In this document: positions 1 to 38,529 of the stretch, piece by piece | Layout of the letters: every line of letters begins with the position of its first letter | Numbering within the stretch: position 1 is the first letter of the stretch | Source: a virus | Length of the DNA stretch: 38,529 nucleotides | IMG/VR virus record: IMGVR_UViG_3300025141_016741 | Coordinates: 1 to 38,529 of that record | Strand: one strand, 5' to 3' | Notes under the pieces: generated by a model | Told to the model about the DNA's origin: nothing | Databases searched by the model: none | What the model saw: only the letters and a program-made list of their open reading frames with translations | Translations under genes and position numbers: made by a program

Positions 1-2
1 AA

Positions 3-86
3 GCCGGATTCAAGCTCTTTTCTTTATCTTACCAAACTCATGTGGGTGGTCCCCACATTGAAAGATATTTTGCTGGAAAAGTGTAG
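3..86 (+). CDS. C-terminal end of an upstream gene (partial)
   Basis: An open frame enters from the left edge and runs 27 codons to a TAG at 84-86. The last G of that stop is the first base of the next gene's GTG start. The visible tail contains THVGGPHIERYFAGKV. It is too short to name. Because the next genes are glycosyltransferase-type, it probably belongs to the same glycan operon, but that is only context. Confidence 0.6.
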   Translation, partial: AGFKLFSLSYQTHVGGPHIERYFAGKV

Positions 87-808
87 TGAGTAATAGATTC
101 GTATTTATTATGCCCGCATACAATGCGGAAGAAACTATTTCTAGAGCAATAATGTCTGTATGGTTTCAGACTTACCCAAACTGGAAAATAATAATCAGAG
201 ATGATATGTCATCTGATAGAACTCTTGAGATGATCTCTTCTATGAAAGATCAATTAGGATTAGGCCCAGATAGACTATCTTTTACATCAAATACTGAAAA
301 GATGTGGGAAATAAGAAATATTGTCGAAGCTCTAAAAGAGTGCGAGTCGAACGATATTGTTTGTCGTCTAGACGGAGATGATTGGTTGTGTGACACAGAT
401 GCACTTTCTATCATAAATCATAGATATGAATCTCTAAAGGTCGATGCGCTATGGACAGCTCACAGATGGTCTTTTTCTAATCATAATATTTCCGGACCTC
501 TTCCAAAAGATGCAAACCCATACGAACACCCATGGGTAAGCTCACATCTAAAAACTTTTCGCAAAAAAATGATTGAGAACGTAAAAGATGAAAACTTTAG
601 AGGAGAAGATGGAGAGTACTTCAAAAGAATTGGTGATCAAACAATATACTTGCCTGTTTTGCATCAAGCAAAAGGAAACTGGCATTACGAACCCATAGTT
701 ACTTATCATTACACAATAGACATGAACCCTAGCACATTTCAGACGAATGATGCTCTGTTTCAAAAAAGTGAAGGAGAGTATTTGCGATCCCGTGGGTACA
801 TAGAATGA
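86..808 (+). CDS. Family 2 (GT-A) glycosyltransferase
   Basis: This 240-residue protein is predicted to transfer a sugar from a nucleotide-sugar donor, in the cytoplasm or at the inner membrane face. The N-terminus has the GT2 pattern: a beta strand followed by PAYNAEETISRAI (residues 10-22), then IIIRDDMSSDRT (35-46), matching the nucleotide-binding strand and its acidic residues. RLDGDDW (94-100) fits the DXD metal/donor site. There is no transmembrane segment, and the length equals one catalytic domain. The GTG start overlaps the upstream TAG as TAGTG, and the stop overlaps the next ATG as ATGA, so translation is probably coupled. Acceptor and donor cannot be read from sequence. Confidence 0.85.
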   Translation: MSNRFVFIMPAYNAEETISRAIMSVWFQTYPNWKIIIRDDMSSDRTLEMISSMKDQLGLGPDRLSFTSNTEKMWEIRNIVEALKECESNDIVCRLDGDDWLCDTDALSIINHRYESLKVDALWTAHRWSFSNHNISGPLPKDANPYEHPWVSSHLKTFRKKMIENVKDENFRGEDGEYFKRIGDQTIYLPVLHQAKGNWHYEPIVTYHYTIDMNPSTFQTNDALFQKSEGEYLRSRGYIE

Positions 809-1554
809 AAAAAAACAATTGCTTTGAGAAATATAAAAATTTTCATTTTGGAGAGTCAGTTTTCGTCATCGGAACAGGCCCTACACTAGTTGATTTTTTC
901 CCGCAATCTGATCAATATGAGAATATTGTCAAAATTGGATGCAATGCTTTAGTCTACTCAGATGATGTTGAATTAGATTACTATTTTATTGGTGATCCGC
1001 AAACTAAAGCAAGAAAAAAATCTTTTATTAGCGATCCGCAACCCTACAGAGATTATAAGCCAAAAATTGAAAAATTTTGTCGTCTCAGTGAAAGCAAACC
1101 CCATTGTCTTACAACTGTAAACGGTGGGCCTTTACAGCATGCTAAACATTACTCTAGTGCTAGATACTCAAAATATATAGAGGGATATTACCCTCTCGAT
1201 ATTGTTACTGAGCCCATCAATCCTATAGGCTCAATTTCAATGGACATGATGCAATTTGCACTTTTTGCAGGTTTTAAGACTATATTTTTGTTAGGGCAAG
1301 ATTGCAACTATAATCAAAAAACTGCTGCTGGTGCAAAGGCTCATTTCAATGAAGATGCTCTGAAACATTACGAAACTGTTGCTACAAGAGTGGTTCGATA
1401 TTGGGAAAAAATGGCAAAATTTATTGAGAATGAACACAAAGATGTCCAAATATTTTCTGTCAATCCGATTTCCTTGAAATTTTTCAATGAAATTTCATAT
1501 GATAAGATTACAGAAACTAATGAATCAAGAAGAAGATACTTTGGTCTCTGTTAA
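805..1554 (+). CDS. DUF115 / MptE-like (Maf-type) protein
   Basis: A 249-residue protein of the DUF115 (6-hydroxymethylpterin diphosphokinase MptE-like) type. The sequence shows the Rossmann-like glycine turn FVIGTGPTL (20-28) and, near 162-170, FLLGQDCNY, the hydrophobic-then-GxDC pattern typical of these proteins. In bacteria, DUF115 proteins are common in surface-glycan clusters and include the Maf motility accessory factors linked to sialic/pseudaminic-type sugar transfer. A role as a glycosyltransferase-like protein for an ulosonic acid would fit the CMP-sugar enzymes just downstream, but that is inference from context. It overlaps the preceding GT gene by 4 bases. Confidence 0.65.
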   Translation: MKKNNCFEKYKNFHFGESVFVIGTGPTLVDFFPQSDQYENIVKIGCNALVYSDDVELDYYFIGDPQTKARKKSFISDPQPYRDYKPKIEKFCRLSESKPHCLTTVNGGPLQHAKHYSSARYSKYIEGYYPLDIVTEPINPIGSISMDMMQFALFAGFKTIFLLGQDCNYNQKTAAGAKAHFNEDALKHYETVATRVVRYWEKMAKFIENEHKDVQIFSVNPISLKFFNEISYDKITETNESRRRYFGLC

Positions 1555-1563
1555 GAAAAATTT

Positions 1564-2394
1564 ATGAAAAAAAATAAAAAAATTCTAGGAACATGGCAGG
1601 GAAAGCGATATGATTATTCCGATTTTGAAAAAATGACCATGAAATATCTAGTTGAAAAACTAGATTTATTGAATAAATCATTTAATGTTGTAGGAATTAA
1701 ACAGTCATTTGAAGATGAGGGGGCTCTTTTATCTGATGTTCTAACAATGAGGAGAATAACAGAGCTGTGCAATCTAGAAATGTATGTAAAAATTGGGGGA
1801 TGTGAAGCTATTACAGACATTAATAATTGTGCAACAATGGGCATTAATAATATTATTGCCCCCATGGTGGAAACACCCTATTCATTTCAAAAATTTATCA
1901 ATGCTGTCAAAAATATTACCCATACCCACTATTATTTTCTTTGTGAAACCAAAACAGCTTACAACAACATAGATGAAATTTTTAAAACTTCCGAAGCTTC
2001 AAAGCTTTCGGGTGTAATAGTGGGAAGATCCGATTTTGCTAAATCTTATAATCTAGATAAGGCCAGGGTAAACGAAGATTTTTTGGGAAAAAAAGTAAAA
2101 GATATTTTTGAAAAAAGCAAAGAAAGAGGATTGATAACTACCATGGGTGGAAATATCTCTGTAGATTCTGTAGAATTTATTCAATCCCTTTATGAGAAAG
2201 GCTTGCTTGATAAAGTAGAAACAAGAAATATTGTAGTGGAGCTAAATGATAATAATATAAAAGATTTAAAAAGCACAATTGAGGCAGTCATTATGTATGA
2301 AATTGAGTGGCTTCGTTTCAAGGCAATAAATTATACTAATATTGGAGAATCTTATCTTCGCAGAGTATCTATTTTAGAAAATAGAATCAAATGA
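1564..2394 (+). CDS. HpcH/HpaI-family aldolase-like enzyme
   Basis: A 276-residue TIM-barrel protein resembling the HpcH/HpaI aldolase/citrate lyase family, which cleaves or forms C-C bonds between pyruvate (or acetyl-CoA) and an aldehyde using a divalent metal. CETKTAYNNIDEI (127-139) matches the family strand carrying the metal-binding Glu (E128). VIVGRSDFAKSY (151-162) matches the strand carrying the metal-binding Asp (D157). KIGGCEAITDI and APMVETPYSF are further barrel strands of the family type. It lies immediately before an Fe-S protein, a HAD phosphatase and a CMP-sugar synthetase. I therefore infer that it makes a keto-deoxy sugar acid rather than acting in catabolism. This stretch is notably A/T-rich. 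Substrate unproven. Confidence 0.7.
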   Translation: MKKNKKILGTWQGKRYDYSDFEKMTMKYLVEKLDLLNKSFNVVGIKQSFEDEGALLSDVLTMRRITELCNLEMYVKIGGCEAITDINNCATMGINNIIAPMVETPYSFQKFINAVKNITHTHYYFLCETKTAYNNIDEIFKTSEASKLSGVIVGRSDFAKSYNLDKARVNEDFLGKKVKDIFEKSKERGLITTMGGNISVDSVEFIQSLYEKGLLDKVETRNIVVELNDNNIKDLKSTIEAVIMYEIEWLRFKAINYTNIGESYLRRVSILENRIK

Positions 2395-3557
2395 ATAATA
2401 GATTTAAAACACTTCAGAGATTGCTTCACGAAGAAAAATGTTTTAAAATGATTTGCGGCGCCGGCAATGAAGATAAAAAGTACGTAAAAAAACTTGCGCT
2501 AATTTACACATTGGCAGGTGCAAAGGTTCTAGACGTGTCAGCCAATGTAGAAGTAGTCAAATATGCTGCCCAAGGTATTGATTATGCATTTGATATTGCT
2601 AAAAAATTAGGTGTAAAATTAATTACAAGACCATTTATAATGGCAAGCATTGGCATGCCCGGGGATCATCATGTGAGAAAATCTTATATTGACCCTAATA
2701 CTTGTGTGGGGTGTAATTTGTGTATACCGGTTTGCCCAACAGATGCTATTCCTGAAAATTTTACTAATTTTTTGGATCACTTTAAATCACTGGGTGGTTC
2801 ATATGAGAAAAAAGATCAAGAAAAAGAAATTGTGATTAAGGACTTGTGCATTGGCTGCGGAAAATGTAGCAACATCTGTCCCAAAGATGAAATTATATCT
2901 TATAGACATAATGAAAAAGAGTTGCGAAATTTACTTCCAAAGTGCTTAGAAGCCGGCGCTGAATCCTTTGAATTGCATGCTGCCGTGGGTGAAGATGAAG
3001 TAACACTAAAAGAATGGAAAACAATTACAGATATTAATTCTACCAATTTTAATTCTATGTGCCTGGATCGACTAAATTTGGGAAATCTAAACTTAGAGCA
3101 TAGAATACAATTGGCAAAAAAAATCTCCGGAGAAAAATTAATAATCCAGGCAGACGGCTATCCAATGAGTGGTGGCGAAAATGACTTTAATACTACACTA
3201 CAGGCAATTGCCTGTGCAGATGTTATTAATAAAAAATTCAATATGAGGATAAATAAAAAATCAGCAGGCGGAGTTGTGGGTAAAGCTAAGTTATCATCTA
3301 AGCAATCTTATAGAAACCATGGTCATCATTTGGGTATTTATATTGTGCTCTCTGGCGGAACGAATAAACTATCTAAGGAGCTAGCTAACATGTGTAATGT
3401 TAGAGTTAATGGCGTAGCAGTAGGAACATATGCCCGTGATATTGTGGAAAAATATGTTCAAAATAAAAATTTCTACAATAATATTGATATCATTAAAAAA
3501 GCATATAAAGATGCATCTAAATTAGTTTATGCAAATATTGGGAGCATTCATGAATAA
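2391..3557 (+). CDS. LdpA-like protein with two 4Fe-4S cluster motifs
   Basis: A 388-residue protein with two ferredoxin-type motifs, C105-x2-C108-x2-C111-x3-C115 and C153-x2-C156-x2-C159-x3-C163, each followed by Pro, so it should bind two 4Fe-4S clusters. Flanking parts look like an alpha/beta barrel: KVLDVSANVEVVKYAAQGID near residues 45-64, IVLSGGTNK and GVAVGTYARDIVEKYV towards the C-terminus. This arrangement resembles LdpA, a cyanobacterial redox-active iron-sulfur protein, and LdpA-like proteins of polysaccharide loci. It overlaps the aldolase gene by 4 bases, and its C-terminus overlaps the following HAD gene, so it belongs to that module. Its reaction is unknown; electron transfer to, or radical/redox help for, the sugar-acid pathway is possible. 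Confidence 0.65.
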   Translation: MNNRFKTLQRLLHEEKCFKMICGAGNEDKKYVKKLALIYTLAGAKVLDVSANVEVVKYAAQGIDYAFDIAKKLGVKLITRPFIMASIGMPGDHHVRKSYIDPNTCVGCNLCIPVCPTDAIPENFTNFLDHFKSLGGSYEKKDQEKEIVIKDLCIGCGKCSNICPKDEIISYRHNEKELRNLLPKCLEAGAESFELHAAVGEDEVTLKEWKTITDINSTNFNSMCLDRLNLGNLNLEHRIQLAKKISGEKLIIQADGYPMSGGENDFNTTLQAIACADVINKKFNMRINKKSAGGVVGKAKLSSKQSYRNHGHHLGIYIVLSGGTNKLSKELANMCNVRVNGVAVGTYARDIVEKYVQNKNFYNNIDIIKKAYKDASKLVYANIGSIHE

Positions 3558-3930
3558 AAAATTAATAATAGCAGTTGATTTTGATGGAACGCTATGTGAA
3601 TATTCATTTCCAAAAATTGGAGAACAAACAGAAAGTCATGAAAAATTAATGAAAATTCTCATTCAAATGCAGAATGATGGACACAAATTGATACTGTGGA
3701 CAAATAGAGGAGATAATGAAAAATACCCTGTTTTAACCGAAGCAGTAGAATGGTGTGCTAACAAAGGATTAAAATTTGATGCTATTAACGAGAACTTGCC
3801 CGGGCAGATAAAAATATCCGGATTTAGCCCTAAAATTATGGCTGATTTTTATATTGATGATAAAGCCCTTGAATTTAATAATGATCTTTCTATGAGAAGT
3901 ACATTACAATTTTTAAAAGGTTTAGAGTAA
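3550..3930 (+). CDS. Small HAD-family phosphatase-like protein
   Basis: A 126-residue haloacid dehalogenase-type hydrolase. VDFDGTL carries the nucleophile pair D10 and D12, ILWTNRG is motif II, and FYIDDKAL holds the late acidic motif that binds Mg. There is essentially no cap domain, as in small KdsC-like or BT0820-like phosphatases. I chose the ATG at 3550 because GGGAG stands at the right distance upstream and the protein then begins directly with the catalytic strand; an ATG at 3529 would only add seven residues. It overlaps the Fe-S gene. Sitting next to a CMP-sugar synthetase, it plausibly dephosphorylates a sugar-acid phosphate before activation, as in KDO and sialic acid routes (inference). 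Confidence 0.75.
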   Translation: MNKKLIIAVDFDGTLCEYSFPKIGEQTESHEKLMKILIQMQNDGHKLILWTNRGDNEKYPVLTEAVEWCANKGLKFDAINENLPGQIKISGFSPKIMADFYIDDKALEFNNDLSMRSTLQFLKGLE

Positions 3931-3938
3931 GAGAAAAA

Positions 3939-4613
3939 ATGCTTAAAGCGCTAATACCGGTAAGATCAGGCTCTGTAAGAGTAAAAAATAAAAACATTAG
4001 ACCATTTGCAAACTCTACATTATTAGAAATAAAAATTAGACAACTTCTTAGAATTGATAAAATTGATGAGGTTTGCGTAAGTTCAGATTCTGATGAAATG
4101 TTGAAAATGGCAAAATCTCTGGGCGCAACTCCAGTACGCCGTGATGCAAAATATGCTTCTAGCGATTCATTGATTAATGATGTTTGGGCACACATGTCAC
4201 AAAATATTGTTTGTGAACATGTGCTCTACACAAATGTCACAAACCCATTGGTGCGAGACGAAACATATGACAAGTGCATAAAACAATATTTTGAAAGCAT
4301 AGACGATTATGATTCGCTTAACACAGTATCAATTATTAAAGAATTTTTGTGGCTTGGGGAAAAACCCATCAATTATGATTGGAAAAAACAACCCAGATCT
4401 CAAGACTTACCTGATGTTTTTTATCCTAATTTTGCTATTAATATTCTTAAAAGAGCAACAATGGAAAATCAGCGAAGTGTAATTGGTAAAAAATTTTACC
4501 CTTATGCGCTAGACAAAATAGAATCTATAGACATTGATGATGAAGAAGATTTTTTAATAGCTGACCTTCTTTACCATCACTTGAAAAGAAAAATAACGGA
4601 ACATAAGAAATGA
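3939..4613 (+). CDS. CMP-sugar synthetase (acylneuraminate cytidylyltransferase family)
   Basis: A 224-residue cytidylyltransferase of the NeuA/KdsB type, predicted to couple CTP with a ulosonic acid to give a CMP-sugar. The N-terminal LIPVRSGSVRVKNKNI (residues 5-20) is the CTP-binding loop in the variant RSGSxRxKxKN, followed by the usual strand/helix VCVSSDSDEML and the DxxYASSDS-like stretch KYASSDSLINDV. The length matches single-domain CMP-NeuAc synthetases. It lies between two HAD genes and downstream of an aldolase, the usual company of such enzymes. The substrate could be a sialic-like, legionaminic-like or other keto-deoxy acid; no NeuB-type synthase is visible, so classical sialic acid is not supported. 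Confidence 0.8.
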   Translation: MLKALIPVRSGSVRVKNKNIRPFANSTLLEIKIRQLLRIDKIDEVCVSSDSDEMLKMAKSLGATPVRRDAKYASSDSLINDVWAHMSQNIVCEHVLYTNVTNPLVRDETYDKCIKQYFESIDDYDSLNTVSIIKEFLWLGEKPINYDWKKQPRSQDLPDVFYPNFAINILKRATMENQRSVIGKKFYPYALDKIESIDIDDEEDFLIADLLYHHLKRKITEHKK

Positions 4614-4638
4614 AAGACTCACCTTTGAGAAGCACAAA

Positions 4639-5109
4639 ATGAATAAAGTAGAAAGCAAGCTAATGGATCCGACTAATTTATTTGCTAATGCCCCAGAAAA
4701 GACAAAAAAAGAAAAATCACAAGAAATTAGAGAGCATTCTTTTCCTGATGAAACAGAGCAGATCGGAATAGACTTTGACGGTGTTGTGCACAGAAACTCA
4801 AAAGGATTTTTTGATGGAACAGTATACGATGATCCGGTAGACGATATTGAGTCGCTTCTAAAAGAGCTCAGCAGCAAATATAAACTAGTTCTTTTTTCTG
4901 TCAAGGCAAGAAAAGATAGAATGCTGATAAATGGAAAAACAGGCACTGAATTGATTCATGATTGGCTTGTTGAGAAAAACTTAAGGCACTATTTTGTTGA
5001 GATAACTTCAGAAAAACCGAGAGCTGTTTGCTACATAGACGATAAAGCAGTTTATTTCAAAGCTGTAGATACATGCATAGTTCAGCTAAAAGAAAGAGGA
5101 ATACTATGA
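4639..5109 (+). CDS. Second HAD-family phosphatase-like protein
   Basis: A 156-residue HAD-type protein with a 40-residue charged N-terminal extension before GIDFDGVVH (catalytic D45 and D47). LVLFSVKAR fits motif II, and CYIDDKAVYF is the C-terminal acidic motif, nearly the same as YIDDKAL in the HAD gene about 1.1 kb upstream. Otherwise the two proteins differ clearly, so this is an old paralogue or an independent member rather than a recent duplication. The stop overlaps the next gene's ATG (ATGA). It probably acts on a phosphorylated sugar intermediate of this cluster; why two such enzymes flank one cytidylyltransferase is not clear. Confidence 0.7.
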   Translation: MNKVESKLMDPTNLFANAPEKTKKEKSQEIREHSFPDETEQIGIDFDGVVHRNSKGFFDGTVYDDPVDDIESLLKELSSKYKLVLFSVKARKDRMLINGKTGTELIHDWLVEKNLRHYFVEITSEKPRAVCYIDDKAVYFKAVDTCIVQLKERGIL

Positions 5110-6014
5110 AAAAAATGTATGTCAATCGAGCACCGGTCGAAGGTCCATGGGGTGGAGGAAACAATTTCGTAAAAGCACTATATCAGTATGGTAAAGACTA
5201 TGATTTTGATGTTTCAAACAGGCTTGATGAAAATACTGATGTTGTATTTATGATAGACCCAAGACCAGATCAAACTGGATTTTCTATCAAGGAGATTTCT
5301 GCTTTTAAGGAATATAAGCCGTCATCAAAACTAGTCTATCGAATAAACGAATGTGATGCTAGGAAGGGTGAAGTCAATAAGATAGACCCACTAATTTCTT
5401 ATGCTAGCAATTTTGTAGATCTTTCTGTTTTTATTTCTGGCTGGATAAAAGACTATCATACAAAAGAAGATTGGCACTGCAATAACAACGAAGTGATATT
5501 CTCAGGTACAAATAAAGATCATTTTATTCCGGGTGAAAAAATCAACAATGGAAAAATAAACTTGGTGACACATCACTGGTCAGACAATCCATACAAAGGG
5601 CAAGATATCTATGAGCTTTTAGACTCTTGGGTAGCCACTAATAAAGACTTTGCTTTTACATACATTGGAAGGACGAAAGCTAGCTTTGAAAACACATGTG
5701 TTTTACCGCCAACTTTTGGCAAAGACTTGGGAGAAAAACTAAGTAAGTATGATGTGTATGTTTCAGCCTCAAGGCATGACCCAGGACCCAATCACATTAT
5801 TGAAAGCTTAGCATGCGAAATTCCAACTTATGCTCACTCTGCCTCCGGGGGAGCTGTTGAAATGGTAGGTGACTCTCATGTTTATGATTCTTTTGAAGCT
5901 TTAGAAAAGATACTTTTGCAAAAAAAATTCCCAAAAAACGAAGGCTTGTTGGTCCCTAATGACTGGCAAAAATGTATGAAAGAGTATTTCGAGTCTATTT
6001 GGAAAGTTTTATGA
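5106..6014 (+). CDS. GT-B glycosyltransferase (family 4-like)
   Basis: A 302-residue glycosyltransferase with a short N-terminal acceptor domain. The opening residues KKMYVNRAPVEGPWGGGNNF form the usual first strand and glycine loop. The C-terminal donor domain shows YVSASRHDPGPNHIIESLAC, where D-x7-E replaces the classic E-x7-E of family 4, followed by a glycine-containing loop (SASGGAVEMVG). The start at 5106 overlaps the upstream stop by ATGA; an in-frame ATG at 5073 would add eleven residues within the previous gene and is less likely. It is shorter than typical GT4 enzymes (about 350-400), a feature shared with three neighbouring GTs here. Linkage and donor unknown. Confidence 0.75.
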   Translation: MKKMYVNRAPVEGPWGGGNNFVKALYQYGKDYDFDVSNRLDENTDVVFMIDPRPDQTGFSIKEISAFKEYKPSSKLVYRINECDARKGEVNKIDPLISYASNFVDLSVFISGWIKDYHTKEDWHCNNNEVIFSGTNKDHFIPGEKINNGKINLVTHHWSDNPYKGQDIYELLDSWVATNKDFAFTYIGRTKASFENTCVLPPTFGKDLGEKLSKYDVYVSASRHDPGPNHIIESLACEIPTYAHSASGGAVEMVGDSHVYDSFEALEKILLQKKFPKNEGLLVPNDWQKCMKEYFESIWKVL

Positions 6015-6862
6015 AATGGGGCCTGATTGGTTTTGGAAGATGGGGAAAGATACTGTCATATGCCATCAGCAAAAACTATCATCTGAAGGCTGTGTCTTCT
6101 CGCAATGTAGACAGAGTAAGAAGTGACATAAAAGAAAAAAGCTTGGGTTATAAAGCCATGTCAAGCGAGCAGATATTTGAAGATTCTGAAATAGAAGTTG
6201 TTGCTGTAACAGTTCCAATTGAAAGTTTATTTTTTTATGCAAAAGAGTCTATTGAGAAAGGCAAGCACGTCTTTTTAGAAAAACCTGGCCCGAAGTCAAA
6301 AGAACAGTTAGTGATACTAAAAGATGCTGCCAAAAGAAACAATGTGGTATGCTATACAAATTACATTTATTCTGAAGACTTAGCTTTAAAATTTTTAGTA
6401 GAAAAAATAGCTTCGTCATCTATAAAAAGCATTTTCATTAGCTGGGACAAATGGGGAACTTTCAATAACGATATTATCGATAATTTAGTAACACATCAGC
6501 TGTCTGTTCTTTTGAGAATAATCAAAAAACCTCTCAGCTTGATCGATGTTCAAATTGAAAAAAATAAATTTTTTGCAAGCTATGAGACAAAAAATACTAG
6601 AATATCTTTAGAGATTAATCGTATTTCTAAAATGAACAAAGGCATGCAAATGAAAATAATAACAGAAGACAGCATTTATAACTGGTCTCCTGGAAAAGTC
6701 ACATGTATGAAGAAAAATATCTTTACAGATGAAAGTGATATGCTAGTCAATCAAACAAAAAGAATGAATAGCATGGTTGAAAGTATGAGCTTAGATTCTA
6801 ATTTTAGTCTTGTCGAAAAAGTGAATAACCTAGTCTTAAACATAAGAAGTTTTTCAAAATGA
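6011..6862 (+). CDS. Gfo/Idh/MocA-family oxidoreductase
   Basis: A 283-residue NAD(P)-dependent sugar dehydrogenase-like protein. KWGLIGFGRWGKIL is the Rossmann glycine loop at the N-terminus, VVAVTVPIESLFFYAKESIE is the family's third nucleotide-binding strand, and HVFLEKPGPKS contains the family EKP motif. The usual C-terminal alpha/beta substrate domain follows, a little shorter than average (family about 320-350). The start at 6011 gives an ATGA overlap with the GT stop. An earlier in-frame ATG at 5972 would only add sequence out of character with the fold. It likely oxidises or reduces a nucleotide-sugar or a free sugar derivative for the cluster. Confidence 0.75.
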   Translation: MKWGLIGFGRWGKILSYAISKNYHLKAVSSRNVDRVRSDIKEKSLGYKAMSSEQIFEDSEIEVVAVTVPIESLFFYAKESIEKGKHVFLEKPGPKSKEQLVILKDAAKRNNVVCYTNYIYSEDLALKFLVEKIASSSIKSIFISWDKWGTFNNDIIDNLVTHQLSVLLRIIKKPLSLIDVQIEKNKFFASYETKNTRISLEINRISKMNKGMQMKIITEDSIYNWSPGKVTCMKKNIFTDESDMLVNQTKRMNSMVESMSLDSNFSLVEKVNNLVLNIRSFSK

Positions 6863-7914
6863 AGATAGCAGTTGTCGGAGCTGGAATATTTGGGGTAACA
6901 TTTGCGCTTAAATTATCTAAAGAGTACGATGTTACTTTATATGAAAAGAGCTCTGATATTATGACAGCAGCTAGCAGAGCAAACCAGCTTCGCCTCCACC
7001 GAGGATATCATTATCCTAGAAGTCCGGATACTGTAAGAGATCTTCTAGGGTCAATTGACTTTTTTGAAAAAGAATACAAAGATGCAGTTGTAGGGTGCCA
7101 CGAACATTTTTATTGCATTGCAAAGAATGATAGCATGACATCGCCAAAACAGTATTTAGACTTTTGTAATGAATTTGACTTGGAGTATCAGGTTGTTGAC
7201 AACTTTCCGCATGTTTGTCATGACAAAATTGGGTTGACAGTCAAAGTAAAGGAAAAACTTCTAGACTATTACAAAATATACAATATATGTTGGGAAAGAT
7301 TACTAGCCTCCAGCATAAAAAGAAGATTTCTAAAAAAGTTCTCAAAAGACGATATTGATCATTTTGATATAATCATTAATTGCACGTATGCAGACATCAA
7401 TAATCTCTTAGATGCAAAAAGCCAAAGGGAATATCAGTTTGAAGTCTGTGAAAAAATTTTAGTAAAAATGCCTAGTGAAATGGTCAACAAAAGCATCGTT
7501 GTGATGGACGGCCCGTTTATGTGCGTGGATCCATATGGCAAAACAGGCTTGTCTCTTTTAGGAAACGTCGTCCACGCAATACATGCTACAAATACAGGAA
7601 TTGCACCCAAGATACCCACCCTAATACAAAAAGATTTAAATGCTGGCGTGGTTAAAAATCCTACTATTACTAATTGGAAAAAATTTATACAAACAGGAAG
7701 AGAATATATCCCAAGTCTTGATAGTGCTGAGTATCGAGGATCGATGTTTACTACTCGGGCTGTACTGCCAAATATGGATAAAACAGACGGCCGTCCTACC
7801 ATTGTCTCCAAGCCATATTCTAAAATAATAAATGTGTTTTCCGGAAAAATAGACACATGTGTGATGGCAGCGCAAGACACCTTGGGGATACTTTCCAGGC
7901 TTGAAGGATACTGA
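6859..7914 (+). CDS. FAD-dependent oxidoreductase (DAO superfamily)
   Basis: A 351-residue flavoprotein. KIAVVGAGIFGVTFALKL is the N-terminal GxGxxG dinucleotide loop, followed by an acidic strand end (VTLYEKS). ANQLRLHRGYHYPRS near residues 42-57 is the Arg/His-rich stretch typical of DAO-type enzymes that binds flavin and substrate. The C-terminal part ends with a DTCVMAAQDTLGI stretch. The family oxidises amines, amino acids or related substrates with FAD. It overlaps both neighbours by a few bases, directly after a Gfo/Idh enzyme and before glycosyltransferases. Oxidation of an amino-sugar or hydroxyl of the building block is plausible but unproven. Confidence 0.7.
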   Translation: MKIAVVGAGIFGVTFALKLSKEYDVTLYEKSSDIMTAASRANQLRLHRGYHYPRSPDTVRDLLGSIDFFEKEYKDAVVGCHEHFYCIAKNDSMTSPKQYLDFCNEFDLEYQVVDNFPHVCHDKIGLTVKVKEKLLDYYKIYNICWERLLASSIKRRFLKKFSKDDIDHFDIIINCTYADINNLLDAKSQREYQFEVCEKILVKMPSEMVNKSIVVMDGPFMCVDPYGKTGLSLLGNVVHAIHATNTGIAPKIPTLIQKDLNAGVVKNPTITNWKKFIQTGREYIPSLDSAEYRGSMFTTRAVLPNMDKTDGRPTIVSKPYSKIINVFSGKIDTCVMAAQDTLGILSRLEGY

Positions 7915-8831
7915 TGAGAATACACTTTTCAAATGTTAACTTTTCTTCTAATACAGGCCCAAACTCTTTCGGATCTAGGCTTGCACAGGAGTTAACAATA
8001 CAGGGTCACGATATTGTAGAGGCAGACAAACCTTATGATGCTTTCTTAATCTTTATAGAGCCATCCTCTAATCCTTATCCTGGTGCCAGAGTGGTTCAAA
8101 GGTTAGATGGTATTTGGTTCAAACCAGAAGAGTTTCATACCCACAACAAAATGATTAAGTGGGCTTATGATAATAGCGATTTTGTAGTTTGGCAAACAGA
8201 ATTTGACAAGAAAATGACGACCAAGCACTGGGGTGAAAGAAAGGGTAAAGTGATTCATAACGGCATAGATCTAAATGAGTATGCTGTAACAGATAAAAGT
8301 CTTCACGAAATCAGGCGTGATTATGATAAGGTTTTTGTTTGCTCTTCAAACTGGCATAGACAAAAAAGACTCAAAGAAAATACAGAGTTATTTTTTGAAA
8401 TTAAGAAAAAACACCCAAATGCTTGTTTGATAGTAATGGGAAACTCCCCTGATTTTACTGTAGAGCACAAAGATGTTTTCTATACAGGCGCAATCCCTCA
8501 TGATTTGTGTTTAGAAGTTTTTGCTATGGCAGACTGGATGATACATTTGGCGTGGCTAGATCATTGCCCAAATGTAGTGGTTGAATCAATATCACAAAAA
8601 TGTCCCGTTATATGCTCTAGCTCTGGTGGGACACAAGAAATAGTAAAAGGGAACGGTCTAGTCTTACCAGAGAATAAAATTTATAATTTTGAGCTTCTAG
8701 ACTATGATAAACCATACGAGTTATCTGTAGTACCTCTGGAGCTTCCTAACATTCAAGTTGATAATTCCTACCTGGATATCAAACAAGTAGCACAGAAGTA
8801 CATCAGAGTTTTGGAGAAGACAACACCATGA
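7914..8831 (+). CDS. GT-B glycosyltransferase (family 4-like)
   Basis: A 305-residue glycosyltransferase. The opening MRIHFSNVNFSSNTGPNSF has the first strand and the serine/glycine loop of GT-B enzymes. VIHNGIDLNEY is the family 4 linker sequence between the two domains. FVCSSNWHRQKRLKEN starts the donor domain with a K/R set that binds phosphate, and LDHCPNVVVESISQKCPVI is the D-x7-E donor site, followed by SSSGGTQEIV. The start ATG overlaps the upstream TGA as TGATG, and the end overlaps the next start as ATGA. The order FAD enzyme, GT, GT suggests consecutive sugar additions to one glycan. Confidence 0.8.
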   Translation: MRIHFSNVNFSSNTGPNSFGSRLAQELTIQGHDIVEADKPYDAFLIFIEPSSNPYPGARVVQRLDGIWFKPEEFHTHNKMIKWAYDNSDFVVWQTEFDKKMTTKHWGERKGKVIHNGIDLNEYAVTDKSLHEIRRDYDKVFVCSSNWHRQKRLKENTELFFEIKKKHPNACLIVMGNSPDFTVEHKDVFYTGAIPHDLCLEVFAMADWMIHLAWLDHCPNVVVESISQKCPVICSSSGGTQEIVKGNGLVLPENKIYNFELLDYDKPYELSVVPLELPNIQVDNSYLDIKQVAQKYIRVLEKTTP

Positions 8832-9769
8832 GTATTTTTATATTAGCACCAAATGAAAACTGGATTTGTGATAGATTCGTTGAAGAATGGAAAAACACTA
8901 ACCCATTGTCAACAACAGAAAATATCTATGAGTCTTCTATAGTATGGCTTTTAGCTGACTGGTGTTGGAATCAAGTTCCGGAAGAAGTTTTATCCACAAA
9001 AAAAGTTGTAGTCTCTGTTCATCACATTACGCCTGATAAGTTTGGAGATGTTGAAAAAGATGACTTCGAAAACAGAGACAAATATGTGGATCTTTATCAT
9101 GTTCCATGCGAAAAAACAAAAGAACAAATAACACCCTATACAAAAAAACCTATATGGGTGCAACCCTTTTGGGTAAATGATAAACTGTGGTTTGAAACAA
9201 GCAAAGAAGAAAAGACTGAGCTTAGAAAAAAGATGGGCTTAGATGATTCACATATTCTAATAGGATCTTTTCAGAGAGACACAGAAGGCCATGATCTAAT
9301 CAGTCCAAAATTAGAAAAAGGACCTGATTTATTTTGTGATGCTGTTGAAGAACTCAGCAAACATTATCAGGAGCAAGGAAAAGAAGTAAGAGTTTTTTTA
9401 GCAGGTTGGAGACGTCAATATGTTATGAAAAGATTGGATGAAGCTAACATAAAATACTATTATGCAGAGCTACCACCATTTGAATTAGTCAACAAGTTAT
9501 ACAATGCTTTAGACTTGTACATTGTTGCTGCTCGTTATGAAGGCGGGCCGCAAGCTATTGTTGAGTGTGCGCTAACAAAAACACCAATCGTTTCAACAGA
9601 CGTTGGTTTATCAAGTGATTTCCTTCCTCCTCATTCTTTGTTCGAGCCAGGTAGAATTTTAGATGTCAAGCCAGACGTTGATTATGCTTATGATAAAGTA
9701 CAAGAAATAGTAATGCCTGTAGGTTTTATCCCGTTTGTTAAAGCTTTTAAAGACCTAGGAGTAGAATAG
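8828..9769 (+). CDS. GT-B glycosyltransferase (family 4-like)
   Basis: A 313-residue glycosyltransferase. The clearest feature is the donor-site E-x7-E in ARYEGGPQAIVECALTKTP near residues 236-254, followed by VSTDVGLSSDF. VSVHHITPDKFGD in the N-terminal half is the family strand with a His pair, as found in GT4 relatives, and ILIGSFQRDTEG is the first strand of the donor domain. There is no membrane segment. It is tightly linked to the previous GT (4-base overlap) and ends in TAGTG, where the cupin gene begins. Donor and acceptor not determined. Confidence 0.8.
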   Translation: MSIFILAPNENWICDRFVEEWKNTNPLSTTENIYESSIVWLLADWCWNQVPEEVLSTKKVVVSVHHITPDKFGDVEKDDFENRDKYVDLYHVPCEKTKEQITPYTKKPIWVQPFWVNDKLWFETSKEEKTELRKKMGLDDSHILIGSFQRDTEGHDLISPKLEKGPDLFCDAVEELSKHYQEQGKEVRVFLAGWRRQYVMKRLDEANIKYYYAELPPFELVNKLYNALDLYIVAARYEGGPQAIVECALTKTPIVSTDVGLSSDFLPPHSLFEPGRILDVKPDVDYAYDKVQEIVMPVGFIPFVKAFKDLGVE

Positions 9770-10149
9770 TGAGCAGTGAAAACAAAGAAAATAGTGCAGC
9801 AGAACCCATAAAGTTTGTTCCAAAAGGTTGGGGATTCGAGAAGTGGATTGTAAACTGTGAAGAATACTGTGGAAAACTTCTATACTTCGCAAAAGGAAAG
9901 CGGTGCTCATGGCACCATCATAAACTGAAAGATGAAGTCTTCTTCATACAGTCAGGAAAAATCCTGGTAAAGTTCTCTGACTATGATGACATTGATCTCG
10001 CAGAAGAAAAGATTCTGTCCAAGGGCGACAAGTTTCATGTATACAGAGGACTCAGGCATCAAATGATAGCTCTAGAAGATACTGAGCTTTTTGAGTTTTC
10101 GACGCAGCACTTTGACAGTGATAGTCATCGAATCATAAAAGGGGATTAA
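9769..10149 (+). CDS. Cupin protein (mannose-6-phosphate isomerase/dTDP-sugar epimerase-like fold)
   Basis: A 126-residue single-domain cupin. GKRCSWHHHKLKDEVFFIQSG is the first cupin motif: a His triplet, then a Glu, then the glycine turn. FHVYRGLRHQMIALED is the second, with its own His. These residues would bind one metal ion. Small cupins in nucleotide-sugar clusters act as epimerases or isomerases, or as regulators of them, but this one lacks the size and residues of RmlC. The GTG start shares a G with the upstream TAG; a helix-free N-terminal tail of about 15 residues precedes the fold. Confidence 0.75.
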   Translation: MSSENKENSAAEPIKFVPKGWGFEKWIVNCEEYCGKLLYFAKGKRCSWHHHKLKDEVFFIQSGKILVKFSDYDDIDLAEEKILSKGDKFHVYRGLRHQMIALEDTELFEFSTQHFDSDSHRIIKGD

Positions 10150-10159
10150 AACAAAAGTT

Positions 10160-11146
10160 ATGCACAATTCAGATGCAAGAATTATCAAAAGAATAAAAGC
10201 AGTTCTAGATGTTAAAGGTAAAGCTTATAAAGAACAATTAGAAAAGTCAAAAGAAGACTTTTATGAATACTGTATGCCTGGGTCTGTTAATAATTGGCAG
10301 CATCCGCAAAAACCTCCGACACAAGCATCTTTAGCTTTAGTCGCAAACGAAATAAATCCTGAAAGAATTTTAGACTTTGGCACAGGTTTGACTGCTTATA
10401 CTTTTCTCAAACATACAAAGTCAAGTGTGCTATCTATTGATAATTCTTTTGTTTGGCTTCTTCGTTTAAGAACATGGCTAAAAAACAAAAACTTGAGCAC
10501 AAGTGGACTGACTTTTTTCGAATCAGCTGATCAAGGACATGTCTATAATTTAGAAAATGACATTCATCCGGCCACGAAAAGCGTAGGGATGTCAGGATTT
10601 TTATATCACACACCTCTAAACCTCGACAAAGAGACATTTTCATGGGATTCTATGATTTACGAAGAGCCGTCACATATTCAATCGATTACAAACTGGAAAA
10701 GTGTTTATTCTGATAGTCAATGGGCAGAAATGCCAGAAAGAGAAAAGCTAGACCAGTGCAGAACTGCCAGGTTTTTAGGGTATGTTAGAGATAATGGTGT
10801 GTATTGCTTAGACGCTTCTGGATATGATAGCAAGTCAATTTCCGAAATAGGAAAATTTTCATTTATTCAGTTTGATTTTGGGCATATGTGGTCTAGGTTG
10901 GCATATCTTCAGTGTGCTATTTCTATGCTAGATCGAAGCAAACCTTCTGTTATAAACATTGATGATTTGCACAAAAAAGACGTATTTTTTGATAACAAAA
11001 CGTATCTAGACATGGCAACAGATGCCATTTCTTCTGCAGGAGGAGTTTGGTTGCATTGTGAAGATGCGACGACTGACTTTCAAGGCGGATATTCAGACTT
11101 TGCATATTTCCCCTCTAGAAGAAAAGAAAAAAAAGGAACAGAATGA
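10160..11146 (+). CDS. SAM-dependent methyltransferase-like protein
   Basis: A 328-residue protein. RILDFGTGLTAYTFLK around residues 74-89 matches motif I of class I methyltransferases (strand plus DFGTG glycine loop), and VLSIDNSFVWLLRLRTWL is the expected next strand with an acidic end and helix. Later strands GVYCLDASGY and SVINIDDLHK fit strands of the fold. About 60 residues precede the domain. The sequence lacks a clean, well-known substrate motif, so methyl transfer to sugar is a context-based guess. It follows the cupin after 10 bases and overlaps the SDR gene by ATGA. Confidence 0.55.
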   Translation: MHNSDARIIKRIKAVLDVKGKAYKEQLEKSKEDFYEYCMPGSVNNWQHPQKPPTQASLALVANEINPERILDFGTGLTAYTFLKHTKSSVLSIDNSFVWLLRLRTWLKNKNLSTSGLTFFESADQGHVYNLENDIHPATKSVGMSGFLYHTPLNLDKETFSWDSMIYEEPSHIQSITNWKSVYSDSQWAEMPEREKLDQCRTARFLGYVRDNGVYCLDASGYDSKSISEIGKFSFIQFDFGHMWSRLAYLQCAISMLDRSKPSVINIDDLHKKDVFFDNKTYLDMATDAISSAGGVWLHCEDATTDFQGGYSDFAYFPSRRKEKKGTE

Positions 11147-12207
11147 AAGTAATTGTAACAGGCGCTGGTGGGCTAATAGGAAGTCAGGCTAGTAATCATT
11201 ATTTGTCTCATGGGCATGAAGTCTACGGTGTAGAAAATAATATGCGTAGCTTGTTTTTTGGGAAAAAGGGCGACGTAACTAAGACACTTCAAAGTGTAAG
11301 CTCTCATTCAAATTTTACTCACATAGATGTTGATATTAGAGATAGAGGTGCAATAGAAAGTGCTATTTCCAGAACTAAACCAGATGTCATTATACATACA
11401 GCTGCCCAGCCTTCACATGACAAGGCTGCAGATATACCCTACTTAGACTTTGAAACTAATGCCGTAGGAACTTTAAATTTACTAGAATCAACCAGACAAC
11501 ACGCGCCTGGTTGTGTTTTTATCCACGTTAGCACTAATAAGGTTTATGGAGATGCCCCTAACAATCTTCCAATAGTGGAAAAAGATACACGATATGACTT
11601 TGACGAAAGGCTTATTGCAAACTATACCGGCGCATCATACTCAGGAATTAGCGAAAAGTTTTCAATTGATAATTCAATGCACTCTTTGTTCGGGGCATCA
11701 AAACTGGCAGCTGATGTTTTAGCTCAAGAGTACGGCAAGTATTTTGAAATGAACGTAGGCATCTTTAGAGGGGGATGTTTAACCGGCCCACAGCATGCAG
11801 GTGTAGAGCTTCACGGCTTCCTTTCTTATATCGTTCAGTGTGCTCTCCGCGGCAATCATTACAATATTTTTGGCTACAAAGGAAAACAAGTTAGAGATCA
11901 AATTCACTGCTCAGATGTGATTTCTTGTTTTGATAGGTTTGTGGAAGATCCGAAAATGGGTGAAGTTTACAATCTTGGCGGCGGCAGAGAAAATGCAGCA
12001 TCAGTCTTAGAAGTTGTCGACATGATAGAAGATATATCAGGTAAAAGATTGAATTTTACGCTAACAGATACTGCTAGAAAAGGAGATCATATTTGCTATA
12101 TGACAGATATGAGAAAATACTCTGAGCACTACACAGGTTGGGAAAAAACTTATTCTTTAAAAGATATAATTGAGGAAATGGTAGATAGGGAGGAAAAAAA
12201 TGTCTGA
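11143..12207 (+). CDS. NAD-dependent SDR epimerase, CDP-paratose 2-epimerase-like
   Basis: A 354-residue extended short-chain dehydrogenase. VIVTGAGGLIGSQASNHYL is the TGxxGxxG NAD loop, and VFIHVSTNKVYGDAPNN holds the active-site Ser/Thr strand. HSLFGASKLAADVLAQEYG is the catalytic segment, with Phe where most family members have Tyr; the same HS-x-FGASK form is, as I recall, usual in this CDP-paratose/tyvelose-epimerase-like group. FRGGCLTGPQHAGVELHGF and YKGKQVRDQIH are further hallmarks of the group. Such enzymes epimerise CDP-paratose to CDP-tyvelose, but the group is broader and no CDP-hexose synthesis genes are visible here. It overlaps neighbours on both sides. Confidence 0.75.
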   Translation: MKVIVTGAGGLIGSQASNHYLSHGHEVYGVENNMRSLFFGKKGDVTKTLQSVSSHSNFTHIDVDIRDRGAIESAISRTKPDVIIHTAAQPSHDKAADIPYLDFETNAVGTLNLLESTRQHAPGCVFIHVSTNKVYGDAPNNLPIVEKDTRYDFDERLIANYTGASYSGISEKFSIDNSMHSLFGASKLAADVLAQEYGKYFEMNVGIFRGGCLTGPQHAGVELHGFLSYIVQCALRGNHYNIFGYKGKQVRDQIHCSDVISCFDRFVEDPKMGEVYNLGGGRENAASVLEVVDMIEDISGKRLNFTLTDTARKGDHICYMTDMRKYSEHYTGWEKTYSLKDIIEEMVDREEKNV

Positions 12208-13171
12208 GTATCCGCTGATAACGTTTGGGTTTGTCAATTGCAACCGGCTTTTTTATTTAAAGAGCTGTGTCGAAAGTCTGCTAATATGCACTGAAGATTA
12301 TCCAAATAGAGAATTTATTGTAGTAGACAATCACAGTCTAGAAGAGGGAACAGATGAATATCTTAGTGATCTCGAAGAAAGAGGCTTCAAGATCATTAAA
12401 AAGACAAAAAGAGACCCAAAAAATGAATTTGCAATAGGGCTCAATGATATCGTTAGAGAAGCAAAAGGCGAATTTGTTTTTCCTTTGCAGGGGGACATGC
12501 AGTTTATTCTAAAAGGCAGCTGGCTAAAAGAATATGTTGATCTTTACCGAAAGTATCCTGAAAATATAGGATGCATAACGCTAGACGCACAGAGGGGCGT
12601 TACGCTAGCCGGATCGCAACTAGGAATTGTTGAGTCTGATTCAAAAATGAATTTTTTTGTTGATTACGGCCGGCCGCCAACATGCGGAGCGGGTGATGTA
12701 ATGTATTCCAGAAAAACTCTAGAGAAAATGGGTCCGTGGAATGAAAAAAATCATCAACACGAGTATGAAGGGGACAGTGAAACAAACATGCTCAATAGAG
12801 TAAAAGAGATTCAGCTAAAAGCAGAAATAAACTGGTTCCAGATAATGCCGTCATTTCCAGTTGCAGTAGCAACCTACACAGATGACAGAGGGACTAATGC
12901 AAGAATAAGAGGAAGCAATAGATACGGAGACTATTGGGAAGCTAAAGAAAACAATTTGTACTACAGCCTAGTTGATTTTATCAAAGTAGACGTTGAGTCA
13001 CTTACCCCTTATAGCATAGAAACAGTAGCCAAGCCAATTGGCTGGAAAGCCCCAATTGATCATAATGGAGTTTGGAGGAAAAATCCCATAAGACCAGAGA
13101 CAGCATCGAAAGATGAGTACACTGTTCTCCCTTATAAAGATAGCGATTTTGTGGGTGAAAATGAGAGTTGA
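12200..13171 (+). CDS. Family 2 (GT-A) glycosyltransferase
   Basis: A 323-residue GT2 enzyme. ITFGFVNCNRLFYLKSCVES is the first strand and helix, and FIVVDNHSLEEGTDEYL is the next strand with its acidic residue. FVFPLQGDMQFIL carries the DXD-like site in the form GDM, so the metal-binding pair differs from the canonical form. GAGDVMYSRKTLEKMGPWNE is the acceptor-side segment, and the GDSETNM segment carries the likely catalytic acidic residues. The start is supported by a strong GGGAGG ribosome-binding site inside the end of the previous gene (8-base overlap). The C-terminal 70 residues are extra compared with minimal GT2 domains. Confidence 0.75.
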   Translation: MSEYPLITFGFVNCNRLFYLKSCVESLLICTEDYPNREFIVVDNHSLEEGTDEYLSDLEERGFKIIKKTKRDPKNEFAIGLNDIVREAKGEFVFPLQGDMQFILKGSWLKEYVDLYRKYPENIGCITLDAQRGVTLAGSQLGIVESDSKMNFFVDYGRPPTCGAGDVMYSRKTLEKMGPWNEKNHQHEYEGDSETNMLNRVKEIQLKAEINWFQIMPSFPVAVATYTDDRGTNARIRGSNRYGDYWEAKENNLYYSLVDFIKVDVESLTPYSIETVAKPIGWKAPIDHNGVWRKNPIRPETASKDEYTVLPYKDSDFVGENES

Positions 13172-13206
13172 TTTTATTATTATTTCTCTAGCATAGAAGG
13201 AAAAAA

Positions 13207-14148
13207 GTGAAGATAACAGTAGTAGGATGCGGCAATATGGGAACTAATCACGCAAGAATTTTGCGTGACTTAGATTCTTTAGAGGCAATTGTGGAACAAA
13301 GCCCAACTCGAAGAAAACGTCTTCATGAGCTGGGCTACGGAAAATTTTTAAGAAGCAGTATAGAAGAGACTGAAAGTCATGGGTATGTAATTGCAACACC
13401 ATCAGCTTCCCATCGAAAGATATTAGAAAAAACTCTTCAAAAAACTAATTTTATTCTTTTGGAAAAGCCAGCGCTTCTTAACGAAAAAGAATATAAAAGT
13501 ATCCTTGAAAATTTTGACACATCTAAAATATGCGTCGGTCATATTGAAAGATTTAATCCTGCTGTTGAAAAAGCAAAAGAAGACTTTTCTAGCAGTATTT
13601 CGAGGTGTGAGTTCTTTAGATACTCTTCTAGGCCTAAGCAAATTAAAGACGTAGGTGTCTGGAAAGATTTGGGCGTCCACGATGTAGACCTTATGATTCA
13701 TTTTATGGGAATTCCAGAATCTGTAGCTTGTCATGCTGTAATGGACAACAATATAGACATATCTTTTCATGCAAATTTTGGATTTAGCGACGGAAAAAGT
13801 GCAGCTGTAAATGTAAGCTGGCTGTCTACAGCCAAAAGAAGAGAAGTTCAAATATACGGCTTAGACGGAGAAGCAAATGTAGATTTGCTTAAGCAGAAGA
13901 TCTCATTCCTCTCAGAGCACCAGCAAAGTTCTAAGCCGGACAATCACTTTTCTCCTACAGTCTCACAGTCTAAAATGATTTATGACATGGCAAGAGCTGA
14001 ACCTCTTCGTAGAGAGATTGAGCATTTCTTGAGAGTCGTCAAAGGAGAAGAAAAGCCGCTGATTTCTTTAGAACATGCACAGCTAGTAGAGAGCATAATC
14101 TCTAAATCTTATCAATCGTTTCGTCTAGGGAAAAGAATTGAAATATGA
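13207..14148 (+). CDS. Gfo/Idh/MocA dehydrogenase, GnnA-like
   Basis: A 313-residue oxidoreductase. ITVVGCGNMGTNHARIL is the glycine loop, FILLEKPALL is the EKP motif, and VGHIERFNPAVEKAKE is the catalytic-region signature seen in UDP-N-acetylglucosamine 3-dehydrogenase (GnnA)-type members, which oxidise C3 of UDP-GlcNAc before transamination. SWLSTAKRREVQIYG is the later strand of the C-terminal domain. The start is GTG at 13207, with GAAGG about 6 bases upstream. A 35-base gap precedes it, one of the larger in this block. With the DegT gene and the formyltransferase downstream, an amino-sugar route is inferred. Confidence 0.7.
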   Translation: MKITVVGCGNMGTNHARILRDLDSLEAIVEQSPTRRKRLHELGYGKFLRSSIEETESHGYVIATPSASHRKILEKTLQKTNFILLEKPALLNEKEYKSILENFDTSKICVGHIERFNPAVEKAKEDFSSSISRCEFFRYSSRPKQIKDVGVWKDLGVHDVDLMIHFMGIPESVACHAVMDNNIDISFHANFGFSDGKSAAVNVSWLSTAKRREVQIYGLDGEANVDLLKQKISFLSEHQQSSKPDNHFSPTVSQSKMIYDMARAEPLRREIEHFLRVVKGEEKPLISLEHAQLVESIISKSYQSFRLGKRIEI

Positions 14149-15224
14149 GAGTGCTTTTGACAGCAGCTGGAAGTCCGGGCTTTTTGACTTTATATAAGTC
14201 TTTTTCTTCCTACGAAAAAAATATAGATATTTTTGGGTGTGACTGCAATCCTAATTCATTTGGCTTAGCAGTGCTAAAAAATGGATTTTGTGTACCGACA
14301 GCATCGTCTACGAACTATATAGAAGAAATTGTTAGACTTTGCAAAGAAAACAAAATCGAAGTTCTAATACCTTGTTCTGATGAAGAAGTCCAAGTCATTG
14401 GCGAAAACATTGAGATATTCATTAGGGAAGATATTAGAGTTTTATCTAATACAGAAAGGCTGACAGATATTTTTAACAAGGAAAAATTTCTTCTCTCCGT
14501 AAGAAAAACTTTTCCTGAAATAGTTCCTGATTTTTTGGCAATTAGATCCTCTAAGGAATTTGAAGATGCATATTGTAAGCTTTCTAAGAAGCATAGCGTT
14601 TTATGTGTAAAGCCAGCCATGGCACATGGCAGTAGAGGGTTTCGAATTATTAGAGAATCTAATCTAAAAGATTTTTTCTCTAGCAAGCCAAATGCTAGAG
14701 AAATTTCTTATGAAGCGTTGCTTTATCTGCTGAGTCAAGAAGAAGAATTTCCAACATTGCTTCTAATGGAATACATGTCAGAAGACGAGTATAGCATCGA
14801 TTGTATAGACCTGAATAAAAGATTTGTTGCTGTGAGTCGAAGAAGAGATGTGATAAAAGATGGAATATGCTCAGCAGGTGAAGCAATTGAGAAAAGCGAT
14901 CTTCTTCATTACTGCAAAGAGCTCTATGATCACTTTAAAATAAAATATCATGCCAATTTTCAGTTTAGATATGACAAGAATAATCAAGCTAAAATTGTTG
15001 AACTAAACCCTAGATTTTCTGGTACAATGGAGCTTTGTCGAGGAGCAGGAGTCGATTTTGCATCTTTATCGATGAATAAGCTTTTAGAAATACCAGAAAA
15101 AGATTTGCCTCAAATACGCTGGGGTACAAAAATGCAAAGAGTTTGGCAAGAAGTATTTTTCCAAGGTGAAAAAACTTTTGTTTTAGAAAGTATAGGTAAA
15201 AATCTAGAGGAAATGAATGTCTAA
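14145..15224 (+). CDS. ATP-grasp ligase-like protein (carbamoyl-phosphate-synthase-type)
   Basis: A 359-residue protein of the ATP-grasp superfamily, which joins a carboxylate to an amine or other nucleophile with ATP. The N-terminal part is a Rossmann-like pre-ATP-grasp domain (MRVLLTAAGSPGFLTLYKSF). The ATP-grasp domain includes VLCVKPAMAHGSRGFRII with the Lys and glycine-rich lid, LLLMEYMSEDEYSIDCI, and VELNPRFSGTMELCRGAG with the Glu/Asn metal ligands. These features resemble carbamoyl-phosphate synthase-like ligases found in polysaccharide loci. Attaching an amino acid or acyl group to an amino sugar would fit the neighbours. It overlaps both the Gfo/Idh gene (ATGA) and the deacetylase gene (8 bases). 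Confidence 0.7.
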   Translation: MRVLLTAAGSPGFLTLYKSFSSYEKNIDIFGCDCNPNSFGLAVLKNGFCVPTASSTNYIEEIVRLCKENKIEVLIPCSDEEVQVIGENIEIFIREDIRVLSNTERLTDIFNKEKFLLSVRKTFPEIVPDFLAIRSSKEFEDAYCKLSKKHSVLCVKPAMAHGSRGFRIIRESNLKDFFSSKPNAREISYEALLYLLSQEEEFPTLLLMEYMSEDEYSIDCIDLNKRFVAVSRRRDVIKDGICSAGEAIEKSDLLHYCKELYDHFKIKYHANFQFRYDKNNQAKIVELNPRFSGTMELCRGAGVDFASLSMNKLLEIPEKDLPQIRWGTKMQRVWQEVFFQGEKTFVLESIGKNLEEMNV

Positions 15225-15831
15225 CTTTACCTTATCACACTACAAAGAGACCATATCTGATTTTCAACAAGCAGGTTATCAAACCACACTGCTGGACAAG
15301 CATGTCCAGGGAAATCAATTAGTTCTTGTACATGATGTAGACATCGATGTTTCTTTAGTTTTACCAATGGCTAAAATTGAAAAGTCTGTCGGCGCTGTTT
15401 CAACATATTTTTTTAGAATGGGAGCCAAAAACTACAATCTTTTCTCTAGAGAGACTATTAGAATTGTAAGAGAAATTAAAAACATGGGACATGATGTAGG
15501 GTATCATTATGAACCTCCCGTTTCAAATCATCTCGCAGCAGCCGACAGCGTTCAAAAAGTTATGTCTTTTTTTACAGAGCAGACGGGAATAGAATTGAAT
15601 TATTTCAACGTTCATGAGCCAGCAAGAACAGGAATTGACATGTCTTCTGTTTTACCTGAAAGAAACCGATGCTATAATTCTTTGTTCTTTAAAGACTTCA
15701 AATACATTAGCGATAGTAGCGCCAGATGGCGTGAGGGCTGTTTTTGTGGGCATGTAGAGGAGCACGAAAAATTGCTGGTTCTTACACATCCCTTTTGGTG
15801 GTATCCAAATTCCCCAACCGAAAACTACTAA
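15217..15831 (+). CDS. Polysaccharide deacetylase-like (carbohydrate esterase) protein
   Basis: A 204-residue protein. LVLVHDVDIDVSL near residues 31-43 replaces the TFDD motif with HDVD, the metal-binding start of the NodB-type fold. NMGHDVGYHYEP near 89-100 fits the second conserved metal-binding His segment. FNVHEPARTG and LVLTHPFWWYP are the C-terminal strand motifs. It is shorter and simpler than most NodB proteins and lacks a signal peptide, so it would act in the cytoplasm, on a nucleotide-sugar or a lipid-linked sugar rather than on the finished polymer. Overlap with the ATP-grasp gene suggests a joint step. Confidence 0.65.
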   Translation: MSNFTLSHYKETISDFQQAGYQTTLLDKHVQGNQLVLVHDVDIDVSLVLPMAKIEKSVGAVSTYFFRMGAKNYNLFSRETIRIVREIKNMGHDVGYHYEPPVSNHLAAADSVQKVMSFFTEQTGIELNYFNVHEPARTGIDMSSVLPERNRCYNSLFFKDFKYISDSSARWREGCFCGHVEEHEKLLVLTHPFWWYPNSPTENY

Positions 15832-15842
15832 AGGGAATAATA

Positions 15843-16535
15843 ATGAAAATCGGTGTTTTTGCTTATAACTTTGAGCACTGGAAAACGCAGCAAGGAATAA
15901 TAAATTTGTGTATGGCTGGTTATAAGCCATCTGTTATTTTTGCTGCAGATCCTGTCAAGCTATCTTTCTATAAATCAAAAATAAGAGTTTCTCCCAAAGA
16001 CCAGTTTTTGTGGCACCCAAGAAAAATAGCAGAGCATTACGGAATAGAATATAAAGTCGTTTCACATAATTCTCAAGAAACTGCAGATGCTGTGAAAGAG
16101 CACTCTTTAGATTTGGGAATAATTTTGGGGGCTAGAATACTAAAACCAGTCGCTTTCGAAGGATTTAGGCTGGGTGTTATTAACATGCATCCCGGAATAT
16201 TGCCTCAAAATAGAGGATTAGACAATCTAAAATGGGCAATCTTAAATGGATACGAGCAGGGCGTTACATCTCATCTAATAGATTCAAAAATCGATAGAGG
16301 GCTGCTAATAGAAAAGGAAACTATTAATGTGTATGCAGACGACACCTTAGTAGATCTTCACATTAGAATACAAAGCTTAGAGCAAAAATTAATGATAAGT
16401 TCTATTAGTAAATTAGAAAGAGAAGGGAAAGAAAGCCTAGCATCGCTACCAGAAGGAAACTATTACAAATCAGTCTCTCCAGACTTAGAAGAAATACTCA
16501 TGGAAAAATTTGAGACATACAAAAAGGAAAAGTAG
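15843..16535 (+). CDS. Formyltransferase-like (sugar N-formyltransferase type)
   Basis: A 230-residue protein with the methionyl-tRNA-formyltransferase-like N-terminal fold. The catalytic triad is in place: Asn114 and His116 in VINMHPGILPQNRG, and Asp147 in GVTSHLIDSKIDRG. Enzymes of this fold use N10-formyl-tetrahydrofolate, and in glycan clusters they formylate 3- or 4-amino sugars. LGIILGARIL is the strand leading to the folate site. The C-terminal domain of the tRNA enzyme is absent. I chose the ATG at 15843 after AGGGAATAATA; longer in-frame starts would run into the deacetylase frame. It precedes an aminotransferase, which fits amino-sugar formylation. Confidence 0.75.
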   Translation: MKIGVFAYNFEHWKTQQGIINLCMAGYKPSVIFAADPVKLSFYKSKIRVSPKDQFLWHPRKIAEHYGIEYKVVSHNSQETADAVKEHSLDLGIILGARILKPVAFEGFRLGVINMHPGILPQNRGLDNLKWAILNGYEQGVTSHLIDSKIDRGLLIEKETINVYADDTLVDLHIRIQSLEQKLMISSISKLEREGKESLASLPEGNYYKSVSPDLEEILMEKFETYKKEK

Positions 16536-16537
16536 AT

Positions 16538-17350
16538 ATGCCTGCAGTTGTTAGAAATATATTTGAAAATTATGTCAAGGAGAGATTTGACTTAGAGGAT
16601 TGTATAGCTGTCAATAATGGAACAGCAGCACTAATAGCACCTCTTTGGTCGCTTGATCTAGGTCCCGGAGATGAGGTTATAACTACCCCTTTTACTTTTA
16701 TTGCAACAGCTAACGCAATTGTAATAGCTGGTGCCAAGCCAGTATTTGTAGACATAGACCCAGAAACTTATCTCATTGATCCTAAGAAAATTGAGGATGC
16801 AATAACACCCAATACAAAAGCAATTATCCCTGTTCATCTTTACGGAAGAATTTGTGAAATGGAAAAGATTAATGAAATCGCCAAGAGAAATAATTTAGTT
16901 GTGATTGAAGATACAGCCCAAGCATTTGGGGCGGAATCAAAAACAGGAAAATATGCTGGTATGATGTCAGATGCTGGCACATTTTCTTTTTATAAAACAA
17001 AGAATATATCTACTTTTGAAGGGGGGATGATTTGCATACCAAAAGGATCGATGCTAGACTCAAGAAAGATTAGGTCTATTTGCGATCAAGGGCAGGTTGG
17101 CAAGTATCATCATGAATATATTGGTTTTAACTTTCGCTTGGCTGAGCCCTTATGCTTGATGGCATTAGAACAGATGAAAATTCATATGACAGGAATTAAG
17201 GCAGAGCTAGGGATTAGAGGGCCAGAACAAGGTCATTATCCCAACGTTGTCTACGACCAGCCGTCTTATAAGAGACTAGGATTTTCCGGAAACTGTCCTA
17301 TAGCAGAAAAAGTGGCTCAAAAAATTAGAAGGAATCAAGAAGAAAAATGA
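16538..17350 (+). CDS. Shortened DegT/DnrJ/EryC1 aminotransferase
   Basis: A 270-residue PLP enzyme-like protein, about 100 residues below the family norm. VNNGTAALIAPLWSLDLGPG (26-45), TTPFTFIATANAI and VVIEDTAQAFGA (with D125) are typical, and FSFYKTKNISTFEGGM carries the PLP Lys (K155). After LEQMKIHMTGIK, roughly 80 residues present in relatives seem to be missing; the frame resumes at HYPNVVYDQPSYKR and GNCPIAEKVA. The usual C-terminal helix (about 30 residues) and the first 20-30 residues are also absent. The frame is continuous, so this is a compact or degenerate enzyme rather than a frameshift. Sugar transamination is uncertain because of the losses. Confidence 0.7.
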   Translation: MPAVVRNIFENYVKERFDLEDCIAVNNGTAALIAPLWSLDLGPGDEVITTPFTFIATANAIVIAGAKPVFVDIDPETYLIDPKKIEDAITPNTKAIIPVHLYGRICEMEKINEIAKRNNLVVIEDTAQAFGAESKTGKYAGMMSDAGTFSFYKTKNISTFEGGMICIPKGSMLDSRKIRSICDQGQVGKYHHEYIGFNFRLAEPLCLMALEQMKIHMTGIKAELGIRGPEQGHYPNVVYDQPSYKRLGFSGNCPIAEKVAQKIRRNQEEK

Positions 17351-18297
17351 AAATATATGTAGTGACAAGAAAAAAAGACGCTGACAACTTTATGCCCTGG
17401 AAAGAAACAGAAGTTCCTGTCAATAAGTTGTCTGATCTTGGCGCAATTCACATTCATGATGAGAAGTTTTTTGAATCTGAAATTGCTAACGTAAGTGAAG
17501 AAGATACAGTTATTATCTACATCGGCTTGACCAAAGAAGAGCATAAGAAAAAGCTAAAAGACTTAAAGTGCACAAAAGTATTGCGCTCCATGGACGCAAA
17601 AAATACAGACGGTATAGTACATCGAAGAAATCTAGAGTTTCACGAAGAAGTAGGAAGGTTTGACTATTGGCTTATCGGAATTCCTAACGAGAAATACAAC
17701 TCTGTCCTTAGCGAAAGAGGAATCAATGGAATAAACTTTACTCATTGCACAAACTTTGACGATATCGATGAGCCTGAAAATGTATTTGCGCAGAAGCAGG
17801 CTGATGTTATTGTAAGCGGCCAGATGCATGAAACATGTTATCCAGTTAGATGGAAAGTCTATCAGGCACTTACTCAAACAAATGAGATAAGAGGAATGCT
17901 CTTGCCGCACCCCGGATATGAGAGAGATGCTTTGAGGCACCCATATGTTGGAGATGCTTACGTCGAATTTTGTAAAAATTTTTGGTCTGGCGCTGTAGGG
18001 ACCGGTCATGCAGACGGACTTCATATGAAATTTCTTGAGTTTGCTAAATCATACACATTGCCTCTGGGAAATACACCAACCTACATGGACGAAGCATGTG
18101 CCAAGGAAGTTTTAGCAGTTGGTTTAGGCGAACCCTTCGACGAAACAAATAAAATATTGAAAGATATTTTGTCGAATAAGGCAGCGCTAAAAGAAAGAAT
18201 AATAAGATATTCACAAGCTGTTAGGAATGCATATGATGTCAATGTTGTTGTTCCAGATGTTTACGACAAAATTTTGAACAAGAAGTTTGATTTCTAA
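17347..18297 (+). CDS. Possible GT-B-like glycosyltransferase
   Basis: A 316-residue protein that I cannot place firmly. EDTVIIYIGLTKEE and CTKVLRSMDAKN read as an N-terminal Rossmann-like half. QADVIVSGQMHETCYPVRWK and PLGNTPTYMDEACAKEVLAV look like the donor domain and C-terminal loop of CgeB-type or GT1_2-type glycosyltransferases. The end LKERIIRYSQAVRNAYDV is the typical closing helix of such proteins. It lacks an obvious E-x7-E. It starts inside the aminotransferase stop (ATGA) and is followed by the sugar dehydrogenase. Glycosyltransferase is the best guess from the closing half. Confidence 0.4.
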   Translation: MKIYVVTRKKDADNFMPWKETEVPVNKLSDLGAIHIHDEKFFESEIANVSEEDTVIIYIGLTKEEHKKKLKDLKCTKVLRSMDAKNTDGIVHRRNLEFHEEVGRFDYWLIGIPNEKYNSVLSERGINGINFTHCTNFDDIDEPENVFAQKQADVIVSGQMHETCYPVRWKVYQALTQTNEIRGMLLPHPGYERDALRHPYVGDAYVEFCKNFWSGAVGTGHADGLHMKFLEFAKSYTLPLGNTPTYMDEACAKEVLAVGLGEPFDETNKILKDILSNKAALKERIIRYSQAVRNAYDVNVVVPDVYDKILNKKFDF

Positions 18298-18309
18298 AAA
18301 AGGGTAAAA

Positions 18310-19266
18310 ATGAAAAAGAGGACAAAGAGCATCGCAGTCATCGGCCAAGGATTTGTCGGTGGATCAATTACAACTGTGATGAATGAAAGAGGTTTTAGAG
18401 TTTTTAGTCATGACAAGGCTGGAAAGATAGCTGATGGCGGAGAAACCCCTGGCTGTTTAGTTCCGGGAAAAGAAACATTGGCCAGCTTTGTATCAGCATG
18501 CGAAAATACAGCAGGGTTTACTGGAGTTTACTTTGTGTGCTTGCCTACACCAATGAAAGAGTCAGGAGAGGCTGATCTTTCAATAGTTGAATCAGTTCTT
18601 TTAGATATTTCTTCTACAGAAGGAAATAAAAAGAGGATAGCTGTTGTAAAGTCCACTGTCCCGCCAGGTAGCACACAAAAGTGGAACGAGATGGTTGGTG
18701 AAAATTTATCAATTATTTTTAATCCAGAGTTTCTAACGGAGGCAAATGCTCTCAATGACATGCGTAATCAAGATAGAATAGTTTTGGGCGGCCCAAGACC
18801 TCACATCAACAAAGTAAGAAATATATTCCAAAGAGCTTTTCCGGATGTGCCTATTATAAAAACTTCTTCAACCACAGCTGAAATGGTAAAGTATGTAACA
18901 AACGTACACTTGGCATCAAAAGTTGCGCTAGCAAACGAGTTTTACCAAATTTGTGTAGCGTTAGACAAGAACGGTGGAGATGTTGACTATGACAAAGTAA
19001 TTGAGTATGCTACATTTGATAGACGGTTAGGCAATTCTCACTGGAGAGTTCCTGGGCCAATGCCAGCAGATGACACTGGCGATCCTGCATTTGGTTTTGG
19101 GGGTTCTTGTTTTGTAAAAGACCTCAATGCTCTAATGTATCAAGCTAAATCTTTGGGAGTTGATCCTAAAGTAATGACAGGAGTTTGGCAAAAAAATTTA
19201 GAAGTTCGTCCTCAAAGAGACTGGGAATGTCTAAAGGGGAGAGCTATTTCTGAGGAAGAAGAATGA
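18310..19266 (+). CDS. UDP-glucose/GDP-mannose dehydrogenase family protein, C-terminally short
   Basis: A 318-residue NAD-dependent nucleotide-sugar dehydrogenase. IAVIGQGFVGGSI is the NAD loop and VYFVCLPTPMKESG the family strand. AVVKSTVPPGSTQKW and FNPEFLTEANAL carry the active-site Thr and Glu. KYVTNVHLASKVALANE has the catalytic Lys/Asn helix. FGFGGSCFVKDLNAL holds the catalytic Cys (C267), with Val in place of the usual Pro. Normal members are about 390-440 residues, so most of the third, nucleotide-binding domain is missing. All residues of the two-step oxidation to the uronate seem kept. It overlaps the next SDR gene by ATGA, suggesting the uronate is epimerised next. Confidence 0.8.
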   Translation: MKKRTKSIAVIGQGFVGGSITTVMNERGFRVFSHDKAGKIADGGETPGCLVPGKETLASFVSACENTAGFTGVYFVCLPTPMKESGEADLSIVESVLLDISSTEGNKKRIAVVKSTVPPGSTQKWNEMVGENLSIIFNPEFLTEANALNDMRNQDRIVLGGPRPHINKVRNIFQRAFPDVPIIKTSSTTAEMVKYVTNVHLASKVALANEFYQICVALDKNGGDVDYDKVIEYATFDRRLGNSHWRVPGPMPADDTGDPAFGFGGSCFVKDLNALMYQAKSLGVDPKVMTGVWQKNLEVRPQRDWECLKGRAISEEEE

Positions 19267-20135
19267 AAGTTTTAGTGACGGGCGGCCTAGGATTTGTTGG
19301 ATCACACTTAGTAGATCACTTATGTGATTTAGGACATGAAGTTTTTGTATGGGACAATTTATGTACAGAATCAGCATCAGAAGACTACATGAGAGAAGAT
19401 GTTGTATATACAAAAAAAGACGTTAGAAATATTTGTGATGATGAACATCCTGACTATGAAGTAATTTATCACTTAGCTGCTTATGCAAGAATTCAGCCCT
19501 CCTTTGAAATGCCGCTTGAGTATCTTTCAAATGACATCATGGGCACTGCTGCTATTTGTGAGTTAGCTAGAAAGCTAGGAAGCAGAGTTGTCTATGCCGG
19601 ATCTTCGTCAGCATATGGAGGTCCCATGCTCAATCCTTACGCATTTGCTAAATACACAGGAGAGCAAGTTTGTCAAATGTACAAGGAAGTCTATCAAATG
19701 AGCACAGTCACAGCTAGATTTTTCAATGTTTACGGAGACCGACAGCCAACCACAGGAAAATGGGCTACTGTCGTTGGCATTTTTGAAGAGCAGACAAAAA
19801 ATATGCAGCCTCTTACAATTACTGGCGACGGCGATCAAAGGCGAGATTTTACTCATGTGTCTGATATAGTTTCAGGATTTGCTGCCCTAGGACATAAAGA
19901 CTGGAGTCAGGATGATAAAATGTTGGTTTTCAATATCGGCACAGGCGAAAATCATTCTATTAATGAATTAGCTGATATGTTCACCGGCGAAAAATCTTAC
20001 ATACCTGCTCGTCCAGGTGAAGCTAGGGATACTTTGGCGGACAATAGTATGCTAAAAAGTTGCACTGACTGGAAGCCTTCTACACTAGTCACTGAATATG
20101 TACAAAGTTTTATTGATTCTGTGAAAAAAAACTAG
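19263..20135 (+). CDS. SDR nucleotide-sugar epimerase/dehydratase
   Basis: A 290-residue extended SDR. VLVTGGLGFVGSHLVDHL is the NAD loop, followed by an acidic VWDN. VIYHLAAYARIQPSFE is the family strand, VYAGSSSAYGG the Ser strand, and PYAFAKYTGEQVCQ has the catalytic Tyr-x3-Lys. ARFFNVYGDRQP and RDFTHVSDIV are the later motifs of the GalE/UDP-glucuronate-epimerase group. Direct coupling to a UDP-sugar dehydrogenase gene suggests it works on the uronate product (epimerase or decarboxylase), but the family cannot be split here. It is the last gene before a change of function and a 20-base gap. Confidence 0.8.
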   Translation: MKVLVTGGLGFVGSHLVDHLCDLGHEVFVWDNLCTESASEDYMREDVVYTKKDVRNICDDEHPDYEVIYHLAAYARIQPSFEMPLEYLSNDIMGTAAICELARKLGSRVVYAGSSSAYGGPMLNPYAFAKYTGEQVCQMYKEVYQMSTVTARFFNVYGDRQPTTGKWATVVGIFEEQTKNMQPLTITGDGDQRRDFTHVSDIVSGFAALGHKDWSQDDKMLVFNIGTGENHSINELADMFTGEKSYIPARPGEARDTLADNSMLKSCTDWKPSTLVTEYVQSFIDSVKKN

Positions 20136-20140
20136 TTATG

Positions 20141-20149
20141 TGATATAAT
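20141..20149 (+). promoter_or_regulatory. Extended -10 promoter (TGnTATAAT) at the nuclease start
   Basis: TGATATAAT matches the extended -10 consensus TGnTATAAT, 6 bases upstream of the nuclease ATG. If used by a host-type sigma70, transcription would start almost at the ATG, giving a leaderless or near-leaderless message. No good -35 and no ribosome-binding site are present. It lies in the 20-base gap after the glycan genes. A phage-specific promoter type is also possible. Confidence 0.35.
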
Positions 20150-20155
20150 AATATC

Positions 20156-21022
20156 ATGGAAACGATTCAAGAAAGTATTAAAGAACTACCCTTATTAAAG
20201 AACGGCAAACCGCATATTTCCTACTCAGAAGTAAGCATGTGGAGTGCATGTCCATGGAAGCATAAGCTAACATATATTGACAAGCTTTCTAAGTTTGAAG
20301 ATAGTCCTTATCTAGACTATGGAACAATATTACATGATGCCCTTGAGAGCTTCCTAAACGGGAAACCAATCGATATTGAAGAAGTTCATAAAAAGATTGT
20401 AAAAGCCTGGGAAGTAAAAGGGTTTGATACCCAAGAGTTTGTTGTTCGTCAAACTCAAAGATCAGACTCACAAGGCTGGAAATACAAACATGTAAACTTA
20501 GAAGGCTGGTTAGCATCAGCTAAAAATAGTTTGGAGCAGTTACCAACTTTCTTGGAAGAAAATTTTCCAGGATGGAAACCTGTTGCGGCAGAGCATAATC
20601 TATATGAATCAGTTGAAAATCAAAAAGAAGGATTCTTTAAAGGTTTCATAGACTGTATAATTGAGCTTCCTAATGGCAAGCATGTTGTCATCGATTGGAA
20701 GACTGCAGGTCCAAGAGGGTGGAACAGAGACAAGAAGCGAGACTTTCTCGTCCAAGCGCAGCTAGTTCTTTATAAGCATTATTGGATGAAACTTACTGGA
20801 AAAGCATCAAGAGACGTCAAGACTGCATTTGTTCTTCTCAAGCGTGATAGCAAGCCAGGAAAGTCTATGGGAATGGTAGAAGTCTCATCAGGCCCTAAGT
20901 CTTTAGAAAAAGCAAACAAATTAGTTTCTAGTATGCTAAAAGGTATGAAGACCGGAATGATTCTCAAAAATCGTCTATCGTGTCGATTTTGTGAGTTCGC
21001 TAATACGGAGCATTGCCCTTAG
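20156..21022 (+). CDS. PD-(D/E)XK nuclease with probable Fe-S cluster (RecB/Cas4/AddB-type)
   Basis: A 288-residue nuclease. The active site can be read in order: LDYGTILHDALESF (GxxxH), FKGFIDCIIELPNG (Asp), VVIDWKTAGP (DxK core), and LVQAQLVLYKHYW (QxxxY). Four cysteines fit the 4Fe-4S arrangement of Cas4/AddB/Exo5-type nucleases: C32 near the N-terminus (WSACPWKHK) and CRFCEFANTEHC at the C-terminus (C276, C279, C287). Phage proteins of this type trim DNA ends in recombination or replication, or degrade host DNA. It is the only nucleic-acid enzyme in the first 23 kb. The start at 20156 keeps the whole SYSEVSMW segment; no ribosome-binding site is seen. Confidence 0.85.
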   Translation: METIQESIKELPLLKNGKPHISYSEVSMWSACPWKHKLTYIDKLSKFEDSPYLDYGTILHDALESFLNGKPIDIEEVHKKIVKAWEVKGFDTQEFVVRQTQRSDSQGWKYKHVNLEGWLASAKNSLEQLPTFLEENFPGWKPVAAEHNLYESVENQKEGFFKGFIDCIIELPNGKHVVIDWKTAGPRGWNRDKKRDFLVQAQLVLYKHYWMKLTGKASRDVKTAFVLLKRDSKPGKSMGMVEVSSGPKSLEKANKLVSSMLKGMKTGMILKNRLSCRFCEFANTEHCP

Positions 21023-21034
21023 ATATATATATCT
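21021..21034. repeat. Perfect 14-bp AT palindrome
   Basis: AGATATATATATCT reads the same on both strands and overlaps the nuclease stop codon. It lies at the start of a 57-base gap before the next glycosyltransferase gene. It could be a protein-binding site or a chance AT run; there is no GC stem or T-tract, so it is not a classical terminator. Confidence 0.4.
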
Positions 21035-21039
21035 CGTTA

Positions 21040-21070
21040 TTGATTTTACTATCTTGCCCGCAGAGATAAT
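21040..21070 (+). promoter_or_regulatory. Possible sigma70-like promoter upstream of the glycosyltransferase
   Basis: TTGATT at 21040-21045 and GATAAT at 21065-21070 with a 19-base spacer give a fair -35/-10 pair. The predicted start of transcription near 21077 falls 3 bases before the ATG at 21080. The element ATAATATTTCAT here resembles ATAATATCAT at the nuclease start. Confidence 0.3.
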
Positions 21071-21079
21071 ATTTCATCA

Positions 21080-22330
21080 ATGAGTACAATATCCAAGAAA
21101 AAAATACTAATGCTGTCTGATCATGCTTTGAGCACATCAGGCGTTGGCTGCCAAAGTCGATTTTTAATCGATGGGCTTTTGAAAAAAGGCTGCTGGTCAG
21201 TTCGACAGTTTGGCGCTGCTATGAAGCACAATAGCTACGATACAGTCGTAGTTAATCCTGACTTTGTTATTAAGCCCATAGACGGATTTGGTAACAGGGA
21301 GATGCTTTTACAGGCGCTGGCGACAGAAAAACCCGATGTTTTGTTTCTTTTTACAGATCCTAGATTTTTTATTTATGTCTGGGAGATGCACGATGAGATC
21401 AACAAGATCTGCCCTATTGCTTACTGGCATGTGTGGGATAATCGTCCAGCACCGTTCTTCAATAAAGTTCTTTATGAAGCGACTGATCTTATAAACTGTC
21501 ATAGTCATTTGACATATGAAGTAGTAAATGAGATCCTTCCTGGCAGGGCTAACTTTATTCCGCATGCTTTACCAGAAGAAATATTTTACCCCCTAACAGA
21601 AGAGCAAAAGAAACAGCATAAAACTAGCGTTTTAGGGCCTCATAGAGCTGATCATTTTACTGTTTTCTGGGTTAATAGAAATGCCAGACGAAAGAGGCCT
21701 GCTGATCTTCTAGAAGCATGGTCTAAATTTATGAGACGCATTGAAGCTGAAGGCAACAATGATGCAACTCTTTTAATGCATACTGATCCTTTAGACGGAG
21801 AGGGCCCAAATCTATTGGTCTGCACAGAAACGCTAGATATTGTAGAAAGTGTGGTGTTTTCCAACCAACGCGTAGAATTTGATAGAATGAATATTCTACA
21901 CAATATAACAGACTGCTGTATCAATATTGCCTATGCTGAAGGGTTTGGGCTGGCCACGCTCGAGGCTATGCAAGTAGGTAATCCTGTAATCGCTGTCAAA
22001 ACAGGAGGGCTTACCCGTCAAGCTGAAGATCACAGAGATGGTTCTCATAACGGCATTGCACTAGATGTGGAAATGCAATCTTTAGTTGGGTCACAAATGG
22101 TTCCATATATCTATGAAGATTATGTAAGCACTGACACAATAGCAGATTCATTGTATGAAATGTATAAAATGGGACCAGAAAAGAGAAAGGAACTCGGTGA
22201 CAAAGCTAGAAAATATGTGCAATCTGAGTTTGCTTTGCAGAATACTATAGATAAATGGCATGATACTTTATGGGATTTGACAGAAAACTATGAGCTTGAT
22301 GGAAAGTTTTGCTTAGAGGAGATAAAATAG
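21080..22330 (+). CDS. GT-B glycosyltransferase (family 4)
   Basis: A full-length 416-residue family 4 glycosyltransferase, clearly longer than those of the first block. ILMLSDHALSTSGVGCQSRF is the N-terminal strand and glycine loop. PDVLFLFTDPRFFIYVWEMH is in the acceptor domain. FTVFWVNRNARRKRPADLLE begins the donor domain with the basic patch that binds phosphate. AYAEGFGLATLEAMQVGNPV is the E-x7-E site, followed by AVKTGG. The C-terminal helix KARKYVQSEF packs back on the fold as usual. It is separated from the nuclease by 57 bases and coupled by TAGTG to the next GT. It may glycosylate a virion or surface component; unproven. Confidence 0.85.
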   Translation: MSTISKKKILMLSDHALSTSGVGCQSRFLIDGLLKKGCWSVRQFGAAMKHNSYDTVVVNPDFVIKPIDGFGNREMLLQALATEKPDVLFLFTDPRFFIYVWEMHDEINKICPIAYWHVWDNRPAPFFNKVLYEATDLINCHSHLTYEVVNEILPGRANFIPHALPEEIFYPLTEEQKKQHKTSVLGPHRADHFTVFWVNRNARRKRPADLLEAWSKFMRRIEAEGNNDATLLMHTDPLDGEGPNLLVCTETLDIVESVVFSNQRVEFDRMNILHNITDCCINIAYAEGFGLATLEAMQVGNPVIAVKTGGLTRQAEDHRDGSHNGIALDVEMQSLVGSQMVPYIYEDYVSTDTIADSLYEMYKMGPEKRKELGDKARKYVQSEFALQNTIDKWHDTLWDLTENYELDGKFCLEEIK

Positions 22331-23499
22331 TGAAGCGTGTATTAGTAAGAGGACCGCTGCTGTCACAATCAGGGTATGGTGAGCATTGCCGTCAAATCTT
22401 TCAGTTTTGTGAAACTCAAAAAAACTGGCAAGTGTCAGCACAGATTACGCCCTGGGGTATTACCCCATGGGTGATAAATTCAGAATTTGAAGGTGGTCTG
22501 TATGGAAGAATTATGGAAAAGTCAAGTGTGCCGACCGACGCAAAATTTGATATCACTTTTCAAGTACAGCTTCCTAACGAATGGGATCCGTCTGTAGGAA
22601 AATATAATGTGGGAGTTACTGCAGGAGTTGAAACGGATAGATGTTCTGTAGAATGGGCAACACTGCATAGAGAAAAAATGGACATGATGATTGTTCCTAG
22701 CGAGTTTTCAAAGAGAGCTTTTTTAAAGTCTGGGACCGGTAGAGAAAAGACACCAATTCATGTTGTGCCCGAAGCGTATTATGCTGACCTTGTAAATGAA
22801 CCTACGAGCGATGTTCTTGAAAATGTTACAACTAGCAAGAACTTTCTAATGGTGGGCGCTCTCGTTAGCGAAAATCCCAATGCTGATCGAAAAAATTTAG
22901 TAAACAGCATCAATTGGTTTATGCATGCCTTTCATAATAAAAAGGACGTAGGTCTAATAGTCAAAACTACCAAAGGAAGAGATACTTCTATTGATAGAGA
23001 GATCATTCGAAAAATGATGAAGCAAATTAGAAAGTCATCAGGCGCCGGAAGCTTTCCTAAGCTCTATATGCTTCATGGTTCAATGACTCGTCAAGAAATG
23101 ACAAGCTTATATAAGAGTGAAAAGATTTGTGCATTAGCTAGCGCTTCTAGAGGCGAAGGCTTTGGGCTACCTATGCTAGAAGCTGCTGTATGCGGATTAC
23201 CTGTGGTCGCCACAGACTGGTCAGCATACACAGAGTTTTTGTCAGGCCCTAGTTTTCTAAGAGTCAAGTACGATCTAAAATCCCTTGATCCTTCTAGAGT
23301 TGATGATAGAATTTTTGTAAAAAATGCCCAATGGGCTGAAGCTAGGCCAGGAAACTTTAAAAGAAAGCTAAAAATGGCCCTAGAGCAAAACGATATGCTC
23401 AAAGAAAAAGCACAGTCTCTTAGTAAAAAACTTCTAGAGACACACAGCCTTAAAAGGCTTTTTGATGAGTATAGAAGCATACTGTCAGAAGTAATGTGA
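22330..23499 (+). CDS. GT-B glycosyltransferase (family 4)
   Basis: A 389-residue glycosyltransferase. KRVLVRGPLLSQSGYGEHCR is the N-terminal strand and glycine loop. NVGVTAGVETDRCSVEWA is in the acceptor domain. FLMVGALVSENPNADRKNLV opens the donor domain, and ASRGEGFGLPMLEAAVCGLP carries the E-x7-E site followed by VATDWSAYTEFL. The start is the GTG at 22330, preceded by AGGAG 8 bases upstream and sharing its G with the upstream TAG; an in-frame alternative at 22309 lacks this site. Together with the preceding GT it forms a two-gene unit next to the late sigma factor. Confidence 0.85.
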   Translation: MKRVLVRGPLLSQSGYGEHCRQIFQFCETQKNWQVSAQITPWGITPWVINSEFEGGLYGRIMEKSSVPTDAKFDITFQVQLPNEWDPSVGKYNVGVTAGVETDRCSVEWATLHREKMDMMIVPSEFSKRAFLKSGTGREKTPIHVVPEAYYADLVNEPTSDVLENVTTSKNFLMVGALVSENPNADRKNLVNSINWFMHAFHNKKDVGLIVKTTKGRDTSIDREIIRKMMKQIRKSSGAGSFPKLYMLHGSMTRQEMTSLYKSEKICALASASRGEGFGLPMLEAAVCGLPVVATDWSAYTEFLSGPSFLRVKYDLKSLDPSRVDDRIFVKNAQWAEARPGNFKRKLKMALEQNDMLKEKAQSLSKKLLETHSLKRLFDEYRSILSEVM

Positions 23500-23508
23500 G
23501 GATCTTAG

Positions 23509-23805
23509 ATGGAGTACGCTGTAGTAATATTGAGCATTTTTCTATGTACGTCAGTTTATAAGAATGTTACATTAGGGCTTACTATCTTAAGATTAGAAGA
23601 TACAATTGAAGAAAGTTTAGATGTAATAGAAGAGAAGTACTCAATAATGAGTGAAATATTAAAGAGGCCCCTGTTCTTTGATAGTCCTGAGGTCAAGTCT
23701 GTTGTTAGAGAGATTCGTGCCGTTAGAGCTTCTCTTCATAGCGTTGCAGCCGCTTTAGAGAAGAATGCAAATGAAAGTATCGAAGAAGAGGTGTCTGATA
23801 TATGA
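23509..23805 (+). CDS. Small protein with N-terminal membrane anchor
   Basis: A 98-residue protein of unknown function. Residues 1-27 are hydrophobic (YAVVILSIFLCTSVYKNVTL), enough for one membrane segment or an uncleaved signal anchor. The remainder is highly charged and helical, with regular heptad-like spacing (LEDTIEESLDVIEEKY, VVREIRAVRASLHSVAAALE), so a coiled coil is likely. A good ribosome-binding site (GAGG) precedes the ATG. It overlaps the sigma factor gene by ATGA and so is expressed with it. It is not a recognised holin or spanin, although a single-span anchor plus coiled coil would not exclude lysis or membrane roles. Confidence 0.6.
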   Translation: MEYAVVILSIFLCTSVYKNVTLGLTILRLEDTIEESLDVIEEKYSIMSEILKRPLFFDSPEVKSVVREIRAVRASLHSVAAALEKNANESIEEEVSDI

Positions 23806-24530
23806 AAAAAAGAAAAAGAATAAAGAGAAAGCCCGGTCAAAAAAGTGTTTTGTACTTTAACAAAGATACAGAAGTTTCGATTGTTTCTTTCTTAGAGTCA
23901 AAAAGCAAAAAAGAAAGAGAAAATGTCTATAAGCTGGAAATACTTCCAGCCATGGAAAAGCTAGTAGAAAGCTTAATTTATGTTTATGGCTTTAAGTCAC
24001 CCCTTATGACGACCCCTGAGCTTATTGACGAAGGTTGCTTTTTTCTTTATAATTCATTGCACAAGTGGAACCCAGACAAAGGAAGCAAAGCATTTTCTTA
24101 CTTTAATGTGGTAGCAAAAAACTTTCTTATCAATACGACAAATAATCATAGAAAGAAGTATTTCAAGCATGTGCACTTAGACGATGTAAAATCAGTAAGT
24201 GGTGATATTAAGAAGCAAATTAGCAATTATGTAGAGCTTCCTTCTACTGAAGAGCTTATGATTATTCATGAAATTCGGGCAGAAAAAGTAGGAAGAGTAA
24301 AAAAGATAAGAGGACATCTAACAGATGATAGAGATCTTATAACAATTAGCGCTGTAGAAAGATTATTTGATGCAGCGAAAGAGCTTGATTTCATAAACAA
24401 GCAGTCTATCTATGTGTACCTTTCGGAAATTTCAGGATTAGAAAAGAAGCACATTTCGCAGTCCATGAGCAGAATTAGAAAGATATACTCAAGAATTGTT
24501 GTTGAGGAAAAAGAGACCAGTGAATTCTAA
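23802..24530 (+). CDS. Phage RNA polymerase sigma factor (late-transcription type)
   Basis: A 242-residue sigma70-like factor. Residues 1-20 are strongly basic. The region-2 equivalent spans about residues 45-115: EKLVESLIYVYGF, then LYNSLHKWNPDKGSKAFSYF and VVAKNFLINTTNNHRKKYF, where the last parts match the sigma region 2 helices for -10 recognition and melting. VYLSEISGLEKKHISQSMSR near the C-terminus looks like a helix-turn-helix-type region 4 or a shorter substitute. The pattern resembles the gp55-type late sigma factors of T4-superfamily phages. Its place immediately upstream of the baseplate genes fits control of late genes. Confidence 0.7.
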   Translation: MKKRKRIKRKPGQKSVLYFNKDTEVSIVSFLESKSKKERENVYKLEILPAMEKLVESLIYVYGFKSPLMTTPELIDEGCFFLYNSLHKWNPDKGSKAFSYFNVVAKNFLINTTNNHRKKYFKHVHLDDVKSVSGDIKKQISNYVELPSTEELMIIHEIRAEKVGRVKKIRGHLTDDRDLITISAVERLFDAAKELDFINKQSIYVYLSEISGLEKKHISQSMSRIRKIYSRIVVEEKETSEF

Positions 24531-24903
24531 AGATATCAAAAAAATTGAAAAAATGCTTGACAATGATAAAAAAGCTGAGAAAAAAATCAAAGACTTTGAA
24601 AAGACACTGGAATCAGCAAAGTCAGCAGATCCTAAAAAACTACATTTATGGCTAGAAATTTATAACAATGCCACCAATGATAGAACATGTGCTTCTGCTC
24701 TTTTTGCTCAAGCGTTTGCTCAGCTAGGAACATCAGCAGCCGATCACATGTCAATGGGCCCTACTCTTGTAAAATATCTAGAAAGAATGACGAAAGCAAA
24801 CGAGCAATTAATTGCTTTAGCACAGATTATTTCTAAAGAAATGGAAGCTATTAGCCAGGTAAATACAGATTCTATTTTTGAGCAGATAGAGGAAACGACA
24901 TGA
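24520..24903 (+). CDS. Small helical protein overlapping the sigma factor gene
   Basis: A 127-residue, helix-rich protein of unknown function. Residues 1-40 are lysine-rich and coiled-coil-like (DKKAEKKIKDFEKTLES); then LHLWLEIYNNATNDRTCA and LVKYLERMTKANEQLIALAQ are amphipathic helices. The start is the GTG at 24520, with GAGGAAA upstream, 11 bases inside the sigma gene; a TTG at 24496 is less likely. T4-type late transcription needs a small co-activator (gp33) beside gp55, so this gene is a candidate partner by position and size only. A structural or chaperone role for the following spike gene is the alternative. Confidence 0.55.
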   Translation: MNSKDIKKIEKMLDNDKKAEKKIKDFEKTLESAKSADPKKLHLWLEIYNNATNDRTCASALFAQAFAQLGTSAADHMSMGPTLVKYLERMTKANEQLIALAQIISKEMEAISQVNTDSIFEQIEETT

Positions 24904-26564
24904 GCAGACGTCTTATAGCTCAAAGAGGACTCAAAGGATTAGACAATGATCTAACTCAAAGAATTTCATCTTCAGAAGAAGTTAAAGTGTCCCAGGCACA
25001 AATATTCTACAAGGCGCTAGTAATAGACACTATTAGTGATCCTTCTTTACCTATGGAGGAAGATACGCCGAGAACAGAAAACTTTGAAAGCTTATCTTCT
25101 GTAGAAAAGAAAAGATTTATGACAGCACCAAGAAATTCTTTATTATGTCGCTTAATAAAGGAGGGCGACGGTGTAGAAGTAGACACTTTTGTCTGTTATC
25201 CTTTTTTCTCTTCGCATGTGGCTTTGCCAGCTAAACCGGGTGAAGTAGTTTGGCTTATGAGAGAAAATATGAGCGATCCTGCAAAGCAAAAAAATTATTG
25301 GATGACAAGAGTCGCAGGAGAGCTTGGTTTAGAAGATGCCAATTTTACATCTTATACAAGAAACATCCAGATCTCCCATACAGGATCCATAAGCCCAGAA
25401 GGCAGAAAAGCTCTATTCCCCAACCAGACTCCAGGACTTGGAGCTGAAGAAAAATTTGATGAAAGTCTTGACGACCCGAACGGTTTGGCACCTTACTTAG
25501 ATAAGTCACCTGAATCAAACTCAGTCGTACATGAACCTGTGCCTCGTCTTACAAAGCGCCCAGGAGATCTAACACTACAGGGTTCTAACAATACAGCTAT
25601 TATTTTAGGCACTGATAGAGAGGCGGGCACGTATAATCTGTCTAATAGGCCAGACAAGCCTACAAATTCAAATGCTTCAAAAAAGATTGACAATAATTCA
25701 AAAATAGGATCTATCGATATTGTTGTTGGAAGAGGAAGGTACTTTGAGCCTGACACTGATGTTGCAAAGTCTAGCAGAAAAAGTGCTGAAGCATCTGGAG
25801 TAAAAAATAGCACCCAACCTTTTATTGTTGAAAATAGCTTAGAATCAAAATATGAAACTGATAAAAATCCTGCAATGACTCAAGATGTTGTGGCTATTTC
25901 CGAAGATGAAGATCAACCAGAGCCAGGAAATAGACTTACTAATCCAGCCGAAGGCGACCCAGATTTTCTTGTAGATGCATGTCGAATTTATGCAGCAGAA
26001 AACACAGCAGTAGATGTAAATCTAGGTCTAGACCAAATTATTCCTACTAAAATTCAAGGAGGGAAGTTTGAGTCGTCTTCCGGACCATCAATTGCGGTAA
26101 AGTCAGACCACATAAGGATTGTTGCAAGAAAAGCCCCGAACGAAAAGGCAAAAGCCGACTTATTGCCAAAAGGTTTCGAAGGCGTTAATGGAACAATCCG
26201 AATTGTCAAAGAGGGCGATGCTAGTTCTGATTTGTCAAGTATCATAATGGAAGCTGACGGAACTATACAAATAAGTGGTTCAAAGATTTTCTTGGGTCGT
26301 GCCACTAGCGATGGTGGGAACGGAAAAGGGCCGGGTGAAGGAGAGTCGCAACCGTATGTGAGATACTCAGACTTAGAAAAATTATGGCAAGACACAATGA
26401 CAGCGCTAGATTCTTTTTGTCAAACGCTCTCAACGCATACAACTCCTGGGTACGGAGCTCCTTCGCCACAAATTACATCTGCTGCTGCTACACTCAAAGG
26501 TGAGATCGCAAGCTTAAAGCAGGCAATTACAACTGTAAAGTCAGAAAGAATCTTTGGAGAATAA
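24900..26564 (+). CDS. Baseplate spike/hub protein (gp5/gpV-like)
   Basis: A 554-residue protein. FVCYPFFSSHVALPAKPGEV (about residues 97-116) and VVWLMRENM fit the OB-fold that anchors central spike proteins to the hub. The middle (about 170-370) is low in order and rich in Pro, Asp, Ser and Asn. IAVKSDHIRIVARK and IIMEADGTIQISGSKIFLGR (near 400-465) are repeated short beta strands like the spike beta-helix of gpV/gp5, with the familiar ISGSKIFLG ending. A helical tail of about 65 residues follows. It lies before a gp25-type wedge gene as in many myoviruses. No lysozyme domain like that of T4 gp5 is visible. Confidence 0.7.
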   Translation: MSRRLIAQRGLKGLDNDLTQRISSSEEVKVSQAQIFYKALVIDTISDPSLPMEEDTPRTENFESLSSVEKKRFMTAPRNSLLCRLIKEGDGVEVDTFVCYPFFSSHVALPAKPGEVVWLMRENMSDPAKQKNYWMTRVAGELGLEDANFTSYTRNIQISHTGSISPEGRKALFPNQTPGLGAEEKFDESLDDPNGLAPYLDKSPESNSVVHEPVPRLTKRPGDLTLQGSNNTAIILGTDREAGTYNLSNRPDKPTNSNASKKIDNNSKIGSIDIVVGRGRYFEPDTDVAKSSRKSAEASGVKNSTQPFIVENSLESKYETDKNPAMTQDVVAISEDEDQPEPGNRLTNPAEGDPDFLVDACRIYAAENTAVDVNLGLDQIIPTKIQGGKFESSSGPSIAVKSDHIRIVARKAPNEKAKADLLPKGFEGVNGTIRIVKEGDASSDLSSIIMEADGTIQISGSKIFLGRATSDGGNGKGPGEGESQPYVRYSDLEKLWQDTMTALDSFCQTLSTHTTPGYGAPSPQITSAAATLKGEIASLKQAITTVKSERIFGE

Positions 26565-26566
26565 TA

Positions 26567-26830
26567 ATGTCACTATCATCAGCAAAGTCTAAGCTAGAAA
26601 AAGATATTAAAAAAGCATACTCTGATTCCAAAAAAGCAGGAGCCGTCGACGGAGCCAATCCTGACTCTATTATCAATACTCTTGCAAACGGAATTGGAAA
26701 TGCAATTCATAATTTTATGCTTCAAGCACAAGTAAGCGTTACTGTATCAGTTCCGCCTGAGATGACATCTCCGCCGCCTGCTGCTTCTTTGATTCCTACA
26801 ACTTGCATGGGCAAGGGAAACCTGACGTGA
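26567..26830 (+). CDS. Small baseplate-region protein, single repeat copy
   Basis: An 87-residue protein of unknown function between the spike and wedge genes. Residues 3-64 form one copy of a repeat also found twice in the next gene: SAKSKLEKDIKKAY, then a GAxDGAxPDSII turn, then a helix ending in an alternating hydrophobic strand VSVTVSVPP. A Pro-rich linker leads to the ending MGKGNLT. The start follows GGAG with the right distance. Size and place, next to the spike, recall tip or hub accessory proteins, but there is no recognisable PAAR motif. Confidence 0.65.
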   Translation: MSLSSAKSKLEKDIKKAYSDSKKAGAVDGANPDSIINTLANGIGNAIHNFMLQAQVSVTVSVPPEMTSPPPAASLIPTTCMGKGNLT

Positions 26831-27281
26831 GAGATATATGTCGTTACAATCAGCAAAAAGCAAGCTAACATCAGAAATAAAAAAGGCCTTGACTGAGCAA
26901 AAAAATGCCGGCGCTAAAGACGGAGCATCTCCTCAATCAATAGTATCTGATTATTCTAAAACAGTTGCAGATGCGATAAAAGCATATATAGAGTCTGCTA
27001 CTGTGGTTGGAAGCGCTACTGTTCCGCCTAGAATAGGCCCAACGCCTACGTTCGGTGTAGGGAACGCAGCTGGAGGCCCTGAGGTTTTCTCTAATGGAAA
27101 AGTAAGCTTTACGACTAATTCTGCTCTAAAGTCTGCTCTAGACTCAGCTCAAAACAAGTCTAAGGATGAAGGAGCAAAAGATGGCGCAAGCCCTGATTCT
27201 ATTATCTCTACACTGGCAAAGGAAATAACAGAAGGAATTCATAGTTTTGCTACAACAGCAATGGTCACCATCGATCTTCCT
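26573..27281 (+). repeat. Three copies of a ~60-residue coding repeat in two genes
   Basis: Copies lie at about 26573-26758, 26844-27023 and 27120-27281. Common core: S-A-x-S-x-L, a Lys/Gln/Asp-rich helix, the turn GAxDGAxP(D/Q)SI, a helix with A/G-I-H/K, then an alternating V/T strand. The first copy is a whole gene, the other two sit in the next gene. The copies differ at many positions, so this is an old domain duplication. Confidence 0.75.
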
Positions 27282-27401
27282 ACAACACCTGGCAAACCTG
27301 TTATAGGGTTTATGATGTTGACGTCTCCATCACCGGTACCACCACCTATACCTGCTACTACTATGGGCACGGTGGGGAAGGGAGTAGGCAATTTATCATA
27401 A
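26838..27401 (+). CDS. Baseplate-region protein with two repeat copies
   Basis: A 187-residue protein of unknown function. Residues 3-62 and 95-148 are two copies of the repeat that makes up the preceding 87-residue protein. The cores are NAGAKDGASPQSIVSDY and DEGAKDGASPDSIISTL. A Gly/Pro/Ser/Thr-rich linker (63-94) joins them, and a proline-rich end leads to GKGVGNLS, close to GKGNLT of its neighbour. It looks like a fusion of two one-copy genes. A structural part at the spike-wedge contact is the likely role (context). A 57-base gap follows. Confidence 0.65.
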   Translation: MSLQSAKSKLTSEIKKALTEQKNAGAKDGASPQSIVSDYSKTVADAIKAYIESATVVGSATVPPRIGPTPTFGVGNAAGGPEVFSNGKVSFTTNSALKSALDSAQNKSKDEGAKDGASPDSIISTLAKEITEGIHSFATTAMVTIDLPTTPGKPVIGFMMLTSPSPVPPPIPATTMGTVGKGVGNLS

Positions 27402-27458
27402 TGAAGATTCGGCCTAGAAGTACTTTCAATTTTTGATATTTAGTAACCGAGGTCTGAA

Positions 27459-27944
27459 ATGCCAGCAGCAAAAAAAACCTATAGCTTTAAATCGGTAGGG
27501 CAACTTGAAGAAACTGTCGACAATATAATAAAAGAAACAGCTGTCAATTTACCGATTGGGCTCTTGACGCCGCTATCTTTTAGTCCGACAGGAAATTCAA
27601 TGTTTAGAATGTCTACAGACATTGGCGAACAAATAAAAGATAATTTGCGTAATCTACTTTCTACAAACAAAGGAGAAAGGCTGATGATAGCTGACTTTGG
27701 CACAAATCTAAAAGAACTGGCTTATGATATATCGACAGAAGAGACAGACTCAATAGCAATCAAAAGAATAGCTGATTCTGTAGGAAGATATATGCCTTTT
27801 GTTGAATTGAATACATTTGTGCCAAATTTACAAAGATCTCCAGCGGGCGACGTGGTGCTAAGTACTATAACAATAGGGTACGATGTTCCAGGTGCAGGAA
27901 TTACGGGAGAGCTATTAGAGATAGCTTTGGTGGTGACTAGTTAA
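27459..27944 (+). CDS. 25: Baseplate wedge protein, GPW/gp25 family
   Basis: A 161-residue protein. IKDNLRNLLSTNKGERLMIA followed by DFGTNLKELAYD is the typical GPW/gp25 core (NL-x-LL-T-xxGER-x5-FG-x-L). After it come the helix IAIKRIADSVGRYMPFVELN and the two-stranded end VVLSTITIGYDVPG. T4 gp25 is 132 residues; this one has a longer N-terminus. It joins the sheath-initiating side of the baseplate wedge and lies directly before a gp6-type gene, the standard order. The symbol is given by analogy with T4. Confidence 0.85.
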   Translation: MPAAKKTYSFKSVGQLEETVDNIIKETAVNLPIGLLTPLSFSPTGNSMFRMSTDIGEQIKDNLRNLLSTNKGERLMIADFGTNLKELAYDISTEETDSIAIKRIADSVGRYMPFVELNTFVPNLQRSPAGDVVLSTITIGYDVPGAGITGELLEIALVVTS

Positions 27945-27945
27945 A

Positions 27946-29790
27946 ATGGCGTATCAACTCAAAAAGAAGCTCAAGAAAGAGCAGAATAGAACTTATACTG
28001 CAAGAGACTTTGAGTCTCTAAGACAGCAACTTCTAAGTACAGCTAGAACATATTTTCCGGATAAAATACAAGATTTTTCTGAACCTTCTGTCGGAGGAAT
28101 GTTCTTAGACTTTGCTGCAACAGTCGGTGATTCATTAAATTATTATCTTGATCACTCTTTTAGAGAGCTAGATCCATTTAGGGCAACTGAGACAGACAAC
28201 ATTATTACTCACTTAGAGAATGCCGGTGTAGATATAGTCGGAGCTTCGCCTTCTGTAGTTCTTCTAAAGTTCCAGATCACAGTGCCCGCTCAACTCATAA
28301 ACAATGAGTATCTACCAAAAAGATCTGCAATGCCTATTTTTCTTGCAGGAACACAGACGTCTTCAGCATCAGGAATACCTTTCACAACAATAAATGACAT
28401 AGACTTTTCGGAAAAAGATGAGGACGGCGCTTTTGTTTGCAAATATGCAATTGCCTCTACAGACGCCAGCGGAGCTCCATCATCTTTTTTTGTAACAGGA
28501 GAAGTTTACGCAGTTTCTGGCCAGATAAGAACTGAGTCCATAACTTTAGGCGATGATTTTGTTGCATTTAGGGAGATGCAGCTAGCAGAAAAAAATATTA
28601 CGTCAATACTGTCAGTAACAGACACAGAGCTTAATAAATATTTTCATGTCTCTTCCTTGAGTGAAGACACAGCTTTTGAAAAAGTTAAGAATAATGATGC
28701 CGATTCAAGTCAAGTTCCTTATTACATAAGAGTGGTCGCTGCACCCTATAGATTTGTAAGATTTTATAGCCCAATAACACAGCTGACAACGCTAAGGTTT
28801 GGATCAGGTGATGCTTCATCTTTAGACGACGATATTGTCCCTGACCCTAGTGATCTTGCTTTAAACTTATACGGTAAAACAACAGTTCCCAGGTTTAGCA
28901 TAAATCCTGAAAACTTACTAAAAACCCAGACACTAGGAATATCTCCTAAAGGGACGACTCTCAATATTACATACCGACATGGTGGCGGGCTTTCTCATAA
29001 CGTATCTGAGGGTCAAATTGAGCAAATTGATTTTCTATCGATATCTTTTAGAAGAAGCCCCACTGCGGCCGACGCGCTATCTGTCAGGCAATCAGTTAGC
29101 GTAACTAATTTACAGTCCGCTTCAGGAGGAGATAGTGCCCCGACCTTACAAGACTTGCAGCTAAGAATTCCAAGTGCTAGAAAGTCCCAGCGTCGTGTGG
29201 TCTCAAGAGAAGACTTGCTCGCAAGAGTCTATTCACTACCTAGTGAGTTTGGACGCATCTATAGGGCTTCGCTAACTGATAACCCTGTAAACCCTATGTC
29301 TGCAATACTTTATGTTTTATCACGAGATCAAAAAGGGCATCTTGCAGTCTCGCCTGACTCTTTAAAGAAGAATATTCAAACTTATCTCAATGAGCTTCGA
29401 CTTATAGGCGACTCTATTGATATACTAGATGCAAAAATTATAAACTTTGGAGTGAAATACAGTGTTCACGTAGCAGAAAATGCAAATAAAGCGCAAGTTA
29501 TTACAGACATCAATTCTAGAATATCATCTATCATGTCTAGACAGTTTTTCAATATAGACCAACCTATCATCATAGACAATATTACAAATATGATTATCAA
29601 TACTAATTTTGTGGTTTCTTTGATAGACTTGCAAGTCTTTCCGAGGGCTGGAGAAGTAGAAGGAAGAACATACAATGCATCGGGATTTGACTTTAAGCAA
29701 AGCAGCAAAAAAGGGATAATAATGCCAGGAAGAGGAACGATTTTTGAGCTAAAATTCCCTGACTTTGACATTATAGGCACAGCATACTAA
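27946..29790 (+). CDS. 6: Baseplate wedge protein, gp6/baseplate-J-like
   Basis: A 614-residue structural protein. The opening, TARDFESLRQQLLSTARTYF then SEPSVGGMFLDFAATVGDSL, is typical of gp6/J-type wedge proteins, where a helix pair and the GxxFLDFxA segment make the core dimer. YYLDHSFRELDPFRATETDN continues the family pattern, and VVSREDLLARVYSLPSEFGR and YLNELRLIGDSIDILDAKI in the second half match the later domain. T4 gp6 is 660 residues, so the length agrees. It forms the ring of the baseplate wedges with the gp25-type protein. The symbol is by analogy with T4. Confidence 0.8.
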   Translation: MAYQLKKKLKKEQNRTYTARDFESLRQQLLSTARTYFPDKIQDFSEPSVGGMFLDFAATVGDSLNYYLDHSFRELDPFRATETDNIITHLENAGVDIVGASPSVVLLKFQITVPAQLINNEYLPKRSAMPIFLAGTQTSSASGIPFTTINDIDFSEKDEDGAFVCKYAIASTDASGAPSSFFVTGEVYAVSGQIRTESITLGDDFVAFREMQLAEKNITSILSVTDTELNKYFHVSSLSEDTAFEKVKNNDADSSQVPYYIRVVAAPYRFVRFYSPITQLTTLRFGSGDASSLDDDIVPDPSDLALNLYGKTTVPRFSINPENLLKTQTLGISPKGTTLNITYRHGGGLSHNVSEGQIEQIDFLSISFRRSPTAADALSVRQSVSVTNLQSASGGDSAPTLQDLQLRIPSARKSQRRVVSREDLLARVYSLPSEFGRIYRASLTDNPVNPMSAILYVLSRDQKGHLAVSPDSLKKNIQTYLNELRLIGDSIDILDAKIINFGVKYSVHVAENANKAQVITDINSRISSIMSRQFFNIDQPIIIDNITNMIINTNFVVSLIDLQVFPRAGEVEGRTYNASGFDFKQSSKKGIIMPGRGTIFELKFPDFDIIGTAY

Positions 29791-29800
29791 GGAAATTTAA

Positions 29801-31345
29801 ATGATTATTATTTGCACCGGAACAGCTGATACCTACATCACAGACAAGATTATTGATGGAAACTTTAGAGCCAAAGATGCTAATGTTGGCCAGGCATCTA
29901 CGTTAGACTTATTCAAGCTTTACAATGAAACAAAGCTTTCTGGCACAGGATCACAATTAGAAGTTTCTCGCGCCCTTATGAAATTTGATCTCAACCCTGT
30001 GTGGAATCTGACTGGTTCAATTTTAGACATAAGATCATCTAAATTTAATGCAAAACTAGTAATGAAAGATGTAATGACTGGTCATGCGATCCCAAGAAAC
30101 TTTACACTTTCTGTTTTTCCTTTGTCACAATCTTTTGATGAAGGTGAAGGCATGGACACAGGAAAGTTTAGTGATGTCCATGTGGCTAATTTTTTAACTG
30201 CATCATATACATCTCAAAACAATGTGTGGTTTCTATCAGGAGCAAATCGAGGCGGTCTATTAGATTCTGTTGACATTGATTATATTTCATCGGGTAATCT
30301 GCTTGACGGTAGCGGTGTTGTTTCATTTGAGAAGAATCAAACATTTACTAAGGGTCCAGAAGATTTGTCGATTGACATAACACCGCTGATTTCAGCGACA
30401 ATAGCAGGACAAATTCACAATCACGGATTTAGACTTTCATATACATCTTCTGAAGAAGAAGATGCTAAGACACGATTTGTAAAAAGATTTGCGTCTAGGC
30501 ATGTAGCAAATCCATTTCTGCGCCCTAGGATAGAAGTTCGCTTTGACGATACAATTCAAGACAATCACCAAGATTTTTATTTTGATACTAGCGGAACACT
30601 TTTTCTAAATTCTTTCGTAAGATCGAGCGCAGCAAATCTTGTAAGTGGGTCTTCTTTGACAGATGTTGCAGGATCAAACTGCTTTGTTTTGCACCTAAAC
30701 AAAGGCTTGTACAATCTATACGTCACAGGAAGTCAGCACACCGCGGGTTCAGCAGATGCAGCACAAGCAGGAGTCTATTCAGCATCTTTTGCAATAGCCT
30801 CTAATGAGTCTACAAAATATAATAAGCGAGACAGCATTGCCAAGCTTCTGAGAGAGAAAGGGGAAGTAGAGTTCACGACATATTGGAACTCAGTGGACGG
30901 AACAGTCACTTATCATACTGGAAGTGTTACTATCAAACAACCTGTTAGAAAAGGAGGCCAGTTCATATCTAGAGAGCCTCAAATAGTTATCGATGGCGCT
31001 TCTACAGAATACCACAAAAAAGACACTGTAAGATTTCGTTTATGGGGCAATGATTTACTAGCTGAAGACAATGCTCCTGTTCGCGGTCCATACGATACAC
31101 CCCCAGTAATTTTTGAAAAAGTATACTATCAAGTTGTTGATAGGGTTACAGAAAAAATAATCTTAGCATACGACGACGCCAATGACTCAACTCGTGTCTC
31201 TACAGATAGTGATGGAATGTTTTTTGACTTCAAAATGCAGTCCTTATACGAAGGAAGATCTTATGCCTTTGATTTCTATATTGTAGATAGAGGATCTAGC
31301 TATCTTATAAAAAATAGAGACACAGTATTTGTGGTCAAGGGGTAA
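29801..31345 (+). CDS. Virion structural protein (baseplate/tail), DNRLRE-like start
   Basis: A 514-residue protein that I infer to be structural from its place and its beta-rich make-up. The first 70 residues have ADTYITDKIIDG, ANVGQASTLDLFKL and VSRALMKFDLN; this resembles the DTYI...NYGxxxxL...RALLRFDL pattern of DNRLRE-type beta-sandwich domains found in adhesins and secreted proteins. The middle contains ITPLISATIAGQIHNHGFRL and a domain with RPRIEVRFDD, in keeping with that fold. The C-terminal 200 residues hold another beta-rich domain. There is no catalytic signature. AAGGAAA precedes the start. Confidence 0.55.
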   Translation: MIIICTGTADTYITDKIIDGNFRAKDANVGQASTLDLFKLYNETKLSGTGSQLEVSRALMKFDLNPVWNLTGSILDIRSSKFNAKLVMKDVMTGHAIPRNFTLSVFPLSQSFDEGEGMDTGKFSDVHVANFLTASYTSQNNVWFLSGANRGGLLDSVDIDYISSGNLLDGSGVVSFEKNQTFTKGPEDLSIDITPLISATIAGQIHNHGFRLSYTSSEEEDAKTRFVKRFASRHVANPFLRPRIEVRFDDTIQDNHQDFYFDTSGTLFLNSFVRSSAANLVSGSSLTDVAGSNCFVLHLNKGLYNLYVTGSQHTAGSADAAQAGVYSASFAIASNESTKYNKRDSIAKLLREKGEVEFTTYWNSVDGTVTYHTGSVTIKQPVRKGGQFISREPQIVIDGASTEYHKKDTVRFRLWGNDLLAEDNAPVRGPYDTPPVIFEKVYYQVVDRVTEKIILAYDDANDSTRVSTDSDGMFFDFKMQSLYEGRSYAFDFYIVDRGSSYLIKNRDTVFVVKG

Positions 31346-31348
31346 GCC

Positions 31349-34300
31349 ATGGCCAAAAATGAAACTAGTTTAGAAAGTAGCCAGCTATTTCAAGCAGGAA
31401 TTAGAAAAAATAATTTTGAAGATCTTACACCAGTGTCATCTATGACAATGGCAGATGTTGAAAATACTCTTTCTTCGCTAACTGGTACTTTTCGATTTGA
31501 TTCTCCTGGTGCACCTTTAAAAAGCACACAGCAACTCAACGTTGACTTTTCTGATTTTTCTAATCATACTTTTTTTAACAGTGCACAAGCAAAGACGCAA
31601 AAAGCATTCCAAAAAATAATAAACAATATGCCTTTCGACGGTACAAAGTCGAACCTAGTAGAGTTTGTTGACGGCCTATCAGGTTTTGAAAAATATGTTC
31701 TAGACAATTTTCCTAAGAACAACGGATACTTGGCCTTTAGCGGAAGCTCTGGAGCTTCTGGGGGTTCTTACATAGAAATTAATGATTTCAAAGGCGCAAA
31801 TTCTTTTACTCTAGCTGAAAATCCTACAGGCGTCTCAGTTATTGATCCTGGAACAAAACCATTCACATTTGAGTTTTTTATAAATGTTCCAAGCGGATCA
31901 CAAAATGACAATCAGATTATAGCTCAAAAATTGAGCGGAAGCAACGGAATAACTCTTTGTCTATCTTCTTCTGCTAGCAAAGCAAGCCCGGAAGGCGAGG
32001 TTGACTTTTTGACGCTAATAAGCTCAGGAAGCCTTTGCTTGAGTGCATCAATTACTATACCGAAAGGAAAATTTACGCATATAGCATCTGTGTTCGATAG
32101 AACGACAGGGCCCGGCAAGTTGACTATATACAAAGATGCTATTTTTGACAAAAACGATGCTAAGTCTTCTTCTAGCGTAGGTAACTTAGGTGATATAGAC
32201 TTTAAAACGTCCCAGATGTTCATAGGAAGCGGATCAGAGCATTCTTTCGGCAATTATGTGTTTACACCCCAAGAAACACTTTCAGGAGCACTAGATGAAC
32301 TTAAGATGTGGCATGCTAGAAGAACACAAAAAGAGATCTATAACGATAGATTTTTAGATACATTTGCGCAAAACAACCTTCAGATTCTCTATAGATTCAA
32401 TGAGCCTTCCGGAAGCTTTACGGGAACAGGAGAAAATTTAGTTTTAGATTCTAGCGGGAATGGTTTGCACGCAAATATCCAGAATTTTTCAATGTTTCTT
32501 AGAAATACAGGAACTTATGGACCAGCCCCAGTTACGGAATATTCAAGCGATGCAGCTACTGTTTTATTTCCATCATATGCAGATACTATTTCTCTAAACG
32601 AGGGGCTTTTGACAGAAGCTCTTAGTTATGATGCGAACAATCCTAACGTAGTTACTAAATTAATTCCAAGTCATTATCTAAGAGACGCTGCGCAGTTTGA
32701 AGGATTTGAAACGAAAGATGCTGATCTAAACAAAACTCTTTCAAACACACAGGATGAGCCCGGAGGGGCAACTGTAGGACAAGCCCAAATTATCGCAGGA
32801 ATGTTATATACGTTTTCAGAAACATTTGATGAGCTCAAAATGTTTGTAGATGAATTTAAAAGATTACTAAAGGTAGACGTTATAACTAATGAGACAATAA
32901 GCAATCAATTACTTCCATGGCTATCAAGATATTATGGAATTTCTCTGCCTAATTTTTTCTCAACGGCAACAAGTAAGCAGTTTTCAGAAGGTAAAAATGT
33001 TAGCATGGATCGAACAAACTCAACTAGCTTGCAGACTGTTCAAAATATGCTTTGGAGAAGAATTTTTTCAGACTTGCCTTATATTTTTTCTACAAGGGGA
33101 ACTCATGCTTCACTAAGGTCTGTTTTGTCGAATTTAGGAATAAGCCCAAACGGCCCGATTAGAATCAGAGAGTTTGGCGGATCAAAACAAAGAAACCTAG
33201 GCGACTCTTTTTTAAAGAGACATGAAATTGCAGCTCTGCTAAACATGAGCGGAACCTTGGCAGATCCAGGCACGTTAAACCCGCAAGGAATAGATAGCAC
33301 TCGTCCTTTTCTGTTAGGCTCGTACCTCTCAGGCTCAAGATCTGAGCCCGGAATACCGCTAATTGACGGGACACTATCAGATGGTGTCTCTAACGATCCG
33401 TCTGATGGACTTTTTACGTCTGGGTCCTGGTCTGTTGAGGGGACCTATAAGTTTGAAGATCAATTGGTTCACAATTCTTTGCAAAGCCTTGTTAGACTTC
33501 ATTCGACAGGTACAAACTCGGCTTCAAGTAGTCACGGAGTTCTTTTCAATCTTCTTGCTCTTAAGCCAGACGTAGATGCATCAGTAACAGGAAGTTTAAC
33601 ACTTTATGGAAGGCCGAGCTCTGCTGCTTCTTCTGATCTTTTTACTCTTCACATCACTGGAGTGAATGTATTCGATGGGGGCAAATGGAGTATTGCTTTC
33701 GGTAGAGATAGAAATGATCTTATAAATTCTTATACATCATCATCTTATTTTCTTAGGGCAGGAAAATTTAGTCCTGCTGGATTGCAGCAGTTTTTTACGA
33801 CATCAAGCTACTTTAATGACTCTAGCTCTAATGTATTGCAAAATATTGATGCATACAATACTAGCGGAACTTTTTTGGTCGTCGGAAGCCAGAGTCTAGA
33901 CGTATCTACAGCTAGATTTCTAAACGATCCTGCAGTTACAGGATCATCACGAGAAACTAGATTTTCTGGAAAGCTTTCTGGGCTGAGATTCTGGTCAAAA
34001 GGACTTACAGAAAAAGAATCTCTTACACATGTCAAAAATTTCAAGTCTCTGGGCGTGGAAGATCCTGAAGTCAATTTTAACTTTGTGACTTCTGCTTCGG
34101 GCTCATTCCAGCGCCTTAGACAAGATGTATCAATTGACCAGCCCATAACAAAGTCTGATGCATCAGGTGACATATCATTTTTTGATTTTTCCCAAAACTT
34201 GCTAACTTTTACTGGTACAGGATTCGAAAGCAACAAACAAGTAATAGATCCAGAAAGATTTGATTTTGAAGTTATTTCACCCAACTTCCAGTCAGGGGAG

Positions 34301-34834
34301 AATCCTAATAAAATACGTGTTAGAAGCTATTTGAATCACGATAATATTACAGCTTTCGGAGGAGAAAAAGCCCCTCTGTATCACTTACCACAAAATGAAC
34401 AGCCTCAAGATGACAAAAGAGTCTCCATTGAAGTTTCTGTTGTCCAGGCTCTCAACGAAGATATTATGAACATTTTTGCGACCCTTGACACCCTTGACAA
34501 TGTGATAGGAAGCCCAGAGCTTATTTTCTCACAAGACTACCCACAGCTAAGAAACTTAAGAAGAATTTATTTCCAGCGTCTTACAGAGAAAATAAATCTT
34601 CAATCATTTTTTGAATTTTTCAAATGGTTTGACAGCACCATTATAGATTTATTAGTGCAGATGCTGCCCAGCAATTCAAAATTCTCAGGCGCTTCGTATG
34701 TAATTGAATCACATGCCCTAGAGCGACCAAAGTTTACTTACAAATACTATGATATGTACTTGGGAGAATCAGATCGAGGTGGTAAAGAAGTGATTGAGCT
34801 CCGCCAGCTTGTCGGAACTATAAGGAAACTATAA
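31349..34834 (+). CDS. Large LamG-bearing tail/baseplate protein
   Basis: A 1161-residue protein. Around residues 130-370 there is a LamG/concanavalin-like beta-sandwich (FTFEFFINVPSGSQNDNQII, GALDELKMWHARRTQKEIYN, then VLDSSGNGLHAN). A second, similar domain lies at about 684-894 (GKLSGLRFWSKGLTEKESL). Between them, FSTRGTHASLRSVLSNLGIS and RIREFGGSKQRNLG (about 575-620) are a segment that I recall as recurrent in large marine-myovirus baseplate proteins. The C-terminal 150 residues are helical and Phe-rich. LamG domains bind glycans, so this may be a receptor-facing part. It would fill the gp7-type position in the order, but I see no clear likeness to T4 gp7. Confidence 0.65.
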   Translation: MAKNETSLESSQLFQAGIRKNNFEDLTPVSSMTMADVENTLSSLTGTFRFDSPGAPLKSTQQLNVDFSDFSNHTFFNSAQAKTQKAFQKIINNMPFDGTKSNLVEFVDGLSGFEKYVLDNFPKNNGYLAFSGSSGASGGSYIEINDFKGANSFTLAENPTGVSVIDPGTKPFTFEFFINVPSGSQNDNQIIAQKLSGSNGITLCLSSSASKASPEGEVDFLTLISSGSLCLSASITIPKGKFTHIASVFDRTTGPGKLTIYKDAIFDKNDAKSSSSVGNLGDIDFKTSQMFIGSGSEHSFGNYVFTPQETLSGALDELKMWHARRTQKEIYNDRFLDTFAQNNLQILYRFNEPSGSFTGTGENLVLDSSGNGLHANIQNFSMFLRNTGTYGPAPVTEYSSDAATVLFPSYADTISLNEGLLTEALSYDANNPNVVTKLIPSHYLRDAAQFEGFETKDADLNKTLSNTQDEPGGATVGQAQIIAGMLYTFSETFDELKMFVDEFKRLLKVDVITNETISNQLLPWLSRYYGISLPNFFSTATSKQFSEGKNVSMDRTNSTSLQTVQNMLWRRIFSDLPYIFSTRGTHASLRSVLSNLGISPNGPIRIREFGGSKQRNLGDSFLKRHEIAALLNMSGTLADPGTLNPQGIDSTRPFLLGSYLSGSRSEPGIPLIDGTLSDGVSNDPSDGLFTSGSWSVEGTYKFEDQLVHNSLQSLVRLHSTGTNSASSSHGVLFNLLALKPDVDASVTGSLTLYGRPSSAASSDLFTLHITGVNVFDGGKWSIAFGRDRNDLINSYTSSSYFLRAGKFSPAGLQQFFTTSSYFNDSSSNVLQNIDAYNTSGTFLVVGSQSLDVSTARFLNDPAVTGSSRETRFSGKLSGLRFWSKGLTEKESLTHVKNFKSLGVEDPEVNFNFVTSASGSFQRLRQDVSIDQPITKSDASGDISFFDFSQNLLTFTGTGFESNKQVIDPERFDFEVISPNFQSGENPNKIRVRSYLNHDNITAFGGEKAPLYHLPQNEQPQDDKRVSIEVSVVQALNEDIMNIFATLDTLDNVIGSPELIFSQDYPQLRNLRRIYFQRLTEKINLQSFFEFFKWFDSTIIDLLVQMLPSNSKFSGASYVIESHALERPKFTYKYYDMYLGESDRGGKEVIELRQLVGTIRKL

Positions 34835-35766
34835 TGGCTATACCAGCTGATCCACTAAAGAATTATATTGATAATCTTTACGATAGCGTAACTTACTATA
34901 CAGCATCTTTGAGCCCATTCACACAGGGCGCTTCTCTCAAGCAGCCATGGCAGCTGACTTCTTTTACTAATTTAAAGATACGTGGTAATCATACATTTGT
35001 AAGAACAGTTGATAGAGTTGCTCAACACCAAGACTTTTTCGACGAAACTTTTGCAACAGAAAATTTAGGGATTGCAGGGACGAAGTCACAAGTCAATATC
35101 GACTCTGTAGGGCTGCTAGGCGAAGAAATTAGTCATAGAATAGAGATAAGAGACTTGGGAACGTCAGTTCCTTATGATAACGATCTTCCGTACGAAGAGT
35201 CTGATCCTATGAACCCCGTCGATTTTTTAGAAGTTCATCCGATTAAGCTAACGCTTCCCTATACTATGGTTTTGACAAGCACGCCTGAGTCTTTTGATGG
35301 TGTAATTGAACCGCTTGAAATAAGAAGAATCGTAGATAGATCTTCTATAGAACTGCCTTATATTGCCAGAAGCATAAAGGGAAGCCTAGGCATCGTCAAC
35401 GTAAAAAGAGAAAGTTTTTTCATAACAGACAAAAAAGATCTTAGAGATGATATAACGATTCCTTTTCTGGACAGCACAGAAACAAAAGGAGACGTAGACA
35501 TTCCAGGCGCTTTTTCTGACGCAGAGTCTTATATTGCACCATTTGCCGACACATCAGATAGGGTACTATTTTATTCAGATGATTCAGGCGATACTGTTCT
35601 AAAGAACACACTAATATACGGATTTGTAAGTGGATCAATTACATATAGAGCTGCCCGCCCTAATGACGTGAGAGATGATATCGTAGTAAGTCGTCACGGT
35701 TTTGTGTTTTCACAAAACGACAACTATGGATATGATTCGATAGCGTTTGGCGGGCTGAAGAAATAA
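34834..35766 (+). CDS. Virion structural protein of unknown type
   Basis: A 310-residue protein that starts in the stop of the previous gene (TAATG). It is rich in Asp, Ser, Thr and beta-forming residues. The opening ADPLKNYIDNLYDSVTYYTA looks like an attachment helix. There is a proline- and acid-rich middle (LPYEESDPMNPVDF), and the end has VVSRHGFVFSQNDNYGYDSI. I recognise no family. Placement between two LamG proteins and tight coupling suggest a baseplate or fibre-connecting component, comparable in size to wedge proteins such as gp8 (334 residues in T4), but no residue evidence supports that. Confidence 0.55.
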   Translation: MAIPADPLKNYIDNLYDSVTYYTASLSPFTQGASLKQPWQLTSFTNLKIRGNHTFVRTVDRVAQHQDFFDETFATENLGIAGTKSQVNIDSVGLLGEEISHRIEIRDLGTSVPYDNDLPYEESDPMNPVDFLEVHPIKLTLPYTMVLTSTPESFDGVIEPLEIRRIVDRSSIELPYIARSIKGSLGIVNVKRESFFITDKKDLRDDITIPFLDSTETKGDVDIPGAFSDAESYIAPFADTSDRVLFYSDDSGDTVLKNTLIYGFVSGSITYRAARPNDVRDDIVVSRHGFVFSQNDNYGYDSIAFGGLKK

Positions 35767-35767
35767 A

Positions 35768-38529
35768 ATGACACGTAGAATAAAAAAAGAGTATGATCTA
35801 ACCCGGGCTTTTGCTGATAGAACTTCTGCTCTAAGTCCCAACAACTATACTATAGAGTCAGCTAATAATCTAAGGCTTTGGGTTAAGATGACAGCTGGCG
35901 CCCCTACTGATCTAGGATTGTGTAATCTTTCACCCACATATGAAAATAATGCTAGTGTTTCTAATGCGCTAATAGGCAATAGAATTTATTCTGCTCTAAA
36001 CTGCAGTGACTCTTCTGATCAAAGAGCTCAAGTTACAGCAACTAACGGAGCGCTAAGTTTTAGTACTGAAGCTTCTGGCGGAGCACCTACAGCTAGCTCA
36101 GACTTGCCGTTTTCTGTTTCTTGCTGGATAAATGTGTCTAGTCTTTCATCGACAGTCCATATCTTTGGAAAAGACGGCGGCACCGGAACAGATGTTGAGT
36201 ACAAAGCCAGAGTCTTTAGTTCTGGTGCTGTTGATTTTGAATTACATGATGAAGATGCCGGTGGCGCAGTATACGAGGGAGTTGGAACTCCGAGTAGTAC
36301 AATATCTACAGATCGTTGGTACCATGTAGTTTTTACTTACGACGGCCGCGGAGGATCTTCAGCAAATGCAGGCATGAACATTTACGTAGACGGAGTAAAC
36401 AAAAATAGCTCCACCTCTACTGGAGGTTCTTATGTGGGAATGCAACCTTTCCATAATTTACCGCTATACATCGGGTCTGACGGAGATGCGACCGATGAGA
36501 TGGACGGACAAATATCTGAATTTGCTGTCTGGGGGGTCGAATTATCACTAGCAGAAGTTAATGCAATCTATAATTCAACTCGGGAAGATTCTTATGCTGA
36601 GCTTTCTGGCATAATCAGCAATCCGGCAAGAGTTAGACAGCAGATAAAAGACAGCTATACAGGCTCTTATCCCACTGTTTTACCTACAGGAAACCCGGAT
36701 TACACAGGCAACAATCTGTCCATTTTTGATGATACAAATACAATCATCTTTCAAGGGGGAAATACAGTTTACCCCACAAATTTACCCGCAGGCTCGAAGT
36801 TTCTATCAGGTGGAGTTGCTACTCCTAATATTCTAGAGGGTATAACAACAGCTGGAACTGCAAGCGCAGGCATTTTTGACTCTAACATAACAATTTTTGC
36901 TGGGGCTACAGGGTCGACAACATTTGGGCCGTTCGTAGAAGACAGAACATATCTGGACAATGATGCTGATTTTTATGCTACAGGAACAGCATCGGGAACG
37001 CTTCCTGGTTTTGACCAGAGATTATCGTCAAAAATTGCTATTACCCTAGATACAAATCCAAGTCAAGACACATCCTTCTTTTTCTCTACGGGAACAGCAC
37101 CTAATGCTAGCGGTTATGACGCTGGTGTCAATACGAGTATGGGCTATTTTAGCTGGACAGACAAAAAGTGGGAGATCATCGGAGATCTTTCGTCGGGCAG
37201 CAATATTGATCTACTCAACCAGGCCCCATCCATAAGAAGAAAAGGACTTCTTGGTTTTTGCCCATCTAATCTAGTAAATGCCGGAGGTGAACTAATTAGT
37301 AATCTTGTAGATTCACCGGGCGAAGCTATTATAGAAACAGTGGGCTCACCAATGTCTGAGTATGGATTTCCTTTTGCGTCAAAGTATGATGCATCTGGAA
37401 GTCAAATGCTGGATATGTCAAAGTACATAAACGAGCCCTTTCTTTTAGAAAAGGCAACGATAGAGTTTAGCGGAACATTTGGCCCACACATTGTTCACTC
37501 CACACAGTTTGGACCGGTCGTCAAAACTTTCTTTCTGATGACGCAGAAAGACGTTTCTGGCTCTTCGTCTCCTTTTAAAACAGATATTTTGTCTGGAGCG
37601 TCTCCAGGTGTAACCGAGCATAGATCATATGCCCACGGATACGCCAAGTCTCTTGTCGGGTATGGGCAGGTTAGCTTAGTATACTCTGATTGCCCGTCCC
37701 AATACAACAGAGATTTGTCTGTTACAGTCCCGGGCTCAGGCATTAGACGAACAGCAGTAACAGGCACATATAAAATAGAATTCTTGCCAAAGTCAGTGCA
37801 AAAAAATGAATATGGGGGAGCCACATCATTCTCACCTAGTCCGGGGTCTAGATACACTTCACCTGGAACATACAATCGAGAGCTTTTGAGAATCCATGGG
37901 GGCAGATCTGGATTTGATCTTAGTGATGGGAGATCATTTATTGCAGGCGTCGGCGGATTGACACCGACTGGGTCTTATGAGCTTTTCTTTAAGCAGGTAG
38001 GAACTACTGACAATAAAACCATCATAGCAAACAAAAAAGAAACAATCGCTAGAACTTCTCCTTTCCTTCTTACACCACAGGATAAGTTGATTTTTGGTTT
38101 TGCTAACACACCCAACTATTACGGTGTAACACAATATGCTCTAAATGGTTCAAAAACTAGCACGACACAATTCGAAGCCGGCCTTGCCAAAGAGGAGGTC
38201 ATTCTTTCCCCTGGTTCGGGCAAGGTAACACTTTACGGAACTCTGCTTCGGGATAACTTGCCTGCAGAAGGCAACAGCAACGAATATTTGACTTCTGATG
38301 CAATTCATGAAGATGTCCGATCAGATATTCCTGTTTACGACCAATGGGATGTTGAGCCATTTAATACACTGACAGGCTCCTATGTGGATAACATTCTTAC
38401 CGGGTCTATGTTTGGAGGAACCAACGCGGGTTTCAATCAAGAGTTTGCTGATGGAACAGCTGCTGGCGTAAGAACGATAGTGGCATCTGTGGCAGCCGGC
38501 CACGCCGGAACTACTGGCTCATTGCAACG
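35768..38529 (+). CDS. Large LamG-bearing tail protein (3'-truncated by window)
   Basis: The frame opens at 35768 and stays open for 920 codons to the window edge. Residues about 110-265 form a LamG-type sandwich: PFSVSCWINVSSL, then STDRWYHVVFTYDGRGG, MNIYVDGVNKNSS, LPLYIGSDGDATDEMDGQIS and EFAVWGVELSLAEVNAIY, all classic strand patterns. The next 300 residues are Thr/Gly/Ser-rich repeats of beta strands, probably a shaft. The rest contains FSGTFGPHIVHSTQFGP and other beta strands of no known family. By size and domain it is likely a tail fibre or peripheral baseplate protein that contacts host glycans. Confidence 0.7.
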   Translation, partial: MTRRIKKEYDLTRAFADRTSALSPNNYTIESANNLRLWVKMTAGAPTDLGLCNLSPTYENNASVSNALIGNRIYSALNCSDSSDQRAQVTATNGALSFSTEASGGAPTASSDLPFSVSCWINVSSLSSTVHIFGKDGGTGTDVEYKARVFSSGAVDFELHDEDAGGAVYEGVGTPSSTISTDRWYHVVFTYDGRGGSSANAGMNIYVDGVNKNSSTSTGGSYVGMQPFHNLPLYIGSDGDATDEMDGQISEFAVWGVELSLAEVNAIYNSTREDSYAELSGIISNPARVRQQIKDSYTGSYPTVLPTGNPDYTGNNLSIFDDTNTIIFQGGNTVYPTNLPAGSKFLSGGVATPNILEGITTAGTASAGIFDSNITIFAGATGSTTFGPFVEDRTYLDNDADFYATGTASGTLPGFDQRLSSKIAITLDTNPSQDTSFFFSTGTAPNASGYDAGVNTSMGYFSWTDKKWEIIGDLSSGSNIDLLNQAPSIRRKGLLGFCPSNLVNAGGELISNLVDSPGEAIIETVGSPMSEYGFPFASKYDASGSQMLDMSKYINEPFLLEKATIEFSGTFGPHIVHSTQFGPVVKTFFLMTQKDVSGSSSPFKTDILSGASPGVTEHRSYAHGYAKSLVGYGQVSLVYSDCPSQYNRDLSVTVPGSGIRRTAVTGTYKIEFLPKSVQKNEYGGATSFSPSPGSRYTSPGTYNRELLRIHGGRSGFDLSDGRSFIAGVGGLTPTGSYELFFKQVGTTDNKTIIANKKETIARTSPFLLTPQDKLIFGFANTPNYYGVTQYALNGSKTSTTQFEAGLAKEEVILSPGSGKVTLYGTLLRDNLPAEGNSNEYLTSDAIHEDVRSDIPVYDQWDVEPFNTLTGSYVDNILTGSMFGGTNAGFNQEFADGTAAGVRTIVASVAAGHAGTTGSLQ

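Follow-up and report, generated by a model that had tools for sequence, protein, structure and literature searches.

The window analysed here, 38,529 nucleotides in length, spans an entire IMG/VR viral record, which is a linear fragment cut at both ends. Positions 86 to 20135 are occupied by 24 close-packed ORFs (g1–g24) that carry glycan genes, are all on the plus strand and mostly overlap their neighbour, from a few bases up to a few dozen (Table 1), which confirms an earlier note on this DNA that had described some 25 same-direction, mostly overlapping glycan genes. That note had the island end at 20135, which holds for g1–g24, but two further glycosyltransferases (g26 and g27) past the Cas4-like nuclease g25 extend the block to 23499, so that the window holds ~26 sugar-making or sugar-attaching genes in total, beside tail genes. 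Because the record is cut at both ends, the left end of the island is missing from the window; in relatives, a conserved glycosyltransferase of ~640 aa (c5), sometimes with a few more genes, lies upstream of g1 and corresponds to the missing part. Gene families were assigned by profile matches (Pfam, PHROG, NCBI/TIGR) together with direct sequence reading. Neither tRNAs nor Rfam RNAs were found in the window, and positions 14001–22000 showed no DNA-level similarity to isolate phages. A promoter and terminator scan of positions 18200–28200 revealed 33 sigma-70 promoter-like sites versus 22.9 (sd 4.4) in shuffles, a count that is uninformative on operons. A separate search for the T4-type late promoter (TATAAATA) gave a single match, below expectation and on the minus strand.

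Table 1. Features of the window, with positions counted from its first nucleotide.
Feature	Position	Strand	Assignment	Support or occurrence
Fragment	3..83	+	C-terminal end of a gene (AGFKLFSLSYQTHVGGPHIERYFAGKV*)	cut by the record's left edge
g1	86..808	+	GT2 glycosyltransferase	orthologues in 8/10 long relatives
g2	805..1554	+	DUF115/MptE-like, alpha-2,3-sialyltransferase-like	PF01973 E 4e-6, below cut-off; phrog_4603 E 4e-5
g3	1564..2394	+	HpcH/HpaI-family pyruvate aldolase	best solved relative YfaU, a 2-keto-3-deoxy sugar aldolase
g4	2391..3557	+	LdpA-like protein	TIM-barrel-like fold into which two 4Fe-4S motifs are inserted
g5	3529..3930	+	HAD-family, phosphatase-like; third module gene	phrog_1238 E 7e-27
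g6	3939..4613	+	CMP-sugar synthetase, PseF/KdsB-like cytidylyltransferase	PF02348 E 7e-20; TIGR03584 80 bits, under cut-off
g7	4639..5109	+	HAD-family protein	phrog_1238 E 2e-9
g8	5073..6014	+	GT4 glycosyltransferase	in 8/10 relatives
g9	5972..6862	+	Gfo/Idh/MocA oxidoreductase	
g10	6859..7914	+	FAD-dependent oxidoreductase	
g11	7914..8831	+	GT4 glycosyltransferase	in 8/10 relatives
g12	8828..9769	+	GT4 glycosyltransferase	in 8/10 relatives
g13	9769..10149	+	cupin	PF07883; phrog_7851 E 2e-59
g14	10160..11146	+	suggested class I methyltransferase	motif ILDFGTGL, reading only
g15	11143..12207	+	NDP-sugar epimerase/dehydratase (SDR)	
g16	12200..13171	+	GT2 glycosyltransferase	in 6/10 relatives
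g17	13207..14148	+	Gfo/Idh/MocA oxidoreductase	
g18	14145..15224	+	ATP-grasp enzyme	PF15632 E 6e-28
g19	15217..15831	+	polysaccharide deacetylase-like	by reading (HDVDID, GHDVGYHYE)
g20	15843..16535	+	formyltransferase, probable start 15843	PF00551 E 2e-18
g21	16538..17350	+	short DegT aminotransferase, 270 aa	PF01041 E 8e-76
g22	17347..18297	+	GT-B-like	sequence reading only; homologues in L017 and L033
g23	18310..19266	+	short UDP-glucose dehydrogenase	island's right-end anchor
g24	19263..20135	+	GalE/UDP-xylose-synthase-like SDR	
g25	20156..21022	+	Cas4/RecB-like PD-(D/E)XK exonuclease, anchor	
g26	21080..22330	+	GT4 glycosyltransferase, anchor	wide-clade core
g27	22309..23499	+	GT4 glycosyltransferase, anchor	
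g29	23802..24530	+	late-sigma-like factor, flank anchor	
g34 and g35	27459..29790	+	baseplate wedge genes: gp25 (g34), gp6-like (g35)	
g37–g39	31349..38527	+	tail-region proteins	g37 and g39 with LamG/ConA-like lectin domains

Among the transferases, the soluble GT2 protein g1 yielded only a weak GtrB-like match. From its family matches g2 is a candidate CMP-sugar transferase, for which neither a PDB relative nor, by our scan, a close viral relative was found; its structure model was discarded (pLDDT 41). No PDB relative was found for g22. The deacetylase-like g19 had no Pfam match, yet has a homologue in contig L017 (51%). The dehydrogenase g23 (318 aa) comprises the NAD-binding domain and the central domain, carries the catalytic Cys motif GGSCFVKD and is without the C-terminal, UDP-binding third domain; a literature search for UDP-glucose dehydrogenases with a split intein found nothing relevant.

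Genes g3, g4 and g5 form an aldolase/Fe-S/HAD module that was retained in all 18 of 18 viral loci. Relatives of g4 were found in these 18 viral and in two bacterial sequences, the g3–g4 pair also being present in a Pelagibacteraceae contig and in a Chloroflexota contig, the latter with g5 alongside. Because the only bacterial matches of g4 were the starting genomes themselves (1 of 197 SAR11-order and 1 of 151 Chloroflexota-phylum genomes), g4 is rare and accessory in those groups. Neither g3, g4 nor g18 had a match in any isolate phage, and a literature search for LdpA in polysaccharide clusters found nothing relevant. Against the NCBI equivalog for circadian LdpA, g4 reached 143 bits versus a cut-off of 450, and by its sequence it is LdpA-like rather than LdpA. 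The g4 model resembled a TIM barrel, the Fe-S insert being poorly modelled, and its Foldseek matches were Rubisco, class II aldolases and DAHP synthase, all with TM-scores below 0.45 when normalised by g4, so that the fold points to no function. The chemistry predicted for g3 and g4 follows family resemblance.

The nuclease, sigma factor and baseplate genes that the earlier note saw following the island were recovered for the nuclease, gp25 and gp6, while the sigma call was weak from g29 alone (E 0.015); among g29 homologues, however, 7 of 15 matched phrog_234, a family of late sigma factors, with 8e-6 as the best value. A gene-order search revealed that the order nuclease–GT4–GT4–(g28)–sigma-like is kept in 43 of 74 non-redundant viral contigs, usually continuing to gp25 and gp6. 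In nine long relatives, an island of 8.4–21.9 kb and 9–27 genes lies on a single strand between c5 and g23; sequence reading places a PhoH-like gene to the left of the island in relatives. The four glycosyltransferases g1, g8, g11 and g12 recur in 8 of 10 relatives, whereas g2–g7 and g17–g22 recur in 0–1 of 10 and most other island genes are exchanged; GT2, GT4 and epimerases dominated the Pfam matches when 89 island ORFs of five relatives were tallied. The closest relative, G021, has flanks that are 50–78% identical but different cassettes, and carries, immediately before the island, a fibre-like protein of 957 aa whose C-terminus reads as S74-like, the baseplate block lying on the other side of the island. 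By sequence, some cassette genes are closer between phages than the backbone, as illustrated by g21, which is 74% identical to its counterpart in contig L035, a phage whose gp6 is only 49% identical. Given these conserved limits and recurring glycosyltransferases among otherwise swapped genes, the region is a hypervariable, phage-owned glycan locus at a fixed site beside the late-sigma/baseplate block of a widespread uncultivated myovirus lineage.

Since the junction at 20135–21080 recurs in dozens of independent contigs, a misjoin and an origin in a host chromosome are both excluded, and the earlier reading of the island as phage DNA instead of a host fragment stands. An assembly chimera in which bacterial glycan DNA became joined to a phage contig, as the slight GC step (0.363 vs 0.397) might hint, was rejected as having next to no probability, because the identical junction is shared by those many contigs, including that of G021. 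Island GC tracks the GC of the phage itself over a range of 30–54% (r = 0.98).

It has also been raised for cyanophages (PMC3037559) that such DNA might be a stuffer, that is, functionless or decaying host-derived DNA retained through headful packaging, and g21 and g23 are indeed shorter than their cellular relatives. These short forms are, however, conserved and intact: g21 occurs as such in three contigs (287 aa in L017, 273 aa in L035), and 84 viral homologues of g23 have a median of 314 aa, 67 of them with the catalytic Cys motif. Homologues are intact with a low dN (0.17–0.36) against a dS that in most comparisons either exceeded 2 or was saturated, which leaves dN/dS mostly not quantifiable. 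Together with the fixed site and the single-strand order in dozens of contigs, this makes the absence of a function highly improbable.

A third use, beyond the two proposed earlier, is a live rival: the phage might make 5-hydroxymethylcytosine that a conserved g23/g24-type pair and g26–g27 (perhaps with more enzymes) would glycosylate, which would let the phage evade restriction and CRISPR in the manner of T4 and RB69. Thymidylate-synthase-family proteins were found above cut-off in seven gp6-lineage relatives, suggesting that some of the glycosyltransferases may act on DNA. Two of the seven were compared with the PDB, one being closest to the CMP hydroxymethylase MilA (E 1e-43, versus 1e-22 for thymidylate synthase) and the second giving better matches to MilA and to the dCMP hydroxymethylase of T4 than to thymidylate synthase; by reading, an Asp stands where thymidylate synthase has Asn. 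That g26 and g27 are core genes adjoining an exonuclease, and the RB69 precedent (PMC6024577), point in the same direction. Nevertheless, neither the window, which is a fragment, nor the 171-kb relative G007 yielded a hydroxymethylase gene, and in G001 and G002 the hydroxymethylase-like gene and the island are over 110 kb apart. Moreover, g26 resembles general GT4 enzymes and not T4 AGT or BGT, and 26 genes with a CMP-sugar branch far exceed the needs of known DNA modifications. A Tet_JBP oxygenase profile matched none of 19 genomes, the control genomes being likewise unmatched. Both the proposed hypermodification and its protective purpose are considered unlikely, at perhaps one chance in five.

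Export machinery bears on where the glycan ends up. No protein with at least four transmembrane segments was found in the window or in the islands of nine relatives, by a test that detected nine segments in E. coli Wzx and six in Wzy. The initiating sugar-phosphate transferase family PF02397 was missing from the window and from all 15 relatives, in a search that for the relatives covered this family and whose controls were positive in 9. The window and its relatives likewise yielded no flippase, polymerase or transporter, and in the lack of any polytopic membrane protein a GtrABC serotype conversion set (GtrA flippase, membrane GtrC and GtrB) was not found either. The 'complete set' of the earlier note thus extends to sugar activation, modification and transfer, but not, as far as was found, to an initiating transferase, flippase, polymerase or transporter. 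The absence of polytopic membrane proteins and of PF02397 in 15 relatives makes export on a lipid carrier of the phage's own unlikely.

Remodelling of the host surface would need borrowed host export: working in the cytoplasm, the enzymes would alter the LPS, capsule or O-antigen of the host, and host machinery would export the product, depriving superinfecting phages or the phage's own progeny of their receptor. This is the published interpretation of cyanophage clusters (PMC7824862, PMC3037559), and the amino, formamido and CMP-keto-deoxy sugar types are typical of O-antigen; the bacterial occurrences of the g3–g4 pair and g5 would fit as well. Besides the missing export functions, the lack of isolate-phage matches for g3, g4 and g18 and the embedding of the locus next to the baseplate block argue against it. 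Of the two uses suggested in the earlier note, host-surface remodelling thus has the lesser support, with a probability of about a quarter both for the route and for its receptor-depriving effect, and virion decoration is favoured.

Glycosylation of virion proteins is the best explanation, with about an even chance of being correct. A glycan backbone would be built by mostly conserved soluble glycosyltransferases (c5, g1, g8, g11, g12, often g16, plus g26 and g27), while interchangeable cassettes would supply unusual sugars: (a) a 2-keto-3-deoxy sugar, predicted to arise through g3, g4 and g5, to be CMP-activated by g6 and to be transferred by g2, (b) amino and formamido sugars via g17–g21, and (c) UDP-glucuronate-derived sugars via g23 and g24. 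All steps would be cytoplasmic, the glycan would be attached to virion proteins, probably tail or fibre proteins first, before release, and host receptors and defences might select for its variation. Read from the genes, the virion target is putative in this lineage, evenly poised between right and wrong; soluble glycosyltransferases can also extend lipid-linked host precursors that are then exported by the host. Chlorovirus PBCV-1 glycosylates its virion with its own cytoplasmic glycosyltransferases and also makes nucleotide sugars. Autonomous virion glycosylation is likewise attributed to mycobacteriophages (Freeman et al. 2023, as cited in PMC12619734). The present locus shares virus-encoded cytoplasmic glycosyltransferases with both, but its virion target is putative and its gene number is far above that of mycobacteriophages.

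Large glycan gene sets in myoviruses were already known from the 'LPS' clusters of cyanophages P-SSM2 and S-SSM7 (PMC3037559, PMC7824862), and cultured Flavobacterium phage immuto carries ~ten glycan genes, so that the rarity claimed earlier holds only in part. Like the present island, the cyanophage clusters are big contiguous sets of sugar-nucleotide and glycosyltransferase genes whose contents differ between relatives, and that of S-SSM7 is also without polytopic membrane proteins. In contrast, the major P-SSM2 cluster has 15 genes (PMC3037559, PMC7824862) versus 26 in the window fragment, and the cyanophages are T4-like Kyanoviridae with clusters near hli03/psbA/tRNAs or phoH. The T4-like cyanophage setting (hli03/phoH, tRNAs) was not found here, gp6 having no match among T4-like cyanophages, the window no tRNA and the right flank being sigma/baseplate; this other lineage furthermore has fixed anchors with cassette swapping documented over dozens of contigs. 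Immuto and Microcystis phage Mel-JY01 share the PD-(D/E)XK nuclease followed by two GT4 genes (in immuto with the glycan genes after this unit), more glycosyltransferases, aminotransferases, a methyltransferase and an epimerase, and related gp6, sigma-like and LamG proteins. Their cassette after the GT pair is, however, smaller and away from baseplate genes, protein identity is ~28–32%, and the g3–g5 module was not seen there. Moraphages, large aquatic phages with four core glycosyltransferase orthogroups and unexplained variable islands (PMC12619734), have core glycosyltransferases, a sigma factor, gp25, gp6 and PhoH (here by reading) in common with this lineage, but their hallmark DNA polymerase B (PF00136) was found in 1 of 15 long relatives and not in the other 14, and PMC12619734 describes no glycan locus, anchors or cassettes. 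Bacterial O-antigen and capsule loci have the same conserved flanks and swappable sugar cassettes, yet differ by their flippase, polymerase, initiating transferase and exporter. Tentatively, and with a probability nearer one third than one half, the locus might be a phage counterpart of the bacterial O-antigen locus, in which fixed flanks, a conserved glycosyltransferase frame and horizontally swapped cassettes, including an undescribed aldolase/Fe-S/HAD/CMP pathway to a new keto-deoxy sugar, would diversify a virion glycan 'serotype' within the cytoplasm.

Phage glycan clusters, noted since the cyanophage work, have so far gone unexplained as either functional or 'stuffer DNA'. While such clusters and the moraphage core glycosyltransferases were known, the fixed-site, swappable architecture and the consistently kept g3–g4–g5 module are new. 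Fixed anchors, a glycosyltransferase frame and swapped cassettes over dozens of phages differing widely in GC, with no export, argue for a function inside the cell during infection, and the three targets (virion, DNA and host surface) are testable in immuto. For the variable islands that were left for future work in the moraphage study, the locus supplies a content, and its module points to an unstudied sugar pathway common to phages and marine bacteria. Together, these data suggest that the phages have a coat of sugars that can be swapped, and that this coat most likely sits on the virion.

The window is an entire IMG/VR record of 38,529 bases; it is linear and without end repeats and is thus a fragment cut on both sides; the left end of the island, the one-strand block of glycan genes, is absent from it. 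All 39 window genes (g1-g39) lie on the + strand, with g1-g24 forming a tightly packed series for sugar activation, modification and transfer according to Pfam, NCBIfam and PHROGs; functions here and in the relatives are family assignments and hence putative. For g14, g19 and g22 the Pfam search gave no match below E 0.001, and their descriptions come from reading the sequence. The glycan block claimed in the earlier note was thereby recovered, but not its end at position 20135, as the glycosyltransferase (GT) block continues through g26 and g27. Further downstream, tail-region proteins carry LamG/ConA-like lectin domains, possible glycan binders adjoining the glycan locus. Two related small proteins, g32 and g33, lie between putative baseplate genes, and g33 resembles a duplicated repeat unit.

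Features of the window, with family assignments and positions
Gene	Assignment	Position	Strand	Source
g1-g24	sugar activation, modification and transfer	86-20135	+	Pfam, NCBIfam, PHROGs
g1, g16	GT2		+	Pfam
g2	DUF115/sialyltransferase-like, weak match		+	
g3	HpcH/HpaI family aldolase		+	Pfam
g5, g7	HAD-type proteins		+	PHROGs
g6	CMP-sugar synthetase		+	Pfam
g8, g11, g12	GT4		+	Pfam
g9, g17	Gfo/Idh oxidoreductases		+	Pfam
g10	FAD oxidoreductase		+	Pfam
g13	cupin		+	Pfam
g15, g24	SDR enzymes		+	Pfam
g18	ATP-grasp		+	Pfam
g20	formyltransferase		+	Pfam
g21	DegT aminotransferase	16538-17350	+	Pfam
g23	UDP-glucose dehydrogenase		+	Pfam
g25	Cas4-like nuclease, precedes g26 and g27		+	
g26, g27	GT4, downstream of g25	GT block ends at 23499	+	
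g29	late-sigma-like, after g26-g27		+	phrog_234 (7/15 homologues)
g32, g33	related small proteins	26567-27401	+	
further 3′	gp25, gp6-like wedge protein, LamG-containing tail-region proteins		+	
	LamG/ConA-like domains	31349-34834, 35768-38527	+	

Searches with g23, the right-end anchor of the island, and the sigma-like g29 yielded 89 viral loci, and addition of two loci (L010 and L011) and removal of near-identical ones left 74. In these non-redundant loci g26 and g27 were adjacent in 52, the nuclease lay ahead of them in 49, and the order nuclease-GT4-GT4-(g28)-sigma was found in 43, 39 of which also had both gp25 and gp6 in the retrieved sequence; since the loci were found by anchor similarity, such counts reflect conservation of order and not prevalence among all phages. 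Upstream of the nuclease-GT-GT genes (up to 10 kb examined), 38 of the 49 loci carried two or more glycan families of the kinds present in the window. G021 (38,937 bases), the nearest relative of the window, has flanks g23-g31 at 50-78% identity and the gene order of the window, except that g24 is ahead of g23. With the anchor order recurring in this way, the window is phage DNA and not a host fragment, as first proposed, and the island-to-phage join is real, a misjoin being excluded by gene-order conservation. The isolate Flavobacterium phage immuto and the isolate Microcystis phage Mel-JY01 (with an IMP dehydrogenase gene in between) also keep a nuclease and two GT genes in window order, with more glycan genes downstream, suggesting that this linkage is old.

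The 40 kb upstream of g23 was taken from ten long records. In nine of them the island started with a conserved + strand two-domain GT of ~640 aa (c5), after a conserved minus-strand block that by reading includes PhoH-, DinG- and ClpP-like genes, and the nine c5-to-g23 islands spanned 8.4-21.9 kb and 9-27 genes, all on the + strand. Orthologues of g1, g8, g11 and g12 were present in 8/10 records, that of g16 in 6/10, and those of g2-g7, g9, g10, g13, g14 and g17-g22 in 0-1/10. Pfam searches with 89 ORFs (mechanical calls) from the islands of five records gave 15 GT2, 10 epimerase and 10 GT4 assignments, together with methyltransferases, nucleotidyltransferases, acetyltransferases and DegT. This tally and the orthologue counts show that the site is a glycan locus in all records, with differing genes. 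One viral locus (L017) repeats g16-g19 and g21-g22 in order, and g21 shares 74% identity with its counterpart in L035, while the gp6 proteins of the same pair share only 49%, showing that cassettes are mobile. Across nine records whose GC ranges from 30% to 54%, island GC tracks the GC of the phage's own flank (r = 0.98), and on this evidence the islands look like long-term residents of their phages.

The g4 alignment retrieved 18 viral loci, and every one of them keeps the order g3-g4-g5; in two, one ~600-aa gene separates g3 from g4, and in five a g6-type CMP-sugar synthetase lies directly 3′ of the module. A ThDP-dependent enzyme of ~595 aa adjoins the module in L008:6764-8554, L009, L011 and L012, and a second HpcH/HpaI aldolase lies beside it in several of these loci; the window has neither. 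A Pelagibacteraceae contig (L006:816-3124) carries the g3-g4 pair, its end cutting the module after g4, and a Chloroflexota contig (L007:9213-11152) carries all three genes (aldolase, LdpA-like and HAD). Among 197 SAR11-order and 151 Chloroflexota genomes g4 occurred in one each, these being the starting genomes themselves, and neither g3 nor g4 matched any of 50,697 isolate phage records. The g3-g4(-g5) set is a rare accessory module common to bacteria and phages. The solved structures nearest g3 are the 2-keto-3-deoxy sugar aldolases YfaU (E 1.5e-6) and GarL, with ~70 residues covered. The LdpA-like g4 scored 143 bits against an LdpA cut-off of 450; as modelled, it would be a TIM barrel into which an Fe-S region is inserted, and structural comparison of this model gave no decisive match. 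The module might thus make a pyruvate-derived 2-keto-3-deoxy sugar, which g6 would activate with CMP and g2 would transfer.

Several enzymes are short. The g23 protein is without the C-terminal UDP-binding domain, but among 84 viral homologues the median length is 314 aa, and 67 of the 84 keep the catalytic Cys motif. At 270 aa, g21 is without most of the small domain, a form shared by L017 and L035 and unusual among DegT aminotransferases. Between homologues dN was 0.17-0.36, with dS mostly saturated and therefore no precise ratio, which fits purifying selection. In L063:9962-12055, L064 and L066, intein-like halves interrupt the UDP-glucose dehydrogenase genes within the catalytic Cys motif (GGHC/FPKD), and an endonuclease-like ORF separates the two halves; L062 holds the C-terminal half of such a split gene. 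The arrangement resembles 'fractured gene' split inteins.

No island protein of the window or nine relatives had four or more predicted membrane segments, counted by a hydropathy threshold and not by a trained predictor; the same simple test gave nine segments for E. coli Wzx and six for Wzy, and the clusters of S-SSM7 and immuto proved likewise soluble. Initiating transferases of PF02397 were absent from 15 long relatives, with controls detected. Because both polytopic membrane proteins and PF02397 are missing, it is improbable that the locus by itself assembles a lipid-linked polysaccharide and exports it. The 'complete set' of the earlier note therefore holds for sugar activation, modification and transfer, but does not extend to an export route.

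The locus product is best explained by cytoplasmic glycosylation, with three candidate targets. Virion proteins, which the locus enzymes would decorate in the cytoplasm, are favoured because baseplate genes adjoin the locus and, in G021, the gene immediately ahead of it is fibre-like, its C-terminus resembling S74 on reading of the sequence; mycobacteriophages, according to work cited in PMC12619734, show that capsid and tail proteins can be decorated by phage GTs. As a target, DNA is a strong competitor. Seven gp6-lineage relatives (G001:180800-181537, G002, G004, G008, G013, G015 and G016; L124-L129) carry thymidylate synthase family proteins, one of which is closest to the MilA CMP hydroxymethylase (E 1e-43 versus 1e-22 for thymidylate synthase in the PDB), and a second is matched better by MilA and T4 dCMP hydroxymethylase than by thymidylate synthase (PDB). 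These similarities suggest that the gp6 lineage may have hydroxymethylcytosine DNA. The host surface, also proposed initially, is a possible target, but workable only with borrowed host export.

Large LPS-type clusters are known from cyanophages P-SSM2 and S-SSM7, their function being left open in PMC3037559 and read as host-surface diversification in PMC7824862. The large aquatic moraphages share four core GT orthogroups and contain variable islands that are unexplained (PMC12619734); because their hallmark PolB was found in only 1 of our 15 long records, the window phage was kept apart from them. New here are the fixed-site, swappable architecture of a phage glycan locus, the conserved GT frame across islands, the g3-g4-g5 module, and absent export machinery as a general property of these islands.

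Follow-up and report, generated by a model that had tools for sequence, protein, structure and literature searches.

Does this phage locus encode its own route to a CMP-activated keto-deoxy sugar acid and, if so, which protein would provide the first step? The window, a stretch of 38 529 nucleotides (the 38.5-kb IMG/VR record IMGVR_UViG_3300025141_016741), derives from a large uncultured phage and may be a genome fragment. Within an island rich in other glycan genes, ORFs for a DUF115/MptE-like (Maf-type) protein (positions 805–1554), a divergent HpcH/HpaI-like TIM-barrel enzyme of 276 residues (ALD; 1564–2394), a small HAD phosphatase (HAD1; 3529–3930, with a likely start at 3550), a NeuA/PseF-type cytidylyltransferase (CMPT; 3939–4613) and a second HAD phosphatase (HAD2; 4639–5109) all lie on the plus strand, with overlaps or gaps of 8–25 nt. 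The initial annotation had placed the last four in direct succession; the genes, their positions and their tight spacing stand, but the adjacency of ALD and HAD1 does not, as a 388-residue ORF on the same strand (LDPA; 2391–3557) had been overlooked, which overlaps ALD by 4 nt and separates it from HAD1.

ALD is a divergent, rather than an ordinary, HpcH/HpaI enzyme, and its chemistry in the first step is putative. The HpcH/HpaI profile PF03328 matches it weakly, albeit above the curated cut-off (28.9 versus 25 bits), and an AlphaFold2 model (pLDDT 90) finds HpcH/HpaI aldolases as its nearest folds in the PDB (Foldseek; TM-scores of about 0.55), in keeping with the family originally proposed; a fold search of BFVD gave nothing close. 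The metal ligands Glu128 and Asp157, correctly numbered in the initial annotation, align with Glu146 and Asp172 of HpcH, and both are invariant among 44 homologues, as are Lys46, Glu50, Glu52, Lys76, Arg155, Glu219 and Arg221. Thus, ALD resembles the class II pyruvate aldolases (HpaI, GarL, YfaU and SwHKA) in its fold, its Glu/Asp metal ligands and its weak family match. The ordinary active site, however, is not there: the position of the pyruvate-binding Arg70 of HpaI is occupied by Lys76 in 44/44 family members, and the catalytic His45 is absent from all 44, its position holding either residue 51 (Asp, Ala, Ser or Thr) or Glu52. For this reason, ordinary pyruvate chemistry cannot be assumed for ALD. 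A further distinction from the class II aldolases is a set of additional invariant residues, comprising Glu81 and Glu103 together with Lys46, Glu50, Glu52, Arg155, Glu219 and Arg221. A homologue in Ilyobacter lies within an aconitase/2-hydroxycarboxylate-transporter operon, a context that suggests use as a lyase.

LDPA resembles LdpA and has a TIM-barrel-like fold that houses two ferredoxin motifs of the [4Fe-4S] type. It scores above the cut-offs of PF25160 and PF12617 and also matches Fer4 domains, and the eight cysteines of its two CxxCxxCxxxCP clusters are invariant among 24 homologues. The cyanobacterial LdpA is a circadian redox sensor (PMC13421787, PMC6378743), with which LDPA shares the LdpA Fe-S domain, the LdpA C-terminal domain and both [4Fe-4S] motifs. 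Identity with the circadian protein is nevertheless ruled out by score, as the clock-protein model NF045992 gives 143 bits against an equivalog cut-off of 450; moreover, LDPA differs in its setting, being found mostly in phages, in a sugar operon beside an aldolase-like protein and a phosphatase. Sequence searches against solved structures returned only generic ferredoxin-type domains, and a fold search gave weak, mixed TIM-barrel matches (class II FBA and RuBisCO; TM-scores of 0.4–0.5) that do not fix its function.

The assignment of a CMP-sugar synthetase flanked by HAD phosphatases is borne out. CMPT matches PF02348 (CTP_transf_3) with 72.2 bits against a cut-off of 22.6, its nearest solved chains are CMP-NeuNAc synthetases, and the NTP-binding IPVRxGS motif, the PxxQDL motif and the metal-binding DxD-type residues are kept in nine homologues. 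On sequence grounds it is related to PseF without being PseF itself (TIGR03584; 80.1 bits, equivalog cut-off 205.7). The nearest solved chain to HAD1 is 2obb, of the BT0820 family, which it resembles in sequence and in possessing all of the DFDGT, T, K and DD motifs, although its score lies below the family cut-off (NF046079; 89.6 versus 165 bits). HAD2 matches PHROG 1238 and is of a type that usually accompanies this kind of CMPT, with 52 homologous ORFs across 80 phage cytidylyltransferase loci. Indeed, on dozens of phage contigs this CMPT type co-occurs with the HAD2 type and sialyltransferase-like or Maf/MptE-like genes, its neighbours in other phages including GT29 sialyltransferase-like and MptE-like proteins. 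The DUF115-like ORF, suggested earlier as the transferase, falls short of the PF01973 cut-off (27.1 versus 34.6 bits), whereas a protein adjoining CMPT in another phage (L028) gives 47.5 bits; it does match PHROG 4603, an alpha-2,3-sialyltransferase (E = 4.3e-5), and its homologues (cluster c20) adjoin the same CMPT type in 10 phage loci. A role as CMP-sugar transferase is likely rather than assured.

Do these genes work together? That they are merely unrelated sugar genes sharing a glycosylation island is conceivable, given the many other glycan genes present and the readiness with which such islands reshuffle. We regard this as very unlikely, and it has already been weakened by recurrence: among 22 viral LdpA-like loci, a HAD gene lies directly downstream of LDPA in 21 and ALD just upstream in 18 (within 2.2 kb upstream in 20), an order kept across wide sequence divergence, and in one lineage (L039/L040) ALD is fused to the HAD2 type. 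About 20 further viral contigs, as well as three cellular genome contigs, carry homologous blocks, so the ALD-LDPA-HAD1 block is a real unit, far beyond chance. PF02348 is present on 17 of 31 ALD-bearing records, and ALD and a cytidylyltransferase are combined in no fewer than seven ways: ALD-LDPA-HAD1-CMPT, ALD-CMPT-HAD2, CMPT-ALD-HAD, CTP_transf-ALD-HAD2 (L038), ALD::HAD2 fusion-epimerase-CMPT (L039/L040), HAD-ALD-epimerase-CMPT (L143) and ALD-LDPA-HAD1-HpcH-KdsB. Two close phages (L029 and L030), whose neighbouring proteins are 86–95% identical, have in common ALD and a downstream MptE-like gene; between these genes, LDPA-HAD1-CMPT is replaced by CMPT'-HAD2, implying that LDPA is optional and that HAD1 and HAD2 are interchangeable.

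Relatives of the gene set were also found in bacteria, LDPA in 2/297 genomes from the order to which a Pelagibacteraceae host genome belongs and ALD in 8/399 genomes of the phylum surveyed, the latter mostly with genes for a thiamine-diphosphate enzyme, DegT and an epimerase. The ALD family was absent from the 50 697 annotated phage records searched for it, and LDPA likewise from the annotated phage records searched, which is why ALD has gone unnoticed in reference phages. In the literature searched on HpcH/acylneuraminate cytidylyltransferase, LdpA/aldolase and DUF115/Maf, we found no description of the cluster. A role in anti-phage defence was discarded, there being no PADLOC match.

Like the KDO (KdsD-KdsA-KdsC-KdsB) and sialic/pseudaminic (NeuB/PseI, NeuA/PseF) pathways, the cassette combines a HAD-type phosphatase, CMP activation by a CTP_transf_3 enzyme and sialyltransferase/Maf-like neighbours; in contrast to them, neither NeuB nor KdsA was found on the 38.5-kb record, itself possibly a fragment, and the cluster instead contains the divergent aldolase-like protein and the LdpA-like Fe-S protein. 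This absence is ruled out as proof that ALD replaces the synthase, since it is the rule among 45 control phage records with the same CMPT type, 44 of which lack NeuB and 44 a KdsA/DAHP-type match above cut-off; 44 also lack ALD. The acid for CMPT may come from the host. Two modules might then lie side by side, with HAD2, CMPT and the transferase using a host ulosonic acid or its phosphate (Kdo or sialic-type), and ALD-LDPA-HAD1 making another glycan building block. Consistent with this, the controls indicate that CMPT needs no phage-borne acid source, and many ALD-LDPA-HAD1 units are accompanied by a thiamine-diphosphate enzyme and no cytidylyltransferase, from which it follows that the ALD product is not always CMP-activated. 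Such a division is, however, rather unlikely in view of the ALD::HAD2 fusion near CMPT, several independent ALD/CMPT adjacencies without LDPA, and the retention of ALD alongside a CMPT in the L029/L030 exchange.

Alternatively, a canonical HpcH/HpaI aldolase, supplied here by the host or an unseen part of the phage genome, could make the keto-deoxy acid, with ALD supplying or processing a precursor such as an aldehyde. ALD-LDPA-HAD1-HpcH-KdsB clusters are present in L008, L061 and L009, of which two are phages and one is a Chloroflexi MAG; their HpcH keeps Asp40, Glu42, His43, Arg68, Glu146 and Asp172, and the KdsB of L061 exceeds curated cut-offs, so that the canonical enzyme could perform the pyruvate step. 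Additionally, in phages with a cupin-SDR-CMPT arrangement, a canonical HpcH adjoins a SIS::HAD2 fusion at a distance of about 3.4 kb from the CMPT gene. Against this, the window record, as a fragment, has no second PF03328 gene, and none lies near ALD-CMPT in L023, L025 and L028–L031, likewise fragments; we consider the proposal improbable.

The best reading of the cassette is probably still a CMP-activated ulosonic-type sugar. In the full scheme, ALD, as a metal-dependent TIM-barrel of the pyruvate/PEP-lyase superfamily, would build an acidic keto sugar, or set its carbon skeleton, most likely as a phosphorylated product; LDPA, as an electron-transferring Fe-S/TIM-barrel enzyme, could optionally modify the sugar by redox chemistry; HAD1 or HAD2 would remove the phosphate; CMPT would activate the free acid with CTP; and the CMP-sugar would pass to the DUF115/Maf-like transferase. 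Here, we infer all substrates and products, which way the ALD reaction runs, what LDPA does and which acceptor receives the sugar, whereas the order and families of the genes, their conserved residues and recurrence, the fusion and the exchange of cassettes are read from the sequences themselves. The scheme as a whole we hold to have slightly less than an even chance. The conserved ALD-LDPA-HAD1 unit, the NeuA/PseF-like CMPT and the fusion speak for it; the replaced Arg70 and His45 equivalents, the canonical HpcH beside ALD in KdsB clusters, the Ilyobacter context, the ALD loci without a cytidylyltransferase and the sub-cut-off DUF115 and PseF matches speak against it. Thus, of the pathway first proposed, the activating, dephosphorylating and transferase-like components and the repeated association of ALD, HAD and cytidylyltransferase without NeuB/KdsA survive, but an ordinary HpcH/HpaI first step does not. 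The boldest version, a synthase-free phage route in which NeuB/KdsA give way to a new metal/lysine TIM-barrel family, mechanistically unlike HpaI, and the sugar undergoes redox tailoring by an LdpA-like Fe-S enzyme, is doubtful.

Acidic surface sugars often control phage adsorption and host recognition. From its sequences, the gene set is real and recurrent in many environmental phages, the first-step chemistry being putative, and ALD-LDPA-HAD constitutes a defined three-gene unit that is testable in vitro. If the scheme is correct, phages would use non-canonical chemistry of their own to produce acidic surface sugars, and LdpA-like Fe-S proteins would gain a first enzymatic context; in its boldest version, LdpA, known only as a redox sensor of the clock, would stem from a family of sugar-pathway enzymes.

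The gene series that the initial annotation had placed near the start of the window is present, all on the plus strand: a DUF115-like gene (805-1554), the divergent aldolase-like ALD (1564-2394), the phosphatase HAD1 (3529-3930), the cytidylyltransferase CMPT (3939-4613) and a second phosphatase type, HAD2 (4639-5109). It had, however, overlooked the LdpA-like LDPA (2391-3557), which stands between ALD and HAD1. A long sugar-gene island occupies the opening part of the window (about 1-23.5 kb), with baseplate and tail genes at the far end. The window is an entire viral contig of 38,529 bases and, therefore, possibly a fragment; because the baseplate protein at 27946 shares just 32% identity with that of Microcystis phage Mel-JY01 and 29% with those of Flavobacterium phages, the reference phage collection searched holds no close relative. 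Between 5073 and 20135, ahead of the tail genes, the glycan genes are all on the plus strand and include more glycosyltransferases, two GFO/IDH/MocA oxidoreductases, an FAD oxidoreductase, a cupin, ATP-grasp, formyltransferase, DegT, a UDP-sugar dehydrogenase and epimerases; a PD-(D/E)XK nuclease (20156-21022) separates this island from two further glycosyltransferases.

ALD, LDPA and HAD1 form a unit. Profile alignments recovered 36 viral ALD and 23 viral LDPA loci (several being the same contig seen twice), and homologues occur on three cellular contigs, two of Pelagibacteraceae and one Chloroflexi MAG. A HAD gene directly follows LDPA in 21 of 22 LDPA loci, and ALD directly precedes it in 18, lying no more than 2.2 kb upstream in 20. 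Since 34 of 35 aligned ALD sequences are still distinct at a 90% identity limit, this recurrence does not stem from a single clone. At comparison locus L002 (8825-9503), an ALD with 65% identity to that of the window is followed by an LDPA remnant, alignable over about its first 50 residues and divergent beyond, and then by HAD2; CTP_transf_3 is absent from that record, and we read LDPA there as decayed or replaced. At L008 (1924-3651), a LAGLIDADG/homing-endonuclease-type insert, probably an intein, splits a PhoH-like gene.

ALD matches the HpcH/HpaI family weakly, and its predicted structure (pLDDT 90) is closest to the HpcH/HpaI class II aldolases, followed by SbnG, RipC and pyruvate kinase. 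On profile alignment to canonical HpcH copies from the same loci, E128 and D157, already singled out as being in place, map to metal-ligand positions; both are invariant in 44 phage and bacterial ALDs, as are K46, E50, E52, K76, G78, G79, E81, P100, E103, G154, R155, S161, G195, E219 and R221. K76 occupies the position of HpaI Arg70, and that of HpaI His45 falls at residue 51 or 52, which is never histidine; as two HpaI active-site residues are missing family-wide, the proposed synthesis of the acid by a standard HpcH/HpaI pyruvate aldolase is unsupported as stated. Active-site residues of barrel enzymes sit at or just after strand ends, and the strand boundaries in the predicted structure place many of the invariant residues there. 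A phosphorylated substrate would suit the basic set K46/K76/R155/R221.

LDPA scores above cut-off for the LdpA Fe-S and C-terminal domains, but reaches 143 bits against the 450 needed for clock LdpA. None of the eight cysteines in its pair of CxxCxxCxxxC motifs varies among 24 sequences, and its fold is predicted, with moderate confidence, to be a barrel into which the Fe-S part is inserted; a ferredoxin-reductase-like gene downstream of HAD1 in L003 is consistent with a function in electron transfer. The HAD motifs are present in HAD1, whose nearest relative is BT0820, and CMPT is a NeuA/PseF-type enzyme.

CMPT has a wide phage distribution of its own (80 loci retained out of 89 hits). Across these 80 loci, HAD2-type phosphatases are regular partners (52 homologous ORFs); others are a cupin and short-chain dehydrogenase (SDR) pair and an SIS-type isomerase-like protein, named from its GmhA-like GNGGN motif and lacking a Pfam match. 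Candidate transferases nearby comprise a DUF115-like cluster (c20, 10 loci), to which the window DUF115 is related, an MptE-like cluster (c13, 47.5 bits in L028) and a GT29 sialyltransferase-like protein (L104). At L085 (4983-10630) and about ten similar phage loci, a canonical HpcH aldolase, some 3.4 kb downstream of cupin-SDR-CMPT, stands immediately ahead of a SIS::HAD2 fusion protein; this arrangement resembles another, and maybe cleaner, aldolase-type way of making a CMP-activated acid.

The window carries no NeuB, nor do 25 of the 31 ALD records, and 28 of the 31 lack a KdsA/DAHP-type synthase. Among 45 control CMPT-type records, chosen as loci without the LDPA unit (only L143 has ALD), NeuB and a KdsA/DAHP-type hit above cut-off are each likewise missing from 44, so that the absence does not mark ALD as the replacement for NeuB/KdsA, and supply of the CMPT acid by the host is a live alternative. 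The positive evidence consists of repeated ALD/CMPT adjacency, a gene fusion and a natural swap. ALD meets cytidylyltransferases without LDPA as ALD-CMPT-HAD2 (L030, L031), CMPT-ALD-HAD (L035, L036), CTP_transf-ALD-HAD2 (L038), HAD-ALD-epimerase-CMPT (L143) and an ALD::HAD2 fusion followed by epimerase and CMPT (L039, L040; identical 377-aa fusion proteins from two samples). L029 and L030 are closely related phages (flanks of 86-95% protein identity) that have ALD and the MptE-like gene in common; between these two genes lies LDPA-HAD1-CMPT in one phage and CMPT'-HAD2 in its relative. The exchange suggests LDPA to be optional, HAD1 and HAD2 to be interchangeable, and ALD and the MptE-like gene to be part of both versions. 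The proposed CMP-activated keto-acid pathway survives in part: the block is likely a CMP-activated ulosonic-type sugar cassette, and CMPT rather probably acts on an ulosonic-type acid; the assignment of ALD to that pathway, in the role modelled, is tentative, a little short of an even chance.

ALD also occurs in other settings. In many phages, ALD-LDPA-HAD1 accompanies an acetolactate-synthase-like thiamine diphosphate enzyme, adjoining it at L003 (4764-6554) and many related loci, with an epimerase, often a short canonical HpcH, and no cytidylyltransferase. The order ALD-LDPA-HAD1-HpcH-KdsB occurs in two phages and in the Chloroflexi MAG, with the HpcH active site intact and the L061 KdsB above curated cut-offs. 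In bacteria, ALD keeps company with genes for the thiamine enzyme, DegT and an epimerase, and LDPA is absent. On the Ilyobacter polytropus plasmid pILYOP01 (L083, 10001-10774), an ALD homologue retaining the key residues save G53 neighbours aconitase, 2-hydroxyacid dehydrogenase, PrpF and a 2-hydroxycarboxylate transporter; bacterial ALD may act as a catabolic lyase. As a 2-keto acid is a natural substrate both for cytidylyltransferases of the CMPT class and for decarboxylating thiamine enzymes, one reading would unite the two settings, namely, that a 2-keto sugar acid is what ALD and its partners produce.

Follow-up and report, generated by a model that had tools for sequence, protein, structure and literature searches.

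A small repeat-protein family encoded directly after a putative phage spike gene

For a few model phages with PAAR tips, it is known how the contractile tail completes its spike and crosses the cell envelope. The T4 protein gp5.4 is located at the spike tip, with one copy for every three spike chains (PMC7600766). Phage P1 encodes UpfC, which is homologous to gp5.4, and additionally UpfB, a “tripod” anchored to the spike's distal end and speculated to aid membrane piercing (PMC12810830). The P1 upfC gene is dispensable for plaque formation, and the same applies to T4 gp5.4 according to a personal communication (PMC9024508). In the T4 genome, the tip gene 5.4 is found between the spike gene 5 and gene 6.

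We analyzed a 38,529-nucleotide stretch of viral DNA, here called the window (positions 1 to 38,529 of the IMG/VR record IMGVR_UViG_3300025141_016741). An earlier note, made from this sequence alone, had placed two genes for repeat proteins at a border between spike and wedge genes. The wedge side of this border is confirmed by matches to known families. A gp25/W baseplate wedge gene occupies 27459..27944 (+ strand; PF04965, E 1.2e-7, and phrog_43), and a gp6/J wedge gene follows at 27946..29790 (+ strand; phrog_219, E 3.2e-6). The latter also matches PF04865 at 0.0017, which is below that family's curated cut-off.

The putative spike is a gp5/VgrG-like protein of 554 amino acids (24900..26564, + strand), as judged from profile and structure comparison. 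The ORF has no match in Pfam, PHROG or NCBIfam, and its best match among sequences of solved structures, the T4 gp5 needle, is non-significant (0.44). It aligns with a profile of spike-position proteins from phages of the Microcystis/Flavobacterium/L109 type (hhalign E 8.9e-7, 91%). The predicted model (mean pLDDT 62.8) has an N-terminal OB-like barrel, a beta-helix-like region and a C-terminal alpha-hairpin, and matches a viral Gp5/Vgr OB-fold protein in BFVD (E 9.9e-6). Its OB region resembles P2 gpV, AFP and PVC baseplate chains with Z of 6.0–6.4, a range that unrelated OB-folds also reach. Assignment of this ORF as a gp5/VgrG-type spike is thus supported by the model and the profile, short of proof.

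Gene 1 (26567..26830, + strand) starts 5 nt past the last sense codon of the spike ORF and encodes 87 amino acids with one repeat unit (family profile, E 6.3e-27). Gene 2 (26838..27401, + strand) encodes 187 amino acids with two units in tandem (E 4.2e-44), so both ORFs and their one-unit and two-unit composition are as the note had described them. The first unit of gene 2 (26838..27089, + strand) is 42–45% identical to gene 1, and the second (27090..27398, + strand) is 43% identical to it. The three copies share 20 invariant alignment columns and the core S-x-L...G-A-x-D-G-A-x-P-x-S-I...I...A-x-V. Smith-Waterman scores for the three pairs of copies are 148, 141 and 99. Shuffled sequences gave mean scores near 27–31 and maxima of 56–63, and none of 2000 shuffles matched any observed score (z = 24, 21 and 11.5), which refutes alignment by chance. 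Each copy has its own Gly-rich end: gene 1 closes with MGKGNLT, the first copy of gene 2 carries FGVGN, and gene 2 as a whole ends in VGKGVGNLS. The GKG(N/V..)L-type ends previously noticed on both proteins are therefore real. Gly-rich tails are also found in homologs. Since every copy carries such an end, the repeat unit consists of hairpin plus tail and measures about 85–100 residues, more than the roughly 60 first proposed.

The AlphaFold2 model of gene 1, made with a 15-sequence alignment, predicts an alpha-hairpin at residues 3–57 (26573..26737, + strand) with helices at 3–25 and 32–57. The pLDDT, taken per 10-residue block, is 80–93 through residue 50 and drops to 65 at residues 51–60. 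The Pro/Gly-rich tail (residues 60–87; 26744..26827, + strand) is unstructured in this monomer model, with pLDDT below 50, and may fold in an assembly only. In the model, then, the unit combines an alpha-hairpin of high confidence with a tail of low confidence behind it. No strand is predicted where a “V/T strand” had been read, and the model does not show a beta-strand repeat. A BFVD structure search with the unit gave no significant match, the best VIA-align hits (Z up to 7.6) are unrelated proteins, and look-ups for a structural relative returned generic helical hairpins only. The predicted fold is too common to place the protein, and structure matches are uninformative here. We also considered whether the unit is homologous to the C-terminal hairpin of the spike. 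A first-pass profile matched the spike of one relative (L012, E 1.1e-4), and this match was lost in later comparisons (hhalign probability 0.6%; final profile, E 0.46).

Models from Pfam, PHROG and NCBIfam match neither window protein, and this includes the wedge models PF04965, PF04865 and the wedge PHROGs. A PDB profile search with the window proteins found nothing significant (best E 0.015, to unrelated proteins). This agrees with the view that no known family covers the copies. Viral contigs searched directly with gene 2 or with the three-copy alignment gave no match. Relatives were reached by another route: a gp6 profile fetched 80 viral loci, in which the three-copy profile detected homologs at the same position, and a subfamily alignment then added further loci. 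The final profile matches 30 ORFs at E<1e-9 among the 2770 ORFs of the fetched loci, and the next match is at 0.0067. The 30 ORFs include both window genes and the near-identical contigs L102–L105, and L018 and L106 represent one contig; the number of independent lineages is therefore below 30.

Outside these loci, a search of annotated phages yielded no convincing relative of the unit (Phage DP-2017a matches at E 0.5). Neither a profile scan of genome contigs, of limited sensitivity, nor a comparison with eight cultured-phage and marine-virus records including T4, S-PM2, P-SSM2 and HTVC008M gave any match. On the sequence comparisons, the unit defines a previously unnamed, undescribed and fast-diverging protein family. 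Its genes are under purifying selection. In close gene pairs, differences fall mostly at third codon positions, and dN/dS is about 0.05–0.11 in the four pairs with computable dS, which shows the reading frames to be genuine and under constraint. PHROG 5576 (65 positions, function not assigned) may be a distant named relative. It matches two proteins encoded between spike and gp25 in relatives, L058 (1e-7) and L029 (0.0015), the second of which is also a match of the unit family (7.6e-11). However, neither window protein matches PHROG 5576, and L058 is not significant by the unit profile.

All 30 profile matches precede gp25 and share its strand. Wherever a contig has a spike ORF, the unit gene is the first gene after it, the one exception being gene 2 of the window, which stands behind gene 1. 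The adjacency to the spike is thus stronger than originally put, extending to every homologous locus with a spike. Spike and unit genes are separated by 3–26 nt or overlap slightly; in L045, L008 and L033, the overlap is only apparent and stems from choosing the earliest in-frame start. Almost throughout the close clade, the unit gene directly precedes gp25. L109, which belongs to another baseplate clade near Microcystis and Flavobacterium phages, keeps the spike-then-unit order and has a different ORF before gp25, an arrangement that links the family with the spike and not with gp25.

The slot between spike and gp25 is variable. In relatives it holds one unit, two units, proteins of about 200 amino acids, large unrelated ORFs or nothing. 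The ~200-aa proteins (L021, L057, L043 and L013) have an uncertain relation to the unit. A three-unit reading of L021 and L057 was rejected, as the profile matches their N-terminal parts only, and weakly. In L015, L042, L046 and L068, no ORF of at least 60 amino acids occurs between spike and gp25 (gaps of 6–76 nt). Ten large slot ORFs (300–950 aa) have no Pfam match, and two of these and the partial ORF of L041 have no PDB match. Such variability beside conserved spike and wedge proteins suits an accessory or cargo better than a structural joint.

Several slot proteins of relatives have very hydrophobic C-termini (L048:3500-4639, L026:4393-5478, L049:1832-2479, L038:2-910, L020:2-322 and L003:1-294) and end in a (V/I)GxIxGxG-like motif. 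It is possible that these are membrane-inserting parts. The L048 protein matches tape-measure PHROGs (1.4e-8) and is like hydrophobic tape-measure regions.

Of all loci examined, only the window has a one-unit gene with a two-unit gene behind it. L007, the nearest relative by gp6 (69%), has a two-unit gene, and its contig ends just upstream of it; a one-unit gene may also lie there, past the contig end. In a tree of units, most branches of which are poorly resolved, the two copies of L031 pair together (89/79), apart from the window and L007 copies. Two-unit genes would accordingly have arisen at least twice, a conclusion with moderate support from the unit sequences. The proposal that these proteins grew by duplication is strengthened by L031, a separate two-unit gene whose copies are nearest each other.

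Comparison with the known tips reveals both likeness and difference. Like T4 gp5.4, the family consists of small proteins encoded next to the spike gene, before gene 6. Unlike gp5.4 and UpfC, its members are predicted to combine an alpha-hairpin with a Gly-rich tail, and they occur as one, two or one plus two units. PF05488 (PAAR) has no match in the window genome, and the two window proteins, which it likewise does not match, are by this measure not PAAR proteins. The PAAR model matched T4 (1.8e-10) and P1 (1.2e-5) and none of the other 15 records searched, among them 7 longer family-carrying contigs (one of 281 kb), with the proviso that contigs may be incomplete. UpfB shares with the family's proposed location that it is an extra protein at the spike end. 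UpfB is described as three trimers, and the family profile gave no match in a search of the whole P1 genome.

Our preferred reading, which we hold tentatively, is that the family is a spike-bound accessory with the genomic place and the job of a gp5.4-type tip. The hairpin-plus-tail proteins would bind the spike trimer, with the distal end or the region close to it as the probable site, and would then finish or cap the spike, as the gp5.4/PAAR tip does in T4. So equipped, the spike would pass the cell envelope with their help. We infer the binding, the location at the tip and the role in penetration alike. The earlier note had suggested a tip, hub or needle accessory because of the position next to the spike; the adjacency itself is borne out by gene order, and the role is suggested by that order together with the absence of PAAR. 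These two points favor a functional replacement of the tip, PAAR absence being weak evidence for it given that contigs may be incomplete. The persistence of the spike-then-unit order in a different baseplate clade (L109) also speaks for a tip, and the empty slot of some relatives would, by analogy, be compatible with a dispensable accessory. Against it, the unit has no likeness in fold or sequence to PAAR or any tip protein.

Other roles were weighed against this one. The unit proteins could be structural adaptors that join the spike or hub to the gp25–gp6 wedge ring, with extra copies altering the symmetry match. A gene between spike and gp25, and mostly directly before gp25, is what an adaptor predicts, but in L109 the unit gene stays beside the spike while another ORF precedes gp25, and a slot without an ORF in several relatives is unexpected for a structural joint. 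We regard such a hub or wedge role as conceivable but less likely. Less likely again is a non-virion chaperone that assists assembly of the trimeric spike. A small, helical protein translated right after its client would fit that role, as would the tight spacing of the genes and the divergence of the family along with the spike. Yet loss of the slot gene, or its exchange for unrelated ORFs of 300–950 aa, is ill-suited to the need of a conserved spike, and Gly-rich tails have no obvious use in a chaperone.

We give still less credence to the unit as a cargo that rides on the spike or inside the tube until its release into the host envelope; the slot would then be a cargo slot like the genes beside vgrG. 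Slot contents do differ widely, including the hydrophobic C-termini and the tape-measure-like protein, and in a related Microcystis phage the spike ORF is followed by an ORF annotated as a putative chitinase. The unit, however, shows no enzymatic or transmembrane signature (maximum 19-residue hydropathy 0.76 and 0.91 for the two proteins), and the lack of Pfam matches in all ten large slot ORFs also argues against cargo.

Returning to the tip-like accessory, the one-plus-two arrangement of the window amounts to three units for a threefold spike. It is conceivable that the one- and two-unit proteins form a heteromeric three-hairpin cap, born of duplication and unrelated to PAAR, that took the place of the monomeric tip in uncultivated myophages of a widespread clade. 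We consider this more doubtful than any other reading discussed here; relatives have two units or one, so a stoichiometry of three units is no rule.

Regardless of its exact role, a conserved, spike-linked, non-PAAR family of uncultivated phages marks a variable slot in which position alone suffices to find tip, accessory or cargo proteins, and it yields a defined list of proteins to co-express with the spike.

Some further ORFs of the window merit mention. Two genes past gp6, a 1161-aa protein (31349-34834) has a LamG-like lectin domain (PF13385, 1.2e-11) and is a candidate receptor- or glycan-binding part. The adjacent ORFs at 21080-22330 and 22309-23499 resemble glycosyltransferases by eye. 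The ORF at 23802-24530 has a weak match to late sigma factors (phrog_234, 0.015; Sigma70_r2, 0.014), and ORFs of similar appearance occupy the same place before the spike gene in L004, L005, L006 and L109.
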